Of a stretch of 64,000 nt of DNA, positions 1-64,000 are shown piece after piece; the first letter of the stretch is position 1, and every line of letters starts with the position of its first letter. The notes below the pieces were generated by a model. It did not search any database. It was not told where the DNA came from and saw only the letters and a program-made list of their open reading frames with translations. The DNA is taken from positions 17,662 through 81,661 of the forward strand of contig NZ_JAUNRW010000001.1 of the NCBI RefSeq assembly GCF_030535495.1. The letters are read 5' to 3'. Position numbers and translations under genes: made by a program. The stretch comes from Corynebacterium sp. Lineage in GTDB: Bacteria; Actinomycetota; Actinomycetes; Mycobacteriales; Mycobacteriaceae.

Positions 1-40
1 AGGCTGCCAACTTGATGTCGCGGGTTCGTGAGGAGTACAC

Positions 41-1864
41 GTGGCCCCGACCACCCTGACCCGCGCACGCCTGCGTACGGTCGTCGCCAGCGCCTTGTGC
101 GCGGCGACGCTGACGGCCTTCACCCCGGCCGTCGTCTCGGCAACTCCGGCGACGGCGCCCACCACCGAGTCCGCTGCCGCGGGCCTCGTCAACGACGTCA
201 CCCGGACCCAGGCCGAGATGGACCGTCTCGCCCTGGAGATCGGCGGACTCCACGAAGAGGTCAACAAGGCTCTCGTCGACCTGCATGACGCCCAGGCCAC
301 AGCCGAACAGGCCCGTCAGGCCGTCATCGTGGCCCGCGCGCAGCTCACCGAGACCCAGGAGAAGATCGAGGTCGCGCAGGCCCGCCTCGACGAGATCTCC
401 CGGGCCACCTACCGGCGTAGTGTCACCCCGACCGCGGTGGCCACCCTCGCCGGCGAGGAAGCCTCCGCGGATTCGCTGGACCGCCAGACGTATCTGCGTA
501 CCAACGCGGAGAAGCAGCGCGCAGCCATCGAGGAGCTGGATCAGCTCCGCACCGAGCAGGCGAACCGCGAATCCGAGCTCCGCCAGCTGCGCAACATCGC
601 CGAGGAGCGCGAGGCCCGGGCCCTGGGCCGGGAGGCCGAGGCGCGCGCCGCGATCGACTCCAACACCGCTCTCATCGGTGAGCTGAGTGAGGAGCGCGAT
701 CGCCTCGCCGCCGAGCGTGATGCCGCTCAGGAGCAGTTGGACGCTGCTCGCGAGGAGATCGCGACCGGCAATGCGCAGCGCCAGGACGCCGAGGAGTACC
801 GCTCCGCCGAGGCCACGCGCCGTGCTGCCGAGGATGCCGCCGCTTCAGATGAGGCGGAAGCCGCCGAAGCCCGACGCATCGTCGAAGAAGAGTCCGCTGC
901 CGCCGCTGCCGCGCAGGAGGCCGCCGAGGCCGCGGCCCGTCAGGCGGCCGAAGCGGAAGCCGCCGCTCAGTCCGCAGCCGAGGCCGACGAGCGCGAGCGT
1001 CGGGAGGCGGAAGCCGCCGCCGCCCGCGAGGCCGCTCGCCAGGCGGAGGAGGAGGCGACCGCGCGTCGTGAAGCTCAGGAACGCGCTGAGCAGGAGGCCG
1101 CCGAGCGCGCCGCCCGCGAGGCGGAGGCGCAGGCCTTCCGCGACGCCGCCACGGCCGCTGCCGTGGCTGCGGCGGCCGCAGTCATCGCCGCGTCGCAGCC
1201 CGATCACACCTCCCTGGACAACCCGTACCCGTCGGTGACAGATGAGGAGGCGGACCCGGAGCCGATTGCCGCGGTCCAGAACCCCGAGCCCGAGGTGGTG
1301 GAGGTCGTTCCGGAGCCGGAGCCCGAAGTTGTGCCTGAGGTTGTGCCCGAGGTGGAGGAAGAGCTGTCCACCGGCCCGATCCTCGAGACGATCGAGGATG
1401 TCACCGAACAGGCCGCCGAGGAGGTCGCCGCGATCGGTGACCGGGAAGCACAGATCGAGGCCGTCATCGCCCGTGCCCAGTCGCAGGTCGGTGTGCCCTA
1501 CGCCTGGGGCGGCGGCAACGCCAACGGCCCCACCCGGGGTATCCGGGACGGCGGCATCGCCGACTCCCACGGTGACTTCAACAAGATCGGTTTCGACTGC
1601 TCCGGCCTGACCCTCTATGCGTTCGCCGGCGCCGGGATCGCCCTGCCGCACTACACCGGTTACCAGTACAACCACGGCGAGAAGATCGATCCCAGCCAGA
1701 TGGAGCGCGGCGACCTCATCTTCTACGGTCCCGGCGGCAGCCACCACGTGGCGATCTACCTCGGTGACGGCACGATGATCGAGGCCCCGAACTCCGGCTC
1801 CAACGTCAGGATTTCCCCGGTCCGCTGGTCGGGCATGGCCCCCCACGCCGTGCGCCTGATCTAG
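41..1864 (+). CDS. Secreted NlpC/P60 peptidoglycan endopeptidase, RipA-like
   Basis: A 607-residue exported cell-wall hydrolase. The GTG start is preceded by GAGGAG five bases upstream. Residues 1-40 form a signal peptide (basic start, Ala-rich core). Residues about 50-380 are an extremely Ala/Glu/Arg-rich coiled coil, and 400-455 an acidic Glu/Pro/Val linker. The C-terminal 130 residues are the NlpC/P60 domain with catalytic Cys520 (FDCSGL) and His569 (SHHVAIY). The family cleaves D-iGlu-mDAP bonds in stem peptides and helps daughter-cell separation; in actinobacteria the coiled coil is often autoinhibitory. It lies just upstream of hemH, the order I recall in C. glutamicum. The exact partner enzymes are unknown. 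Confidence 0.93.
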
Positions 1865-1872
1865 TGCGGATC

Positions 1873-1894
1873 TCAACCTAAAGGTTGATAGGCT
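1873..1894 (+). promoter_or_regulatory. hemH promoter with operator-like inverted repeat
   Basis: A -10 box TAGGCT (1889-1894) lies seven bases before the hemH ATG, so the transcript is probably leaderless. Directly upstream, in the -35 region, is TCAACCT-aa-AGGTTGA (1873-1888), a perfect 7-2-7 inverted repeat. It does not match the DtxR 19-bp consensus. A regulator site for haem synthesis is inferred from position only. Confidence 0.5.
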
Positions 1895-1901
1895 CAGTCG
1901 C

Positions 1902-2972
1902 ATGACTGAACTGAATTTCGACGCCCTCCTCGTCCTCTCCTTCGGTGGCCCCGAAGGTGACGAGGAGGTCGTCCCCTTTCTGGAGAACGTCACCCGCGGC
2001 CGCGGCATCCCCCGCGAGCGTCTCGCCCAGGTCGGCGAGCACTACTTCCATTTCGGGGGCGTGAGTCCGCTCAACCGGCTCAACCGCGAGATCATCGCCA
2101 ACCTGGGCCAGGAACTGAGCGAGCGCGGTCATGACCTGCCGATCTACTTCGGCAACCGCAACTGGCATCCCTACGGTGAGGAGGCGGCCGAGGAGATGGC
2201 CCGCGACGGTGTGCGCCGGGCGCTGGTCTTCGCCACCTCCGCCTGGGGCGGCTACTCCGCCTGCCTGCAGTACAACGAGGACATCAAACGCATCCTCGGC
2301 CACCTTGAGGAGGCGGGCGTCGAGCCGATCGAGTTCACCAAACTCCGCCAGTTCTACGATCACCCGATCTTCATCCGGCTCATGAGCGATGCGCTGCGGG
2401 AGTCGCTGGAGAAGGTGCCGACCGATCGGCGCGCCGCCACCCGGGTGCTGTTCACCGCCCACTCCGTACCCACGGCCGCCGATGAGGCCGCCGGCGGGGC
2501 GGAGGATTCCCACCTCTATTCCCGCCAGGTCGCGGAGGCCGCGCGCCTCATCGCCGAGAACGTCGGCGTGGACACCTACGACGTCGTGTGGCAGTCGCGT
2601 TCGGGCAACCCGCGCACCCCGTGGCTGGAGCCGGACATCGTCGACCACACCACCGCCCTCGCCGCGCAGGGCGTGCGGGCGGTCGTGGTCAGCCCGGTGG
2701 GCTTCATCTCCGACCACATGGAGGTCGTCTGGGACCTCGACACCGATCTGGCCACTGCCGCCCGCGACCTGGATGTCCATGTCGAGCGCACGCGGACCGC
2801 CGGCCCGGAGCAGGATTTCGCGGCCATGGTCGTCGACATCATCGAGGAGCTGGTCAACAACGATCCGCCGGCCTCCCTCGGTGAGGTCACCGTGCAGGGA
2901 TGCACCGTCAACGGGCAGGCCTGCCGCCCCGGGTGCTGTCAGGTCAGCCGCCCGAACTCCCGCACCGCGTAG
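1902..2972 (+). CDS. hemH: Ferrochelatase (coproporphyrin type)
   Basis: A 356-residue ferrochelatase inserting Fe2+ into a porphyrin; actinobacterial enzymes act on coproporphyrin III (CpfC). Conserved blocks include the start LSFGGPEG, the active-site His187 in TAHSVP, and [14 protein letters not shown] with Glu274. The C terminus carries Cys334, Cys341, Cys345 and Cys346, matching the [2Fe-2S]-binding tail of actinobacterial ferrochelatases; Cys121 in GGYSAC could be the internal ligand. The ATG sits seven bases after a TAGGCT -10 box. Its 3' end overlaps the convergent downstream gene by 34 bp, so the cysteine-rich tail is encoded opposite that gene's C terminus. Confidence 0.96.
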
Positions 2973-3652
2973 GACACCCCGGCCATCCGCGCGGCCCGGA
3001 TGTGGCGCCACAGGCCCAGCAGCTGCGGGTCGATGCTGTGGTCACCCATCCGGGTCTTGACCGTCTCGATGATCGCGGCGACCCGGTCCGCCCGGGCGAA
3101 CAGCTTGGCCGCGCGCGGTGGCACGGCAGCGGGGAGTCCCGGGGTGTCGTAGAAGTCCGCCAGCGTCCCCACCGTCAGACGCGGGGACTCCAGTGCGTCC
3201 GTCCGGTAGCCGCTGGACGTGATGATCCGCGCCGCCTCGTTCGTCGCCCTGGTCAGCAGCTCATCCGCCTCACCCGGGCTCGACCACGTCGGTGTCGGCA
3301 GCGGTTCCTCCTCCACGAACCACCGCCAGTTCCCCTCCCTGTCGGGCACGAGAACATGGGTCTCGGCCAGGACCAGCGCCCCGCTTATCGACGCCGCCGC
3401 GGCCGCCGCCTGCCCGCCCGCGGGCAGGGCGGGGGCCTCGCCGGGGCCGGAGAGGATGAGGCGGATGGCGGGGGAGGGGGCGTCGAGAAGCGCACAGCGA
3501 CGGATGTCGCCCAAGACCTCGACCAACCCCTCGGACCCCAGGTCATGGAGCGCATCGATGAGATGGTCGGTCGCCTCCAGACCGTGGAGCCAGGCACCGA
3601 GCCAGACGGCGGTGTTCTGCAGGGGTGACCAGACCTCGGCGCGGATATCCAT
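2939..3652 (-). CDS. Conserved hypothetical protein (237 aa)
   Basis: I do not recognise a domain. The 237-residue product has no signal peptide or membrane segment; it is mixed Ala/Leu-rich with an aromatic centre (NWRWFVEEE) and a helical C-terminal half. The ATG is eight bases from a TAGACT -10 box (3661-3666, read on the minus strand). It is divergent from the DUF3097 gene and converges on hemH with a 34-bp overlap. Two copies of the dispersed 11-mer repeat lie within it. Position next to hemH is conserved as I recall in C. glutamicum, but no functional link to haem is demonstrated. Confidence 0.8.
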
Positions 3653-3685
3653 GGCGGGGCAGTCTAGCCGATAAGGTGATCCGCC
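3653..3685. promoter_or_regulatory. Divergent promoter, 33 bp
   Basis: The gap between two divergent start codons holds a minus-strand -10 box TAGACT (3661-3666), eight bases before the minus gene, and a plus-strand TAAGGT (3672-3677), eight bases before the plus ATG. AAGGTGAT could instead serve the plus gene as a weak Shine-Dalgarno. Both transcripts could be leaderless. Confidence 0.5.
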
Positions 3686-4534
3686 ATGAGCTTCAACGAC
3701 CCCTATTCCGGCGATATCCTGTCCGGTCATGCCCGTTCCCGTCCGCGCGAGTATCCCCGGGTGCCGGCGGAGCCGGGCCTGGTCGTCGAGGTCCGCGGCG
3801 AGGACTACGTGGGTGCGGTCGTCGGCTGGGAGCGCACCTACGACGGTGAATTCGTCCGCCTCGAGGACCGGCGCGGAGTCAAGCGGCTTTTCCAGCTCGT
3901 GTCCGGCGGTTTTCTTATCGACGGCCGCCCCGTCACCCTCATCCGCCATCTGCCGAAGAAGGCGGAAGAGGTGCGGCGCTCCAACTCCGGATCCCGTCGG
4001 GTGGACAACGTCGAGGCGAAGGTCGCTGCCCCCTCGCGCATCTGGGTGGAAGGTGTCCACGACGCGGCCATCGTGGAGAAGGTGTGGGGCCATGACCTGC
4101 GCGTCGAAGGCGTGGTCGTCGAATACCTCGAGGGGCTGGACAACCTGGAGTCCCGCCTGGCCGAATTCGGCCCGGGGCGCGGGCGGCGCGTCGGGGTGCT
4201 GGCCGACCACCTCGTCGAGGGCTCGAAGGAGACCCGGATGACGCAGGCGGTCGGGGAGCATGTACTGGTCACCGGTCATCCCTACATCGATGTCTGGGCG
4301 GCGGTGAAACCCGCCTCGGTGGGCATCCGCGCCTGGCCTGAGGTGCCCTACGGGGAGGACTGGAAGTCGGGCGTGTGCCGGCGCCTGGGGTGGTCGGACC
4401 CGCGCGAGGGCTGGAACCGGGTCTACTCGGCGGTCACCAGCTTCCGCGATCTCGACTCCACCCTCATCGGGGCCGTGGAGCGGCTGGTCGATTTCGTCAC
4501 CACGCCTGAGTTGTCCAAGGCCGACCTCTCCTAG
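3686..4534 (+). CDS. DUF3097 family protein
   Basis: A 282-residue cytoplasmic protein that looks like the actinobacterial DUF3097 family. An N-terminal small domain (VVEVRGEDYVGAVVGWERTYDG... LEDRRG) is followed by a TOPRIM-like segment with IWVEGVHDAAIVEKVWGHDLR and GVLADHLVEGSKE, where Glu-Gly and acidic residues resemble a metal site. The biochemical role is unknown. It begins 33 bp from the divergent upstream gene and is followed 20 bp later by the NfeD-like gene, so a short operon with NfeD/SPFH is possible. Family assignment is from recalled sequence features. Confidence 0.8.
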   Translation: MSFNDPYSGDILSGHARSRPREYPRVPAEPGLVVEVRGEDYVGAVVGWERTYDGEFVRLEDRRGVKRLFQLVSGGFLIDGRPVTLIRHLPKKAEEVRRSNSGSRRVDNVEAKVAAPSRIWVEGVHDAAIVEKVWGHDLRVEGVVVEYLEGLDNLESRLAEFGPGRGRRVGVLADHLVEGSKETRMTQAVGEHVLVTGHPYIDVWAAVKPASVGIRAWPEVPYGEDWKSGVCRRLGWSDPREGWNRVYSAVTSFRDLDSTLIGAVERLVDFVTTPELSKADLS

Positions 4535-4554
4535 CCGCTGGTACGTTGGACCCC

Positions 4555-4983
4555 GTGGGAGCAATAGTCTGGTTCATCGCAGCCCTTGTCCTCGCCGGCC
4601 TCGAGCTGGCCGTGGGCGAGTTCACCCTGCTCATGCTCGCCGGCGCCGCGTTGGCGGCCGCCGGTGTGTCCCTGGCCGGGGCGCCGCTGTGGGGCTCGGT
4701 CCTGGCCTTCGCGATCTCCGCCTTCGGACTGCTCGTGTTCCTCAAACCCTTCCTGCGCCGTCGTCTGGCGGCCCCGAAGGCACTGGACACCTCCCCCCAG
4801 GCTCTGGTCGGTTCCACCGCTGAGGTGCTGGCCCCGATCGGGGAACATGGCGGCCAGGTCCGCCTCGACGGATCCATCTGGTCCGCCCGCTCCCTCGACC
4901 CCACCCACACGTTCGCCGAGGGTGATCGTGTGTCCGTGATCAGTATCGACGGCGCCACGGCAGTCGTCTGGAAGGAATCGTAG
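4555..4983 (+). CDS. NfeD-like membrane protein
   Basis: A 142-residue protein with two or three hydrophobic helices (about residues 2-70) and a C-terminal OB-like beta domain ending TAVVWKES, the architecture of short NfeD proteins. These partner with SPFH/stomatin proteins in membrane microdomains. The GTG at 4555 was chosen over an upstream TTG at 4546 because a -10 box TACGTT (4542-4547) lies seven bases before it, fitting leaderless initiation. The SPFH gene follows after five bases, which strongly supports the pairing. Confidence 0.82.
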   Translation: MGAIVWFIAALVLAGLELAVGEFTLLMLAGAALAAAGVSLAGAPLWGSVLAFAISAFGLLVFLKPFLRRRLAAPKALDTSPQALVGSTAEVLAPIGEHGGQVRLDGSIWSARSLDPTHTFAEGDRVSVISIDGATAVVWKES

Positions 4984-4988
4984 AACCC

Positions 4989-6203
4989 ATGGCCGGACTC
5001 ATACTCCTGATCGTCCTCCTGATCTTCGTCGCCGTTGTCGTCATCAAGTCGATCGCCCTCATCCCGCAGGGTGAGGCAGCGGTCATCGAACGCCTCGGCA
5101 GCTACACCCGCACCGTCGCCGGTGGACTGACCCTGCTCGTGCCGTTCATCGACCGCATCCGTGCGCGCGTGGACACCCGTGAGCGCGTCGTGTCCTTCCC
5201 GCCGCAGGCCGTCATCACCCAGGACAACCTCACCGTCGCCATCGACATCGTGGTCACCTTCCAGATCAATGATCCGGCCAAGGCGATCTACGGTGTGGAC
5301 AACTACATCGTCGGTGTCGAGCAGATCTCCGTGGCCACCCTGCGAGACGTGGTCGGTGGCATGACACTGGAGGAGACCCTCACCTCGCGTGAGACCATCA
5401 ACCGCCGCCTGCGCGGTGAGCTGGACGCCGCCACCTCCAAGTGGGGTCTGCGCATCAGCCGAGTCGAGCTCAAGGCCATTGATCCGCCGCCGTCCATCCA
5501 GCAGTCCATGGAGATGCAGATGAAGGCGGACCGCGAGAAGCGCGCGATGATCCTCACCGCCGAGGGTCGTCGTGAGTCCGACATCAAGACCGCCGAGGGT
5601 GAGAAGCAGGCCCGAATCCTGTCCGCCGAGGGCGAGAAGCACGCCGCCATCCTGCAGGCGGAGGCCGAGCGCCAGGGGATGATCCTCAAGGCCGAGGGTG
5701 AGCGCGCCGCCCGCTATCTGCAGGCACAGGGTGAGGCACGCGCAATCCAGAAGGTCAACGCCGCCATCAAGTCCTCCAAGGTCACCCCGGAGGTGCTGGC
5801 CTACCAGTACCTGGAGAAGCTGCCGCAGCTCGCCGAGGGCCAGGCCTCCACGATGTGGATGATCCCCTCCCAGTTCGGCGACTCCCTCGAGCAGTTCGCC
5901 CGTGCCTTCGCCAAGAAGGACGACGAGGGTGTCTTCCGCTACGAGCCGACCCTCGTCGACGACGAGACCCGTCAGATGGCCGGCGAGGAGGACACCGACG
6001 AGTGGTTCAACACCGCCACCGATCCGGAGATCGCCGCTGCCGTCGCCGCCGCCACCGCGGTGGCGAACAAGCCCGTCGACCCCGAGCCGCACGAGATCAA
6101 GGCCCAGAAGGCCGCGGGTAAACCGCGCGAGATCGAACCCACCGCTCCTGCCCCGACCTATGACTTCGGGGAGCAGCCGGAACCGCACATCGAGGAGCGC
6201 TAG
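4989..6203 (+). CDS. SPFH/stomatin-prohibitin family membrane protein
   Basis: A 404-residue QmcA/stomatin-like protein. One N-terminal membrane helix (residues 2-24) precedes the SPFH domain (about 25-180; IPQGEAAVIERLGSY, VDTRERVVSFPPQAVITQDN). Residues about 185-260 form a coiled coil with a near-periodic AEGEKxAxIL repeat. The C-terminal 90 residues are acidic and Pro/Ala-rich, probably disordered. Such proteins oligomerise into membrane scaffolds, usually with NfeD, which is the gene directly upstream. Its TAG stop shares the tetranucleotide CTAG (6200-6203) with the stop of the convergent gene. Confidence 0.92.
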   Translation: MAGLILLIVLLIFVAVVVIKSIALIPQGEAAVIERLGSYTRTVAGGLTLLVPFIDRIRARVDTRERVVSFPPQAVITQDNLTVAIDIVVTFQINDPAKAIYGVDNYIVGVEQISVATLRDVVGGMTLEETLTSRETINRRLRGELDAATSKWGLRISRVELKAIDPPPSIQQSMEMQMKADREKRAMILTAEGRRESDIKTAEGEKQARILSAEGEKHAAILQAEAERQGMILKAEGERAARYLQAQGEARAIQKVNAAIKSSKVTPEVLAYQYLEKLPQLAEGQASTMWMIPSQFGDSLEQFARAFAKKDDEGVFRYEPTLVDDETRQMAGEEDTDEWFNTATDPEIAAAVAAATAVANKPVDPEPHEIKAQKAAGKPREIEPTAPAPTYDFGEQPEPHIEER

Positions 6204-6778
6204 CTCGTCTCACCCGCGTCCGCGCGGGTCAGCAGATTGACCGCCAGCTGCCAGCCGGCGGTCTCCGCCTGCCACCCGGCCGCCTGCAGGCGCTGGGACA
6301 TCGCCTGCTTGGAGATGCCCAGTTCCTCGGCGGCCTCATTCTGATTCAGCCCCGAGCGCACCAGGGCAGTGGCCTCGCGGCCCTCCAGGGTTCGTTTGCT
6401 CAACACGTGCCCGATGAGGGCGAAGGCGGCGGCGACATCCCCGGCGAGGGACGCGTGTCGACGGCGGGCGACAGCGACTTTGACTGTGCCGGCACGCGCC
6501 GAGCCCTTGAGCGCCGCCGTCGCGGTGGCACGCGCGTCGGCGGCATCGTCGGCGGTCGGGGAGACCCCGATGCCGATCGCCCAGCTGCCGTCGGACAGCA
6601 GTGCCATGACCGTGTCACACAGGGACTCCGGGGAATCGACGATGGCGCAGATGTCCTCGACACCGAGGATCTCGAACTCGCCGACACCGTCCAGGGTGGA
6701 CAGGGCCTCGGCGGAGCGGCGCACCAGGTGCGCTCGACGTACCTCGCGTCCCCGGTACCGGGCATGTATGGCCAGCAT
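6200..6778 (-). CDS. SatD-like helix-turn-helix protein
   Basis: A 192-residue protein with an N-terminal alpha/beta domain (about 1-125) and a clear C-terminal helix-turn-helix, NQNEAAEELGISKQAMSQRL, about residues 148-167. The overall shape resembles SatD-type proteins, but the function is not known. The start at 6778 is preferred over an in-frame ATG at 6784 because the -10 box TAGACT (6786-6791, minus strand) is seven bases from 6778 and only one from 6784. It reads toward the SPFH gene and shares a CTAG stop overlap with it. A regulatory DNA-binding role is inferred. Confidence 0.75.
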   Translation of the reverse strand: MLAIHARYRGREVRRAHLVRRSAEALSTLDGVGEFEILGVEDICAIVDSPESLCDTVMALLSDGSWAIGIGVSPTADDAADARATATAALKGSARAGTVKVAVARRRHASLAGDVAAAFALIGHVLSKRTLEGREATALVRSGLNQNEAAEELGISKQAMSQRLQAAGWQAETAGWQLAVNLLTRADAGETS

Positions 6779-6788
6779 GGCCATGAGT

Positions 6789-7490
6789 CTACGGCACAGG
6801 CTTGACTGGAAGGCGATGGTCCACGGCGAGTCCCGCCAGTCCGATGACCGCCAACATCACGGTCAGCGACAGGACCAGGGGATCGACCTCACCGGTCAGG
6901 GCGTCACCCAGGACCACCGTGACCACCGTCCCCGGCGCGGAGCCGAGCAGGGTGGCGACCGTGAACATCCCCACGGGCACACTCGTCAACGCCGCCGCAT
7001 AGTTCATGATGGAAAACGGCACACCGGCGATCATCCGCAGGCTCATCACCGCCAGCCAGCCGCGCTGCTGCAGGCGGGTGTTGATCCCGGACACCGCCGG
7101 ATGAGTCAGCCGCGGAGCCATCCACTCACCGAGCAGTCCGCGGACAACCGTAAGACTCAGCGCCGCTGCCACCGTCGTGGCGGTGAGAGCCACGGCGATG
7201 CCCACCCACGGGCCGAAGAGCACACCGCTGGAGAGCGTGAGAATCGTGCGGGGGACGGGGAACTGCGTCACCACCACGTATCCGAGCCAGAACAGCGCCA
7301 CAAACCAGGCGCCGGAGGCGTCCGCCCAGGTCCGGAGGGTGGTGATGGCGGGGACGTCGATAAGCAGCGTCACGGCGAGGAAACCTGCCAGTGCCGTCGC
7401 GACGGCCAGGCGGCGGGCCCAGGACCAGGCGCCGACGGCTGCGGCGGCGTCGCGGACGAGCGCCACCACGAACTGCCGGAACCGATTCAC
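6789..7490 (-). CDS. VTT-domain (TVP38/TMEM64, DedA-like) membrane protein
   Basis: A 233-residue integral membrane protein with five or six hydrophobic segments. It contains the VTT-domain signature: FPVPRTILTLSSGVLFGPWVG near residue 85, followed by RMIAGVPFSIMNYAAALTSVP. Family members are linked to phospholipid or polyprenyl-phosphate flipping, but this substrate is unknown. The GTG start lies eight bases from a TAAACT -10 box (7499-7504, minus strand). It is divergent from the cupin gene and ends 10 bp before the next minus-strand gene starts, so the two may be co-transcribed. Confidence 0.85.
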   Translation of the reverse strand: MNRFRQFVVALVRDAAAAVGAWSWARRLAVATALAGFLAVTLLIDVPAITTLRTWADASGAWFVALFWLGYVVVTQFPVPRTILTLSSGVLFGPWVGIAVALTATTVAAALSLTVVRGLLGEWMAPRLTHPAVSGINTRLQQRGWLAVMSLRMIAGVPFSIMNYAAALTSVPVGMFTVATLLGSAPGTVVTVVLGDALTGEVDPLVLSLTVMLAVIGLAGLAVDHRLPVKPVP

Positions 7491-7556
7491 AAGCGGCCAG
7501 TTTACGCCGCGTCGCTACACTGGGAAGCCGTACGTCTACGAACACAAGGAGTAAAC

Positions 7557-7982
7557 ATGGCAGACCTTCGTACCGACCACGGACCCAACCCCTACGTCCT
7601 GGACATCGAGGACGTGACCAAGGAGAACGAGGCCTTCCGCGACACCCTGTGGACCGGCCGCTACCTCCAGATGACCGTCATGGCCATCCCCGCCGGCGGT
7701 GAGATCGGCGCCGAGGTCCACGATGATCACGACCAGTTCCTGCGCCTTGAGGCCGGCAAGGGCCGCATCATGATCGGCGACAGCGAGGACAACCTGGACA
7801 TCGACCAGGAGGTCGAGGACGACTTCGCCATCTTCGTGCCGGCGGGCAAGTGGCACAACTTCGTCAACGAGGGCTCCGAGACGGTGAAGCTCTACTCGAT
7901 CTACGCTGCACCGGATCATGTTCCGGGCACCTACCACGAGACGAAGGACGACGCGGACAACGACCCAAACGAGCAGCACTAG
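7557..7982 (+). CDS. Single-domain cupin protein
   Basis: A 141-residue soluble cupin. The beta-barrel metal site is visible: GGEIGAEVHDDHDQFLRLEAGKG supplies His/His/Glu-type ligands, and PAGKWHNFVN supplies the second-motif His. The acidic C-terminal tail (about 20 residues) is probably disordered. AAGGAG lies just upstream of the ATG, and TACACT (7516-7521) is a plausible -10 box. Homologues are often annotated as phosphomannose-isomerase-type cupins without known substrate. The 21-bp-arm inverted repeat follows 28 bp downstream and could terminate this transcript. Confidence 0.87.
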   Translation: MADLRTDHGPNPYVLDIEDVTKENEAFRDTLWTGRYLQMTVMAIPAGGEIGAEVHDDHDQFLRLEAGKGRIMIGDSEDNLDIDQEVEDDFAIFVPAGKWHNFVNEGSETVKLYSIYAAPDHVPGTYHETKDDADNDPNEQH

Positions 7983-8010
7983 GTTGCCGCGATAGGGTCC
8001 CTCTGAGGGG

Positions 8011-8055
8011 AACGCTCGATTTCCTCGAATTCTCAATTCGAGGAAATCGAGCGTT
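8011..8055. repeat. Perfect 21-bp inverted repeat, 3-nt loop
   Basis: Arms 8011-8031 and 8035-8055 are exact reverse complements (21/21), separated by CTC. The arm core is CGCTCGATTTCCTCGAATT. No T-tract follows, so it is not a standard terminator. It lies 28 bp after the cupin gene and 56 bp before the antitoxin-like HTH gene. It could be an operator, an RNA hairpin or a mobile-element remnant. Confidence 0.9.
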
Positions 8056-8110
8056 TGCAGTTTCGCACCCTACCCGCGCGGAAACCGCGGTTCCGGCTTA
8101 TGCTCATCGC

Positions 8111-8479
8111 ATGAGCGCGAAGCGCGAGAGGCTCGTCCTGCAGGGCATCAGCGGCCTCCTGGCGGCGGGACCGGTACACCTCGAGGGAGCTGGCGGGGGG
8201 CGATTAGAGCTGCCGGAGGCATTGAAAAAGGACCTGGCCTCCCTCATTCAGGCTCACCTCAACAATGAGCCGGTGGAAATCGTGCGCATGGACACGATGA
8301 TCTCCACACAGGAAGCGGCGCGCATTCTCGGCGTGGACCGGACGACGGTCGTGCGGCTGATCGACAATGGCCTGCTGACGAGCGTGCGACACTCTGAGAA
8401 GGGGCATCGGCGTCTGCGGCGCGCTGACGTGCTGGAGTGGCAGAAGGACGCGACCCGCGAACGGCGAACGACCTGGTGA
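8111..8479 (+). CDS. Orphan excisionase/antitoxin-like HTH protein
   Basis: A 122-residue DNA-binding protein. An N-terminal antitoxin-like half (LELPEALKKDLASLIQAHLNNEPVEIV) is followed by an excisionase-type winged HTH, STQEAARILGVDRTTVVRLIDNGLL, then the wing region SEKGHRRLRRADVLEW. Such proteins are usually the first gene of a type II pair with a PIN-domain toxin. Here no toxin follows: the next element is a terminator and tRNA-Leu on the other strand. The ATG lies six bases after a TATGCT -10 box (8099-8104). The short tail ending RERRTTW suggests a truncated or solitary antitoxin; a phage-like regulator is the alternative. Confidence 0.8.
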   Translation: MSAKRERLVLQGISGLLAAGPVHLEGAGGGRLELPEALKKDLASLIQAHLNNEPVEIVRMDTMISTQEAARILGVDRTTVVRLIDNGLLTSVRHSEKGHRRLRRADVLEWQKDATRERRTTW

Positions 8480-8481
8480 CG

Positions 8482-8517
8482 AAAAATCCCGGCCCCCCTT
8501 AAGTAGGGGACCGGGAT
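8482..8517 (-). terminator. Rho-independent terminator of tRNA-Leu
   Basis: On the minus strand ATCCCGG pairs with CCGGGAT, extended by a four-pair G/C block after a one-base mismatch, and is followed by TTTTTC. It lies just downstream of the tRNA. It may also stop plus-strand transcription leaving the HTH gene. Confidence 0.8.
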
Positions 8518-8527
8518 CTGAACTCTG

Positions 8528-8613
8528 TGCCCGGAGGGGGACTTGAACCCCCACGTCCGTTAATAGGACACTAGCACCTCAAGCTAGCGCGTCTGCCATT
8601 CCGCCACCCGGGC
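8528..8613 (-). tRNA. tRNA-Leu (GAG)
   Basis: An 86-nt class II tRNA on the minus strand. The acceptor stem GCCCGGG pairs with TCCGGGC. The anticodon stem CTAGC/GCTAG encloses loop TTGAGGT, giving anticodon GAG. A long variable arm (TGTCC TATTAAC GGACG) and the T-arm GGGGGTTCAAGTCCCCC are present. No 3' CCA is encoded. Confidence 0.95.
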
Positions 8614-8713
8614 TGGGTGTCATTCACTTGTCTGTGTCCACCCTCTCGGCTGGGCACCTGCACTACTGTAGCCGCACATCCCGGAGAGACACAAATCCGC
8701 ATGTCAACGCTAG

Positions 8714-8727
8714 TTACACGCGTGTAA
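8714..8727. promoter_or_regulatory. 14-bp palindrome upstream of ABC exporter
   Basis: TTACACGCGTGTAA is a perfect palindrome 20 bp before the ATG of the exporter operon. A second inverted repeat, AGTGGT...ACCACT (8727-8747), abuts the start codon. The size and symmetry suit a TetR-type operator, but no such regulator gene is adjacent. Confidence 0.45.
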
Positions 8728-8747
8728 GTGGTAGCTTTTTCACCACT

Positions 8748-10337
8748 ATGCAACGCAACTATCAACCCCCACGTCGGATGCCCATGTGGTCGTGGTTCGT
8801 GCCCAGAGCAGTGCCCTCCCGGGACGTGGAGGTGGCGCCGGAACGGTGGCGTTCCCGCGCGTCGGGAGCCTGGCGGATGCTCGGCCTGCACGGCCGGGCG
8901 GTGACGGTGCTGATGGTCTCCATCTCGCTGGGCATGCTGGCCTCGGTGTTCATCTCGGTGGTGGTGGCCAACGGCGGTCTGCGTGCCTTCGAGGCCGGCT
9001 CGCTGCAGATCGCGGGGATCGTGATCCTGGTGTTGGCGGGGACCATGGCGGCGTCGTGGGTGGCGGAGTCGACGGCCGATGCCCTCACAGACCTGACGGC
9101 GGCCCGCACGGTGCATTCCCTGCGCCTGAGCCTGACCCGCCGCCTGCTGCAGTCGGAGCCGACGGACATGACCCCCGGCGAGGTGCTCAACACCATCGAC
9201 GGGGATTCTCACCAGGTGGGCGAGCTCAAGGAGATCCTCAACTTCCCGGTGATGATGGCCGCCTACCTGCTCGGGACCGCCGTGGCGGTCGGGTTCTCCC
9301 ACCCGGTGCTGGGGCTGCTGGTCCTCCTGGCGGGCATCGTGACGACGGCGACGACCTTCGCCACGGCACGGCCGCTGGCGCGGGTGGCGGCGCGGCGTCG
9401 AGAAGCGGAGGGTGCGGCGCTGTCCCTGGCCACCGACCTCGCGCAGGGCTCGCGCGTGGTCAAGGGCCTCGGGGCGGTGGAGGAGTCGACGCAGCGTTTC
9501 GACGTCGCCACCGGCCGGGCCCTGCGGCTCATGCTGGTGGAGGCGCGGATGACGGGGTGGTTGACCCTGGTGCGTCAGCTCGTGCCCACCCTGTGTGTGG
9601 TGGGCATCGTCGTCCTGGCGGCCGTGATGCTGCGGGACGGGACCGTGGCCGCGGCCGATCTGGTGACCGTCTCGCTGCTGGTCCCGCCGGCGATGATGTA
9701 CCTGGGGTTCTCGTTGAGCTTCGGCGTGGACTATTTCTCCCGCGGGCTGGTGTCCACGGGACGGATCCGCGATCTGGTGGCAGGCCTTGCGCCGCGCGCC
9801 ACCGCGGCCACGCCCGGTGCGCGCCCGCCCGCCGGGCTGACGGTGTGGTCGGCCACCGGCGCCGCGGGAGTGGAACGTGTCCGGGCCCGTCTGGCGCAGT
9901 GGGAGGCGTGGCAGGACCCTGACATCATCGTGGCCCCGCATGCGGCCGCGGTGTTCGAGGGAACACTGGCGGACAACATCGACCCACTCGGCACCGCGGA
10001 CCCGGAGAAGGTGCAGGCGGCGTTGTCTGCGGCGGCCTGCGGGGACATCATCACCCGCCTCGGCGGGATGGACGGCGACACGTTGCCGGCCTCTCCGATC
10101 GGTGAGGCCGGGCTCAACCTCTCCGGTGGGCAGCGCCAGCGCGTCGCCCTGGCCCGGTGGCTGGTCCGGGACCCGGAGGTGCTGGTGCTGGATGAGCCCA
10201 CCACCGGACTCGACGCCGTCACCCTGGACACCGTGGCACGTAACGTCGCCCGCCTCCGCCGGGGGCGCGCAACGGTGGTGGTGAGCACCTCCGCTGCCTG
10301 GCGGGCGGTCGCCGATCATGTGGAGGAGCTGTCATGA
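8748..10337 (+). CDS. ABC exporter subunit 1, degenerate ATP-binding half
   Basis: A 529-residue half-transporter: membrane domain with about six helices (residues about 40-310), then a shortened nucleotide-binding domain. The NBD keeps a perfect signature LSGGQ (458-462) and Walker B VLVLDEP (Asp482, Glu483). It has no Walker A P-loop, its Q-loop Gln is replaced ([12 protein letters not shown]), and the H-loop His is missing (VVVSTSAAW). It overlaps the partner gene by four bases (ATGA). With subunit 2 it can form one complete ATP site: the partner's Walker A/B/Q/H plus this signature. Substrate unknown. No clear Shine-Dalgarno precedes ATG 8748; an in-frame ATG at 8778 is the alternative. 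Confidence 0.88.
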
Positions 10338-12088
10338 GCCGCGAAGATGCCCTGGCGCCCGCCAGTGTCAGGGAGACGGGACGGACGCTGCGGGCGCTGC
10401 CCACCAGCCCCGGACCCGCATGGTTGCTGGGGACCACCGCCGTGTTCGTGCTGGCGGTGGCGGCGATGACCGTCTCGGCGACGCTGCTGGGGCGTGCCGT
10501 CGACATCGCGGACGGGCCGTGGGAGCCTTTCGTGTGGCTGCTTTCCGGCGTGGCTGCCGCACTGCTCGTCGAGACCGCCGCCCGCTCCGTCGGCGGCTGG
10601 CTGCTCACCGCGCGCACGCGCATGATGTCGGTGGATCTGCGCCGGCAGGCTCTGGGCTCGGTGCTGCGGGCCCCGGTGCCCGATGTCCTGGAACTGGGAA
10701 CGGGCAACGTCATCACCCGCCTCACCCAGGACATCGACACCGTCGTGCGGATGATGTCGGCCACCGGCATCCGCCTCGCGGTGACCATCCTCATGTTCCC
10801 GGTGACACTCGTCGCACTGGTGCTGGTCCACCCGCTTTTCGCCCTCTCCCTGGTGCTGACGCTGGCCGTGGTCTACCCGCTCCTGCGCCTTGTCCTGCCG
10901 CGGATGCCGCAGGCGGCGAACATCGTGGCCACCGCCGAGGCCCGGCGTAACGCGATTCTGCTCGACACCGTGCGCAGCCTGCCCACCCTCCGGGCCCTGC
11001 GGCTGGGCCCCTGGGCGCTGGAACGCACCCGCCGCGCCTCCTGGGACGCGGTGCAGGCCCGCGCCGACCGCGCTCCGCTGTTCGTCCATCTGCTCGGCTA
11101 CGGCAACATCGCCTACGTCACGCTGCTGGCGAGCACCCTGGGGCTGGCGACGTGGCTGGTCAGCCGCGGAGACATCACGATCGGCGCCGCCACCGCGGCG
11201 ATGGTGCTGGTGGTCCGCCTCGAGGGCCACGTGTTCAACCTCCTTTTCCTGGCCGGGGACATACAGGAGGCCGGCACCTCCCTCGGACGCGCCGTCGCCC
11301 TGGCCCGGCTGGCTCCCACCGACAGCCGCGACATCCCCGACGACCTGGAGGCACCGCCGGAGATCCGCATCGAGCACCTGCGGTTTTCTTATCCGGGTGG
11401 GGCGGACATCCTCCCCGACATCACCGTCACCCTGCCCGCCGGCAGCACCACCGCCCTCGTGGGGGCCTCCGGCGCCGGGAAGTCGACGCTCGCGGGGCTG
11501 CTGGCCGGGCTGCAGCGCCCGGATTCCGGCCGCATCCTCATTAACGGCGTCGACACGGCCGAGGTCGACGACGCCTGGACCACCCGCCAGGTCACCCTGC
11601 TCACCCAGGATGTGCACCTGTTTTCCGGAGCGCTGCGCGACGATCTGCTCATGGCCGCACCGCACGCCGGCGACGAGATGCTCATCGACGCCCTCGCCGC
11701 CACCGGGCTGGCTCCCGGCACCGCGACCTGGGCCCGCCACCTGCCCCGGGGCCTGGACACCCCGGTGGGGGCGGGGACGGACTCCCTGCCGCCGGAGGTC
11801 GCGCAGCAGGTGGCCCTGGCCCGGGTGATCCTGCGGGATCCGCCGGTGCTCATCATGGATGAGGCCACCTCCGAGGCCGGCAGCGACGACGCCCGCACCC
11901 TCGAGCGGGCCGCCACCGCCGCCGCACGGGGGCGCACCAGCCTCATCGTGGCCCATCGCCTCGATCAGGCCATGGTCGCCGACCGCATCCTCGTCATGGA
12001 TGCCGGCCGCATCGTGGAAGAGGGCACCCACGCCGAGCTTCTCGACGCCGCGGGGCGCTACGCCGAGCTCTACTCCCGCTGGTCCTGA
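10334..12088 (+). CDS. ABC exporter subunit 2, catalytic ATP-binding half
   Basis: A 584-residue half-transporter with six predicted membrane helices (about 25-310) and a full-length NBD. Walker A is intact (GASGAGKST, 377-385), the Q-loop Gln is present ([12 protein letters not shown]), Walker B is VLIMDEATS (Asp509, Glu510), and the H-loop is IVAHRLD. Its signature motif is destroyed ([14 protein letters not shown] in place of LSGGQ). It is therefore complementary to subunit 1, which has only a good signature. Overlap of the two genes implies translational coupling and a heterodimer. Export of a drug, lipid or siderophore cannot be distinguished. Confidence 0.92.
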
Positions 12089-12129
12089 GGATCCCGACGT
12101 GTGAGGGACATCTCAGGTACAACGGGTAT

Positions 12130-12669
12130 ATGACTTCCTACGCCAATGATTCCCGTTTCCCCGGCCCCGACCCCTACGCCCCGCTCAAGGATCTGCCCTC
12201 CTTCCCCCTGAGCTCCAATGATCTGGAGGAAGGAGCGAAGCTCGCGGAGGAGCAGTGCGCTCCGGAGAACGTCTCCCCGCACCTGGCCTGGTCCGACCTG
12301 CCGGAAGGCACCAAGTCCCTTGCCGTGACCTGCTTTGATCCGGACGCACCGACCGCCTCCGGGTTCTGGCACTGGGCCGCCTTCAACATTCCCGTGGACA
12401 CCACGGAGCTGCCGACAGGCGCAGGCAGCCAGGAGGATCTCGGCATCGACGGTGTCATCGCCTTGGCTAACGACTCCGGAGGGCGGGAGTACTACGGTGC
12501 GGCCCCGCCGGAGGGCCATGGACCTCACCGCTACCTCTACGCGGTGCACGCGGTGGACGTCGAGAAGCTCGACATCGATCCGGATTCCACGGCGACAGTG
12601 CTCGGCTTCAACCTGTATTTCCACTCTCTCGGCCGGGCCATTCTCTGGGGCTGGTACGAGAGCAAGTAG
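12130..12669 (+). CDS. YbhB/YbcL family PEBP-like protein
   Basis: A 179-residue cytoplasmic phosphatidylethanolamine-binding/Raf-kinase-inhibitor-like protein. Family motifs are visible: SPHLAWSDLPEGTKSLAVTCFDPDAPTASGFWHW in the centre and GHGPHRY(L)Y later, forming the anion-binding pocket. The bacterial role is not established. The ATG lies six bases after TACAAC (12118-12123), within GGTACAAC, an extended -10-like box, so the mRNA is probably leaderless. Confidence 0.9.
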   Translation: MTSYANDSRFPGPDPYAPLKDLPSFPLSSNDLEEGAKLAEEQCAPENVSPHLAWSDLPEGTKSLAVTCFDPDAPTASGFWHWAAFNIPVDTTELPTGAGSQEDLGIDGVIALANDSGGREYYGAAPPEGHGPHRYLYAVHAVDVEKLDIDPDSTATVLGFNLYFHSLGRAILWGWYESK

Positions 12670-12681
12670 GCTCTTGAGGCT

Positions 12682-13080
12682 ATGAGCCACAAGAACTCCC
12701 GCCCCGAGCGAACTTTCCGGGTCCCCCTGGCGCTGCGTGTGGGTGGCGCCTTCATGGCGCTCGCCCTCGCGCTGGCCATCTTCGCCGTCGTCTCCGTCTT
12801 CGCCGACGGTTGGATGGCGCCTTTCGCTGTGACTCCGCGCTTCTTGGTCATCCTTGTCGCCGCGATCATCCTGGGTGCCTTCGCGACCATTCGCACCGAT
12901 CAGGCATCCAGTCGCACGCAGGTCATCGCGCTGGCGGTGGCGGTGGGAATCGTCATCTTCTCGCGCTTCATCCCCAATGATCCGCTGACGCTCATGGCCC
13001 AGTACTGGTTGGCGATGTACGCGGCCTTCGCCGCCATGTGCGCACTCATCATCCGTCGTTCGCTCATCCCGAAGGGCTAG
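12682..13080 (+). CDS. Small four-helix membrane protein, hypothetical
   Basis: A 132-residue protein with a short basic N terminus (SHKNSRPERTFRVP) and about four hydrophobic segments (residues 17-38, 46-65, 75-95, 104-124), ending RRSLIPKG. I do not recognise the family. It follows the PEBP gene by 12 bp and may be co-transcribed with it. A strong palindromic terminator lies 16 bp downstream. Confidence 0.78.
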   Translation: MSHKNSRPERTFRVPLALRVGGAFMALALALAIFAVVSVFADGWMAPFAVTPRFLVILVAAIILGAFATIRTDQASSRTQVIALAVAVGIVIFSRFIPNDPLTLMAQYWLAMYAAFAAMCALIIRRSLIPKG

Positions 13081-13096
13081 GGCGGGCACAGCATGA

Positions 13097-13126
13097 GACC
13101 CTCGATCTCCGCGGAGATCGAGGGTC
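13097..13126. terminator. Bidirectional terminator, 30-bp perfect palindrome
   Basis: The whole 30-bp segment is its own reverse complement (arm GACCCTCGATCTCCG). It sits between the convergent membrane-protein gene and pyrD. No strong T-run is present on either side, so termination efficiency is inferred from stem stability and position. Confidence 0.7.
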
Positions 13127-13136
13127 GTGTCGTGTC

Positions 13137-14246
13137 TTAGTCCCGGGCGGGATTGGCCAGCCACGGCAGTCCGGAGCCGATGGCCTCGGTGATGCTGCCC
13201 AACTCGTGGCGGTGGATCTGATCGGCGATACCCCGGTGGATGTCGCGGATCCAGTCCGGCCCGCCGTAGATGAAGCCGGTGTAGCCCTGCAGGAGGGTGG
13301 CGCCGGAGGCGATGCGCTCCCACGCCTGCTCGGGGGTGGAGATGCCACCCACGGAAATGAGCACCAGTTTCTCACCCACCTTCGCGTACAGGCGCTGAAG
13401 CACCTCGAGGGAACGCTGCGCCACGGGCGGGCCGGAGACACCGCCGGCGCCCATGGCCTCCACCTCGGCGGCCGGGGTGGACAGTCCCGCGCGGGAGATG
13501 GTGGTGTTCGTGGCCACGATGCCCGCCAGGCCCAGATCCAGGGCCAGCTCGGCGACGGCGTCGACGTCCTCGTCCGACAGGTCGGGGGCGATCTTGACCA
13601 GCACCGGCGTCTGGGTCGACTGCTGGACGGCGGCGAGGATGGGGCGCAGCGATTCGACCGCCTGCAGATCACGCAGGCCGGGGGTGTTGGGGGAGGAGAC
13701 GTTGACCACCAGGTAGTCGGCCAGGTCGCCGAGGAGGGAGGCGGAGCGCCGGTAGTCATCTACCGCGTCCTCGGCGGGCACGACCTTCGTCTTGCCGATG
13801 TTGATGCCGATGACATCGCTTGACTGCCGCCGACGCAGGTTCTCCGCGGCGGCGGCGGCGCCGTCGTTGTTGAAGCCCATGCGGTTGAGGATGGCCTTGT
13901 CGTCCGGCAGCCGGAACAGGCGCGGGGTGGGGTTGCCCGGCTGCGGGGAGGCGGTGACGGTTCCCAGTTCGGAGTATCCGAAACCGAGGGCGGTCCAGGT
14001 GTCCGCGGCGGAGGCGTTCTTGTCGAAACCGGCGGCCAGGCCCAGCGGGCGCGGGAACGTCACGCCGAAGACCTCCTGCTCCAGCACCGGATCGGTGACC
14101 GGGACCACCTTGCCCAGCAGACGGTTGACGGGGCCTGCCGACTGGAGGACACCGAGGCCCCCGGCGATCAGGCCGTGAATACGCTCCGGGCGCAGGGTGA
14201 ACATGCCCTTGAGGGCGAGCTGGTAGGCGGAGTGGCGCAGAGACAC
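13137..14246 (-). CDS. pyrD: Dihydroorotate dehydrogenase (quinone), class 2
   Basis: A 369-residue membrane-associated FMN enzyme of pyrimidine synthesis, oxidising dihydroorotate with quinone as acceptor. The N-terminal amphipathic extension typical of class 2 is present ([20 protein letters not shown]). FMN and substrate motifs follow: [34 protein letters not shown], and [14 protein letters not shown] with the catalytic Ser. Start GTG 14246 has GGAAGGA eight bases upstream. It is the downstream gene of the lipoprotein gene, 28 bp apart on the same strand. Confidence 0.97.
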
Positions 14247-14274
14247 GGGGGTCCTTCCTGGTGGGGAATTCGGG

Positions 14275-15297
14275 TTAGGAAAATTCGGGGTCGGTGATGA
14301 TCTGCACACCGTCGCCGGTGGCGGAGGCGATGACGAGGGTGCCGTCGGCAAGCACCACAACGTTGTGGGCGTCGGCGACGGTGTCCACGGCGCCGACCGG
14401 CTCCGGCACACCGGTCGACAGCTCGAAGGCGTGGAGCTGATTGTCGGCGGTGGTCGACACCCAGGCCAACTCCCGCTCGGAGTCCCAGGCCACGGCCCAG
14501 GGACTGCCCGCGACGGGCACGGTCTGGTGCAGACGCACGACGTTGTCGGCGGTGTAGACCGCGAGCTGGCCACCCCGGTTGTCGGAGGCCAGGACCAGAC
14601 CCCTGTCGCCGGCGGCCGCCTGACCGATGCCCAGGCCCACGCGCAGTGTTCCCCCCTGGCGGCCGTCGCGCCAGTGGACGTCCTGGATGGTGGTGTTCTC
14701 GTGGTTGGTGCGCACCACGGCGTCATCGGCACCTGCGACGGGGACGGCGAGCAGCTGGGAGGTCAGGCCCGCGACGGAGATCGAGTTCTCCTCGGCACCG
14801 TCGACGAAGACGACGACGCGGTCATTCTCGCCGGAACCGACGACGAGCTCGCCGGTGGAGGTGAGCACCGCGGAGGCTGCGGGGACGGCGTCGGAGTCGG
14901 ACACCGGGTGGGTGTCGATGTCCCCGGTGGTGGCGTCGATAAGCAGCACCTCATCGCCGCAGGCGAGAACGAAGGTGTCGGCGGCGGCGGTGAGATCACC
15001 GCAGTGCTCGGGGACGGTGACGTCCCGGGTGGCACCGGAACGGAACTCCTCGACCGTGCCGAGGGCGAGAGTGCCACCGGCACGCAGACCGAGGATGTCG
15101 CCGGCGGCCTCCAGGTCGCTGACGTCGAGATCCAGCGCGAGAACCTCACCGGCCGGCGAGGTGGAGGCGTCGGAGGTCTGCGGCTCCGCGTTACCGAGGT
15201 CCGGGACCTCCGGATTCGTCGGGCTCGTCCCGCAGGCCACGAGCAGCAGGGAGGTGGCGGCCACAGCCGCCAGGGCAGTCACATGTCCGGCATTCAC
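14275..15297 (-). CDS. Beta-propeller-like lipoprotein, hypothetical
   Basis: A 340-residue exported protein. Its N terminus is a lipoprotein signal with lipobox LLVAC (cleavage before Cys about residue 22). The mature part is a run of short beta repeats (for example [47 protein letters not shown]), suggesting a seven-bladed propeller. Function unknown. GTG 15297 is eight bases from a TAGGCT -10 box (15306-15311, minus strand) inside the end of the upstream reductase gene; GTG 15282 is a shorter alternative. Confidence 0.85.
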
Positions 15298-15311
15298 GCT
15301 TCCTGAGCCTA

Positions 15312-16211
15312 TCAGCGCGACACGTCGTCCAGAGCCTTGACTATCGCCCGGGGCAAGGCGGTGTCGGACACTGTGAGCAGCTCGCGCAGTTGCGCACGAT
15401 GAGAGGCCCCCACCACGGTCGATGCCACCCCGGCCCGGTCGCGCGCCCACGCGAGGGCGACCACGGCGGGGGAGATGTCCAGTCCCTCGGCGGCGGTGGT
15501 CAGGGCGTCGACGACCGTGTGGGCCTTGTACCCCAGCCGGGCGTGGACCTCCGCCCGCACCCCGGAGGCCGGGCCGTCGCGGTAACGACCGGTGAGCACC
15601 CCCTGCGCCAGGGGAGCCGCCGCGATGATCCCCACGCCCAGGTGCCGCGCGGCCGGCACCAGCTCCTCCTCGATCCCACGGGCCAGCAGCGAATACTCGT
15701 GCTGGGTGGCCACCACCCGCGGCGTGGCGGTGACCGCCAGCTGCCACCCGGCGTAATCGCGGACACCGGCGTAGCGGGCCCGCCCGGTGCGCACCGCCCA
15801 GTCGAGGGTGTCGATCACCTCCGACGGGGGTGTGCGTTCATCCCAGTACCCCACCGACCACAGATCAAGGTGGTCGGTGTCCAGGACCCGGAGCGTCTCG
15901 TCGAGCTGGCGCATGAGAGCCCGCCGGGAACAGTCGACGCGCCGCCCGACAGGGGAGTCCGGGGCCACCCCGGCCGACGAGGAGAGCACGAGGTCGTGGC
16001 GCGGGACATCCGCGAGCACCTCGGCCACCACCTCCTGGGAGCGCCCCGCGCCGTAGAACGGGGAGGAGTCCAGAAGCGTTCCCCCGGCATCGATGAACAT
16101 CCGCAGCATGACCTGCGCCTCTGCGGCGTCGGTCCCGACACCCCAGGTCGCGGTGCCCAGACCGAGATCCGAGACACGGAGTCCGCTTGCGCCCACCAAT
16201 CGCTGTTTCAC
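15312..16211 (-). CDS. Aldo/keto reductase
   Basis: A 299-residue TIM-barrel NADPH-dependent oxidoreductase. Family landmarks are the start [15 protein letters not shown], the active-site Asp/Tyr segment [56 protein letters not shown], and a cofactor-binding end [10 protein letters not shown]. Substrate unknown. GTG 16211 lies seven bases from a TACTGT -10 box (16219-16224, minus strand), divergent from uppP through a 30-bp shared promoter. Confidence 0.92.
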
Positions 16212-16241
16212 CCCGTCCACAGTAGTAGTAGCGTGGTCCGG
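16212..16241. promoter_or_regulatory. 30-bp divergent leaderless promoter (AKR / uppP)
   Basis: Minus-strand -10 TACTGT (16219-16224) and plus-strand -10 TAGCGT (16229-16234) are four bases apart. Each lies exactly seven bases before its own GTG start codon. This geometry decides both starts and predicts leaderless transcripts. Confidence 0.6.
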
Positions 16242-17111
16242 GTGAATGACGTGACCAACCTGGCACTTGCGGCCACCGAACAGATGTCCTGGATGCAGGT
16301 CATCGTGCTCTCCATCGTGCAGGGACTGACCGAGTTCCTCCCGGTCAGCTCCTCGGGGCATCTGCGCATCGTCTCCGAGCTGTTCTTCGGCGCCGATGCC
16401 GGTGCCTCCTTCACCGCCGTCGTCCAGCTGGGTACCGAGCTGGCGGTGCTGGTCTTCTTCGCCAAGGAGATCTGGCAGATCCTCACCGGCTGGTTCCGCG
16501 GCCTGTTCAACAAGGAGGCCCGCGGTTTCGACTACCGCATGGGCTGGATGGTCATCGTGGGCACGCTGCCGGTGGCGATCATCGGCTTCTTCGGCAAGGA
16601 CATCATCCGCGAGGGCGCCCGCAACCTGTGGATCACCGCCACCGTGCTCGTGCTGTTCTCCTTCGTGTTCATCTTCGCGGAGAAGTTCGGCAAGAAGCAG
16701 CGCAGTTTCGACGAGCTGACCATGAAGGACGCCGTCGTCATGGGCTTCGCCCAGTGTCTGGCGCTCATCCCCGGTGTGTCGCGTTCCGGCGGCACGGTGT
16801 CCGCGGGTCTGTTCATGAACCTCGACCGCGAGGTCGCGACCCGTTTCTCCTTCCTGCTGGCGATCCCCGCGGTGCTGGCGTCCGGGTTGTTCTCGCTTCC
16901 CGACGCCTTCGCCCCCCAGTCGGGCCAGGCCGCCACGGCCCTGCAGCTGGGTGTGGGTACGGTCATCACCTTTGTTCTGGGTTATCTCTCCATCGCCTGG
17001 CTGCTCAAGTTCGTCGCGCACCACTCCTTCGCCTGGTTCGCGGCCTACCGCATCCCGGTCGGCCTGGCGGTGATGGGTCTGCTGGCCTTCGGCGTCCTCG
17101 ACCCGCTCTAG
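16242..17111 (+). CDS. uppP: Undecaprenyl-diphosphatase, UppP/BacA type
   Basis: A 289-residue membrane enzyme that dephosphorylates undecaprenyl diphosphate, recycling the lipid carrier of peptidoglycan and arabinogalactan synthesis; it also confers bacitracin tolerance. Signature regions are [15 protein letters not shown] (catalytic Glu/Ser/His) and [20 protein letters not shown]. About eight membrane helices are visible. GTG 16242 follows a TAGCGT box by seven bases; an ATG at MSWMQV is a less likely start. mshC follows 16 bp downstream. Confidence 0.95.
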
Positions 17112-17127
17112 GGCTAAGGTTGTTGAC

Positions 17128-18360
17128 ATGCGTTCATGGCCCCATCCTGAGATCCCGCGTGTCGACGGCCCCGCCGTCCCCCTCTCCCTCCACGACACCG
17201 CCGACGGCGTGGTCCGTCCCGTGGAGGCCGCTGACACGGCCGGTATGTACGTCTGCGGCATCACCCCGTACGACTCGACCCACCTGGGCCACGCGGCCAC
17301 CTACCTGACCTTCGACCTCATCCACCGCCTCCTGCTCGACCAGGGGGTGGATGTCCACTACGTGCAGAACATCACCGACGTCGACGATCCGCTCTTCGAG
17401 CGCGCCGAGCGTGACGGTGTCGACTGGCGTGAGCTCGGCGAGGGCCAGATCGATCTCTTCCGCTCCGACATGGAGGCGCTGCGGGTCATTCCGCCGCGCG
17501 ACTACATCGGCGCCGTCGAATCGGTCGACGAGGTCGTCGAGCTGGTGGGCAGGCTTCTCGACGCCGGCGCCGCCTACATTCTCGACGACGAGTACCCCGA
17601 CATCTACGCGTCCATCGACGCCACCGGGCACTTCGGATACGAGTCCAACTACGACCGCGCCACGATGGAGGAGTTCTTCGCCGAGCGCGGCGGGGATCCG
17701 GACCGGGCAGGTAAGCGGGATCCGCTCGACGCCCTGGTGTGGCGGGCCCACCGGGAGGGCGAGCCCGCCTGGGATTCCCCGTGGGGTCAGGGACGTCCCG
17801 GCTGGCACATCGAGTGCTCGGCCATCGCCACCAACCGACTGGGGGGATCGTTCGCCATCCAGGGTGGAGGCAGCGACCTCATCTTCCCGCACCACGAGTT
17901 CTCCGCCGCCCATGCCGAAGCGGGTCTGGGTGTCGAGCGCATGGCCGGCCACTACGTCCACTCCGGGATGATCGGGCTGGACGGGGTGAAGATGAGCAAG
18001 TCCCTGGGCAACCTCGTCTTCGTCCATCAGCTCACCGCCGCCGGACACGAGCCGGACGCCATCCGGCTCGGCGTGTTCGCCTCCCACTACCGCGCCAACC
18101 GGGACTGGTCGGAGCAGGTGCTCGCCGACGCCGAGGCCCGTCTGTCCACGTGGCGGGCCGCCTGCCGGCAGGCCGGTTCCCTGGCCGCCGCGCAGGCCCT
18201 CATCCAGGAGGTCCGGATGCATCTGGCCGCCGACCTGGACACGCCGGGGGCACTGGCGGTCGTCGACGCCTGGGCCGCCTCGACGCGCGGGGAGACCGAG
18301 GACGGGGCCTGCGAACTGATCCGTGACGGACTCGAGGCCCTGTTGGGCGTGCGGGTCTGA
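17128..18360 (+). CDS. mshC: Cys-GlcN-Ins ligase of mycothiol biosynthesis
   Basis: A 410-residue CysRS-like ligase joining L-cysteine to GlcN-inositol, the third step of mycothiol synthesis and an actinobacterial hallmark. Motifs: zinc-binding [20 protein letters not shown] (HIGH-like), [19 protein letters not shown], and the KMSKSLGN loop near residue 290. A true CysRS would be longer with an anticodon domain. The ATG is seven bases after TAAGGT (17115-17120), so it probably has its own leaderless promoter despite the 16-bp gap from uppP. Confidence 0.96.
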
Positions 18361-18384
18361 GGTTTTTCAGGGAGAATGGCCGCC

Positions 18385-18762
18385 ATGAGCATCCGCAGGG
18401 ATTTCCAGCCCACCGTCGACGAGTTCATCGCTGATCTGACCGAGTTCGCCACCGGCAGCTACCTCAAGGAAGAGGAGAAGGAGTTCTGGGATCAGCCCTT
18501 CGACCCGGCCGTGTTGCCGGACCTGAAGAAGATCCTGGAGAATCTCCTCGACACCCTCGACCTGCTCAGTGATCCGCCGGCGGAGGAGCTGGTCAAGGTG
18601 GTCCAGGCCGCCGTCGACGAGCTCGAGGCGTTCAACGCCCGCCACAACGGCGCGGTTCTGGAACCGGAGGAGACCGCGGTCCTCAACGAGCTGATCCATG
18701 ACGCCTCCGCCGCCACCGGTGCCGATGACGAGGCACTCAACGAGCTTCCGGAGATCGATTAA
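18385..18762 (+). CDS. Conserved hypothetical acidic protein
   Basis: A 125-residue, very acidic, all-helical protein with no cysteines and no membrane segment. I do not recognise a family beyond actinobacterial conservation next to mshC. ATG 18385 is preferred over ATG 18376 because AGGGAG lies 10 bases before the former but only one base before the latter. The HAD phosphatase gene starts four bases after its stop, so the two are likely co-translated. Confidence 0.8.
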   Translation: MSIRRDFQPTVDEFIADLTEFATGSYLKEEEKEFWDQPFDPAVLPDLKKILENLLDTLDLLSDPPAEELVKVVQAAVDELEAFNARHNGAVLEPEETAVLNELIHDASAATGADDEALNELPEID

Positions 18763-18766
18763 ACCC

Positions 18767-19459
18767 TTGCGTACCACTCCGGCCGCCATCTTCTGGGACA
18801 TGGACGGCACCCTCGTTGACACCGAACCCCTGTGGGAGCAGTTCACCTACGAACTCTCCGAACTCATGGGCCGCCGCCTCACCCCGCAGCTGCGGGAGAC
18901 GACGATCGGGGGGAGTTTCCGCCACACGATCGAAGTCTGCGCCACCCATGCCGGGATCACCGTCACCGACGACGATCATCCGCGCTACCGCGAGTTCATG
19001 AATGACCGGATGGGGGAGCTCATGCGGGCGTCGCTGGCCCCCAACCCCGGCATCACCGAGCTTCTCGACGATCTGGCGACACGCGACCTGCCCATGCTGG
19101 TGACCACCAACACCGAGCGCAGCCTGGCGGACATCTCGATCGGGGCCGTCGGCAGGCAGTACTTCGTCGATTCGGTGACCGGCGACGAGGTCCCCAGCCC
19201 GAAACCGGCCCCCGACATGTACCTGCGCGCCGCCGAGATCGTCGGCGCTGATCCCGCGGACTGCCTGGTGTTCGAGGATTCTGTCACCGGTATGACGGCG
19301 GCCGTGACCGCCGGGTGCCGGGTCATCGGCCTGCCCTGGTACCCCGACACCCGCGTACCGGAAGGTGTGGTCACCCTGGAATCCCTGCACGGGCGCAATG
19401 ATTTCCGTGGGGCGGACGCCGACACAGTGATGGAGTGGTTCCACCAACTGCAGCGGTGA
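18767..19459 (+). CDS. HAD-superfamily phosphatase, subfamily IA
   Basis: A 230-residue hydrolase with the HAD motifs: motif I FWDMDGTLVDTEP (nucleophile Asp near residue 11), motif II VTTNTE, motif III Lys in PSPKPAPDMY, and motif IV VFEDSVTGMTAA. The cap domain lies between residues 20 and 90. Probably a phosphosugar or nucleotide phosphatase. The only start giving a complete motif I without overlapping the upstream gene is TTG 18767. As hisE follows within 30 bp, histidinol-phosphate or another His-pathway substrate is conceivable but unproven. Confidence 0.88.
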   Translation: MRTTPAAIFWDMDGTLVDTEPLWEQFTYELSELMGRRLTPQLRETTIGGSFRHTIEVCATHAGITVTDDDHPRYREFMNDRMGELMRASLAPNPGITELLDDLATRDLPMLVTTNTERSLADISIGAVGRQYFVDSVTGDEVPSPKPAPDMYLRAAEIVGADPADCLVFEDSVTGMTAAVTAGCRVIGLPWYPDTRVPEGVVTLESLHGRNDFRGADADTVMEWFHQLQR

Positions 19460-19487
19460 GGCAGGGGGCATGGAATAATGCTTGCTC

Positions 19488-19751
19488 GTGAAGAACTTTG
19501 ACTCCCTGTTTGCCGAACTCACCGATCGTGCCGCATCCCGCCCCGAGGGCTCGGGAACGGTGGAGGCCCTGGACAAGGGTGTGCACCACATCGGCAAGAA
19601 GATCATCGAGGAGGCCGGGGAGGTCTGGATCGCCGCCGAATACCAGTCCGACGAGGAGCTGGCCGAGGAGATGAGCCAGCTCCTCTACTGGACGCAGGTC
19701 ATGATGGTCGCCCGCGGGCTGACCCCCGCCGACATCTACAAGAACCTCTAG
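19488..19751 (+). CDS. hisE: Phosphoribosyl-ATP pyrophosphatase
   Basis: An 87-residue all-alpha NTP pyrophosphatase catalysing the second step of histidine synthesis. The Mg-binding segment [36 protein letters not shown] is characteristic. GTG 19488 gives the usual family length; a TTG at 19482 is in frame. It precedes hisG by nine bases, forming the hisEG pair. Confidence 0.96.
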
Positions 19752-19760
19752 GAGACCACC

Positions 19761-20606
19761 ATGATCAAGATCGCCGTGCCCAACAAGGGCTCGCTGTCTG
19801 AGGCCGCGGTGGAGATACTCCGCGAGGCCGGGTACAAGGGTCGCGGCGACAGCCGGGCGCTGGCTGTGTTCGACACGGCCAACGACGTCGAGTTCTACTT
19901 CCTGCGCCCCAAGGACATCGCCATCTACGTCGCCAACGGCAAGCTCGACATGGGCATCACCGGCCGCGACCTCGCGCGTGATTCCGGGGCCGACGTCAAC
20001 GAACTCCTACCGCTCGGCTTTGGCTCCTCCACCTTCCGCTACGCCGCCCCGGCCGACGAGAACTGGCGCGTCGAGGATCTGGCCGGCAAACGCATCGCCT
20101 CCGCCTACCCCAACCTGGTCAAGGACGACCTGGCGGCGCGCGGCATCGAGGCCGAGGTCATCCGTCTCGACGGTGCGGTGGAAATCTCCATCAAGCTCGG
20201 CGTGGCCGACGCGATCGCCGACATCGTCTCCACCGGCAACACCCTGCGCCAGCAGGGGCTCGCACCCTTCGGTGAGCCGCTGGTGACCTCGGAGGCGGTG
20301 GTCGTCGGCCGCCGTGAGCTGGAGCTGACCTCGGAGCACAACCTGGTGCTGCGCCGCATCCAGGGCGTGCTCACCGCCCAGAACTACCTCATGATCGACT
20401 ACAACATCGCCCGCGATCACCTCGACGCTGCCTCGGCCGTCACCCCGGGACTGTCCGGTCCGACGGTCTCCCCGCTGGCGCGCGAGGACATGGTCGCGGT
20501 CCGTGCCCTCGTGCCGCGCAAGGGTGTCAACGCCGTCATGGACCAGCTCGACGAGCTCGGTGCGGAGGCCATCCTCGCCTCTGAGCTGCGTATCGCCCGT
20601 ATCTGA
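19761..20606 (+). CDS. hisG: ATP phosphoribosyltransferase, long form
   Basis: A 281-residue enzyme committing ATP and PRPP to histidine synthesis. Catalytic part: residues 1-210 ([41 protein letters not shown] in the PRPP loop). Residues 210-281 are the C-terminal regulatory domain that binds histidine, so this is the feedback-inhibited long form without HisZ. AGGAGACC precedes the ATG. Ordinary for the genus. Confidence 0.97.
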
Positions 20607-20630
20607 CGGACCCATTCGGAGCGCGGCGGC

Positions 20631-20654
20631 GTCGATAAGCAAAATCGCTACGAT
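20631..20654 (+). promoter_or_regulatory. aspA promoter region
   Basis: TACGAT (20649-20654) is a plausible -10 box 45 bp before aspA, giving a short leader that ends with AGAGGA before the TTG. A minus-strand copy of the dispersed 11-mer repeat ends at 20640, just upstream of the box. It is the only copy found outside a gene. Confidence 0.45.
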
Positions 20655-20699
20655 GGGTGTCTGAGTGTTTCACCGCTTACCCAGCTGAGAGGACCAGCC

Positions 20700-22181
20700 T
20701 TGACCGACACTGTTGAGCCCACCGACGCTACCGAGGCCCCGACGACCACCACCGTCGCCCGGAAGACCCGTACCGAGGAAGACCTGCTCGGGCACATGGA
20801 GATCCCGAATCACGCCTACTACGGCATCCACACCATGCGTGCCATGGAGAACTTCCAGATCTCGCGCACCACCGTCAACCATGTCCCGGAGTTCATCATC
20901 GGTATGGCGCAGGTGAAGAAGGCGGCCGCCATGTCCAACCGTCGCCTGCACACCCTGCCCGCCAAGAAGCACGAGGCGATCGTCTGGGCCTGTGACCAGA
21001 TCATCGAGCACGGCCGCTGCATGGATCAGTTCCCCATCGACATCTTCCAGGGGGGCGCGGGCACGTCGGTGAACATGAACACCAACGAGGTCATCGCCAA
21101 CCTGGCGCTGGAGTACCTGGGGGAGGAGAAGGGCTCCTACGACGTCATCAACCCCAACGACGACGTCAACATGTCGCAGTCCACCAACGACGCCTACCCG
21201 ACCGGCTTCCGCCTCGGCCTCTACGCCTCCATGTCGCTGCTCATCCAGCAGATGGAGGAACTGCAGAAGTCCTTCCGTGAGAAGGGCCGCGAGTTCCAGG
21301 ACATCCTCAAGATGGGCCGCACCCAGCTGCAGGACGCCGTCCCGATGACCCTGGGTGATGAGTTCAACGCCTTCGCCCACAACCTCGCCGAGGAGCAGGC
21401 CGTGCTGCGCAACGCCGCGGACCGCCTGCTGGAGATCAACCTGGGCGCCACCGCCATCGGCACCGGGGTCAACACCCCGGCCGGCTACCGGCACCAGGTC
21501 ACCGCCACCCTCGCGGAGATCACCGGTCTGGACATCAAGTCCGCCCTCGACCTCATCGAGGCCACCTCGGACACCGGCGCCTACGTGCACGCCCATTCCG
21601 CCGTCAAGCGTGCGGCGATGAAGCTGTCCAAGATCTGCAACGACCTGCGCCTGCTGTCCTCCGGCCCGCGCGCCGGCCTCAACGAGATCAACCTGCCGCC
21701 GCGCCAGGCCGGGTCGTCGATCATGCCGGGCAAGGTCAACCCGGTCATCCCTGAGGTGGTCAACCAGGTCTGTTTCAAGGTCTTCGGCAACGACCTCACC
21801 GTCACCATGGCCGCCGAGGCCGGCCAGCTCCAGCTCAACGTCATGGAGCCGGTGATGGCGGAGGCGATGTTCCAGTCGATCCGCATCCTCGGCAACGCGG
21901 CGGTCACGCTGCGCGAGAAGTGCGTCGAGGGCATCACGGCCAACCCCGAGGTCTGCCGTGCCTTCGTGGAGAACTCCATCGGCATCGTCACCTACCTCAA
22001 CCCCTTCATCGGCCACCACAACGGCGACCTCGTCGCCCGGGAGGCCGCCACGACGGGCCGTTCCGTCAAGGACATCGTCTTGGAGCGCGAGCTCATGGAC
22101 GCCGAGACCCTCGAGCGTGTGCTGAGCAAGGAGAATCTCATGCACCCGGAGTTCCGCGGACGTCTGTACCTGGATTCCTGA
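20700..22181 (+). CDS. aspA: Aspartate ammonia-lyase
   Basis: A 493-residue fumarase/aspartase-family lyase converting L-aspartate to fumarate and ammonia. Visible motifs: [43 protein letters not shown] and the flexible SS-loop [15 protein letters not shown] with the catalytic Ser. TTG start with AGAGGA nine bases upstream. Its terminator and then a C4-dicarboxylate carrier follow; together they could take up aspartate and export succinate or fumarate during fumarate respiration (inference). Confidence 0.95.
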
Positions 22182-22197
22182 CGGGGGAGTGAGCGGC

Positions 22198-22236
22198 GCC
22201 CGTTCGTGTGCGTTTCCACACAAACGGGCGTTTTCG
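22198..22236 (+). terminator. Rho-independent terminator of aspA
   Basis: GCCCGTT-c-GTGTG pairs with CACAC-a-AACGGGC (one mismatch), loop CGTTTC, followed by GTTTTCG. Located 17 bp after the aspA stop. Confidence 0.82.
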
Positions 22237-22261
22237 CGTGTCCGTATCTTGGATCATCTGG

Positions 22262-22295
22262 TGGTCGGACCATAGGCTGGTAGATAACATCTACC
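22262..22295 (+). promoter_or_regulatory. dcu promoter with GntR/FadR-type operator
   Basis: TGGTC-G-GACCA (22262-22272) matches the TnGTnnnACnA pattern of FadR-subfamily GntR regulators such as LldR. It directly abuts the -10 box TAGGCT (22273-22278). At the expected transcription start lies a second repeat, GGTAGAT-aac-ATCTACC (22279-22295). GGAAGG serves as Shine-Dalgarno. Repression by an organic-acid sensor is inferred. Confidence 0.55.
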
Positions 22296-22311
22296 TCCAA
22301 GGAAGGCCCCC

Positions 22312-23622
22312 ATGATCCTTGCCCTCCAGATCCTCATCGTGCTCGGCGCCATCGTGCTGGGTGCGCGCCTGGGATCCGTCGCCATCGGTTTCGCCGGCGG
22401 CCTCGGCGTCCTCCTGCTCAGCCTCACCGGCGTCGCCGTCACCGCCGATGACATCCCCTTCGGTGTCATCGGCATCATCATGTGCGTCATCGCCGCCATC
22501 TCCGCGATGCAGCGCGCCGGCGGCATGGACTACCTCGTCCACCTCGCGGAACGCTTCCTGCGCCGCAATCCCCGCCAGATCACCCTGTGGGCGCCCGTGG
22601 TCACCTGGCTGATGACCGTGTTCGCCGGCACCGGACACACCGCCTTCTCCACGCTGCCCGTCATCGTCGAGGTGGCCAAGGAAGGCAAGGTCCGCCCCTC
22701 CCGCCCGCTGTCGGTGGCCGTCGTCGCCTCCCAGATGGCGATCGTCGCCTCCCCGATCTCCGCGGCGGTCGTCTTCATGGCCTCCATCCTCGAGCCCCTC
22801 GGCGCGAGCTACCTCACCCTGCTGGGCATCATGATCCCCGCGACTTTCCTGGCGATCTTCCCCACGGCACTGCTCACCAACCGCATGGGCAAAGAGCTTC
22901 TCGACGACCCCGTCTACCAGGAACGCCTGGCCAAGGGCCTCGTCCGCCCGCCGCAGGGGCAGGGGAACTGGCAGCCGCAGCCGGGTGCGAAGGCCTCGGT
23001 GTGGATCTTCCTCGCCGCCATCGTCGGAGTGATGCTCTACGCCACCGCCATCTCCGACCAGGTCGGCCTCATCGCTGATCCGACCCTTCCGCGCAACGAG
23101 GCCATCATGGCGATCATGCTCGGCGCCGCCACCGTCATCGTGCTGCTCACCCGCATTCCGGCCGACGAGATCATCAAGACCCAGGTCTTCCGCTCCGGCA
23201 TGTCGGCCTCCGTGTGTGTGCTCGGCGTGGCGTGGCTGGGCACCACGATCATCAACCACTACATCGAGGACATCCAGGTCCTGGCCGGTGACGTGCTCTC
23301 CGCCAGCCCCTGGCTGCTCGCCGTGGTGCTCTTCTTCGCCGCCGCCCTGCTGTACTCGCAGGCCGCCACCGCCCAGGCCCTCATGCCCGCAGCCCTGGCC
23401 ATCGGCGTCTCCCCGTTGACCGCCATCGCCGCCTTCCCGGCCGTGTCCGCCCTGTTCGTCCTGCCGACCTACCCGACCCTGCTCGCCGCCGTGGAGATGG
23501 ACGACACCGGATCCACCCGCATCGGTCGCTTCGTCTTCGACCACCCCTTCATGATCCCGGGTGTGGTCAACATCGCCCTGTCCGTGCTCATCGGCTACGG
23601 ACTCGGCGCCGTGCTGCTCTGA
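22312..23622 (+). CDS. Anaerobic C4-dicarboxylate transporter, DcuA/DcuB family
   Basis: A 436-residue membrane protein with 10-12 helices. DcuA/B features: GFAGGLGVLLL, MCVIAAISAMQRAGGMDYLVHLAERFLRR, FAGTGHTAFSTLPVIVEVAKE, and VVASQMAIVASPISAAVVF. The family exchanges aspartate, fumarate, malate and succinate under low oxygen. Its place after aspA supports aspartate/succinate or aspartate/fumarate antiport. ATG with a GGAAGG Shine-Dalgarno. Which of DcuA or DcuB it resembles cannot be settled by eye. Confidence 0.93.
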   Translation: MILALQILIVLGAIVLGARLGSVAIGFAGGLGVLLLSLTGVAVTADDIPFGVIGIIMCVIAAISAMQRAGGMDYLVHLAERFLRRNPRQITLWAPVVTWLMTVFAGTGHTAFSTLPVIVEVAKEGKVRPSRPLSVAVVASQMAIVASPISAAVVFMASILEPLGASYLTLLGIMIPATFLAIFPTALLTNRMGKELLDDPVYQERLAKGLVRPPQGQGNWQPQPGAKASVWIFLAAIVGVMLYATAISDQVGLIADPTLPRNEAIMAIMLGAATVIVLLTRIPADEIIKTQVFRSGMSASVCVLGVAWLGTTIINHYIEDIQVLAGDVLSASPWLLAVVLFFAAALLYSQAATAQALMPAALAIGVSPLTAIAAFPAVSALFVLPTYPTLLAAVEMDDTGSTRIGRFVFDHPFMIPGVVNIALSVLIGYGLGAVLL

Positions 23623-23638
23623 GGTTTAGCCTGGTGAC

Positions 23639-25300
23639 ATGACCTCCCTGACCGACGTCGCCATCGCCCAGGCCCACGCACTCGAACCCATCACGGAGAT
23701 CGCCCTGCGGGCCGGGATCCCTCCCGAAGCACTCATCACCTTCGGGCCCCACAAGGCGAAGGTCGACATCACCCGCCTGGGGGACCGCCGCCCGCAGGGC
23801 CGACTGGTGCTGGTCACGGGCATGTCACCGACGCCGGCCGGGGAGGGCAAGTCGACCGTGCTCATCGGGCTGGCCGATGCCATGACCCGGCGCGGCCTGG
23901 TGGCAGCCGCCGCGCTGCGCGAGCCCTCCCAGGGGCCGGTCATGGGCATCAAGGGCGGCGCCGCCGGTGGCGGATACTCGCAGATTGTGCCCATGGAGGA
24001 CATCAACCTGCACTTCACGGGTGATTTCCACGCCATCGCGGCCGCCACCAACACCCTGGCGGCCCTGGTGGACAATCACGTCCAGCAGGGCAATGCGCTG
24101 GGTATCGACGTCCGCCGTATCACCTGGCAGCGCTGCCTCGATGTCAACGACCGTTCCCTGCGCTCGGTCATCACCGGCCTCGGCGGTACCGCCCACGGCA
24201 CGCCGCGGGAGACCGGTTTCACCATCACCGCCGCCTCCGAGATCATGGCCGTGCTGTGCCTGGCGCGTGACCTGGCGGACCTGCGGGAACGCCTGTCCCG
24301 CCTCACTGTCGCCTTCACCTTCGACGGTCAGCCCGTGACCGCCGCGGATCTGGGTGCCACCGGGGCACTCGCCGCGCTGATGAAGGAGGCGATCAACCCC
24401 AACCTGGTACAGACCCTCGGGGGTACTCCGGCGTATGTCCACGGCGGTCCCTTCGCCAACATCGCGCACGGCTGCAACTCGCTCATAGCCACCCGGGTGG
24501 CCCTGCAGCATTCGGACATCGTCCTCACCGAGGCCGGTTTCGGCTCCGACCTCGGCGCGGAGAAGTTCTTCGACATCAAGGCCCGTCACGGCGACCTGGA
24601 TGTGGCCGGCGTGGTCATCGTGGCCACCATCCGTTCGCTGAAGTACAACGGCGGCATGGCGCGGGAGAATCTGGGCACCGAGAGCCTGGAGCACCTGCGG
24701 GAGGGCGTGCGCAATCTGGCCCGCCACGTGGCCAACATCCAGCAGTTCGGTGCGACCCCCATCGTGGCCCTCAACCTGTTCACCACCGACACTGTGGCCG
24801 AGCGCGACTTCCTGCGGGCATGGGCGAAGGACTACCACGTGGCACTCGAGGAGTGCGAGGTGTGGGCCCGCGGCGGTGAGGGCGCCGATGCCTTGGCGGG
24901 TGTCGTCCTCGACAACCTGGGGTCGGGCTCCCGCCCGCTCTACGATCCCCGTCACGGGGTCGAGGCCTCTATCGCCACCATCGCCCGGCAGATCTACCGG
25001 GCGGAGAAGGTCGAGTACTCGCCGCAGGCTGTCCGGGACCTGGCGGTGCTGCGCGACAACGGGTGGGATCAGCTGCCGGTGTGCATCTCGAAGACGCAGT
25101 ACTCCTTCAGCGATGAACCCACCGCTCTGGGTGCCCCCACCGGCCATACGCTGCACGTACGGGAGCTCATTCCGCGCACGGGCGCCGGGTTCGTCGTGGT
25201 CCTCACCGGTGCGGTGATGACGATGCCGGGACTGCCCGCCCGCCCGGCCGCCGAGGGCATCGACCTCGGCGCGGACGGCAAGATCAGCGGCCTGTTCTGA
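23639..25300 (+). CDS. fhs: Formate--tetrahydrofolate ligase
   Basis: A 553-residue ATP-dependent ligase making 10-formyl-THF from formate. The P-loop region TPAGEGKSTVLIGLADA lies near residue 63, followed by EPSQGPVMGIKGGAAGGGYSQI and the folate-site part FANIAHGCNS. The ATG lies six bases after a TAGCCT box (23627-23632), so it probably has its own leaderless promoter although dcu ends just upstream. Present with the pyruvate formate-lyase operon 31 kb away, it offers a sink for PFL-derived formate (inference). Confidence 0.96.
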   Translation: MTSLTDVAIAQAHALEPITEIALRAGIPPEALITFGPHKAKVDITRLGDRRPQGRLVLVTGMSPTPAGEGKSTVLIGLADAMTRRGLVAAAALREPSQGPVMGIKGGAAGGGYSQIVPMEDINLHFTGDFHAIAAATNTLAALVDNHVQQGNALGIDVRRITWQRCLDVNDRSLRSVITGLGGTAHGTPRETGFTITAASEIMAVLCLARDLADLRERLSRLTVAFTFDGQPVTAADLGATGALAALMKEAINPNLVQTLGGTPAYVHGGPFANIAHGCNSLIATRVALQHSDIVLTEAGFGSDLGAEKFFDIKARHGDLDVAGVVIVATIRSLKYNGGMARENLGTESLEHLREGVRNLARHVANIQQFGATPIVALNLFTTDTVAERDFLRAWAKDYHVALEECEVWARGGEGADALAGVVLDNLGSGSRPLYDPRHGVEASIATIARQIYRAEKVEYSPQAVRDLAVLRDNGWDQLPVCISKTQYSFSDEPTALGAPTGHTLHVRELIPRTGAGFVVVLTGAVMTMPGLPARPAAEGIDLGADGKISGLF

Positions 25301-25320
25301 TGATCTTGTCCGTCAGTCCG

Positions 25321-26133
25321 TCAGTCCGCCGTTGAGCCCGGCCACCCCGGGTACTCCGGCGGCGTGCCCCCGAACTCCGGGCACAGGGACTGGAAGGAAC
25401 ACCAGCCGCACAGTTTCGACGTCTTCGGCCGGAAGCGCCCGGTAGCCCCGTCGGCGGCGATCTTGCCCCACAGGTCAGCCAGGTCGCGTTCGAAGTACTC
25501 CAGCTCCTCCTTCGACGGCGCCAGGAACATCGAGTCGAGCACCTTGAGGTACATCAGCCGCAGCTGGTGGGGGATGACCCCGTACAGCCGCCAGTACACC
25601 AGCGCGTAGAAGCGCATCTGGAACTGCGCGTCGTGGCTGTAGCGGGGGAGCGGCTTCTTTCCGGTCTTGTAGTCGACCACGCGCACCTCACCGGTCGGTG
25701 CGACGTCAACGCGGTCGATGAATCCGCGCACCGGCACCCCGTTGGGGAGGGTGGTGTCGACGTACATCTCCACGGCGTGGGCGTCGAAACCCTGCGGGTT
25801 CTCCATCTCGAAGTAGCCGCGCAGCAGGGTGCGGCATTCAACGAGGAAGTCGTGGAGCGAGTCCTCCGGTACCAACTCGACCAGCTCCGCGTCGGCCGCC
25901 AGCATCGTCCCCCAGTGCGGCTTGAGCTGCTTGACCGCTGCCGGGTAGGTGCGCTCCTCACGCGGCTGCGCGTGCATGTACTCCAGCACCGCGTGCACCA
26001 GGTTTCCCTTCACCTGCGGCAGCGTCTTCGGCTCCGGCAGGCGGTCGATGGCGCGCAGCCGGTAGAGCAGCGGGCACTGCCGGTAGTCGGAGGCGCGGGA
26101 GGGGGACAGGGCGAGCGGGCGTGGGGTGGTCAT
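25321..26133 (-). CDS. RecB-family PD-(D/E)XK exonuclease with Fe-S cysteines
   Basis: A 270-residue Cas4/RecB-like nuclease. The active site is visible as GFIDRVDVAPTGEVRVVDYKTGKKPLP (Asp, Asp-x-Lys) with QFQMRFYALVYW (motif III, Gln/Tyr). An upstream Cys (DYRQCPLLYRL) and the C-terminal CGWCSFQSLCPEF supply four cysteines for a 4Fe-4S cluster, as in AddB/Cas4 enzymes. ATG 26133 is preferred to GTG 26145 because GAAGG lies five bases before it. No CRISPR genes are nearby; a DNA-repair role is likely. Confidence 0.9.
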   Translation of the reverse strand: MTTPRPLALSPSRASDYRQCPLLYRLRAIDRLPEPKTLPQVKGNLVHAVLEYMHAQPREERTYPAAVKQLKPHWGTMLAADAELVELVPEDSLHDFLVECRTLLRGYFEMENPQGFDAHAVEMYVDTTLPNGVPVRGFIDRVDVAPTGEVRVVDYKTGKKPLPRYSHDAQFQMRFYALVYWRLYGVIPHQLRLMYLKVLDSMFLAPSKEELEYFERDLADLWGKIAADGATGRFRPKTSKLCGWCSFQSLCPEFGGTPPEYPGWPGSTAD

Positions 26134-26168
26134 GATGGCCTTCACCTTATCCGTGGCAAGGTGGACTC

Positions 26169-27431
26169 ATGAACTCCACTCGCGACTTCCTCGATTTCCT
26201 CGCCGCCGCCCCGAGCAGCTACCACGCCGCGCGCGTCGTCGCGGACCGGCTTATCGACGCCCACTTCACCCCCCAGCTCGAATCCTCCCCGTGGGACGCT
26301 TCCCCGGGTGGGCACGTCATGGTGCGTGGTGGGGCGGTCATGGCGTGGTGGGTCCCCGAGGACGCCTCCCCGGAGTCCGGTTTCCGGATCATCGGCTCGC
26401 ACACCGATTCCCCCGGGTTCACCCTCAAGCCCTCCCCGGAGCTGGAGACCGCAGGGTGGGCCCAGGCCGGGGTCGAGGTCTACGGCGGACCGATCCTCGC
26501 CTCCTGGCTCGACCGCGAACTCACCTTCGCCGGCCGGGTCATCCTCGCCGACGGCTCCCAGCGCCTGGTGAGCACCGGCCCGGTGGCGCGCATCCCGCAC
26601 CTGGCCATCCATCTCGACCGCTCGAAGGAACTGACCCTCGACCGGCAGCAGCACATGCAGCCGATCACGGGGCTGGTCGGGGAGGGGCACACCCCGGTGC
26701 TGCAGCTGGTGGCGGAACAGGTGGGCGTCGATAAGCGTGACATCGACGGCTTCGACCTCATCACCTGCGACACGCAGCGCGGGGAGATCTTCGGCGCGGA
26801 CGCCGAGCTCATCGCCGCCGGGCGCATGGACAATCTCTCCTCGGTGCACGCCTCGCTGGTGGCGCTGCTCCACGCCGTCGAATCCGGGGACACCGGCAAC
26901 GATGTCCTCGTCCTCGCCGCCTTCGACCACGAGGAGGTCGGCTCCGCCTCCGCGACCGGTGCCGCCGGACCCATCCTGGCGGACGTGCTCGAACGTACCG
27001 CTGCGGCACTGGGCGCCGACCTGGACGCCACCCGCCAGATGTACTCGCGCTCCTTCTGCGTGTCAGCCGATGCCGCGCATGCGGTGCACCCGAACTACGT
27101 GGGCAAGCACGACCCGGCGCACCACCCGATCATCGGCGGTGGGCCGGTGGTGAAGATCAACGCCAACCAGCGCTACGCCTCCACCGCCGACACCGTCGCC
27201 CGCTGGCAGCGCGCCTGTCGCGCCGCCGGGGTGCCCTCGCAGAGCTTCGTCGGCAACAACGCCATGCCCTGTGGTTCGACCATCGGGCCGATCACGGCCA
27301 CGCGCCTGGGCATTCCCACCGTGGATGTCGGTGTCCCGTTGTTGTCGATGCACTCCGCCCGCGAGCTGGCCGGTGTCGCCGACCAGCTGTGGTTCGCCGA
27401 GGCTCTTGAGGCATACTTGATTGGTTCTTAG
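26169..27431 (+). CDS. M18-family aminopeptidase
   Basis: A 420-residue zinc aminopeptidase of the aspartyl-aminopeptidase family. Metal and catalytic motifs: GSHTDSPGF (His/Asp), AAFDHEEVGSAS (Glu-Glu), GAGPI-like loop, NAMPCGSTIGPI, and a late ligand His in SMHSARELAG. It removes N-terminal residues from peptides in the cytoplasm. It is divergent from the RecB-like gene across 35 bp; AAGGTGGA precedes the ATG, and CAAGGT is a possible -10. Confidence 0.94.
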   Translation: MNSTRDFLDFLAAAPSSYHAARVVADRLIDAHFTPQLESSPWDASPGGHVMVRGGAVMAWWVPEDASPESGFRIIGSHTDSPGFTLKPSPELETAGWAQAGVEVYGGPILASWLDRELTFAGRVILADGSQRLVSTGPVARIPHLAIHLDRSKELTLDRQQHMQPITGLVGEGHTPVLQLVAEQVGVDKRDIDGFDLITCDTQRGEIFGADAELIAAGRMDNLSSVHASLVALLHAVESGDTGNDVLVLAAFDHEEVGSASATGAAGPILADVLERTAAALGADLDATRQMYSRSFCVSADAAHAVHPNYVGKHDPAHHPIIGGGPVVKINANQRYASTADTVARWQRACRAAGVPSQSFVGNNAMPCGSTIGPITATRLGIPTVDVGVPLLSMHSARELAGVADQLWFAEALEAYLIGS

Positions 27432-27447
27432 ACGATAGGAGACCCCC

Positions 27448-28284
27448 GTGGCCTATTCCGGCCCCTTCCAGTCCGGTGACCGCGTCCAGCTCACGGACGC
27501 CAAGCGCAGGCACTTCACCCTCATCCTCACCCCGGGGGCGAAGTTCCACACCCACAAGGGCGAGATCCTCCACGACGACATCATCGGCATGGACGAGGGT
27601 TCAGTCATCCGTTCCTCCCTCGGCGCGGACTACCTCCTGTTCCGCCACCTCATGGTCGACCACGTGCTGTCGATGCCCCGCGGCGCCGCCGTCATCTACC
27701 CCAAGGACTCCGCCCAGATCCTCATCGAGGGTGACATCTTCCCCGGGGCCCGCGTGCTCGAGGCCGGTGCCGGCTCCGGTGCGTTGTCCATGGCGCTGCT
27801 GCGCGCCATCGGCCCGGAGGGGGAACTGATCTCCTACGAGATCCGCGAGGACCACCTGGAGTTCGCCGAAGCAAACGTCGACGAGTTCTTCAGCGGCCGC
27901 CCGGCCACCTGGAGCCCGCGCCTGGGAGACCTCACCGAGGTCACGGTCGAGGACCTCGGCGGGCCCGTCGACCGCGTCATCCTCGACATGCTCGAGCCGT
28001 GGGAGTGCCTCGACGTGGTCAAGGACGTCCTCATCCCGGGTGGCGTGTTCATGACGTACGTGGCCACCGTGCCGCAGTTGATGAAGGTCATGGAGGGTAT
28101 CCGGGAGAAGCAGTGCTTCACCGAGCCGAAGGCCTGGGAGTCCCTGGTCCGCGAATGGAAGGTGGAGGGCCTGGCCACCCGCCCCGAACACCGCATGAAC
28201 GCGCACACCGCCTTCCTCGTCTGGGCCCGCCGCCTGGCCGACGGTGTCACGCCCCCGCGCCCGCAGCGCCGCGCCCGGAAGTAA
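27448..28284 (+). CDS. trmI: tRNA (adenine-58-N1)-methyltransferase
   Basis: A 278-residue SAM-dependent enzyme making m1A58 in the tRNA T-loop. The N-terminal beta domain is followed by a Rossmann fold with motif I VLEAGAGSGALSMALLRAIG near residue 105, then VDRVILDMLEPWE (NPPY-equivalent) and PGGVFMTYVATVPQL. It starts with GTG 14 bp after the aminopeptidase gene (ATAGGAGAC precedes), so co-transcription is likely. Gene order trmI - arc is common in actinobacteria. Confidence 0.93.
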   Translation: MAYSGPFQSGDRVQLTDAKRRHFTLILTPGAKFHTHKGEILHDDIIGMDEGSVIRSSLGADYLLFRHLMVDHVLSMPRGAAVIYPKDSAQILIEGDIFPGARVLEAGAGSGALSMALLRAIGPEGELISYEIREDHLEFAEANVDEFFSGRPATWSPRLGDLTEVTVEDLGGPVDRVILDMLEPWECLDVVKDVLIPGGVFMTYVATVPQLMKVMEGIREKQCFTEPKAWESLVREWKVEGLATRPEHRMNAHTAFLVWARRLADGVTPPRPQRRARK

Positions 28285-28289
28285 TCGTC

Positions 28290-28351
28290 CCAGGGCAATC
28301 CCTGGCGATCACCCGGGGATGGACCACCCCTAGGGTGGCGCACGTTACAGT
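28290..28351 (+). promoter_or_regulatory. arc promoter with inverted repeats
   Basis: CCAGGG-caat-CCCTGG (28290-28305) follows trmI closely and may be a weak hairpin. CCACCC-cta-GGGTGG (28324-28338) sits in the -35 region of TACAGT (28346-28351), which is six bases before the arc ATG. The second repeat is an operator candidate; the arc transcript is predicted leaderless. Confidence 0.5.
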
Positions 28352-28357
28352 TGGGTC

Positions 28358-29863
28358 ATGACCAACGCCGAGACCGCCGACCCCCGGGAACTCCAGCGGG
28401 AGCTTCGGACCCTGAGCAGCCGCAACTCGAAGCTGTCCCAACTGCTCAAGGCGTCACGTGACAAGCTCAAGGATCTCTCCGCCCAGATCGACGCCCTGGC
28501 CGAGCCCGCCTCGACCTACGGCGTCTACCTCGCCGGGGGACTGGGGCGCGACGCCGAGGTGTTCACCTCCGGCCGGCTCATGAGGCTCAAGGTCTCCCCG
28601 CACGTGGCACCCGATGAGCTGGTCCCCGGTGCCCTGGTGCGCCTGGGGGACGGGTCCATCGTGGTGGAGGTCTGCGGTTTCCCCGACACCGGCGAGCTGG
28701 GGGTGCTCACCGAGCGGGTCGGTCAGGGGCGCGCCCTGGTGGCCAACCCCACCGGGGAGGAACGCCTGGTGCGTCTAGCCGAGCCCATCGCCACCACCGC
28801 CCGCGCGGGTGACACCCTGCTGGTGGACTCCAAGGCCGGCCTCGCCTACGAACGGATCCCGAAGACCGAGGTCTCGCAGCTGTCGCTGGAGGAGGTCCCG
28901 GATGTCACCTACGACGACATCGGTGGCCTCGACGAGCAGATCGACCAGATCCGCGACGCCGTGGAACTGCCGTTCTCCCATCCGGAGCTCTATCGCCGCT
29001 ACCAGCTCAACCCGCCCAAGGGTGTGCTGCTCTACGGCCCGCCCGGCTGCGGCAAGACGCTCATCGCCAAGGCGGTGGCCAACTCGCTCAGCCAGCGGCT
29101 CGGCGACGGTTCCGCCAGCTACTTCCTCAACGTCAAGGGCCCGGAGCTGCTCAACAAGTACGTCGGTGAGACTGAACGTCGCATCCGGCTCATCTTCGAG
29201 CGCGCCCGGGAGCTGGCGGGGGAGGGCCGCCCGGTGATCATCTTCTTCGACGAGATGGAGTCGATCTTCCGCACCCGCGGCTCCGGTGTGTCCTCCGACA
29301 TGGAGACCACCGTCGTCCCGCAGCTGCTCACCGAGCTCGACGGCGTGGAGAACCTGGCCAACGTCATCATCATCGGCGCGACCAACCGCGAGGAACTCAT
29401 CGACCCGGCCCTGCTGCGCCCGGGGCGACTCGACGTCAAGATCCGGGTGCAGCGCCCCACCCGGGACGGGGCGCGTGACATCTTCCGCCGCTACCTCACC
29501 GCCGAGGTCCCGCACGCCACGGGGGTGGAGGAGCTCATTGAGGTGGGCGTCGAGAAGCTCTTTGATCCGCGGCCCTTCGTCGAGCTGACGCTCATCGACG
29601 ACACCATCGAGGTCCTCGACTACTCCGACTTCGTCTCCGGGGCGATGATCGCCAACATCGTCGATAGGGCGAAGAAGCTGGCCATCAAGGATCACCTGGC
29701 AGGTGTCAGCACGGCAGGTGTGTCCACCGCCCACATCGCGGAGGCGGTGGCCGCCGAGCAGAACGAGTCGGAGGACCTGCCGAACACGGCGAACCCGGAC
29801 GAATGGTCGCGGATCGCGGGCCGGCACGGTAAGCGTGTCGTCCAGGCACGAGTGATTGGATAG
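28358..29863 (+). CDS. arc: Proteasome-type AAA ATPase ARC (Mpa homologue)
   Basis: A 501-residue ring-forming AAA unfoldase that recognises Pup-tagged proteins. N-terminal coiled coil (residues 8-50; [27 protein letters not shown]), OB domains (about 50-180), then the AAA domain with Walker [12 protein letters not shown], Walker [11 protein letters not shown] and the second region of homology. In mycobacteria the C terminus ends GQYL and docks on the 20S proteasome; here it ends VVQARVIG and no proteasome genes are present. It heads the dop-pup-paf cluster. Confidence 0.95.
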
Positions 29864-29868
29864 AGGAC

Positions 29869-31431
29869 ATGAGCAGGTACATGGGTACGGAGACCGAGTA
29901 CGGCATCTCCACGCCGAGCAACCCGGGGCTGAGCCCCATCGTCACCTCCACGCACGCCGTGGTGGCCTATGCGGCGATGAACACCGGCGCGCGCTCGCGC
30001 TGGGACTACGAGGAGGAGTCCCCGCTCAAGGACACCCGCGGCTTCGATCTGCGCCGCTACCACACGGTGCCCGTCGTGGAGGCGGATGCGGTGGGCATCG
30101 CCAACGTGGTCACCACCAACGGCGCGCGTTTCTACGTCGACCACGCCCATCCGGAGTACTCCTCCCCGGAGGTCTCCAACGCCTATGACGCCATGGTCTA
30201 CGACGCCGCCGGCGATGTCGTCATGCGCAAGGCCGTGGCCAATGTGCAGGAGCTCTACGAGCAGGGCCTGAGCATTCTCAAGCACCACGACCCGTGCCCG
30301 CCGCTGAAGATCTACAAGAACAACGTCGACGGCAAGGGCGCCTCCTACGGTGCGCACGAGAACTACCAGTACTCGCGCAAGACTGATTTCCAGGTGCTCA
30401 CGCAGGCACTCATCCCGTTCTTCGTCACCCGCAACGTCATCATCGGCGCCGGCCGCCTGGGCATCGGCGAGGCGGGGGAGCGCGCCGGCTTCCAGATCTC
30501 CCAGCGCGCGGACTACTTCCACCAGGAGATCTCGCTGGAGACGACGCTCAACCGCGGAATCGTCAACACCCGCGACGAGCCGCACGCCAACGCCGTCCAC
30601 TTCCGCCGCCTGCACACCATCGTCGGTGACGCCAACATGTCGCAGACCGCGAACTTCCTTAAACTGGGCATGACGAAGCTGGTCATCGACGCCATCGAGA
30701 ACGAGGTCGACTTCACCGACCTGCGCCTGGCCGACCCGGTCGCGGAGATCAAGAACGTCTCCCACGACCTCTCGCTCACCCACCGACTCACGCTTCGCGA
30801 CGGCCGCGAGCTCACCGCCCTGGAGATCCTCGCCGCCTACCGCGAGCGGGTGGCAGCGGTCGATGCGGTCGACGAGCGCGTCATCGCCCTGTGGGGCGAG
30901 GTCATGGAGATGCTTGCCGACGACCCCCTGTCCACCTCCCACCTGCTCGACTGGACCGCCAAGTGGGCGCTCATCAAGGGCTACCTCGACCGCGGGGTGG
31001 ACATCAGTGACCCGAAGCTCGCGCTCATCGACCTGCAGTACGCGGACATCGACCCGGCGAAGTCCCTCTACCATGCCCTGGTGCGCAAGGGTCGGATGGA
31101 GACTCTCGCCACGGAGGAGGAGATCGCGCGCGCAGCCGAGGTGCCGCCGGCCGATTCCCGCGCCTGGTTCCGCGGTGCCGTCTCCGCCCGCTTCCCGGAT
31201 GACGTCATCGCCGCGAGCTGGCAGACGATGATCCTCAAGCACTCCGCGGGTACCGCCCGATTCCAGACCAACGAGGTGGACAAGCTCACCCGCGAGCACG
31301 TGGGCGACGTCATCGAATCCGCCGCGGACACCGACGAACTCGTCGCCGCGCTGACGGAGATGAACTACGCGCCGGACACTTACGTCACCCACCACAACAA
31401 GTCCCACATCAACAAGCCACACCAGCACTAG
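29869..31431 (+). CDS. dop: Depupylase / Pup deamidase
   Basis: A 520-residue glutamine-synthetase-fold enzyme that deamidates Pup's C-terminal Gln and removes Pup from substrates. It opens with MSRYMGTETEYGISTP, the ATP/Mg site shared with PafA. KNNVDGKGASYGAHENYQYSR and TRDEPHA are further family blocks. The insert after residue 45 (SRWDYEEESPLKDTRGFDLRRYHT) is the Dop-specific loop and separates it from PafA. It starts five bases after arc; GAGGAC is the Shine-Dalgarno. Confidence 0.95.
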   Translation: MSRYMGTETEYGISTPSNPGLSPIVTSTHAVVAYAAMNTGARSRWDYEEESPLKDTRGFDLRRYHTVPVVEADAVGIANVVTTNGARFYVDHAHPEYSSPEVSNAYDAMVYDAAGDVVMRKAVANVQELYEQGLSILKHHDPCPPLKIYKNNVDGKGASYGAHENYQYSRKTDFQVLTQALIPFFVTRNVIIGAGRLGIGEAGERAGFQISQRADYFHQEISLETTLNRGIVNTRDEPHANAVHFRRLHTIVGDANMSQTANFLKLGMTKLVIDAIENEVDFTDLRLADPVAEIKNVSHDLSLTHRLTLRDGRELTALEILAAYRERVAAVDAVDERVIALWGEVMEMLADDPLSTSHLLDWTAKWALIKGYLDRGVDISDPKLALIDLQYADIDPAKSLYHALVRKGRMETLATEEEIARAAEVPPADSRAWFRGAVSARFPDDVIAASWQTMILKHSAGTARFQTNEVDKLTREHVGDVIESAADTDELVAALTEMNYAPDTYVTHHNKSHINKPHQH

Positions 31432-31445
31432 AAGGAGCACCCACC

Positions 31446-31634
31446 ATGCCAGGACCCCAGTCCCAGATCTCCGCCGGCGGCGGCAAGGACAACGACGACG
31501 ACGAGGCCCACGAGGCCGGCCAGGCCCAGCTGAACACCACCGGCACCGATGACCTCCTCGACGAGATCGACGGCCTGCTGGAGACCAACGCCGCCGAGTT
31601 CGTCCGCTCCTACGTGCAGAAGGGCGGCCAGTAA
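31446..31634 (+). CDS. pup: Prokaryotic ubiquitin-like protein Pup
   Basis: A 62-residue, acidic, largely disordered tag. The helical region LLDEIDGLLETNAAEFVRSYVQ and the terminal GGQ are diagnostic. The last residue is Gln, so it must be deamidated by Dop before PafA can attach it to lysines. GAAGGAG precedes the ATG. The pafA GTG follows directly after its stop codon. Confidence 0.97.
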   Translation: MPGPQSQISAGGGKDNDDDEAHEAGQAQLNTTGTDDLLDEIDGLLETNAAEFVRSYVQKGGQ

Positions 31635-33050
31635 GTGATCTTCGCCCGCCGCATCATGGGGGTGGAGACCGAGTACGGCATCACCGCGGTCGCCGGTGAG
31701 GGCGGGCGCTCGCTCACCCCGGACGAGATCGCGCGGTATCTGTTCCGCCCGATCGTCGAGAAGTACTCCAGCTCCAACATCTTCACCCGCAACGGCTCGC
31801 GCCTCTACCTCGACGTGGGCTCCCACCCGGAGATCGCCACCGGTGAGTGTGACAGCCTGACGCAGCTGCTCAACCATGAGCGGGCGGGGGACCGGGTCGT
31901 CGATTCGCTCGCGCAGCGCGCCGAGGAGGCCCTGGCGACAGATCGTCTCGACGCCCGCGTCTACCTGTTCAAGAACAACGTCGACTCGGTGGGCAACTCC
32001 TACGGCTGCCACGAGAACTACCTCGTGGGCCGCCACCTGCCGCTGCGCAGCCTGGGCAAGCAGCTGCTGCCCTTCATGATCACCCGCCAGCTCATCTGCG
32101 GCGCCGGCATGGTGGGCCGTGCCACGGGCGGCTTCCAGCCCGGCTTCGTGCTCTCCCAGCGCGCGGACCAGGTGTGGGAGGGTATTTCCTCGGCGACGAC
32201 CCGCGCCCGGCCGATCATCAACACCCGCGACGAACCGCACGGCGACTCGGAGCGCTTCCGCCGCATGCACGTCATCGTCGGCGACTCGAACATGTCCGAG
32301 CCCACCTTCGCGCTCAAGATCGGCGCAACGCAGCTGGTGCTCGAGATGGTGGAGGCCGGTGTCACCCTCCCAGACTTCGAGATGGACAACCCCATCGGGC
32401 ACATCCGCGACATCGCCCGCGACATGACCGGCGCCACCCCGCTGCAGCTCAAGGCAGGCGGCACCGTCACCGCACTCGAGGTCCAGGAGGCCACCCTCGC
32501 CGCCGCCACCGACTGGCTCGAGCAGCGTCCCGACGAGGGCACCCCCACCACCGAGCTGCGCCGGGTGCTCGACCTGTGGACCCGCCAGTTGGAGGCCATC
32601 CGTACCCAGGACTTCTCGAAGGTGGACCGCGAGATCGACTGGGTGATCAAGATGAATCTGCTCAACCGCTACCGCGAGCGCCTGGGGGAGGACTGGAGCC
32701 ATCCCAAGCTGGCGCAGGTCGACCTCAGCTTCCACGACATCCGCCCGGGTCGCGGCCTGTTCCCGCTGCTCGAATCGCGCGGACTGGTGGAGCGGTGGAC
32801 CACGGATGAGGCGATCACCGAGGCCATCGACACCGCCCCGCAGACCACCCGCGCCCGGCTGCGCGGCCAACTGATCACCCGGGCGGAGGAACTCGCAGCG
32901 CCCATCACCACCGACTGGGTCCACCTCAAGGTCAATGAGCCCGAGCCGCAGCTGGTGGAACTTCTCGACCCGTTTACGCCCGTCGACGCGCGCGTCGACG
33001 ATCTTCTGGCCTATCTTGAGGAGAACGCAGGTGAGTACGGGAGGACGTAG
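31635..33050 (+). CDS. pafA: Pup--protein ligase
   Basis: A 471-residue ATP-dependent ligase that joins the C-terminal Glu of activated Pup to substrate lysines. The start IFARRIMGVETEYGITAVAGE resembles Dop but lacks the Dop loop. FKNNVDSVGNSYGCHENYLVGR and INTRDEPHGDSERFRRMHVI are the nucleotide and metal sites. GTG start immediately abuts the pup stop, where mycobacteria and streptomycetes typically have prcB-prcA between pup and pafA; none is found here. Confidence 0.96.
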   Translation: MIFARRIMGVETEYGITAVAGEGGRSLTPDEIARYLFRPIVEKYSSSNIFTRNGSRLYLDVGSHPEIATGECDSLTQLLNHERAGDRVVDSLAQRAEEALATDRLDARVYLFKNNVDSVGNSYGCHENYLVGRHLPLRSLGKQLLPFMITRQLICGAGMVGRATGGFQPGFVLSQRADQVWEGISSATTRARPIINTRDEPHGDSERFRRMHVIVGDSNMSEPTFALKIGATQLVLEMVEAGVTLPDFEMDNPIGHIRDIARDMTGATPLQLKAGGTVTALEVQEATLAAATDWLEQRPDEGTPTTELRRVLDLWTRQLEAIRTQDFSKVDREIDWVIKMNLLNRYRERLGEDWSHPKLAQVDLSFHDIRPGRGLFPLLESRGLVERWTTDEAITEAIDTAPQTTRARLRGQLITRAEELAAPITTDWVHLKVNEPEPQLVELLDPFTPVDARVDDLLAYLEENAGEYGRT

Positions 33051-34004
33051 ATGGCCACACAGGAGAAGACGGTAGAGCGCCTGCTCAACCTGGTCTTCGC
33101 GTTGCAGGACGCGGACCGGCAGGGGGTGGGCATGCTCACCCCGGAGTGGATCCGCACCCATGTCAACGGTTACCGGGACGGGACCCGGGACGCTTTTCTC
33201 CGTCGCCTCAACCGCGACATCGCCACCTTGGGCCGCGCCGGGGTACCGCTGGAACAGCGCAGTTCCGATACCGGTGGCGCCACCTTCCGCCTGCTCACCG
33301 ACCGCTACGAGCTCCCGGCGGTCTCCTTCACCCCGGAGGAGGCCGCCGTTTTGGGCCTGGCCGGACAGATGGGGCAGTCCAGCGAGCTCGGTGTCTTCGC
33401 CCGCTCCGGGTGGACGAAGCTGGCCGCCGCCGGAGTCAGCCGGGATCTCTCGCAGGCTCCGGTGTTCACCGCCGTCAACGACACGCACCGTCTGGCGCCG
33501 GAGATCCTGGGCAACATCCTCACCATCATCCGCAAGGGCTACCGGATGTCCTTCGACTACGTCTCCACCCCCACCTCTGAACCGGTCCGCCGCACGATGG
33601 ACCCGTGGGCGATCGTCAACCACCAGGACAAGCTCTTCCTCATCGGCCACGACATCGACCGCGACGCTCCCCGCTGCTTCCGTGTCCTGCGCATCGCCAA
33701 GGTCTACGCCAAGCACCAGAAGATCACCCACCCCCGGCCGGAGGATGATCTTCAGGACATCGTCGTCGAATCACTGCGGGCCCTGCACAGCCGTGTCGAC
33801 GCCGTGCTCACCATCCCCGAGGACACCGCCCACGAGCTCGCCGCCGTCGGCACGCGCCGCGACGACGGGTTGACCGAGCTTATCGACGTCGACCGTGCCT
33901 GGCTGGCGCGTACCGCCGCCGGTTTCGCCCCGGATGTCATCGTCCATGAACCTGCCGACGTCCGCGATGACGTCATCGCCCTGCTGAAGGGAGCCCGCTC
34001 ATGA
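33051..34004 (+). CDS. pafB: PafB, WYL-domain transcriptional regulator
   Basis: A 317-residue DNA-binding regulator: N-terminal winged HTH (residues 5-70), central WYL domain (about 150-225; YRMSFDYVS...MDPWAIVNHQDKLFLIGHD) and a C-terminal extension. In mycobacteria PafB and PafC form a heterodimer that drives the LexA-independent DNA-damage response; the link to pupylation is mainly co-localisation. ATG directly follows the pafA stop, and its 3' end overlaps pafC by four bases. Confidence 0.93.
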   Translation: MATQEKTVERLLNLVFALQDADRQGVGMLTPEWIRTHVNGYRDGTRDAFLRRLNRDIATLGRAGVPLEQRSSDTGGATFRLLTDRYELPAVSFTPEEAAVLGLAGQMGQSSELGVFARSGWTKLAAAGVSRDLSQAPVFTAVNDTHRLAPEILGNILTIIRKGYRMSFDYVSTPTSEPVRRTMDPWAIVNHQDKLFLIGHDIDRDAPRCFRVLRIAKVYAKHQKITHPRPEDDLQDIVVESLRALHSRVDAVLTIPEDTAHELAAVGTRRDDGLTELIDVDRAWLARTAAGFAPDVIVHEPADVRDDVIALLKGARS

Positions 34005-34987
34005 GCCGCACCACCGACTCCGCCGACAAGCTCGAATCCATCGTCCGGGCTCTCAATCTCATCCCGTATTTCCGGGCGCATCCCGAGCGCAGCCTCATGG
34101 AGGCCGCCACGGACCTGGGCCGCGACCCGTCGGAGCTGCAGCGGGAGATGCATCGGCTGGCGTGCTGCGGGGTCGGTTCCTACCCGGAGGAACTGGTGGA
34201 CCTCCAGGCGGACTGGACCCGGGTGTCCATCACCGAGTCGCAGGGCATGGACCGCCCGCTCCGCCTGACCCCCACAGAGGCCGGCGCCCTGCTGCTCACC
34301 CTCGAATCCCTCGAGACGATGTCCGGGCTGACGGACCGGGACGCCGTCGTCTCGGCTGCCGGGAAGCTGCGGGGAATCATGGGGGACAAGGCCGTGGCCA
34401 TCTTCGATTCCCTGGCGGTGGACGATCCTGCAGAATCCACGCCGCAGGAGATTCTGCGCCAGGCGATCACCGAGGGGCGCCGCGTAGCGTTCACGTACTG
34501 GTCGCAGTCGTCGGACACGTCGACCCGGCGGGAGGTGGATCCGGCCAAGATCTTCGTCACCGAAGGGGAAACCTATCTGACGGCGTGGGACGAGGAGGCC
34601 GGTCGCCACAAGAACTTCCGGGCCGACCGCATGAAGGATGTCGCAATCCTCGCGCAGAAGGCCACCCCGAACCTGGACACACTGCCCTTCGATCCCGCGG
34701 ATCCCTTCGGCTACCGCCTCATCGCGGACCAGGCTGACCTGCTCATCCATCCCCAGCACACGTGGCTGGCCGACTACTACCCGATCACGCTGGGGGAGGC
34801 GGCCGCAGACGGCCGGGTGCACGCCCGCATGCCCGTCGGGTCACAGAACTGGTTCATCCGCTTTGCCCTCGGGCAATCCGACCGCCTGACGGTGACGGGC
34901 CCGCCGGAGCTCGTCGACGAGGTGTCCCGCAGCGCGACGGGTGCATTGACAGCGTATGATGAGGGTTCTACGTTTGAGACCAACTGA
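34001..34987 (+). CDS. pafC: PafC, WYL-domain transcriptional regulator
   Basis: A 328-residue partner of PafB with the same HTH-WYL plan. The WYL core is [52 protein letters not shown]. It starts in an ATGA overlap with pafB, implying coupled translation in equal amounts. tatA follows 26 bp later with its own Shine-Dalgarno. Confidence 0.92.
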
Positions 34988-35013
34988 GCTGCATTCTGAG
35001 AGGTAATACACAC

Positions 35014-35370
35014 ATGACTCCCGGCCCCTGGGAAATTCTGATCATCGTGCTCGTCGTCGTGCTCCTGTTCGGCGCGAAGAAGCTTCCTGACGCGGCCCGC
35101 TCCATCGGTCGCTCGATGCGCATCTTCAAGTCCGAGGTCAAGGAAATGAGCAACGACGACCAGCCGCAGCCGCAGCAGGGCCAGATCGCCCCGCCGCAGA
35201 ACCAGCAGCAGGAGTTCTGGGAGCAGCCGCAGAACCAGCCGAACCCGAACTACGAGCCCCGCCAGCAGCCGATGCCGGGTTACCAGCAGCCGCAGCAGGG
35301 ACAGCCGTACCCCGGTCAGCCCGGTCCCCAGGACCCGAACCAGCCCCGCCCGCACAACCCGAACCAGTAG
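35014..35370 (+). CDS. tatA: Sec-independent translocase subunit TatA
   Basis: A 118-residue pore-forming component of the twin-arginine pathway. One membrane helix (residues 5-22), hinge [27 protein letters not shown], then a long Gln/Pro/Asn-rich tail (about residues 50-118) rather than the usual short charged tail. The tail is low-complexity and probably disordered. GAGAGG precedes the ATG. tatC follows 19 bp downstream. Confidence 0.95.
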
Positions 35371-35389
35371 AACAGGGACGTAGATCGCC

Positions 35390-36376
35390 ATGTCCCTCCC
35401 GGAAGGCACCGCCACGCGTCGGCTGCGGTGGCGCAGCAAGCGCAAGAAGAAGTCGCCCACCGGAGACATGTCCCTGGTGGACCATCTCAAGGAGTTGCGC
35501 CGCCGTGTGATCATCTCCCTCGTGGCGATGTTCGTCGGCACCATCCTCGGCTTCATCTGGTACCAGCACGGCCCCTTCGGCTCCATGCCGCTCGGTGAGA
35601 TTCTCCGTGGCCCCTACTGTGAACTGCCCCCGGAGATCCGCGCGGACTTCACCCGCGACAACGAATGTCGTCTGCTGGCCACGCGGCCGTTCGAGATGTT
35701 CATGCTGCGCCTCAAGGTGGGCGCCCTGGCCGGTCTGGTGCTCTCCTCCCCGGTGTGGCTCTATCAGATCTGGGCGTTCATCGTCCCGGGTCTGCACAAG
35801 AAGGAACGCCGCACCACCTTCACCTTCGTCTCCCTGGCGGTGCTGCTGTTCGTCATGGGTGCACTCATCGCCTACTTCATCGTCGGGTTCGCCCTCGAGT
35901 TCCTCATGACGATGGGCTCCGAGTTCGCGGTGTCGGCGCTGACCGGCCAGGACTACTACAACTTCCTGCTCGGCCTGCTCATCATCTTCGGCGTGAGCTT
36001 CGAGGTGCCGCTCATCATCGTCATGCTCAACATCGTCGGCGTCCTCCCGTACCAGACGCTCAAGGAAAAGCGCCGGATCATCGTGTTGATCCTGTTCGTG
36101 TTCGCGGCGTTCATGACTCCCGGCCAGGATCCCTTCTCCATGGTCGTCCTGGCGTTCTGCCTGGTGATGCTCGTGGAGATGGCCATCCAGTTCACCCGCT
36201 GGAACGACAAGCGCCGCCGCGAGGAGCGCCCGGAGTGGATGGACCTGGACGATGAGTCCGCATCCCCGCTCAACACCGCCCCCGGTGGGACGGATGCGCC
36301 GGCCCCGATCTCCCGGCCCGCGCCGGTGCAGACCTCACCCAGTACGCACGCGGGCGGGTTCGACGACGTCCTCTAG
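35390..36376 (+). CDS. tatC: Sec-independent translocase subunit TatC
   Basis: A 328-residue receptor for twin-arginine signal peptides with six membrane helices. Conserved parts: DMSLVDHLKELRRRVIISL at the start (signal-peptide site), RPFEMFMLRLKVGALAGLVLSSPVWLYQIWAFIVPGLHKKER, and FGVSFEVPLIIVMLNIVGV. The C-terminal 45 residues are a Pro/Ala-rich cytoplasmic tail. An AGCGAGC-tg-GCTCGCT hairpin (36377-36392) follows the stop. Confidence 0.96.
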   Translation: MSLPEGTATRRLRWRSKRKKKSPTGDMSLVDHLKELRRRVIISLVAMFVGTILGFIWYQHGPFGSMPLGEILRGPYCELPPEIRADFTRDNECRLLATRPFEMFMLRLKVGALAGLVLSSPVWLYQIWAFIVPGLHKKERRTTFTFVSLAVLLFVMGALIAYFIVGFALEFLMTMGSEFAVSALTGQDYYNFLLGLLIIFGVSFEVPLIIVMLNIVGVLPYQTLKEKRRIIVLILFVFAAFMTPGQDPFSMVVLAFCLVMLVEMAIQFTRWNDKRRREERPEWMDLDDESASPLNTAPGGTDAPAPISRPAPVQTSPSTHAGGFDDVL

Positions 36377-36422
36377 AGCGAGCTGGCTCGCTGGCTGCCG
36401 GCATTTCAGTAGCCTGGGTCTC

Positions 36423-39209
36423 ATGAACGACACCCATGTCACTCACCTCGCGGAATTCGCCTCCCGCTTCTCCTTCCCGCTCGACGAATTCCAGCTGGAG
36501 GGCTGTCGTGCGGTCGAGGCGGGTCACGGGGTTCTCGTGTGCGCTCCCACCGGCGCCGGCAAGACGATCGTCGGCGAGTTCGCGGTCTCGCTGGCCCTGT
36601 CGCAGGGGACCAAGTGTTTCTACACCACGCCCATCAAGGCCCTGAGCAACCAGAAGTTCAATGATCTGCGCGCGGACTACGGCGAGGAGGCCGTCGGCCT
36701 GCTCACCGGTGACGTGTCGATCAACTCGCACGCGGAGATCGTCGTCATGACCACCGAGGTCCTGCGCAACATGATCTACGCGGGTTCCTCCACACTGGAT
36801 CGGCTCAGCCACGTGGTCATGGACGAGATCCACTACCTGGCGGACCGCGAACGCGGCGCCGTCTGGGAGGAGGTCATCCTCAATCTCGACGAATCCGTCA
36901 ACATCGTCGGGTTGTCGGCCACGGTGTCCAACTCCGAGGAGTTCGGTGACTGGCTGTCCACCGTCCGCGGCGACACCAAGGTCATCGTCACCGACCAGCG
37001 CCCCGTACCCCTCGAGCAGTGGATGATGGTCGGGCGCAAGGTCTACCCGCTCTTCGAACCGGGCAGCGGGGGAGAGGTCAACCGCGAGCTCGAGGACGTG
37101 ATCAACCGGATTCAGTCAGACCAGGCCGAGGAGGGTCGCGCCGACTACGAGTCCGGCCGTGGTTTCCGGGCCCGTGCCGAGGGGCGACGCTCCGGAATGA
37201 AGCGTCCCCAGGACCGGCAGAAGCCGGTGGGCCGCCCGGACGTCATCCGGGTGCTGCAGGGCCGCGACATGCTTCCGGCCATCACGTTCATCTTCTCCCG
37301 TGCGGGATGCGACGGCGCCCTGTTCCAGTGCCTGCGCTCCAACCTGGTGCTCACCGACTACGAGGAGTCCCAGCGCATCGAGGAGATCATCGACGCCGGC
37401 GTCGAGGGCATCCCCGAGGAGGACCTGGAGGTTCTGCAGTTCTCCCAGTGGAAGGCAGCCCTCAAGCGCGGTTTCGCCGCCCACCATGCGGGGATGCTGC
37501 CGGCGTTCAAGCACATCGTCGAGAAGCTCTTCGTCCAGGGCCTGGTCCGCATGGTCTTCGCCACCGAGACCCTGGCGTTGGGTATCAACATGCCGGCGCG
37601 TTCCGTGGTGCTGGAGAAGCTGGTCAAGTTCGACGGCGAGGGCCACGTGGAGCTCACCCCGGGGCAGTACACGCAGCTCACCGGCCGCGCCGGCCGACGG
37701 GGCATCGATGTCATCGGCCACGCCGTGGTCCAGTGGAGCCCGGCGATGGATCCGCGGGCGGTCGCCGGACTGGCGTCCACACGCACGTACCCGCTGATCT
37801 CCACGTTCGCCCCGGGGTACAACATGGCCGTCAACCTGCTGGGCATGATCGGTTTCGAGCCCTCCCTGCGCCTGCTGGAGAAATCCTTCGCGCAGTACCA
37901 GGCCGACGGATCGGTCGTCGACGATGTCCGTGAGATCGAACGCGCCGAGCACCGGGTCCGCGAACTGCGGGCCCAGCTGAGCGACGCCATCGCCACCTTC
38001 GCGCCCCCTGTCCGCGACGGGGAGGATCCCGCCGGGCAGCTCATGGAGTACATACAGCTGCGGCGCGATCTCAGCGAGGAGGAGAAGGCCTCCCGCGTGC
38101 ATTCTCTCGAGCAGCGCCAGCAGGAGACCGTCACCGTGCTGGGCAAGCTCCAGCTCGGCGACGTTCTGGTCATGCCCGGCCGCAAGCACCCGGTCCTGGC
38201 CGTGGTGGTCACCCCGGCGAACCAGACCCGCGATCCGCGCCCGTGGGTGACCACCGAGCAGGGCTGGTCCGGGCGCATTGACGCCTCCTCCTTCAACAAC
38301 CCACCCCAGACCATCGGGCGGATGCGCCTGCCGCGCAAGGTGCTGGACAACCCGCGCCGCAACACCCGCTACATCGTCGACCAGTTCCAGCGCAACAGCT
38401 TCGGGCGGCCGAAGAAGATGCGGCAGAGCGCGCGGGTGCGGGACTCAAAGAAGGTCATTGCCCTGCGCGAGGCCATGCGCAACCACCCCGTCCACTCCTG
38501 GCCGGCCACCGACCGAGAGCAGCTGGCGCGGGTGGGGGAGAAGCTGGCTAGGCGCGAACGGGAGCTCACCCGCCTCAACGCGCGCGTCGAGAAGGCCACC
38601 GACACCCTCGGCCGACACTTCGAGCGCATCATCGGCCTGCTCTCCGAGATGAGCTACGTCGAGTTCGAGGGCACGGGCCCGGACCGCACCCCGGTGATCA
38701 CCCCCGAAGGCGAGCTGCTCTCCCAGATCCACAACGAGTCCGACCTGCTCGTCGCGCAGTGCCTGCGCCGCGGCATCTGGAACGACCTGGACCCGGCGGA
38801 ACTGGCCGGCGTGGTCTCCCTGTGCACCTTCGAAAACCGCAAGGACTTCGGTGGGGAGCCCAACGCCGCCACGGACCAGATGGCGGAGGCCATGGACGCC
38901 ACCGTGCGTATCTGGCAGGAACTGGCGGCCGACGAACGTCGGCACCGGCTGCCGGTGACGCGGGAGCCGGAGGCCGGCTTCTCCCTGGCCATCCACCAGT
39001 GGGCGGCGGGTGCCCCGCTCGGCTACTGCCTGGCCGCGGCCGCCGAATCCGGAGCCGAGATGACCCCGGGTGATTTCGTGCGCTGGTGCCGCCAGGTGAT
39101 GGACCTGCTCGGGCAGGTGGCCAAGACCGCCTACACCGATGATGTGCAGGCCAACGCCCGGCGCGCCATCGACGCCATCCGCCGCGGCGTGGTGGCCATC
39201 GGCAGCTAG
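36423..39209 (+). CDS. helY: HelY-like Ski2/Mtr4-type DEAD-box helicase
   Basis: A 928-residue superfamily 2 RNA helicase. Walker A is APTGAGKT (41-48), motif II is DEIH (VVMDEIHYLAD), motif III SAT, and motif VI QLTGRAGRRGID. After the helicase core comes a long C-terminal region with coiled coil (about 700-760) and a DSHCT-like helical end (DEFVRW-type ARRAIDAIRRGVV). Probably acts in RNA processing. The ATG lies seven bases after TAGCCT (36410-36415), a leaderless promoter. Its stop shares CTAG with the convergent protease gene. Confidence 0.94.
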   Translation: MNDTHVTHLAEFASRFSFPLDEFQLEGCRAVEAGHGVLVCAPTGAGKTIVGEFAVSLALSQGTKCFYTTPIKALSNQKFNDLRADYGEEAVGLLTGDVSINSHAEIVVMTTEVLRNMIYAGSSTLDRLSHVVMDEIHYLADRERGAVWEEVILNLDESVNIVGLSATVSNSEEFGDWLSTVRGDTKVIVTDQRPVPLEQWMMVGRKVYPLFEPGSGGEVNRELEDVINRIQSDQAEEGRADYESGRGFRARAEGRRSGMKRPQDRQKPVGRPDVIRVLQGRDMLPAITFIFSRAGCDGALFQCLRSNLVLTDYEESQRIEEIIDAGVEGIPEEDLEVLQFSQWKAALKRGFAAHHAGMLPAFKHIVEKLFVQGLVRMVFATETLALGINMPARSVVLEKLVKFDGEGHVELTPGQYTQLTGRAGRRGIDVIGHAVVQWSPAMDPRAVAGLASTRTYPLISTFAPGYNMAVNLLGMIGFEPSLRLLEKSFAQYQADGSVVDDVREIERAEHRVRELRAQLSDAIATFAPPVRDGEDPAGQLMEYIQLRRDLSEEEKASRVHSLEQRQQETVTVLGKLQLGDVLVMPGRKHPVLAVVVTPANQTRDPRPWVTTEQGWSGRIDASSFNNPPQTIGRMRLPRKVLDNPRRNTRYIVDQFQRNSFGRPKKMRQSARVRDSKKVIALREAMRNHPVHSWPATDREQLARVGEKLARRERELTRLNARVEKATDTLGRHFERIIGLLSEMSYVEFEGTGPDRTPVITPEGELLSQIHNESDLLVAQCLRRGIWNDLDPAELAGVVSLCTFENRKDFGGEPNAATDQMAEAMDATVRIWQELAADERRHRLPVTREPEAGFSLAIHQWAAGAPLGYCLAAAAESGAEMTPGDFVRWCRQVMDLLGQVAKTAYTDDVQANARRAIDAIRRGVVAIGS

Positions 39210-39814
39210 TAGGCCTGCTCCAGGGCCCGCACCGCCGCCAGGATCGCCCGGCGGTGCGGTGCCACCTGGGCGACGGTCGCCAGCCCGGTGTTCACCCCGA
39301 AGGGGTCGGTGATCATGGACTGCACCGCCACGATCTCCTCGCCGATGATCACCGGCCCGCCGGAATCCCCCTTGACGGCCATGGGCCGGTTGTAGAGGAT
39401 CGCGGCCGAGGACACCAACGTCGACAGATTGCGGCCCAGGGCGAAAGGCACCCGGGCCACCACCCGGCCGAACCTCTCCCTCTTGCGGTGCCAGCTCTTC
39501 CCGAAACCTTCGGTGCGGGTGGCGGCGAGGAAGGGGGAGGGGTGCGTCGCCACGCGCAGCAGGTGCTTTTGCGGTGACGGGCGATCCATCCGGAGCACGG
39601 CCAGATCAGTACGCGGGAGGCGCACGGCCCCCAGGATGCGGGCGTGGAAGAAGGCACCGCCCACGCGAATCGGCCCGCTGCGTTCGCGCAGGAAGTGCGC
39701 GCAACTGAGGATGTACTCGGTGGAGGATTCACCCGCTGTGGCGTCCGGGGAGATGAGCACACCCGAGCAGTAGGCGGGGCCGGCGCTGAGGCGGACAGTG
39801 ATGGCGTGCGACAC
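39206..39814 (-). CDS. Trypsin-like serine protease without signal peptide
   Basis: A 202-residue chymotrypsin-fold protease. The catalytic triad is complete: His40 (ILSCAHFL), Asp70 (RTDLAVLR) and Ser151 (VKGDSGGPV). Residues 1-20 (SHAITVRLSAGPAYCSGVL) already form the first beta strands, so no secretion signal is visible from this GTG start. Trypsin-like proteases are normally exported, making location uncertain. The stop overlaps the helY stop in CTAG (39206-39209). It is divergent from the pepQ-like gene. Confidence 0.85.
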   Translation of the reverse strand: MSHAITVRLSAGPAYCSGVLISPDATAGESSTEYILSCAHFLRERSGPIRVGGAFFHARILGAVRLPRTDLAVLRMDRPSPQKHLLRVATHPSPFLAATRTEGFGKSWHRKRERFGRVVARVPFALGRNLSTLVSSAAILYNRPMAVKGDSGGPVIIGEEIVAVQSMITDPFGVNTGLATVAQVAPHRRAILAAVRALEQAY

Positions 39815-39843
39815 GCTTTCCCAGGGTACCTACGATGGGTGCC

Positions 39844-40953
39844 ATGACTGATCTTTTTCCCACGGACGTCTACGCCACCCGCCTCTCCCACGCCGCGCGT
39901 TTGTGCCGCGAACAAGGATGGGCGGGACTGATCATCGGCACCGGGCCGGAGCTGGCGTATCTCACCGGTTCGTGGCTGAGCTCCCACGAGCGGCTGACCG
40001 CGCTGGCCATTCCGGCGGGTGGTCACCCGGTGCTGGTGGCCCCGCAGACGGACATCGCCGACCTGGAGTTGTCGGCGGTGCCGCACCTGGACATCCAGGT
40101 CAGTGGCTGGGTGGACGGGGAGGACCCGCATGTCCGCGCCGTGGAGGTCCTCGACCACGGGCCGGTAGGCCTGGGATCGTCGTTGACCACGTTGCATGTG
40201 CTCCGTTTACAGGAGCTTATCGACGCCCCCACCCACCCCGCCGCCACCGGTCTCAAGGAGCTGTTCATGCGGAAGGACGCCGCGGAGATCGAGCAGTTGG
40301 CGCTGGCGGCTGCCGCCATCGACCGGGTGCACGAACGTGTCCCGTCTCTGCTGCGGGCGGGCCGCTCGGAAGCGCAGGTGGCGGCGGACCTGCGAACGCT
40401 CATCCTCAAGGAGCACGACGTGGTGGACTTCGTCATCGTCGGCTCAGGGCCCAACGGCGCCAATCCACACCACTCGCATTCCTCCCGGGTGCTGGAGACA
40501 GGGGATGTGGTGGTCGTCGACGTCGGTGGTACCCGCGGTCCGGGCTATCATTCCGACTCCACCCGGACCTATGTCGTGGGAGGTGCCGACCACGCCCCGG
40601 AGGACGCCCGTGCCGCCTATGAAGTCCTGCATGCGGCGCATGCCGCAGCCCTGGCACAGGCCCGTCCCGGGGTGAGCGCGGCGTCGGTGGACCGGGCCGC
40701 GCGCGAGGTGATCGAGCAGGCCGGCTACGGGGAGTTTTTCATTCACCGCACCGGCCACGGGATCGGCCTGTCCACGCACGAGGAGCCGTTCATCATGGCG
40801 GGCAATGACCTGGTCCTGGAGCCGGGCATGTGCTTTTCCGTCGAACCGGGGATCTATTGTCCGGGCCGGTGGGGAATGCGCCTCGAGGATATTGTTGTTG
40901 TGTCCACTACAGGCGTAGAATCGCTGTCACATCAACAACGAGAACTGAGGTAA
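39844..40953 (+). CDS. Xaa-Pro peptidase, M24B family
   Basis: A 369-residue cytoplasmic metallopeptidase cleaving Xaa-Pro bonds. The N-terminal creatinase-like domain (1-150) precedes the pita-bread domain with the two-metal ligands: Asp in VVVDVGGTRGPGYHSDSTRTY, His in HRTGHGIGLSTHEEP, and Glu residues in SVEPGIY and MRLEDIVVV. The ATG at 39844 was chosen over ATG 39835 because TACGAT (39831-39836) is a -10 box seven bases before 39844 and contains the upstream ATG. Confidence 0.93.
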   Translation: MTDLFPTDVYATRLSHAARLCREQGWAGLIIGTGPELAYLTGSWLSSHERLTALAIPAGGHPVLVAPQTDIADLELSAVPHLDIQVSGWVDGEDPHVRAVEVLDHGPVGLGSSLTTLHVLRLQELIDAPTHPAATGLKELFMRKDAAEIEQLALAAAAIDRVHERVPSLLRAGRSEAQVAADLRTLILKEHDVVDFVIVGSGPNGANPHHSHSSRVLETGDVVVVDVGGTRGPGYHSDSTRTYVVGGADHAPEDARAAYEVLHAAHAAALAQARPGVSAASVDRAAREVIEQAGYGEFFIHRTGHGIGLSTHEEPFIMAGNDLVLEPGMCFSVEPGIYCPGRWGMRLEDIVVVSTTGVESLSHQQRELR

Positions 40954-40957
40954 ACCC

Positions 40958-41731
40958 ATGAGCGCCACCCGCGCACTCTTCGTCGGTCACGGCACCCCGA
41001 TGAACGCCATCGAGGACAATGACTTCACCCGCACCTGGACGGCACTGGGGGAGGAGACCACCCCACGCGCCATCCTGGCCGTCTCCGCCCACTGGTACAC
41101 CCACGGCACCGGGGTCACCGCCATGTCCGACCCGCGCACCATCCACGACTTCTACGGCTTCCCCCAGGAGCTTTTCGACGTCCAGTACAACGCCCCCGGG
41201 GATCCGGAGATCGCGGAGCTGGTCCGCGATGTCGCCAAGCCGACCCTGGTGCAGAGCGACCACGACTGGGGCCTCGATCACGGCACCTGGTCCGTGCTCA
41301 AGCACATGTACCCGAACGCGGACATCCCGGTGGTGCAGCTGTCCATCGACGCCACCAAGTCCCTGCAGGAGCACTACGACCTGGGCACCCGCCTGGCACG
41401 CCTGGCCACGGAACATGACGTCCTCATCGTCGGCTCCGGCAACGTCGTGCACAACCTCTCCCTCATCGACTGGCACGGCGGCGACACCGGATTCACCTGG
41501 GCCGATGACTTCGACGAGGCCGCCCGCGACATCATGCTCGACGATCCCGATCGGCTGGCCACCCTGCGCGAACACGCCGGATACACCCGCTCCGTGCCCA
41601 CCCCGGATCACTTCCTTCCGCTGGCGTACATCGCCGGGGTATCCGCGGCCACCGGCGGCAGCGTCGACGTCTTCAACGAGCAGCGCACCATGGGTTCGCT
41701 GTCGATGACGGGCTACCGGGTAGCGTCGTAG
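40958..41731 (+). CDS. LigB/DODA-type extradiol dioxygenase family (YgiD-like)
   Basis: A 257-residue single-domain class III extradiol dioxygenase. Metal-binding His residues appear in FVGHGTPMNAIE and VSAHWYTHGTG, a third in SDHDWGLDHGTWSVLKHMYP, and a fourth region VGSGNVVHNLSLIDW. YgiD homologues open DOPA-like catechols; the in vivo substrate here is unknown. It begins four bases after the Xaa-Pro peptidase stop and is followed after three bases by the SDR, suggesting an operon. Confidence 0.92.
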   Translation: MSATRALFVGHGTPMNAIEDNDFTRTWTALGEETTPRAILAVSAHWYTHGTGVTAMSDPRTIHDFYGFPQELFDVQYNAPGDPEIAELVRDVAKPTLVQSDHDWGLDHGTWSVLKHMYPNADIPVVQLSIDATKSLQEHYDLGTRLARLATEHDVLIVGSGNVVHNLSLIDWHGGDTGFTWADDFDEAARDIMLDDPDRLATLREHAGYTRSVPTPDHFLPLAYIAGVSAATGGSVDVFNEQRTMGSLSMTGYRVAS

Positions 41732-41734
41732 GAC

Positions 41735-42448
41735 ATGAACGCCATCCTGGTCCTCGGCGGCACCTCCGAGATCGGCCGCGAACTCGCCGCCCGCCTGTGC
41801 TCCGGCCGCGAGGTCATCCTCGCCTCCCGGAGGCAGCCCGAGACACAGATGCTTCTCGACGCCGGCGCCACCGCCGTCCACCACCTGCCCTTCGAGGCCA
41901 CCGATCTGGCCACCCACCGGGGCCTCATCCAGGAAGCGGTGGACCGTGGAGTGAGCACCGCGATCGTCGCCTTCGGCATCCTCGGGGAGCAGTCCCGGGC
42001 CGAGCACGATGAGGCGCACGCGGTGGAGATCGCCACCGTCGACTACACCGCCCAGGTCTCGGTCCTGACGGTCCTGGCCGATCTCCTGCCGCGCGGGGAG
42101 CTCATCGCCTTCTCCTCGATCGCCGGGTGGCGCGCGCGGCGGGCCAACTACGTCTACGGCTCGACCAAGGCCGGACTCGACGCCTTCTGCCAGGGCCTGG
42201 CCGATCGCCTGCACGGCAGCGACCTGCGCCTGATCATCGCCCGCCCCGGCTTCGTCATCGGTTCGATGACCGCGGGCATGGATCCGGCGCCGCTGTCGGT
42301 CACCCCGGCGGACGTCGCCGACGCCGTCGCAGCGGAGATCCGCGACGGACGTGGCAGCACCACCCTGTGGATCCCGCGCCGCCTCCGGCTCCTGGCCTGG
42401 GTCATGCGGCTCGTGCCGCGCCCGATCTGGCGCACGATGCCCCGTTAA
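41735..42448 (+). CDS. DprE2-like short-chain dehydrogenase
   Basis: A 237-residue SDR. Nucleotide motif VLGGTSEIGREL and active site YVYGSTKAGLD (YxxxK) are present. Several stretches (GGTSEIG, AIVAFGILG, RRANYVYGSTKAGLDAF, and the end LRLVPRPIW) recall DprE2, the decaprenylphospho-keto-ribose reductase of arabinan precursor synthesis. No dprE1 is adjacent, so this may be a paralogue with another substrate. TAGCGT (41721-41726) lies eight bases upstream. Its TAA stop shares TTAA with the convergent CobG-like gene. Confidence 0.87.
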   Translation: MNAILVLGGTSEIGRELAARLCSGREVILASRRQPETQMLLDAGATAVHHLPFEATDLATHRGLIQEAVDRGVSTAIVAFGILGEQSRAEHDEAHAVEIATVDYTAQVSVLTVLADLLPRGELIAFSSIAGWRARRANYVYGSTKAGLDAFCQGLADRLHGSDLRLIIARPGFVIGSMTAGMDPAPLSVTPADVADAVAAEIRDGRGSTTLWIPRRLRLLAWVMRLVPRPIWRTMPR

Positions 42449-43065
42449 CTGACCTCGTACTCGCCCTCGCCGAGGGCCAGGTACTCGATGTGTCCCTCGG
42501 CCGGCGCGCCGCAGCGCTGTTCGCAGCCGACGAAATGGACACGGCCCTCCACGCCGGTGGCCACGGCCTGCAGGGCGTCGAGGTGGACGTCGGAACGCGA
42601 GAGCCCGCAGTTCCCGCATGCGGAGACACGCAGCAGGTCCGAACCGGAATCGAAAATGAGCCCCAGCGGCGCCAAGACGCGCACGACCTGTTCCGCCACG
42701 CCCTCCTCCAACCCCTCGATCTGGATGATGCCGCCCCGGCACAGCCGCACCGGCGCCTCAACAACGTCGAGCATCCGGGCGACCCGCGTATCCATCATGC
42801 CCAGTCGCAGGCCGGCCCCGAGGGTGACCAGACCGTCCGACTGCCCGAGCCACCCGATCTCACCGGACTCGGTGACGGTGGCAGCGGGGTGGAAGCCGGG
42901 GACGTCGATAAGCACCGGCCCGTAGAGCCGCACATGGCCGGCATCGGTGATGTGGATGTGGCCGTCGCCGTGGGCGTCCGCGGCCGCGGCCAGGGGTTCC
43001 CAGGCGCCGGGCGGGACGACACCGTCAGTGGGTGCCAGGTCGAGGAAGGCGGGTTCTGCGCTCAC
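42445..43065 (-). CDS. Half-size CobG-like siroheme/Fe-S protein
   Basis: A 206-residue protein resembling part of precorrin-3B synthase CobG and of nitrite/sulfite reductases. It contains HIHITDAGHVRLYG (ferrodoxin-like half domain) and the cluster motifs ACGNCGLSRSD and GCEQRCGAPAEG, with two paired cysteines each. CobG is normally about twice this length with two repeats. No other cobalamin genes are in the window. GTG 43065 has GAGG close upstream and a TACAAT -10 box eight bases away. Function is uncertain: a truncated CobG or a distinct redox protein. Confidence 0.78.
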   Translation of the reverse strand: MSAEPAFLDLAPTDGVVPPGAWEPLAAAADAHGDGHIHITDAGHVRLYGPVLIDVPGFHPAATVTESGEIGWLGQSDGLVTLGAGLRLGMMDTRVARMLDVVEAPVRLCRGGIIQIEGLEEGVAEQVVRVLAPLGLIFDSGSDLLRVSACGNCGLSRSDVHLDALQAVATGVEGRVHFVGCEQRCGAPAEGHIEYLALGEGEYEVS

Positions 43066-43094
43066 GGAACCTCATTGTAGTTAAGGTGGAACGC
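43066..43094. promoter_or_regulatory. 29-bp divergent promoter (CobG-like / lipase)
   Basis: Minus-strand -10 TACAAT (43074-43079) lies eight bases before GTG 43065. Plus-strand -10 TAAGGT (43082-43087) lies seven bases before ATG 43095. The boxes are two bases apart, so both polymerases compete for the same DNA. Confidence 0.55.
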
Positions 43095-44402
43095 ATGATC
43101 GGCAGGCGAACACCCCTGATTCACCGGGCCGGTGTGCGCTCGACCGTCGCCCGGGCGTGGCTGCCGCTGGCGCACGATGTCGGGAGGGGAGTCCTGCGCC
43201 GAATCGGTGGCCGGGGAGCCTCGCCGGAACGCCCCACCTTCGCCGAATGGGACGGGGAACCCAGCTTCTCCGACGCCACGTGGGTGATCGGACAGCGGCC
43301 GGGGACACTGCTGGCCTCCGCCCCGATGCGCCTCATGGGAGGTGGCAGCGCCAATCCCACCGTCGCCACCCGCATGGAGTACGTCACCACCGACGCCCGC
43401 GGGCACACGATCACCGCCACCGGTGCCTACCTCCACTCCCGCAGCCCGTGGCGGGGCGGCCCCCGGCCCGTCGTCGCCTTCGCCCCCTCCACCCAGGGCG
43501 TGGCCCCGCACTGCGACCCCTCCTACTCCATGTCGGTCGGCATGAGCGTCACCCTGCGCGGGCCGGTCGACATCGTCGCCAGCTACGAACTGCCCGCCAT
43601 CACCGCGATGCTCGCCGCCGGGATGCACGTCGTGCTCACCGATTATCCCCGCGACCCGGACTTCGGCTGGCAGCTCTACTGCGACCACCCCTCCGGCGGG
43701 AACGCGCTTCTCGACGCCGTCCGCGCCGCCCGCCATCTGGGGCTTCCGGAAGACTCCCCGGTGGGTATGTGGGGGTTTTCCCAGGGCGGGGCCGCGGTCG
43801 GCATGGCCCTGGAACGCGGCGACTACGCCCCGGAGATCACCCCGGTGGCCGCCGTCATCGGCGCCCCACCCTCGCGACTCGACGAGGTCCTCGCCCACGT
43901 CGACGGTTCCCTGGTCACCGGTGTGCTCTCCTATGCCGTCGCCGGCCTCATGGTGGCGTCCGCGGACATCCGCGCCGAGATTCTCGGGGCCCTGACCCCG
44001 GAGGGCCTGGACCATTTCACCTCCGACATCTCCACGTGCGCCGTGAGCTCGGTGTTCACCTCCGGCTGGCGCGGCACCGACCGCTGGACCCACGCCGGTG
44101 TGCCCCTCGGGGAGCTTCTCGACGATCTGCCCTGCGTCTCCGCCGAGTTCGACGCCCGCGCGCTCGGCGGCACCGCCCCCGAGGTACCCGTCCTGCTGTG
44201 GGGCTCGCGACACGACGACGTGGTCCCCGTCGGGCAGGTACGCCGCCTCCGCGATCAGTGGCGGGGGCGAGGCGCCGACGTCACCTGGTTCGAGGACCGC
44301 ACCTGGCCGATCCCGGGGCGGACCGGCGCCAACCACTTCGGCCCCTACTACCGGCACCTCACCCACCATGTCGGGTGGTTGATCGACGAACTGCGCAGGT
44401 AG
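43095..44402 (+). CDS. Secretory-lipase (LIP) family alpha/beta hydrolase
   Basis: A 435-residue hydrolase of the LIP family of triacylglycerol/cell-wall lipid lipases. The nucleophile elbow is GFSQGG, the acid is in LLWGSRHDDVVP and the His near the end in GANHFG. The first 30 residues are basic with little hydrophobic core, so export is not obvious. ATG 43095 follows a TAAGGT -10 box; GTG 43086 is an alternative. Substrate unknown; mycolyl or glycerol esters are plausible in this genus. Confidence 0.87.
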   Translation: MIGRRTPLIHRAGVRSTVARAWLPLAHDVGRGVLRRIGGRGASPERPTFAEWDGEPSFSDATWVIGQRPGTLLASAPMRLMGGGSANPTVATRMEYVTTDARGHTITATGAYLHSRSPWRGGPRPVVAFAPSTQGVAPHCDPSYSMSVGMSVTLRGPVDIVASYELPAITAMLAAGMHVVLTDYPRDPDFGWQLYCDHPSGGNALLDAVRAARHLGLPEDSPVGMWGFSQGGAAVGMALERGDYAPEITPVAAVIGAPPSRLDEVLAHVDGSLVTGVLSYAVAGLMVASADIRAEILGALTPEGLDHFTSDISTCAVSSVFTSGWRGTDRWTHAGVPLGELLDDLPCVSAEFDARALGGTAPEVPVLLWGSRHDDVVPVGQVRRLRDQWRGRGADVTWFEDRTWPIPGRTGANHFGPYYRHLTHHVGWLIDELRR

Positions 44403-44411
44403 GGTGGGTTC

Positions 44412-44903
44412 GTGCCGTTTCTTCTCGCTCTGCTCCCTGTCCTCATCATCGAGGCCCTCGTCTTCTGGGCTGTCGGATCCTGGCTCGGCGTCGGCTGGGC
44501 CCTGCTCATCATGTTCGGTCTCATGGCGGCGGGGCTTATCGCCATGCCGTTCGAGATGCGGCGCGTGGGCCGCCTCGCCGCCGGCCAGAAGATCTCCGCG
44601 GGGCGCCTGGCCGGGGACTACGGCCTGTTGACCGCCGGTGCCATACTCGCGGGCACCCCGGGTATCGCCACCTCGATCCTGGGTCTGCTGCTCATCCTCC
44701 CGCCGACCCGCGCCCTGGCGCGTCGCGTCGCGGCAAAGAAGATGATGAAGTCCATCGAGGATCTCGGCGTGCGCAGCTACGAGGCGACTGCTTCTCGACG
44801 CCCCGGCACCACCTACGGCAGCTTCGGCGACCCCGAGCAGGTCATCGACGAGCAGGAGGTCAGGGACTGGACCCGCGACGTCCGCCCGGAGGACTTCAAG
44901 TGA
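44412..44903 (+). CDS. FxsA family membrane protein
   Basis: A 163-residue FxsA-like protein: three or four hydrophobic helices in residues 1-105 (FLLALLPVLIIEALVFWAVGSWLGVGWALLIMFGLMAAGLIAM; GTPGIATSILGLLLILPPTRALARR), then a charged tail. E. coli FxsA relieves phage F exclusion of T7; the general role is unknown. GTG start six bases after TAGGGT (44400-44405). The end overlaps lnt by four bases (GTGA), so the two are translationally coupled. Confidence 0.88.
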   Translation: MPFLLALLPVLIIEALVFWAVGSWLGVGWALLIMFGLMAAGLIAMPFEMRRVGRLAAGQKISAGRLAGDYGLLTAGAILAGTPGIATSILGLLLILPPTRALARRVAAKKMMKSIEDLGVRSYEATASRRPGTTYGSFGDPEQVIDEQEVRDWTRDVRPEDFK

Positions 44904-46387
44904 CACTCCTGCTGCGGCTGCTCATTGCCGCGGCCTCCGGCTTTCTCGCCTACGCCTCCAACGAGCCCCTCGGCTGGTGGATCGCGGGCATCGCCGGTAT
45001 GGCCGGGCTCTACATCTCCCTCATGCCCTGGCGGGGGAGAGGACCTGGACTTCCCACCGGAGCTCTGCTCGGTTTCACCCACGCGTTGGTGCTGTATCTG
45101 TTCATGCTTCCCTGGATCGGGGAGTTCGTGGGCAACCTTCCCTACATCGCGTTGTCCGTGGTCTGCGCGCTCTATGCCCTGGTCACCGGTGTCGGCGGTG
45201 TGGCCGTCGCCCGCTGGCGATTCGGATTCCTCGCCTTCCCCTTCGTCTACGTCCTGGTGGATTGGGCGCGGAGTTCCTTCCCCTTCGGGGGCTTCGCCTG
45301 GGTCCGGCTGGCCTGGGGGCAGATCAACGGCCCGCTGGCCAACCTGGCCGTGTGGGGAGGCCCGGCGCTGGTCAGTTTCGCCGCCGCGCTGGTGGGAACG
45401 GGCCTGGCGGCCCTGCTGATCCGCCACCGTGGGGCGCGGGTGGCCGGAGTCATCGCCGTCATTGTGCCGCTGCTGGCGGGCCTGGTGACAGGACTGACCG
45501 TGGTCAACCGGGAGGAGGCCACCGTGGGGGAGACCCGCGTGGCCGCCGTGCAGGGCAACGTCCCGCGCATGGGGCTGGATTTCAATGCCCAGCGCCGCGC
45601 CGTCCTGTCCAACCACGTCCGGGTCACCGAGGAACTGGCGGGGGAGGAGCTCGACATGGTCATCTGGCCGGAGAACTCCTCCGACGTCAACCCCTTCGCG
45701 GATTCGGAGGCGGGCGCCCTCGTCGACCGGGCGGTGGCCGCCGTGGACACTCCGGTGCTCGTGGGTACCATCACCCGCGATGAGGTCGGCGACCGCAACA
45801 CGATGGTCGTCATGGACCCGGAGTCCGGCCGCGGCGACCAGCATGACAAGCACTTCCTCCAGCCCTTCGGCGAGTACATGCCGATGCGCGATTTCTTCCG
45901 CAACTTCTCCGAGTACGTCGACCAGGCCGGTGACTTCAAGCCCGGCCCGCCCGAGTTCACGGTGCGGATGTCGGACGTTATCGTCGGCGTGGCCACCTGC
46001 TACGAAGTGGCCTTCGACCCTGCGTTGCGCACGGCCGTCATCGATGGCGCGCAGATCCTGACCACTCCGACCAACAACGCCACCTTCGGCTTCACCGACA
46101 TGACCTACCAGCAGCTGGCCATGAGCCGCCTGCGGGCGATCGAGGTCGACCGGGCGGTGGTCGTCGCCGCGACCTCGGGCGTGTCCGCGATCGTGCACCC
46201 GGACGGATCCGTCAGCCAGGAGACCGGCATCTTCGAGCCCGGAAAACTCGTGGAGACTCTGCCGTTGCGCGACACCATCACGGTCGCCGCGCGCTACGGT
46301 GGGATCGTCCAGACCGGGCTTATAATCCTAGGTGGCCTGCTGCTGCTCACCGCTCTGGTGACCGGCCGGCACAGAACTACCGCATAG
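44900..46387 (+). CDS. lnt: Apolipoprotein N-acyltransferase
   Basis: A 495-residue membrane enzyme that N-acylates the terminal cysteine of lipoproteins. Six to seven N-terminal helices are followed by a carbon-nitrogen-hydrolase domain with triad Glu258 (WPENSS), Lys317 (DKHFLQPFGEYMP) and Cys367 (GVATCYEVAF), then a C-terminal helix. GTG start inside the fxsA stop. The next gene is ppm1; in mycobacteria the two activities are fused in one protein, here they are separate. Confidence 0.94.
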   Translation: MTLLLRLLIAAASGFLAYASNEPLGWWIAGIAGMAGLYISLMPWRGRGPGLPTGALLGFTHALVLYLFMLPWIGEFVGNLPYIALSVVCALYALVTGVGGVAVARWRFGFLAFPFVYVLVDWARSSFPFGGFAWVRLAWGQINGPLANLAVWGGPALVSFAAALVGTGLAALLIRHRGARVAGVIAVIVPLLAGLVTGLTVVNREEATVGETRVAAVQGNVPRMGLDFNAQRRAVLSNHVRVTEELAGEELDMVIWPENSSDVNPFADSEAGALVDRAVAAVDTPVLVGTITRDEVGDRNTMVVMDPESGRGDQHDKHFLQPFGEYMPMRDFFRNFSEYVDQAGDFKPGPPEFTVRMSDVIVGVATCYEVAFDPALRTAVIDGAQILTTPTNNATFGFTDMTYQQLAMSRLRAIEVDRAVVVAATSGVSAIVHPDGSVSQETGIFEPGKLVETLPLRDTITVAARYGGIVQTGLIILGGLLLLTALVTGRHRTTA

Positions 46388-46399
46388 AAGGAGACCTTC

Positions 46400-47206
46400 G
46401 TGACCAATACCAGTGCCGCGACCCTGGTGATCATCCCCACCTACAACGAGCTGGAGAACCTCCCGCTCATCGTGGGTCGGGTCCGCGCCGCCACCCCGGA
46501 GGTCGACATTCTCGTCGTCGACGACAACAGCCCCGACGGCACGGGGGACAAGGCGGACGAGCTCGCCGCCGATGACTCCCACATCCATGTCCTCCACCGC
46601 GAGGGCAAGGGCGGGTTGTGTGGCGCCTATGTCGCAGGTTTCCAGTGGGGCCTAGAGCGCGAGTACGCGATCCTGTGCGAGATGGACGCCGACGGTTCCC
46701 ACGCCCCGGAGCAGCTCCACCTGCTCCTCGAGGAGATCGCCGACGGCGCCGACGTCGTCATCGGCTCGCGTTATGTCCCCGGCGGCAAGGTGGTCAACTG
46801 GCCCAAGAAGCGCTGGATCCTGTCCAAGGGCGGCAACCTCTACATCTCGCTGCTGCTCGGCGCGGGGCTCACGGACATGACCGCCGGGTACCGTGCGTAC
46901 CGACGCGACGTCCTCGAGGCCCTCGACCTCGATGAGCTGTCCAACGCCGGCTACATCTTCCAGGTCGACCTGGCCTGGCGTGCCGTGTCCGGTGGTTTCG
47001 ATGTCCGCGAGGTGCCCATCACGTTCACCGAGCGTGAGATCGGCGAATCCAAGCTCGACGGCAGCTTCGTCAAGGACTCCCTCGTCGAGGTGACCAAGTG
47101 GGGGATCACCCACCGGATGGAGCAGGCCAAGGATGCGCTCAGTGTCGGCAAGCGCATGGTCTCCCACGAGTACCGCCACTGGAAGCGCGCCCGCCAGCGC
47201 GACTGA
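46400..47206 (+). CDS. ppm1: Polyprenol monophosphomannose synthase
   Basis: A 268-residue GT2 glycosyltransferase moving mannose from GDP-mannose to polyprenyl phosphate, the donor for lipomannan, lipoarabinomannan and protein O-mannosylation. Motifs: [50 protein letters not shown] (DxD) and [10 protein letters not shown]. No membrane helices of its own; in corynebacteria it interacts with Lnt. GTG start with GAAGGAG. A strong terminator lies 21 bp downstream. Confidence 0.95.
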
Positions 47207-47226
47207 CCACAACTGGCCACGAAAAA

Positions 47227-47260
47227 ACCCGGTGAGCTTCCAGCTCACCGGGTCTGTTTT
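47227..47260. terminator. Strong bidirectional terminator (ppm1 / rbpA)
   Basis: Perfect 12-bp stem ACCCGGTGAGCT/AGCTCACCGGGT, three-base loop, followed by CTGTTTTTCTT on the plus strand and preceded by GAAAAAA (a T-run for the minus strand). It serves both convergent genes. Confidence 0.93.
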
Positions 47261-47275
47261 TCTTGGCTGTTTATC

Positions 47276-47662
47276 TTAGCCGTTCTGCTCGGCCTCTGCG
47301 GCCTGCTGCTCCTTGAGCAGGCGGGCGGCGGAGCGGCGACGCTTGCGCAGGAGCTCGATGCGCTCCTCCAGAAGAACATCCAGCTCCTCGAGGGAGCGAC
47401 GCTCCAGCAGCATGTCCCAGTGCGTGCGCGGCGGCTTGACCGGCTTGGACTCAACACCCTCACCCTCGATGAGGGTGCCCAGCTGGCCGTTCTTACACAT
47501 CCACTCCTCAGGGATCTCCGCATCGTCGGCGAAGGGGACCTCGTAGATCTCGCCGTTGTCGGTGCGGTACTTCACCATCTGGCGCGGGGCAAGATCATGG
47601 TCGCGGTCAGTTTCATAGCTGACGGCACCCATGCGGCTGCCGCGGAGTACGCGATCTGCCAT
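47276..47662 (-). CDS. rbpA: RNA polymerase-binding protein RbpA
   Basis: A 128-residue actinobacterial transcription activator that binds RNA polymerase and group 1/2 sigma factors and stabilises the open complex. The disordered start (ADRVLRGSRMGAVSYETDRDHDLAPR), core domain (YRTDNGEIYEVPFADDAEIPEEWMCKNG), and C-terminal sigma-interaction domain (RTHWDMLLERRSLEELDVLLEERIELLRKRR) are all present. AAAGGATG precedes the start; TATACT (47707-47712 on the minus strand) is a clear -10 box giving a leader of about 40 nt. Confidence 0.97.
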   Translation of the reverse strand: MADRVLRGSRMGAVSYETDRDHDLAPRQMVKYRTDNGEIYEVPFADDAEIPEEWMCKNGQLGTLIEGEGVESKPVKPPRTHWDMLLERRSLEELDVLLEERIELLRKRRRSAARLLKEQQAAEAEQNG

Positions 47663-47771
47663 TGCGGCATCATCCTTTTCGTTGGTTGAAGTTCTTCAGA
47701 CGTATCAGTATAACGTGCGGGCCACCGGGTTTGTTCCCGACAACGGGCGCCGTTTCGGATATGGTGGTCAC

Positions 47772-48116
47772 GTGACGATATCCACCACCAAACCCGCTGG
47801 GTCCACAGCGTCATGTGCGTGGTGCGGCAAGGAGCTGGTGCTCACCGGCCGGGGCCGTCCGCGCAAGTACTGCAGCAGATCGTGTAAACAACGCGCCTAC
47901 GAGCAACGCCAGAACGTGACGGGTACCAGTATCCCGGCGGAAGCGGTTATCATTCATCCGGAACGCGCCGCAGCGTTGAGGGACTCACTCTTCGAGCTGC
48001 GGTGCGCGGCTGAAGACGTCGCCACTGCATCTGCGGAGGGCGCCGAACCGGACGAGATCCGCGTCCTGTGCTCCGAACTGGTGGCACTCGCACGGACGAT
48101 TGAGAAGTTGAGGTAA
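47772..48116 (+). CDS. Small zinc-ribbon protein
   Basis: A 114-residue protein with a Cys4 zinc ribbon near the start: Cys15-x2-Cys18 and Cys34-x3-Cys38 (SCAWCGKELVL...KYCSRSCKQRAYEQR), like the FCS/MYM-type ribbons in small actinobacterial proteins. The rest is helical with an acidic C terminus. The function is unknown. GTG 47772 lies six bases after TATGGT (47760-47765) and excludes an upstream extension that would overlap rbpA. The divergent neighbour is rbpA. Confidence 0.8.
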   Translation: MTISTTKPAGSTASCAWCGKELVLTGRGRPRKYCSRSCKQRAYEQRQNVTGTSIPAEAVIIHPERAAALRDSLFELRCAAEDVATASAEGAEPDEIRVLCSELVALARTIEKLR

Positions 48117-48124
48117 CAGGGTCG

Positions 48125-48829
48125 ATGACCACCAAGAGCAAGCCGGCCAGCAAGATCATCATCGCGATCTTCGTCATCCTTATCGTCCTGCTGGCCCTCG
48201 TGGCCGTGGTTCCCATGCTCTTTGCGGTGGCCATGGGTCCGGGAGTGAAGACCGAAGGGCTGAAGGCCGAGGGCGCCGAGCCGGCCAGCACCGACATCGA
48301 CGGCGAGTGGCAGGTCGCACACCAGAGGGGAAACGACAACACGACTTCCGTGGGTTTCACCTTCTTCGAGCTTCTGCCGTCCGATCGTCGCGAGACCTCG
48401 GGTTCCACGCAGGCGGTCGAGGGCTGGGCGACCATTGAACAGGGCACCGTCCGTGCCGGTGAGATCATCGTCGACATGGACACCGTCTCCACCGACAACG
48501 AGCGGCGCGACATCAACGTCCGCCGCAAGATCTTCCACACCGACGAGTTTCCGACGGCCACGTTCACCATCACCGAGCCGGCTGACGTCTCCGATGTCCC
48601 GGCCGACGGCACCCCCGGAAAGGTGACTCTCAACGGTGACATGGAGATCCGTGGTGAGACCCGTCCGCTCAGCCACGAGTTCGACATCCTCCGCGACGGC
48701 GACCGCGTCGTCCTGTCGGGCGACGTTCTCATCGACCGTAACGAGTACGGCGTGGAGTCACCCGAGTTCGTCGCCGCCAAGATCGACGACACCGGCGAGC
48801 TCAACATCCGCATTCTGCTGGAGAAGTAG
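48125..48829 (+). CDS. YceI family protein with N-terminal membrane anchor
   Basis: A 234-residue protein anchored by one helix (residues 9-32). The outer part is a YceI lipocalin-like barrel: DIDGEWQVAHQRGNDNTTSVGFTFFE, VDMDTVSTDNERRDINVRRKIFHTDEFPTATFTI, VTLNGDMEIRGETRPLSHEF. YceI barrels bind polyisoprenoids or quinones. It starts eight bases after the zinc-ribbon gene and is followed six bases later by a 57-codon membrane gene; the three could be one operon. Confidence 0.92.
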   Translation: MTTKSKPASKIIIAIFVILIVLLALVAVVPMLFAVAMGPGVKTEGLKAEGAEPASTDIDGEWQVAHQRGNDNTTSVGFTFFELLPSDRRETSGSTQAVEGWATIEQGTVRAGEIIVDMDTVSTDNERRDINVRRKIFHTDEFPTATFTITEPADVSDVPADGTPGKVTLNGDMEIRGETRPLSHEFDILRDGDRVVLSGDVLIDRNEYGVESPEFVAAKIDDTGELNIRILLEK

Positions 48830-48835
48830 AACTTG

Positions 48836-49009
48836 ATGAATCCTTCTCGCATGATCCCGATGATCTGGGTCCGTCTCATCGTCATCTTGGCCTTCGGCAT
48901 CTACGTGACGTGGGACGGCTACTGGTTCGTCGGGATCATCGCCGGAATCCTGGTGCTGGTGTCCATCTGGCAACTGTGGATGGCGTACAAGTACCGGGAC
49001 CGGGAATAG
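48836..49009 (+). CDS. Small two-helix membrane protein (57 aa)
   Basis: A 57-codon frame, ATG to TAG, six bases after the YceI stop. It encodes a basic start (MNPSRM), helix 1 (IWVRLIVILAFGIYVTW), helix 2 (WFVGIIAGILVLVSIWQLWMA) and a charged end YKYRDRE, fitting a small membrane protein with the positive-inside rule. Codon third positions are G/C-rich like its neighbours, which supports real coding. Function unknown; perhaps a partner of the YceI protein. Confidence 0.75.
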   Translation: MNPSRMIPMIWVRLIVILAFGIYVTWDGYWFVGIIAGILVLVSIWQLWMAYKYRDRE

Positions 49010-49014
49010 GTCTT

Positions 49015-49035
49015 ATTACGTCACTGTGACGTAAT
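49015..49035. promoter_or_regulatory. 10-1-10 inverted repeat, operator-like or terminator
   Basis: Arms ATTACGTCAC and GTGACGTAAT are perfect complements around a single T, five bases after the small membrane gene. No T-run follows. It is AT-richer than its surroundings. It may be an operator for something in the following gene-poor stretch. Confidence 0.5.
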
Positions 49036-49333
49036 TGGGCAGTCTTCGGGGAGCGGGGACAGGCCCTTATGGCTATGGCAAGTGTCAGCTTCTGGCCGGT
49101 CCTCATCGCCTCGGCCATCATGGCAGAAGGCCTGCAGCTCTGCCTCCAGCTAGAGACGCCGATCTAGATGACTGACGCTTGAGAGGCCTTTCGCGTGTAT
49201 CGCGAGCGGATGACTTTGCTTCAGGCACACCCAGGGGTGAACGTGCACTCGGTGTCTGCCGCGCCGCAGAGGGAGTCCGACGATAACCGCGGGGATTCTT
49301 AGGACGAGCAGACTGGGGCCTGAAATAACGCCG

Positions 49334-49347
49334 ATAATGTACATTAT
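49334..49347. promoter_or_regulatory. 14-bp palindrome upstream of amidohydrolase
   Basis: ATAATGTACATTAT is a perfect palindrome 43 bp before the amidohydrolase ATG, in the AT-rich upstream region. A possible -10 box for that gene is CAGAAT (49379-49384), so the palindrome sits near -35/-45, fitting a regulator site. Confidence 0.45.
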
Positions 49348-49390
49348 GTCAGTTTAGATATCGCCCATCAGTCGGTGCCAGAATGGGATC

Positions 49391-50143
49391 ATGCTCCCGG
49401 CCCTCTTCGACGCGCACCTCCACATCATCGACCCGCGTCACCCCCTCATCCCCAACCAGGGTTTCGTACCGGATCCGTTTTCGGTCACCGATTACCGCCA
49501 CCGCACGAAAGGCCTGAAGATCACCGGAGGCGCAGTCGTCGCCGGTTCCTTCCAGGCCTTCGACACGGGCTTCCTCATCGCCGCGCTCAGGAAGCTCGGC
49601 CCCCGTTTCGTCGGGGTGGCCCAGATTTCGGGCGACACCTCGGACTCGGAGATCCTGCGTCTCGACGCCCAGGGCATCCGCGCCGTCCGTTTCAACCTGG
49701 CGCGCGGCGGATCGGCGGGCCTCGATGTCCTTGACAGCCTGGCGCGCCACGTCCACGAGGTCGCCGAGTGGCATACCGAACTGTACGTCGATTCCCGCCA
49801 TCTCCCCGAACTCCACGACACCCTCGCCGCACTCCCCGCCGTGAGCATCGACCATCTTGGAATGAGCCGTGAAGGCCTGCCCCACCTGCTCCGTCTCGTC
49901 GAGGCCGGCGTCAAGGTGAAGGCCACCGGCTTCGGACGCCTCGACTTCGATGCGCTCGAGGCCGTCACGGCCATCATGGACCTCGACCCCACGGCGCTTA
50001 TGGCCGGCACGGATCTGCCCTCCACCCGCGCACCGCGTGCCTTCGAGGAGGCTGATCTCCAACTTCTGCGGGACAATCTTTCCCCCGAGCACCTCGACGC
50101 GGTCTTCCACTCCAACGCCGAGGCGTTCTATCTCGACCCGTAG
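49391..50143 (+). CDS. Amidohydrolase, amidohydro-rel 2 (TIM-barrel) family
   Basis: A 250-residue metal-dependent hydrolase of the COG3618-like group. Motifs: FDAHLHIIDPRHPLIPNQGF (metal His-x-His), RAVRFNLARGG, VSIDHLGM (His), and MAGTDLP (Asp). The family cleaves lactones or decarboxylates cyclic acids; the substrate is not known. Preceded by an AT-rich palindrome and a weak -10 box six bases before the ATG. A hairpin follows at 50172. Confidence 0.88.
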   Translation: MLPALFDAHLHIIDPRHPLIPNQGFVPDPFSVTDYRHRTKGLKITGGAVVAGSFQAFDTGFLIAALRKLGPRFVGVAQISGDTSDSEILRLDAQGIRAVRFNLARGGSAGLDVLDSLARHVHEVAEWHTELYVDSRHLPELHDTLAALPAVSIDHLGMSREGLPHLLRLVEAGVKVKATGFGRLDFDALEAVTAIMDLDPTALMAGTDLPSTRAPRAFEEADLQLLRDNLSPEHLDAVFHSNAEAFYLDP

Positions 50144-50171
50144 ATTATGTCACCGCTCTTTCGCCCAGTCT

Positions 50172-50209
50172 GATCATTTCCGTCCTGATCGATCAGGGCG
50201 GAAACGATC
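50172..50209. terminator. Imperfect 19-bp hairpin between convergent genes
   Basis: GATCATTTCCGTCCTGATC (50172-50190) faces GATCAGGGCGGAAACGATC (50191-50209) with 17 of 19 positions complementary. It lies between the amidohydrolase and the SRPBCC gene and probably terminates both; there is no T-run. Confidence 0.55.
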
Positions 50210-50231
50210 ACATCGGGCGTAACTCCTGTGA

Positions 50232-50762
50232 CTACGTCTCCTCCGGCATCTGCCCCGGCTCCTCGGGACGCTCGCTGGCGTAGTGCTCGCACAGGACCGG
50301 GTGGTAGTCGGCCCAGTCGAGGGAATCCACGTCTCCCCCCTCCAGCGCCAGGGCCAGCATGTCCAGGTAGTACTCCCACCCGGGGCCGATATCGGCGGCG
50401 GCGTACTCGATACCGTCCAGGCGCTGGCGGAACTCCAGGTCGGTCTCCTCGCCGTCCGCGCTGAGCATCAGGGACAGTGCCCACGCGCCGGCGGGGCTGT
50501 CGAGGGTCACGGCCAGGGCCGACGGTGCCTCGCAGTGCTGGATCCGCGCCTCCCCCGGATGGTCCGGGGCCTCGCGGGTGGTCAACATGACCGACCCACT
50601 GGCCGGATCACCGGTGAAGGTGCCGTACCAGGTGCCCAGCAGGTCGGGATCCGTGAGGTGGTTCCACACGGTATCGATGGTGTGCGTCAGGCGGCGGGTG
50701 ATGATGATCTCGGGGCATACGGCGCCGGTGGACAGGTATCCGGTGGGTTCGCGGGAAGTCAT
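50232..50762 (-). CDS. SRPBCC / AHSA1-type ligand-binding protein
   Basis: A 176-residue START/AHSA1-fold protein. Typical blocks are ITRRLTHTIDTVWNHLTDPDLLGTWYGTFTGDPASGSVML, then TDLEFRQRL and GPGWEYYLDMLALALEGG. Such proteins bind hydrophobic ligands or act with ArsR regulators; no regulator is adjacent. Divergent from the PhnB-like gene with 35 bp between starts. Confidence 0.88.
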   Translation of the reverse strand: MTSREPTGYLSTGAVCPEIIITRRLTHTIDTVWNHLTDPDLLGTWYGTFTGDPASGSVMLTTREAPDHPGEARIQHCEAPSALAVTLDSPAGAWALSLMLSADGEETDLEFRQRLDGIEYAAADIGPGWEYYLDMLALALEGGDVDSLDWADYHPVLCEHYASERPEEPGQMPEET

Positions 50763-50797
50763 GTCCCCATCGTGCCACCGCGGCTAGGATTGCGCTC

Positions 50798-51181
50798 ATG
50801 ACTCTTCACGCCAACGTCTCTCCCTACCGCCGCTTCCCTGGTACTGCCGCCGAGGCCATGAACACCTACGCCGAGATCCTCGGCGTCGAGGTGGAGATCA
50901 TGCCCACCCCGGACGGGGCCGTCATGCACGCTGAACTGCGGAAAGACGGCCGGGCCTTCCTCCTGGCCTCCGACACCTTCCCCGGTGAGGAGCACGTCGC
51001 CGGCACCGACACTCCCCTGGCGATCACCGGCGATGACGAATCCGAGATCCGCGGCTACTGGGATCGTCTCGCCGACGGCGGGGAGATCCTCCAGCCGCTC
51101 GTCGCCGCGCCGTGGGGCGCGATCTTCGGTCAGCTGCAGGATCGTTTCGGCACCCGCTGGATGTTCAACATCGCCGCTTAA
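50798..51181 (+). CDS. PhnB-like VOC/glyoxalase-fold protein
   Basis: A 127-residue VOC-superfamily protein: ANVSPYRRFPGTAAEAMNTYAEILGVEV at the start and GGEILQPLVAAPWGAIFGQLQDRFGTRWMFNIA at the end, the PhnB pattern. Enzymatic role unknown. The ATG lies seven bases after TAGGAT (50785-50790), predicting a leaderless mRNA. Its TAA stop shares TTAA (51178-51181) with the convergent methyltransferase-like gene. Confidence 0.9.
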   Translation: MTLHANVSPYRRFPGTAAEAMNTYAEILGVEVEIMPTPDGAVMHAELRKDGRAFLLASDTFPGEEHVAGTDTPLAITGDDESEIRGYWDRLADGGEILQPLVAAPWGAIFGQLQDRFGTRWMFNIAA

Positions 51182-52458
51182 CGACGCCCCCGTCGGTTCC
51201 GGTGCGTCATCGTGAACTGGACGGTGTCGAGCATGCCGAGGCGGAACAGGGCCTCACGCAGGGCGAACTGATAGACCCAGAGGCGCCGGAAGGCGATGTC
51301 AAAACCAGCGGCGGCGGCCTCGCGCAGATGCCCTTCAAACAGGGATCGCTGCAGGGACAGGGAGAGTTCGTGGTGGCTGCCGAGGTGGGTCTGCCCGACG
51401 ACCCGCAGCCCGGACTCCCGGTCGGCCAGTTTGTGCACGTCCTGGGCCGTGGGGTGATCCAGGCCCGGCCACACATAGGCCCGCAGCACGTCCAGCGCCT
51501 GCCGGGCCACCGGAGTCATGGCGTCGGTGGCTGTGACGGTCTGAACAGCCGCGTAACCGCCGATGGTCAGCAGGCGGTCGAGCGTGCGGATGTAGCGCAC
51601 CCGGTCCTTCGGCTCGAGGATCTCGAGCTTCTCCACCGACACGATGGCGTCGTAACTGCCCCGCCAGTCCCGGGGACCGGGCACCGGCGAGTCGATGACG
51701 GACACGTGCACGGAGGAATCCACACCGGCGAGCAGCAACTGCTCCCCCACGGCGCGCGCCTGCGCCTCATCGGCCGTGAGCGAATCGACGGTCGCGCGCC
51801 GATGTGCGGCTTCGATCGCCACCGCGCCACCGGAGGTGGCGAACTCCAGCAGGTGGGTGCCGGCGGTGACGCGGGCGGCGTCGAGAAGCATCGTCACCGT
51901 GCGGGTCTGCGCGTCGCCGAGGTCCTCCCGGTCGACCCCCACGGGCTCGGAAAAGGTCTGCAGGTCAATGACATGGGTGTCCGGACCCCGCCCGGGCGTG
52001 TGGCTGGGTACGGCGGTGCGCACGGTCGTCGGCACGCCGGAGGCGAAGACCCCGCCGAAGGCGCTGAGGCCGTCGCCGGAGCCCAGTGCCACGAGTTCGG
52101 CCGGCAGCTCACCGCCGCTGTAGCCCTCGGGCGCATGAGTACGCGCGCGGGGCCGGTATCCGGTCGCGATGAGCGCGGCAAGGACCTCCACGAGACGCTC
52201 CGAACGCCATTCGCCGGCCATGAAACTCTCCGCCAGACCCAGCCAGCCGGATACAGCCAGACGGGGGAACAACGCCTCGTGTTCGACGATGAGATCCGGG
52301 TCCCCGTCCGGGTCGAGACTGAGCCCGGCGTTGGCGCAGGCGCGGGCGAAACCGGCCTCCGCTACGCGTGCACGCAGGTCAACGAGGCGCCCGGCGGGAA
52401 CGCGGGCGACTCCGGGCCAGGTGGTCGCGTCGATCGCCACGAGATGGGGATGTCTCAC
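51178..52458 (-). CDS. Degenerate cyclopropane-fatty-acid synthase-like protein
   Basis: A 426-residue protein with the outline of UfaA/cyclopropane-fatty-acyl-phospholipid synthase: an N-terminal domain, then a SAM-methyltransferase-like domain and the typical C-terminal end (VWPGLDHPTAQDVHKL, YQFALREALFRLGMLDTVQFTMTHR). However, the SAM-binding motif EIGxGWG is replaced by EFATSGG (205-211), and the upstream HYDxSNDLF...TYS substrate motif is not recognisable. It may be catalytically inactive or have changed activity. GTG 52458 is eight bases from TAGGAT (52467-52472, minus strand). It is divergent from ndh. Confidence 0.8.
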   Translation of the reverse strand: MRHPHLVAIDATTWPGVARVPAGRLVDLRARVAEAGFARACANAGLSLDPDGDPDLIVEHEALFPRLAVSGWLGLAESFMAGEWRSERLVEVLAALIATGYRPRARTHAPEGYSGGELPAELVALGSGDGLSAFGGVFASGVPTTVRTAVPSHTPGRGPDTHVIDLQTFSEPVGVDREDLGDAQTRTVTMLLDAARVTAGTHLLEFATSGGAVAIEAAHRRATVDSLTADEAQARAVGEQLLLAGVDSSVHVSVIDSPVPGPRDWRGSYDAIVSVEKLEILEPKDRVRYIRTLDRLLTIGGYAAVQTVTATDAMTPVARQALDVLRAYVWPGLDHPTAQDVHKLADRESGLRVVGQTHLGSHHELSLSLQRSLFEGHLREAAAAGFDIAFRRLWVYQFALREALFRLGMLDTVQFTMTHRNRRGRR

Positions 52459-52578
52459 AGCGCCTGATCCTATCCCCCTGGCCCGCCGCAACCAGGAAGG
52501 CGCGTCCGGCCCGATGCCCGGTTCCGGGGTTGACTTCGCACATCTGCTCACTTGGCTCACGGTTCGCCTGAGGAACGA

Positions 52579-52586
52579 TATACGAT
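52579..52586 (+). promoter_or_regulatory. ndh promoter -10 element
   Basis: TATACGAT contains the -10 hexamer TACGAT, about 45 bp before the ndh ATG, leaving a leader. GAGGAA (52614-52620) is the nearest purine-rich Shine-Dalgarno. The same TACGATGGGTG sequence occurs before aspA and the Xaa-Pro peptidase gene. Confidence 0.5.
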
Positions 52587-52630
52587 GGGTGCCGTTGATT
52601 CCCACGAAAAAGATGAGGAACTCTTAATTC

Positions 52631-54052
52631 ATGACGAACACTCCTTTCCGTCCTGAGGGCGGCCGCCACCACGTGGTCATCATCGGCTCCGGCTTCGGTG
52701 GCCTGTTTGCGGCTCAGGACCTGAAGAACGCAGACGTCGACATCACCATCATCGACCGCACGAACCACCACCTCTTCCAGCCGCTTCTCTACCAGGTGGC
52801 CACCGGCATCCTGTCCTCCGGTGAGATCGCCCCGTCCACCCGTCAGGTACTCAAGGGCCAGCGCAACGCCAACGTGGTCAAGGGCGAGGTGACCAACGTC
52901 GATCTGGACAAGCAGATCGTCACCACCTCTCTCGGTGCCTACACCCGCGAGTTCCAGTACGACTCGCTCATCGTCGCCGCCGGCGCCTCGCAGTCCTACT
53001 TCGGCAACGATCACTTCGCAGAGTTCGCTCCGGGCATGAAGACCATCGATGACGCCCTGGAGATCCGCGCCCGCGTCGTCGGTGCCTTCGAGCGCGCCGA
53101 GCTGGCCAAGGACCCGGCACAGCGTGAGCGCCTGCTGACCTTCGTCATCGTCGGCGCCGGCCCGACCGGCGTCGAGCTGGCGGGTCAGCTCGCCGAGCTC
53201 GCCCACCGCACCCTGGTCGGCGAGTACTCCAACTTCTCCACCTCGGCCGCCCGGATCCTGCTTCTCGACGGCGCACCCCAGGTCCTCCCGCCCTTCGGCA
53301 AGCGTCTGGGCCGCACCGCCCAGCGCCAGCTGGAGAAGCTCGGCGTCACCGTCAAGCTCAACGCCATGGTCACCAACGTCGACGAGAAGACCGTCACCTA
53401 CAAGTCCACCACGGACGGCGCCGAGACCACCATCGAGGCCTTCACCAAGATCTGGTCCGCCGGTGTGGCCGCCTCCCCGCTGGGCGCCCTCGTCGCCGAG
53501 CAGGCCGGAGTCGAGCTGGACCGCGCCGGTCGCGTCATGGTCAACGACGATCTCACCGTCGGTGAGCACCGCAACGTCTTCGTCGTCGGCGACATGGCCA
53601 ACTACAAGAATCTCCCCGGCGTGGCCCAGGTGGCCATCCAGGGTGGTCAGTACGCCGCCGAGCAGATCGCCGACGAGATCTCCGGTCGCACCGCCGCGGA
53701 CCAGCGCCCGGCCTTCGAGTACTTCGACAAGGGCTCCATGGCCATCGTCTCCCGCTTCAACGCCGTGGTGAAGATGGGCAAGGTCGAGGTCACCGGCTTC
53801 ATCGGCTGGCTGCTGTGGCTGGCGGTCCACGTCCTCTTCCTCGTGGGCTTCCGCAACCGTTTCGTCTCCATGATCAACTGGGGCGTCAACGCGCTCTCGC
53901 GCACCCGTTACAACCTGGCGACCACCCGCCAGCAGCTGCACTCGCGTACCGCGCTGATGAAGCTGCAGGCCATCACCTCCGAGATCGAGGGCGACACCCC
54001 GATCGAGCTGCGTGACACCACCAAGTTCACCGGTAAGAAGCAGCTGCGTTAA
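52631..54052 (+). CDS. ndh: Type II NADH dehydrogenase
   Basis: A 473-residue single-subunit, non-proton-pumping NADH:quinone oxidoreductase, the main NADH oxidase of corynebacteria. Two Rossmann motifs: VVIIGSGFGGLFAAQDL for FAD and FVIVGAGPTGVELAGQLAEL for NADH. GEHRNVFVVGDMANYKNL is the FAD-ribityl block. A hydrophobic C-terminal stretch (FIGWLLWLAVHVLFLVGF) anchors it to the membrane. Followed by a strong terminator and then the PFL operon. Confidence 0.96.
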   Translation: MTNTPFRPEGGRHHVVIIGSGFGGLFAAQDLKNADVDITIIDRTNHHLFQPLLYQVATGILSSGEIAPSTRQVLKGQRNANVVKGEVTNVDLDKQIVTTSLGAYTREFQYDSLIVAAGASQSYFGNDHFAEFAPGMKTIDDALEIRARVVGAFERAELAKDPAQRERLLTFVIVGAGPTGVELAGQLAELAHRTLVGEYSNFSTSAARILLLDGAPQVLPPFGKRLGRTAQRQLEKLGVTVKLNAMVTNVDEKTVTYKSTTDGAETTIEAFTKIWSAGVAASPLGALVAEQAGVELDRAGRVMVNDDLTVGEHRNVFVVGDMANYKNLPGVAQVAIQGGQYAAEQIADEISGRTAADQRPAFEYFDKGSMAIVSRFNAVVKMGKVEVTGFIGWLLWLAVHVLFLVGFRNRFVSMINWGVNALSRTRYNLATTRQQLHSRTALMKLQAITSEIEGDTPIELRDTTKFTGKKQLR

Positions 54053-54072
54053 GGCCTCTTTTCCACCACGTC

Positions 54073-54098
54073 AAGCCCGGGCATACGCCCGGGCTTTT
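54073..54098 (+). terminator. Rho-independent terminator of ndh
   Basis: Perfect 10-bp stem AAGCCCGGGC/GCCCGGGCTT with loop ATAC, followed by TTTTCG. Separates ndh from the PFL operon. Confidence 0.92.
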
Positions 54099-54101
54099 CG
54101 C

Positions 54102-54132
54102 TTGGGCTGTGGCGGGCCGCAGGCGCTATACT
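54102..54132 (+). promoter_or_regulatory. pflB operon promoter
   Basis: TATACT (54127-54132) is a perfect -10 box with TTGGGC (54102-54107) 19 bp upstream. A second possible set, TTGACA (54142-54147) and TATTCT (54163-54168), has 15-bp spacing. The leader is 35-70 nt. The AT-rich leader stands out from flanking DNA. No FNR-like TTGAT-N4-ATCAA site is visible. Confidence 0.6.
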
Positions 54133-54201
54133 GGTATGCGGTTGACATTATTTCGTATCACCTATTCTTCCCACCCATCGAAGACTCGAGAGGTTGATTT
54201 C

Positions 54202-56289
54202 GTGACCACCGTTATCCCACCTGTAACCCAGGCCTGGGAAGGTTTTGCTGAGGGGGCGTGGACCGACACCATCGATGTCCGCGATTTCATCCAGCACAAC
54301 TTCACGCCCTACACCGGCGACGCCACCTTCCTGGCGGGCCCCAGCGACAAGACCCTGCGTACCTGGCAGCACCTGGAGGACAACTACCTGTCCGTCGAGC
54401 GTGAGCGTCGGGTGTTCGACATCGACACCGACACCCCGGCCGACATCGACGCCTTCGCTCCCGGTTACATCTCCGACGACGATGACATCGTCGTCGGCCT
54501 GCAGACCGAGACCCCGCTCAAGCGCGCCATGATGCCCTACGGCGGCTGGCGCATGGTGGAGACCGCGATCCGCGAGGCCGGCAAGGAGCCGAACCAGCAG
54601 GTCAAGGACATCTTCACCCGCTACCGCAAGACGCACAACGATGCCGTCTTCGACATCTACACCCCGCGCATCCGCGCGGCCCGCTCCTCCCACATCATCA
54701 CCGGTCTGCCCGACGCCTACGGCCGTGGCCGCATCATCGGCGACTACCGCCGGGTGGCCCTCTACGGCGTCGACAAGCTCATCGCCGACAAGGAGGCCGC
54801 CAAGCATGCCGTGCATGACGCCGGGTTCTCCGAGCACTGGGCGCGCTACCGCGAGGAGCACGCCGAGCAGATCAAGGCGCTGAAGAAGCTCAAGACCATG
54901 GCCGCCTCCTACGGCTTTGACATCTCCGGGCCGGCCACCACCGCGCAGGAGGCGGTGCAGTGGACCTACTTCGGCTACCTCGGAGCGGTGAAGTCCCAGG
55001 ACGGTGCCGCCATGTCCATCGGTCGCCTCTCCAGCTTCTTCGACATCTACTTCGAGCGTGATCTCGCCGCCGGTATCATCACCGAGGATGACGCCCAGGA
55101 GATCATCGACGCCCTGGTGATCAAGCTGCGCATCGTGCGCTTCCTGCGCACCATCGACTACGACCAGATCTTCTCCGGCGACCCCTACTGGGCCACCTGG
55201 TCGGATGCCGGCTTCATGGAGGACGGCCGCCCGCAGGTGACCAAGACCTCCTTCCGCCTGCTGCAGACCCTGCGCAACCTGGGCCCGGCCCCGGAGCCGA
55301 ACATCACCATCTTCTGGGATGACGCACTGCCGGAGGGCTACAAGGAGTTCTGCGCCGCCATCTCCATCGAGACCTCCTCCCTGCAGTACGAGTCGGACAA
55401 GCAGATCCGTGACCGCTGGGGCGATGACTCCGCCATCGCCTGCTGCGTGTCCCCGATGCAGGTGGGCAAGCAGATGCAGTTCTTCGGCGCCCGCGTCAAC
55501 GCCGCGAAGTCCCTGCTCTACGCCATCAACGGCGGCCGCGACGAGGTCAGCGGCAAGCAGATCGTCGAGGGCTACGCGCCCATCGACGGTGACGGACCCC
55601 TCGATTTCGACGAGGTGTGGAACAAGTACGAGGACATGCTCGACTGGGTCATCGGCACCTACGTCGAGGCCCTCAACATCATCCACTGGTCCCACGACAA
55701 GTACGCCTACGAGGCCATCGAGATGGCGCTGCACGACTCGGACATCATCCGCACCATGGGCTGCGGCATCGCCGGCCTGTCGATCGTCGCCGACTCCCTG
55801 TCCGCCATCAAGCACGCCGAGGTCTACCCGATCCGCGATGAGTCGGGCCTGGTCGTCGACTACCGCACCGAGGGCGAGTTCCCCTTCTACGGCAACGATG
55901 ATGACCGCGCCGACGACATCGCCGCCACGATCGTCCACACCGTCATGGCGAAGATCAAGGAGATCCCGCTCTACCGCGACGCGATCCCCACCCAGTCCGT
56001 GCTCACCATCACCTCGAACGTCGTCTACGGCAAGGCCACGGGCAACTTCCCCTCCGGCCACCGCGCGGGCACGCCCTTCGCACCGGGTGCCAACCCGGAA
56101 AACGGCGCCGACAACCACGGCATGGTCGCCTCCATGCTTTCGGTGGGCAAGCTGGACTACAACGATGCCCTCGACGGCATCTCCCTGACCAACACCATCA
56201 CCCCTTCCGGGCTCGGCCGCACCAAGGACGAGCAGGTCACCAACCTCGTCGGTATCCTCGACGCCGGATTCATCATGGACGAGAACTAG
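54202..56289 (+). CDS. pflB: Pyruvate formate-lyase core subunit lacking glycyl-radical domain
   Basis: A 695-residue formate C-acetyltransferase converting pyruvate and CoA to acetyl-CoA and formate. Catalytic Cys414-Cys415 (AIACCVSPMQVGKQMQFFG) match E. coli Cys418/419. The protein ends NLVGILDAGFIMDEN, exactly where full-length PFL (about 760 aa) enters the linker to the glycyl-radical domain RVSGYAV. That domain is encoded by the next gene. GTG 54202 has GAGAGG eight bases upstream. The next gene is in the same reading frame, 12 bases after the TAG. By itself this subunit should be inactive; the split enzyme is inferred. Confidence 0.94.
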   Translation: MTTVIPPVTQAWEGFAEGAWTDTIDVRDFIQHNFTPYTGDATFLAGPSDKTLRTWQHLEDNYLSVERERRVFDIDTDTPADIDAFAPGYISDDDDIVVGLQTETPLKRAMMPYGGWRMVETAIREAGKEPNQQVKDIFTRYRKTHNDAVFDIYTPRIRAARSSHIITGLPDAYGRGRIIGDYRRVALYGVDKLIADKEAAKHAVHDAGFSEHWARYREEHAEQIKALKKLKTMAASYGFDISGPATTAQEAVQWTYFGYLGAVKSQDGAAMSIGRLSSFFDIYFERDLAAGIITEDDAQEIIDALVIKLRIVRFLRTIDYDQIFSGDPYWATWSDAGFMEDGRPQVTKTSFRLLQTLRNLGPAPEPNITIFWDDALPEGYKEFCAAISIETSSLQYESDKQIRDRWGDDSAIACCVSPMQVGKQMQFFGARVNAAKSLLYAINGGRDEVSGKQIVEGYAPIDGDGPLDFDEVWNKYEDMLDWVIGTYVEALNIIHWSHDKYAYEAIEMALHDSDIIRTMGCGIAGLSIVADSLSAIKHAEVYPIRDESGLVVDYRTEGEFPFYGNDDDRADDIAATIVHTVMAKIKEIPLYRDAIPTQSVLTITSNVVYGKATGNFPSGHRAGTPFAPGANPENGADNHGMVASMLSVGKLDYNDALDGISLTNTITPSGLGRTKDEQVTNLVGILDAGFIMDEN

Positions 56290-56301
56290 GAGAACCCTGA
56301 T

Positions 56302-56553
56302 ATGTCCACCAAGACCTTCGACGAGCGCATGGCCGACATGAAGGCCGCCCGCGAGACCAACAACATGGAGTCCGGCCTCTACCACGCCAACATCAACGTC
56401 CTCGACCAGTCCACGCTCGAGGATGCGATGAACAACCCGGAGAACTACCCCAACCTCACGGTGCGTGTCTCCGGCTACGCGGTGAACTTCGTCAAGCTGA
56501 CCGAGGAACAGCAGCGCGACGTCATCTCCCGCACCTTCCATCACGGTGCCTAA
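56302..56553 (+). CDS. grcA: Stand-alone glycyl-radical subunit (GrcA/YfiD-like)
   Basis: An 83-residue protein equal to the C-terminal domain of [38 protein letters not shown] matches E. coli PflB around Gly734; Gly58 here would carry the radical. Its first 33 residues ([30 protein letters not shown]...) are a helical extension unlike the PFL linker but like free-standing YfiD. AGGAGA, overlapping the pflB stop, lies eight bases before the ATG. In E. coli YfiD is a spare part for damaged PFL; here the core enzyme has no domain of its own. Eight-base overlap with pflA. Confidence 0.94.
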
Positions 56554-57409
56554 GGACGGCGTCACCGGCGTCGTCCACCTCACCCCCGAGGAGGGCGAGC
56601 GACTCCGCGGGGTCGCCGCCGGCCTCGGGGGTACGGCTGAGGATCTCACCCGCCCCGAGCTTCTCGACGCCCGCGTCACCGGCGACGTCGCCCTCGTCCA
56701 CTCCTGGGAGATGGTCACCGCCGTGGACGGTCCCGGCACCCGCATGACCCTGTTCCTCACGGGCTGTCCCCTGCGCTGCCAGTACTGCCACAACCCGGAC
56801 ACGATGGAGATGCGCACCGGCACCCTCGAGCGCGTCGAGGACGTGGTCAAGCGCATCACGCGCTACAAGCGCGTCTTCAAGGCCACTGGCGGCGGCCTGA
56901 CGATCTCCGGTGGGGAGCCGCTCTTCCAGCTCGCGTTCACCCGCCGGGTGCTGGCCGAGGTGCATGGCGCCGGCATCCACACCGCGATCGACACCTCCGG
57001 TTTCCTCGGTGCCCGCCTCAGTGACGAGGATCTGGAGAACATCGACCTGGTGCTTCTCGACGTCAAGTCCGGCAACGAGGCCACCTACCGCGAGGTCACC
57101 GGTCAACCGCTGCAGCCCACGCTCGACTTCGGGGCGCGCCTGGCGTCGCTGAACAAGCCGGTGTGGGTGCGTTTCGTCCTGGTTCCGGGGCTCACGGATG
57201 ACCCGGAGAACGTCGCCCAGGTCGCCGACATCGTCGCCGGCTGGCCCAACGTACAGCGCGTGGAGGTGCTCCCCTTCCACAACATGGGCGCGGACAAGTG
57301 GCAGGACCTGGGTATCCGCTACAACCTGGAGAACACCAAGCCACCGACCGCGGCCTCCCTGCAGGCCACCCGGCGGGCCTTCCGCGACCGCGGCATCGAC
57401 ACCTACTGA
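56546..57409 (+). CDS. pflA: Pyruvate formate-lyase activating enzyme
   Basis: A 287-residue radical-SAM activase that abstracts a hydrogen from the PFL glycine. The cluster motif is Cys74-x3-Cys78-x2-Cys81 ([14 protein letters not shown]), with ISGGEPLFQ (SAM site) and LLDVKSGNE later. [14 protein letters not shown] is the usual PflA start; about 45 extra N-terminal residues precede it. GTG 56546 overlaps the glycyl-radical gene by eight bases, so the three genes form one translationally linked operon. The TPP riboswitch begins about 20 bp after its stop. Confidence 0.94.
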
Positions 57410-57429
57410 GTTCTGCTACTCTCTCTCAC

Positions 57430-57507
57430 AACGACATGGGGTGCGCGGAGTACGCGCTGAGATCACACCCACCGAACCTGCTCTAGTTCGCACTAGCGAA
57501 GGGATTG
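57430..57507 (+). ncRNA. TPP riboswitch (THI element)
   Basis: Conserved blocks are in order: GGGGTGC, CGCTGAGA (pyrimidine-sensing helix), ACACCC, GAACCTG (pyrophosphate helix) and GCGAAGGG at the 3' end. AAGGG is also the Shine-Dalgarno of thiM, whose TTG lies seven bases further, so ligand binding should block translation initiation. It controls thiM-thiD/tenA. Confidence 0.9.
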
Positions 57508-57509
57508 TC

Positions 57510-58301
57510 TTGAGTTTTCTGCACCTGCGTGATCAGATGCGCGACACTGCACCCCTTGTCCAGTGCCTGACGAATTCCGTGGCCATGCCCCTGAGCGCCA
57601 ATGTGCTGCTCGCGGCAGGCGCGTCCCCCGCGATGATCGACACCCCGGAGGAGTCCGCGGACTTCGCGGCCGTCGCCTCGGGTGTCCTGATCAATGTGGG
57701 AACGCCCAGCGCCGAGCGCTACGCCGGCATGGAAGCGGCCGTCCGCGGTGCCACCATTGCTGGCACCCCGTGGGTCCTCGACCCGGTCGGGGCCGGCGCG
57801 CTGCCGCACCGCACACGCTTCGTCGAGAAGCTTCTCGACGCCTCCCCCACCGCCCTGCGCGGCAACGCCTCCGAGATCTCCGCGCTGGGCGGCGGCGGAA
57901 AGGGCGGCCGCGGCGTGGACTCCGCCGACACCGTCGAGCAGGCCCTGCCTGCCGCGCAGGTACTCGCCCAGCGAACCGGCGGTGTGGTGGCGGTGTCCGG
58001 GCCTGAGGACCTCATCGTCTCCTCGCAGCGCGTCACCCGGCTGAACTCCGGCGATCCGCTACTCACGCTGGTCAGCGGCTCCGGGTGCTCCCTCGGGGCG
58101 TTGTGCGCGGCCTACCTGGGGCTGGACGGCGATGCCCATGACGCGGTCCTGGCCGCGCATGCCCATGCCGGAGCCGCCGCCCAGATCGCGGCGCGCACCG
58201 CCGCCGGACCGGGCAGCTTCGCCACCGCCTGGCTCGATGCCCTGCATCATGTCACCTCCGCAGAGATCGCGGAGCTCGTCTCCTGGAAGGACCACTCATG
58301 A
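57510..58301 (+). CDS. thiM: Hydroxyethylthiazole kinase
   Basis: A 263-residue kinase salvaging the thiazole moiety of thiamine. Motifs: [28 protein letters not shown] at the start, [26 protein letters not shown], and the anion-hole/ATP region [12 protein letters not shown] start seven bases after the riboswitch-embedded AAGGG. The 3' end overlaps thiD by four bases (ATGA). A palindromic pair of the dispersed 11-mer lies at 57822-57839. Confidence 0.95.
57822..57839. repeat. Dispersed 11-mer GCTTMTCGACG, palindromic pair
   Basis: GTCGAGAAGCTTCTCGAC is two opposed copies of the repeat within thiM. Other copies (first base of 10-mer GCTTMTCGAC). Plus: 3383, 12037, 17553, 19060, 22896, 26249, 33878, 40215, 41851, 43706, 44114, 44790, 53260, 56659, 57052, 57830. 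Minus: 3482, 7366, 9397, 12559, 14935, 20631, 26727, 29549, 37518, 42904, 51880, 57822, 60258, 62279. All 30 are followed by G, and mostly by GNC. Near-misses: 3913, 31755, 32961, 38586, 41170. Confidence 0.85.
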
Positions 58302-59809
58302 CCCCCCGCATTCTCTCCATCGCCGGCACGGACCCCACCGGCGGCGCCGGCGTGCAGGCGGACCTCAAGTCGATCGCCGCAGCGGGGGGCTTCGGCATGG
58401 CGGTGGTCACCGCGCTGGTCGCCCAGAACACGCAGGGCGTGCGTTCCGTGCACACCCCGCCGATGTCCTTCCTCCGTGAGCAGCTCGACGCCGTCTTCGA
58501 CGACGTCACGGTCGACGCGGTGAAGATCGGCATGCTCGGGGACGTCGACACCGTCGCCGAGGTCACCCGCGCGCTCGAGGCCCATGAGGTCGACCACGTC
58601 ATCCTCGACCCGGTCATGGTGGCCAGCTCCGGTGACCGTCTGCTCAATGAGGACGCGGAGGCTGCCGTCCGCGAGCTGGTGCGCCGCGTCGACGTCATCA
58701 CCCCCAACCTCCGGGAGCTCGCGGTCCTCTGCGACACGACGATGGCCACCACCCTGGAGGAAGGCATCGCACAGGCCCGCGACCTGGCCGCGGACACCGG
58801 GACCACCGTCATCGTCAAGGGTGGGCACCTGCGCGGTCCGGAGGCCGACAACGCCGTGGTCACCCCCGAGGGCTTGGTCCACCACGTGCCCACCCGACGC
58901 ATCGACACCACCAACACCCACGGCACCGGCTGCTCCCTCTCCGCCGCCCTGGCCACCCGCATTGCCCGCGGTGACTCCGTCGACGAGGCCCTCGACTGGT
59001 CCACCCGCTGGCTGCACGAGGCGATCCTCCACGCCGCGGACCTGGAGGTCGGACAGGGCAACGGCCCCGTCGACCACTTCCACCGGGCCCGCCGCCTGGA
59101 GGCCGCCGCCGACACCACCCCGTGGGCCCCGCGCACGGATGTCCCCGCCCCGACCCCGCACCTGGCACCGGCCGGCCCGCACACCCAGGCGATGTGGGAG
59201 GCCACCGGCGAGGTGTGGAACGAGATCATGGAGCTGAGCTTCCTGCGCGAGCTCGCCGACGGAACCCTGCGTCACGCCGACTTCGCCTTCTATCTCGACC
59301 AGGACGCCCAGTACCTCAACCGCTACTCGCGTGCCCTGGCGCTGCTCTCGGCCACCGCTCCGGACCAGGAGGGCCAGACCTTCTGGGCGGAGGCCGCCCG
59401 CGAGGTGCTCGACGGTGAGGCGGAACTGCACCGCGAGTGGATGAGCGGCAATGACCTCACCGTCACCACCCCCTCCCCTGTCACCCTCGGCTACACCAAC
59501 TTCCTCGTCGCCTCCTGTGCGGTCGAGCCCTACGTGGTCGGGGCCGCGGCGGTGCTGCCGTGCTTCTGGCTCTACGCGGAGATCGGTATGGAGCTGGCCA
59601 GGTCCAACACCCCCGAGCATCCGTACCACGCCTGGCTGTCCACCTACGGCGGCGAGGACTTCAACGCCGGCGCCCGCCTGGCCATCGAACACACCGAGCG
59701 CGCGCTGGCCGCCGCCTCACCGCAGCAGCGTGAGCAGGCGATGACCGCCTACCTCCACGCCTGCGTATACGAGCGGGAATTTTTCGCTCAGGCCGACCGC
59801 GCCTGGTAG
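58298..59809 (+). CDS. thiD: Bifunctional ThiD kinase - TenA thiaminase II fusion
   Basis: A 503-residue fusion. Residues 1-265 are hydroxymethylpyrimidine (phosphate) kinase: [54 protein letters not shown]. Residues about 285-503 are Ten[21 protein letters not shown] and [17 protein letters not shown] with putative nucleophile Cys422. TenA hydrolyses aminopyrimidines from degraded thiamine, feeding ThiD. Both act downstream of the same riboswitch with ThiM. It overlaps thiM by four bases and the convergent methyltransferase gene by 22 bp. Confidence 0.95.
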
Positions 59810-60378
59810 AAGATCGCCACGAGGAAGTCCGAGTCCTCCTCGAAGGGCCGCAGGTCCCAGGTGGAGAAGACGTTCTCGGGCTCCAATCCGGCCGCGGTGG
59901 CCGTGGCCATGAAGTCGTCGAAACCCCAACCCCGTCCGGCGCCGAAGCCGGCGACGAAGCGTCCCCCCGGTACCAGGGCGGCGGCGATGGCCTCCAGGGC
60001 CTGCTGCCGCCCGCCCGGGTCGAGGAAGCCCATGACGTTGCCTGCGGAGACCACCAGGTCGAAGCCGCCGGGCAGCGGGTCCGCACACAGGTCGGCGACC
60101 TCGAACGCGGCCTCCGGATACATCTCGCGGGCGTGCCCGACGAGCACCGGGTCGATGTCCACGCCGACCACGTCATGACCCCGCTGCGCGAGGTAGCCGG
60201 CGATGCGCCCCTGCCCGCAGCCGGCGTCGAGGATGCGGGCGGCGCGGGGGACGAGGGCGTCGATAAGCCGGGCCTCGCCGTCGATGTCATCGCCGCGGTC
60301 GATCATCTCCTGCCAGCGGCGGGCATAGTTCTCCGAATGCTGCGGATTCTCCGAGGTCATATCTTTCCAGGTGGGCAT
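59788..60378 (-). CDS. Class I SAM-dependent methyltransferase
   Basis: A 196-residue methyltransferase. Motif I ILDAGCGQGRIAGYLAQRG, the acidic loop VVGVDIDPVLVGHARE, motif IV FDLVVSAGNVMGFLDP, and PGGRFVAGFGAGRGW are all clear. Substrate unknown. ATG 60378 lies six bases from a perfect TATACT -10 box (60385-60390, minus strand), predicting a leaderless mRNA. Its 3' end overlaps thiD/tenA by 22 bp. Confidence 0.9.
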   Translation of the reverse strand: MPTWKDMTSENPQHSENYARRWQEMIDRGDDIDGEARLIDALVPRAARILDAGCGQGRIAGYLAQRGHDVVGVDIDPVLVGHAREMYPEAAFEVADLCADPLPGGFDLVVSAGNVMGFLDPGGRQQALEAIAAALVPGGRFVAGFGAGRGWGFDDFMATATAAGLEPENVFSTWDLRPFEEDSDFLVAIFYQARSA

Positions 60379-60401
60379 GAGGCCAGTATAGGATCGTCTG
60401 C
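60379..60401. promoter_or_regulatory. 23-bp divergent promoter with overlapping -10 boxes
   Basis: Minus-strand TATACT (60385-60390) and plus-strand TAGGAT (60389-60394) share two base pairs. They lie six and seven bases from their respective start codons. Only one polymerase can open this site at a time, so the two genes are expected to be mutually exclusive at initiation. Confidence 0.65.
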
Positions 60402-61457
60402 GTGCCCAACCCCTTCGAACGTCCCCGCCGGTCGCCGGAGCGCCCCCGGCTGAAGGTCCCGGTGGAACGCGCCATCGACCACTGCCGCGTATTCCTCGAC
60501 GGCGCCCGGCTCCCCGGCGAGTACATCCCCTCCTCCGCCCTGAACGAGGTGCGCGAGCACGGCAGCGGATTCGTCTGGCTCGGGCTGCGCGAACCCGATG
60601 ACCAGCAGATGCAGCGCGTCGCCGAGAAATTCGGCATCCACCCCCTCATCGTCGAGGACGCCGTCACCGCGCATCAGCGCCCCAAGGTCGAGCGTTACGA
60701 CGACCAGCTGTTCATGGTCGTGCGCTCCGTCAAGTTCCGCGCCGAGGCCTCGGAGGGCAACTCCCGCGAGATCATCTCCACCGGCGAGGTGCAGATGCTC
60801 GTGGGTCCCGATTTCATCATTACCGTCCGCCACGGCGCCGAGCTGCCGGAGCTCTCCAGCGTGCTGGAGGACAACCCCGAACTGGTCACCCTGGGGCCCG
60901 CCGCCCTGGCCTGGCGGGTGGCCGACCACCTCGTCGACGAATACGGCCGCATCGCCGCCCTGCTGGAGCAGGAGGTCGATGACCTGGAGGAAGAGGTCTT
61001 CACCCCCGGCTCGCGTTTCAACATCGAGCAGATCTACATGTACAAACGCGAGATCCTCGAGATGCGGCACTCCACCGATCCGCTGGCCCCCGCGTTGCGG
61101 ACGCTCATCACCGACAACCGCGACATCCTCGGCAAGCAGCTGCGCAGCTACTTCCGCGACGTCCTCGACCATGAAATGACCGTCCGCGACCAGATCGCCG
61201 GTTATGACGAACGTCTGTCGGCGCTGATCGACGCCTCCGTCGCCAAGATCACCATGCAGCAGAACACCGACATGCGTACGATCTCCGCGGTGGTCGGCAT
61301 GGCGGCCGCGCCGACGCTCATCGCCGGTATCTACGGCATGAACTTCACCAACATGCCCGAGCTGGAATGGGAGTACGGCTACTTCGTGGTGCTCGGTGTC
61401 ATCGCGCTCATCGTGGCGTCGATGTTCTGGTGGTTCCGCCGCAACAACTGGTTGTAG
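60402..61457 (+). CDS. corA: CorA family Mg2+/Co2+ channel
   Basis: A 351-residue divalent-cation channel subunit. A large cytoplasmic N-terminal domain (HPLIVEDAVTAHQRPKVERYDDQLFMVV) and long stalk helix lead to two C-terminal membrane helices. The selectivity motif Gly312-Met313-Asn314 is in GIYGMNFTNMPELEW. The basic tail WWFRRNNWL faces the cytoplasm. GTG start seven bases after TAGGAT. Confidence 0.95.
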   Translation: MPNPFERPRRSPERPRLKVPVERAIDHCRVFLDGARLPGEYIPSSALNEVREHGSGFVWLGLREPDDQQMQRVAEKFGIHPLIVEDAVTAHQRPKVERYDDQLFMVVRSVKFRAEASEGNSREIISTGEVQMLVGPDFIITVRHGAELPELSSVLEDNPELVTLGPAALAWRVADHLVDEYGRIAALLEQEVDDLEEEVFTPGSRFNIEQIYMYKREILEMRHSTDPLAPALRTLITDNRDILGKQLRSYFRDVLDHEMTVRDQIAGYDERLSALIDASVAKITMQQNTDMRTISAVVGMAAAPTLIAGIYGMNFTNMPELEWEYGYFVVLGVIALIVASMFWWFRRNNWL

Positions 61458-61467
61458 CCTGGGCGGC

Positions 61468-61827
61468 ATGAGAAGGACACTGATCACGGTCGCCACCGCC
61501 GCCCTGGCCCTCGGCCTGGCACCGGCCGCCCACGCCCAGTCCAGCATCGACCACCGCCAGGAGGGAACGGTGTGGGCACCGCGCCTGACCGAGGTGACCC
61601 GCCACGAGGTGCTGCCCGGCAACCAGGTCCGCGTGCACTACGTCACGGGTGATCCGGCCTGCTACGGCGCCCATGCCGTGGCCGTGGAGACCCCCTGGGC
61701 AGTCCACGTGCGGGTGGTCACCGGTCCCCGCGTCGGCGGAGCGGATGTGTGCACCATGATCGCCCTGGAGGAGTCCCAGGTGCTGCAGCTGAGTGCCCCG
61801 CTGGGAGGACGCAGCCTCCATGTCTGA
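61468..61827 (+). CDS. Small secreted protein, hypothetical
   Basis: A 119-residue exported protein. Signal peptide MRRTLITVATAALALGLAPAAHA is cleaved after AHA. The mature 95 residues have two cysteines (PACYGAH and ADVCTM) that could form a disulfide, and read as an all-beta fold. No family recognised. The ATG lies seven bases after TAGCCT (61455-61460). It overlaps the next gene by eight bases. Confidence 0.82.
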   Translation: MRRTLITVATAALALGLAPAAHAQSSIDHRQEGTVWAPRLTEVTRHEVLPGNQVRVHYVTGDPACYGAHAVAVETPWAVHVRVVTGPRVGGADVCTMIALEESQVLQLSAPLGGRSLHV

Positions 61828-62920
61828 CATCCTGCTGTTCGGAGCCACCGGTTTCGTCGGCCGCCTCACCGCTGCCTATCTGGCCGACCACGACAACGTC
61901 ATCCTGGCCGGCCGCGACGCCGCCGCACTGGAAGCGCTGCGCGACGAGATCAACCCGGCGTGGGAGATCGCCACCGGTGACGCGCACTCCGGCTCCGACA
62001 TGGCGGCCCTCGCCGCCCGGGCCGGGGTGGTCATCAGTTGCGTGGGACCCTATTCCCGTCTCGGCTGGGAGATGGTCAACGCCTGCGCGGAAGCAGGCAC
62101 CGACTACGTCGACCTGTGCGGCGAAGTGCCCTTCATCCGCCGCGTCATCGACACCCACCACGGGACCACCACCGCCCGTATCGTCCACTCCTGCGGCTTC
62201 GATTCCGTGCCCTCGGACATGGGCGCCTTCGCCCTGCGTCAGCACGCGGGGGAACCGCTGGAGGAGGTGACCATGGTCGTCGAGAAGCTCAAGGGCGGGC
62301 TGTCCACCGGCACCCTCGACTCCATGCGCGAGGTCTCCGCGCAGGCGCGCGCCGACCGCACCGTGGCCCGCAACCTGCACAACCCCTACAGCCTCTCCCC
62401 TGTCCCCTCCGAGGAGCCGCGCCTGGACAATGCGCGGGACTTCCGGATCACCCGGCTGAAGGATTCCCGCTGGGCCGGGCCCTTCTTCATGTCCATGTTC
62501 AACACCCGCATCGTGCGCCGCTCCAATTCGCTGCGCGGGGAGCGCTTCGTCTACCACGAGCGCTGGGCCACCGGCCGCGGGATCCTCGGCCGCCTCAAGG
62601 CCTACGCTCTGGCCGGCATCACCGCCACGCTGTTCGCCGCGTCCCAGAAACCAGCCCTCCAGCGCCTGGTACCGCAGCCGGGCGACGGCTATTTCCGCTT
62701 CACCCACCAGGGTGTCACCGCCACCGGCCGGGAGGTCTCCTGCACCGTCGCCGCCGACGGGGACCCGGGATACGAGGTCACCGCGATGATGCTGGCCGAG
62801 GCAGCCCTCACCCTCCTGGAACGGCCCGGAGCCGGAGGAGTTCTCACCCCGTCCACCGCCCTCGGGGCGCCCTACCTCGAGCGGCTGCAGGCCAACGGGA
62901 TGCGCTTCACCTGTTCATGA
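61820..62920 (+). CDS. Saccharopine-dehydrogenase-like trans-acting enoyl reductase
   Basis: A 366-residue Rossmann oxidoreductase of the group that includes mycobacterial trans-acting enoyl reductases. NAD(P) motif ILLFGATGFVGRLTAAYL, then VVISCVGPYSRLGWEMVNACAEAGTDYVDLCGEVPF and the conserved HSCGFDSVPSDMGAF. In mycobacteria such proteins act on polyketide lipids; no PKS gene is in the window. GGGAGGA precedes the ATG, which lies in the end of the secreted-protein gene. The 3' end overlaps the convergent thioesterase by 14 bp. Confidence 0.88.
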   Translation: MSDILLFGATGFVGRLTAAYLADHDNVILAGRDAAALEALRDEINPAWEIATGDAHSGSDMAALAARAGVVISCVGPYSRLGWEMVNACAEAGTDYVDLCGEVPFIRRVIDTHHGTTTARIVHSCGFDSVPSDMGAFALRQHAGEPLEEVTMVVEKLKGGLSTGTLDSMREVSAQARADRTVARNLHNPYSLSPVPSEEPRLDNARDFRITRLKDSRWAGPFFMSMFNTRIVRRSNSLRGERFVYHERWATGRGILGRLKAYALAGITATLFAASQKPALQRLVPQPGDGYFRFTHQGVTATGREVSCTVAADGDPGYEVTAMMLAEAALTLLERPGAGGVLTPSTALGAPYLERLQANGMRFTCS

Positions 62921-63356
62921 CCATGGTTCGCAGCGTCGAGCGGGCCACCAGCCGACCCTCGTTGCGCATGAGGATCTCCCACAGCTGAGTGCGCCCTCCG
63001 GCCTGTACCGGGGTGGCCTTCGCCTCGATGACACCTTCCCGCACACCGGCGATGAAGTCGGTGTCATTGTTGACCCCCACCACGGGGGCTCCCGCGGTCA
63101 CCAATCCCGCGAGGCTGCCGACCGATTCCGCCAGTGCGCACAGGGCCCCGCCGTTGACCAGTCCGGCAGGCTGCAGCAGATGGGGCCCGACGGGAAGTTC
63201 GGCGCGAACCCGACCGTCGGCGACCTCGAGATAGCGGATGCCCAGATGCGCGGACAATCCGACATCGCGGCTGTTGAGCACCTCCAGGGAGTCCTTGTCC
63301 AGGGCTCGACCGGTCCCGGCGAGGCGAAAGAGGTCGGTGTATGCGAGGTCATCCAT
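62907..63356 (-). CDS. PaaI-type hotdog thioesterase
   Basis: A 149-residue acyl-CoA thioesterase. The hotdog core is LGIRYLEVADGRVRAELPVGPHLLQPAGLVNGGALCALAESVGSLA, with the catalytic Asn/Gly-Gly region, then GVNNDTDFIAGVREG. ATG 63356 lies six bases from TAGGAT (63363-63368, minus strand), predicted leaderless. It is divergent from gnd, the order I recall in C. glutamicum. Confidence 0.92.
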   Translation of the reverse strand: MDDLAYTDLFRLAGTGRALDKDSLEVLNSRDVGLSAHLGIRYLEVADGRVRAELPVGPHLLQPAGLVNGGALCALAESVGSLAGLVTAGAPVVGVNNDTDFIAGVREGVIEAKATPVQAGGRTQLWEILMRNEGRLVARSTLRTMVMNR

Positions 63357-63419
63357 GTCTGAATCCTATCGACATCCTATCGAGGCGGCCCCGCGGCCCA
63401 GTGTCTACACTCTTAAGCC

Positions 63420-64000
63420 ATGAGCACCCCTGAGAATCTCGCCCAGATCGGCGTTGTCGGCCTTGCTGTCATGGGCTCCAACCTCGCCCGTAACTTCGCC
63501 CACAAGGGTCACACCGTGGCCGTCTACAACCGCTCGCCTGAGAAGACCCGCGCGCTGATGACCGCGCACGGTGACGAGGGTGCCTTCCTCCCCTCCGAGA
63601 CCATCGAGGATTTCGTCGCCTCCCTCGAGCGCCCCCGCAAGGCGATCATCATGGTCCAGGCAGGTCCCGCCACCGATGCAGTGATCAACCAGCTGGCGGA
63701 CGCCATGGAGGACGGCGACATCATCATCGACGGCGGCAACGCCCTCTACACCGACACCGTCCGCCGCGAGACCGAGATGGCCGCCCGCAACCGCCACTTC
63801 GTCGGCGCCGGCATCTCCGGCGGCGAGGAGGGCGCCCTCAACGGCCCGTCGATCATGCCGGGCGGTCCGGCGGAGTCCTGGGAGACCCTCGGTCCGCTGC
63901 TCGAATCCGTCGCCGCGGTCGTCGACGGCACCCCGTGTGTCACCCACATCGGCCCCGACGGCGCCGGCCACTTCGTCAAGATGGTCCACAACGGCATCGA
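63420..64000 (+). CDS. gnd: 6-phosphogluconate dehydrogenase, 5' part (window end)
   Basis: The first 193 codons of an enzyme usually about 480 residues; the frame runs off the window. It oxidatively decarboxylates 6-phosphogluconate to ribulose 5-phosphate with NADP in the pentose phosphate pathway. Motifs seen: IGVVGLAVMGSNLARNFAHKGHTVAVYNRS, IIIDGGNALYTDT, GAGISGGEEGALNGPSIMPGG and HFVKMVHNGI, which includes the catalytic Lys. TACACT (63406-63411) lies eight bases before the ATG. Confidence 0.96.
   Translation, partial: MSTPENLAQIGVVGLAVMGSNLARNFAHKGHTVAVYNRSPEKTRALMTAHGDEGAFLPSETIEDFVASLERPRKAIIMVQAGPATDAVINQLADAMEDGDIIIDGGNALYTDTVRRETEMAARNRHFVGAGISGGEEGALNGPSIMPGGPAESWETLGPLLESVAAVVDGTPCVTHIGPDGAGHFVKMVHNGI

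Follow-up and report, generated by a model that had tools for sequence, protein, structure and literature searches.

A short bipartite word, GCTTNNCGACG, is dispersed over both strands of the genome in most species of Corynebacterium examined, and no genome sampled elsewhere in the order has a comparable excess. The comparative sequence analysis presented here suggests that it probably serves the genus as a self-recognition word of the DNA-uptake type.

Definition and abundance of the word

The preliminary description of the window (the whole stretch of 64,000 nucleotides analysed here) had reported 30 copies of the 11-mer GCTTMTCGACG, 16 on the plus and 14 on the minus strand, and all of them were found at the positions it had given. 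Its chance expectation of about 0.1 agrees with the outcome of 100 dinucleotide shuffles (mean 0.08, maximum 1). It had also held that a count close to a fifth-order Markov expectation would dispose of the word. Markov models of order 3, 4 and 5 predict 0.27, 0.44 and 1.62 copies in the window, and in 400 kb of a relative 272 core copies were counted against 16.1 expected at order 5. The genome-wide count that it had called for returned 977 copies (496 forward, 481 reverse) in the draft genome (2,455,957 bases in 193 contigs), compared with 6 (5 forward, 1 reverse) for a control consisting of the same word read backwards.

The excess is therefore real, but the original definition does not cover the whole word. 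Either spacer base is free to vary, so that the word is GCTTNNCGACG, which adds eight window copies to the original 30. In this full bipartite form, GCTT-NN-CGACG, there are 38 copies in the window against 1.03 expected (order-3 Markov) and 1486 in the draft genome against 65 for the control. Spacer length is fixed at two bases, with gaps of 0, 1, 3 and 4 at or below chance in genomes G016 and G000, and variants within CGACG occur at near-chance counts. The C that had been noticed two bases past the final G in most copies is present in 26 of the 30 M-form window copies. All window copies are listed below with the genes called by a home-made script, which overlooks some genes (for instance, the hydroxyethylthiazole kinase frame at 57198-58301) and fails on the 76% G+C genome G039.

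3383..3393, plus, GCTTATCGACG, sense in called gene 2900-3628
3481..3491, minus, GCTTCTCGACG, antisense in called gene 2900-3628
7355..7365, minus, GCTTATCGACG, sense in called gene 6789-7490
9396..9406, minus, GCTTCTCGACG, antisense in called gene 8628-10337
12037..12047, plus, GCTTCTCGACG, sense in ABC transporter gene 10334-12088
12558..12568, minus, GCTTCTCGACG, antisense in called gene 12130-12669
14934..14944, minus, GCTTATCGACG, antisense in called gene 14365-15306
17553..17563, plus, GCTTCTCGACG, sense in called gene 17128-18360
19060..19070, plus, GCTTCTCGACG, sense in called gene 18698-19459
20630..20640, minus, GCTTATCGACG, script calls no gene at site
22896..22906, plus, GCTTCTCGACG, sense in C4-dicarboxylate transporter gene 22312-23622; L009 and L010 retain the core, L031 does not
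26249..26259, plus, GCTTATCGACG, sense in called gene 26169-27431
26726..26736, minus, GCTTATCGACG, antisense in called gene 26169-27431; L009, L010 and L031 retain the core
29548..29558, minus, GCTTCTCGACG, antisense in called gene 28358-29863; of the 8 relatives compared, 6 retain the core
33878..33888, plus, GCTTATCGACG, sense in called gene 33051-34004
37517..37527, minus, GCTTCTCGACG, antisense in helicase gene 36252-39209; L009, L010 and L031 retain the core
40215..40225, plus, GCTTATCGACG, sense in called gene 39835-40953
41851..41861, plus, GCTTCTCGACG, sense in called gene 41735-42448
42903..42913, minus, GCTTATCGACG, sense in called gene 42445-43065
43706..43716, plus, GCTTCTCGACG, sense in called gene 43032-44402
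44114..44124, plus, GCTTCTCGACG, sense in called gene 43032-44402
44790..44800, plus, GCTTCTCGACG, script calls no gene at site
51879..51889, minus, GCTTCTCGACG, sense in called gene 51178-52605
53260..53270, plus, GCTTCTCGACG, sense in called gene 52631-54052
56659..56669, plus, GCTTCTCGACG, sense in called gene 56546-57409
57052..57062, plus, GCTTCTCGACG, sense in called gene 56546-57409
57821..57831, minus, GCTTCTCGACG, forms with 57830..57840 a perfect 20-base palindrome, of which it is the left half, in hydroxyethylthiazole kinase frame 57198-58301
57830..57840, plus, GCTTCTCGACG, right half of the 20-base palindrome, same frame 57198-58301
60258..60268, minus, GCTTATCGACG, sense in called gene 59788-60378
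62278..62288, minus, GCTTCTCGACG, antisense in called gene 61793-62920
1064..1074, minus, further core copy GCTTCACGACG
14343..14353, minus, further core copy GCTTGCCGACG
16895..16905, plus, further core copy GCTTCCCGACG
30792..30802, plus, further core copy GCTTCGCGACG, in dop gene 29869-31431
30912..30922, plus, further core copy GCTTGCCGACG, in dop gene 29869-31431
41170..41180, plus, further core copy GCTTTTCGACG
51176..51186, plus, further core copy GCTTAACGACG
54768..54778, minus, further core copy GCTTGTCGACG, antisense in pyruvate formate-lyase gene 54109-56289

Distribution across the genus and dialects

The preliminary description had asked for a check of conservation in relatives and absence in others. 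Across 242 Corynebacterium genomes, one per species, GCTTNNCGAYG reached at least four times the count of the control in 184 (median 1129.5 copies), with forward and reverse copies equally represented (104144 and 104328), whereas a comparable excess was absent from all 246 other genomes sampled in the same order. In three close relatives the core is kept at 20 of 30 aligned window sites, as opposed to 35/120 for permuted control words, and the spacer changes while the core stays; five relatives at a greater distance show weak retention (10/43 versus 15/190 for controls). A search for an alternative word in 60-80 kb of each of several word-poor genomes yielded nothing strong in G014, G054 and G030. 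Other words turned up in equivalent samples of word-poor G010, G033, G039 and G015, and are recorded here without interpretation.

In at least three genomes the usual word is replaced by GCTTNNCGATG (G006, 1021 copies; G053, 680; G103, 1080). Between the sister species G004 and G006 the letter is switched in place at 6 of 10 aligned sites, and 3 of 9 CGATG sites in G006 face no CGACG in G004, indicating that the G006 sites are not merely decayed ones. Spacer preferences add further dialect variation between genomes, and G013 possibly uses a ATTGNCGACG form. No dialect-linked change was established in Tad pseudopilin-like or Com proteins, the com operon included.

Genomic context and alternative explanations

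The strand symmetry initially reported holds between the two DNA strands and breaks down relative to genes: 18 of the 26 M-form window copies inside script-called genes are sense and 8 antisense, and reading frames likewise favour one orientation (469 sense versus 223 antisense copies). The word could be a by-product of codon usage or of a Leu-x-Asp protein motif, as the codons CTT-NNC-GAC make up 160 of the 170 copies lying in sense orientation in G016, and LxD strings outnumber the prediction from composition (832 versus 635). Shuffling synonymous codons while keeping the proteins of G016, however, leaves 8.3 sense and 11.4 antisense copies where 170 and 64 are observed, the middle amino acid differs among relatives, and antisense copies are common. 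These shuffles refute a codon or peptide artefact, to which we assign next to no probability, and they fall far short of accounting for the word through codon-biased Leu-Leu-Asp strings, the mundane origin that the preliminary description had allowed for. Its view that protein-level selection does not explain the copies is upheld, as is its remark that CTT is rare among leucine codons (80 of 1876 in genes called in the window).

Taking base 1 of G016 as the origin, 150 copies lie on the leading and 122 on the lagging strand (p = 0.10), so that in this one genome neither the orientation bias of Chi nor the strong skew per replichore of KOPS is supported. Copies in G016 are Poisson-spaced, with 148 sites in the origin half and 124 in the terminus half (10 stretches each), and a search for close, terminator-type inverted-repeat pairing in this genome found 12 neighbour distances below 100 bases where 18 were expected. 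Ten small presumed extra-chromosomal contigs from five genomes (370,638 bases) hold 9 copies against 144.3 expected; six of the eight that were scanned carry a plasmid or phage marker (a TrwC relaxase on five, a phage tape-measure protein on one). The phages BFK20 and phi673 contain one and no copies, respectively, numbers to which we attach little weight.

A Chi-like recombination hotspot, instructing an AdnAB-type helicase-nuclease at broken ends, would be compatible with a word dispersed on the chromosome, and an adjoining pair of long frames with a RecB-type nuclease domain, which we take to be AdnAB, is present in all 24 genomes searched, with interrupted or short frames in a few of them. 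We nevertheless deem it unlikely: the same proteins occur in word-poor genomes, Chi is usually biased between replication strands while the word in G016 is not, nine specified bases in two blocks exceed the length of every Chi word known to us, and dialect switches would require matching changes in an intracellular enzyme. It is also quite improbable that the word is a binding site for a chromosome-organising or nucleoid protein. Its even, unbiased spread and its scarcity on presumed extra-chromosomal contigs favour such a site, but intergenic DNA is not preferred (89 of 785 sites in the roughly 13% called non-coding), the origin and terminus halves of G016 differ little, and the near-chance counts of CGACG variants denote a word of a strictness unusual for an abundant nucleoid protein. 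The C-to-T change between dialects lies in a CpG, as it would if the word were a methyltransferase or restriction target, or a mutational by-product in which methyl-C deamination turns CGACG into CGATG. We consider this explanation very improbable: being modified should not by itself make a target sequence more numerous, the word is enriched in 184 of 242 species, and the G006 sites are, as noted above, not merely decayed ones.

A putative uptake system and its known counterparts

ComEC and ComEA were found in 61 of 61 genomes (ComEA above cut-off in 58), matches to a Tad-type ATPase in 59 of 61 (above cut-off in 57) and DprA in all 11 genomes searched. The competence genes that the preliminary description had proposed to look for are thus present throughout in the case of ComEA and ComEC and incompletely in that of Tad, no Tad-type ATPase being found in the draft genome to which the window belongs. 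Word-rich and word-poor genomes alike carry ComEC, ComEA and Tad-type genes, and the presence of these genes was discarded as a discriminator. In G043 the ComEA match runs across a stop, although gene calling places a 218-aa member of that cluster there. Using the home-made gene caller, no gene-content differences tracking the word were detected at 20 Tad and 36 com loci; the charge of Tad pseudopilin-like proteins showed no clear trend, and no receptor was identified among these proteins or in the com operon.

The presence of this machinery in word-poor genomes, the lack of the ATPase in the window's draft genome, the abundance of the word in G001 despite a ComEC split over two frames, its weak retention in the five more distant relatives and the absence of close inverted-repeat pairing in G016, unlike in Haemophilus (PMC5217627, as far as its available text goes), all speak against an uptake function. 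The excess, the lack of strand bias (in one genome), the dialects with their in-place switch, the scarcity on presumed extra-chromosomal contigs and the presence of competence genes speak for it, and sustain the earlier preference for an uptake-sequence analogy over Chi or KOPS. On balance, we lean towards an independently evolved, sequence-specific uptake by Tad pili across the mycolate envelope, recognizing the bipartite GCTT-NN-CGA(C/T)G, with dialects drifting together with a putative receptor.

We infer an uptake bias and each of the following transport steps. A putative receptor at the cell surface, with either the Tad (Flp) pilus or ComEA as its plausible site, would bind double-stranded DNA by contacting both GCTT and CGA[C/T]G, which lie a fixed two bases apart. 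Word-bearing DNA would be drawn to ComEA and ComEC and enter single-stranded, and the incoming strand would be shielded by DprA and then recombined into the chromosome. Because such DNA would be taken up preferentially, recombination would spread and repair the word, and copies on either strand, with and against genes, would accumulate to a density of about one per 2 kb. The word would thereby be carried through the core genome, elements spreading by other routes would remain without it, and drift in receptor preference would pull the whole genomic word set along, giving rise to dialects.

Among the matches listed in the literature, no paper concerns natural transformation of a Corynebacterium, and none of the titles or opening lines of abstracts mentions such a word for the genus. 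In its available part, a scan of 569 genomes mentions Corynebacterium only for CRISPR (PMC5217627), and the partial texts at hand describe uptake sequences only in Neisseriaceae and Pasteurellaceae. If correct, the uptake reading would extend such systems beyond these two Gram-negative families, and a genus-wide, dialect-forming, plasmid-scarce word in an actinobacterium would mean that sexual isolation of this kind arose repeatedly among bacteria. Natural acquisition of DNA would then be suggested for corynebacteria, a group with skin and nasal commensals as well as industrial producers among its members, and the word would supply a practical tag for transforming them; the sisters G004 and G006, with their switched dialects, constitute a natural experiment for the receptor search.

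The Corynebacterium word shares with the uptake-sequence class its copy number, occurrence on both strands, dialects, scarcity in presumed mobile DNA, orientation in frames and encoded machinery (the last non-discriminating), yet GCTTNNCGACG fits neither the neisserial GCCGTCTGAA type nor the Pasteurellaceae AAGTGCGGT type. Like Chi, it is a short dispersed word on chromosomal DNA, but it is longer, bipartite and, in G016, free of strand bias. Going by the available portions of the sources, the DUS of Neisseriaceae, read by ComP, are similar in numbering from about one to several thousand copies, with dialects around a conserved core (PMC3630211), in favouring one orientation in reading frames (PMC2346458) and in their atypical distribution in mobile elements (PMC7371117). 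The Corynebacterium word differs in its letters and in its two blocks around a free two-base spacer, and where Neisseriaceae use type IV pili with ComP, Corynebacterium has Tad-type genes. The USS of Pasteurellaceae likewise has a short core, scattered in many hundreds of copies, and a link to competence; its word is AAGTGCGGT (PMC3630211, in the part available), and USS pairs often form terminators according to the accessible text of PMC5217627, a pairing not seen in G016. Micrococcus luteus, for whose transformation sequence specificity is not mentioned in the available part of the report, offers the actinobacterial parallel of a Flp/Tad pilus acting with ComEA and ComEC (PMC6370729).

A bipartite word in the window and its host genome

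All 30 copies of GCTTMTCGACG (the M-form) reported in the preliminary description were recovered in place, well in excess of Markov expectations (0.27, 0.44 and 1.62 for orders 3, 4 and 5), and the draft genome containing the window harbors 977 copies, versus six for the word read backwards (the reversed-word control). The M-form is hence real, but too narrow a definition: some relatives with few M-form copies present other spacers, and both are covered by a common form, GCTTNNCGACG, in which GCTT and CGACG blocks flank a free 2-base spacer (the core). The spacer is preferentially CT or AT in the window's genome, with no strong preference in the compared genome G016. The window protein encoded at 29869-31431 (520 aa; Pfam name, Pup-ligase) matches the NCBIfam depupylase/deamidase Dop (727 bits, versus 339 for PafA). 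Its 93% identity to the C. pollutisoli Dop, and their grouping on a 39-row tree, indicate that the window is from Corynebacterium. Two overlapping copies of the word form a perfect 20-base palindrome, CGTCGAGAAGCTTCTCGACG, at 57821-57840, within a hydroxyethylthiazole kinase frame (57198-58301).

In 400 kb of G016 the core occurs 272 times, versus 11.9 expected, and spacers of 0, 1, 3 or 4 bases are at or below chance. The strongest single-base change is T3 to G (GCGTNNCGACG; 98 versus 21.3; stretches L149-L168), with about twofold or greater excess for other GCTT-block changes (T4 to C, 44/24.7; T4 to A, 12/4.8; G1 to C, 22/10.6; C2 to G, 22/11.8) and at most 1.7-fold within CGACG. A 5-base spacer was also seen above chance (38 versus 12.5; L149-L168).

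Exchanging synonymous codons among genes while keeping protein sequences yielded far fewer cores than observed in G016 (sense, 8.3 versus 170; antisense, 11.4 versus 64) and in the window (sense, 0.56 versus 22; antisense, 4.59 versus 10), although the antisense excess is modest for the window alone (shuffle maximum, 8); genes were called by a simple script, which makes these sense and antisense counts approximate. These shuffles rule out a by-product of codon usage and bear out the earlier contention that protein-level selection does not explain the word. In close relatives (stretches L009, L010 and L031) the core is kept at 20/30 aligned sites, versus 35/120 for permuted words, and the spacer changes while the core stays; in five more distant relatives the figures are 10/43 versus 15/190.

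Distribution and dialects across Corynebacterium

In 184 of 242 Corynebacterium genomes the GCTTNNCGAYG count is fourfold that of the reversed-word control or higher; 37 of the remaining 58 fall below 1.5 times. Among 249 genomes sampled across the order, GCTTNNCGACG is enriched in all three Corynebacterium, and the highest ratio among the other 246, read by eye, is about 1.7 (G401, 418 versus 246). Ten Dop-tree rows forming a clade (100/99; the jeikeium, urealyticum, falsenii, suicordis and dentalis group) contain zero core copies in 8.9 to 21.5 kb per row. Five word-poor genomes group as one clade (100/100) in a ComEC phylogeny covering 35 genomes, and G014, where no word was recovered in the 80 kb searched, lies amid word-rich genomes with moderate support, so that the word was probably lost, or not gained, at least twice.

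De novo searches recovered GCTTNNCGATG, the CGATG form, in the seemingly word-poor G006 and G053. Genome-wide, it occurs 1021 times in G006, 680 in G053 and 1080 in G103, versus 32 to 87 in the remaining 12 of 15 genomes searched; CGACG-form counts in the three are 97, 28 and 92 (the last by difference). On the ComEC tree, G006 and the CGACG-bearing G004 are sisters (100/100) and G053 is placed elsewhere, so that this change has probably arisen two or more times. Of ten G004 sites in an alignment of about 14 kb between the sisters (79% identity), six read CGATG at the corresponding position in G006 and four match neither form; reciprocally, six of nine G006 sites are CGACG in G004.

Further candidate words were observed. 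ATTGNCGACG is enriched in C. parakroppenstedtii (15 versus 2.0 by codon shuffles; maximum, 7). The palindromic CTCGNCGAGG of G039 (76% G+C; L225, L239-L241), with 54 copies in called genes versus about 20 shuffled (maximum, 35), may or may not be a further dialect. In G010, otherwise without the word, TCGACGCCA is perhaps a relic (L220, L232-L234; 13 in called genes versus 2.0 codon-shuffled; maximum, 6). GGAGCNNNTGGA-type words in G033 (L224, L237, L238; 21-22 copies versus about 1 expected) could reflect a repeat protein, and GTTATCCACA in G015 (L235, L222), which we take to be DnaA-box-like, has 11 copies, nine inside one 20-kb stretch.

Placement on chromosomes and small contigs

Spacing in G016 is Poisson-like (sd/mean, 1.00), and 4-kb bins of low G+C contain roughly half the number of copies seen in other bins. 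Taking base 1 as origin, 150 sites are leading and 122 lagging (P = 0.10), with 229 and 102 kb of called genes, respectively; the absence of significant skew agrees with the preliminary description. Across 1.3 Mb from 23 word-rich genomes of 37 (four further word-rich genomes lay outside this sample), 469 sites are sense, 223 antisense, 89 intergenic and 4 partial, a split made approximate by simple scripted gene calls, with no significant trend along genes.

In each of five word-rich genomes a single contig is of chromosome size, and ten small contigs are therefore presumed extra-chromosomal; together these ten carry nine copies in 370,638 bases, versus 144.3 at their own genomes' density and six for the reversed word. 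Proteins scanned from eight of them, one per contig (all but G044:C4 and C5), comprised five TrwC relaxases and one phage tape-measure protein; those from G044:C3 and G012:C1 showed no plasmid marker.

Uptake machinery and interpretation

The competence genes proposed for scrutiny, and also DprA, proved widespread: ComEC and ComEA were found in 61/61 genomes (ComEA above cut-off in 58), the actinobacterial Tad-type ATPase TIGR03819 in 59/61 (57 above cut-off) and DprA in 11/11 searched (10 above cut-off). Scripted calls at 20 ATPase loci (14 word-rich or unclear, six word-poor) yielded TadB/C-like genes at all 20, TadE-like genes at 19 and Flp-like genes at 14, labels presumed from position and known operon order. 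TIGR03819 was not found in the window's draft genome (90.7% complete), and is present in its near relatives G018 and G019. In word-rich genomes, the G043 ComEA match (G043:C1:1129426-1129593) runs across a stop and the G001 ComEC match (G001:C4:524862-525658) is broken in two. This gene set is consistent with uptake, but its pattern across genomes fails to explain which species have the word.

A Chi site, or recombination hotspot word, is a possible alternative: neighboring long frames with a RecB-type nuclease domain, presumably AdnAB-like, occur in 24/24 genomes, but this reading matches the orientation data and the length of the word less well. By analogy, and as the preliminary description suggested in preferring uptake sequences over Chi or KOPS, the Corynebacterium word appears to behave like the DNA uptake sequences of the Neisseriaceae (DUS) and Pasteurellaceae (USS), since its copies occupy the whole chromosome and are few on presumed plasmids, lack replication polarity, differ by one letter in place between sisters and persist in close relatives to a greater degree than local identity would give.
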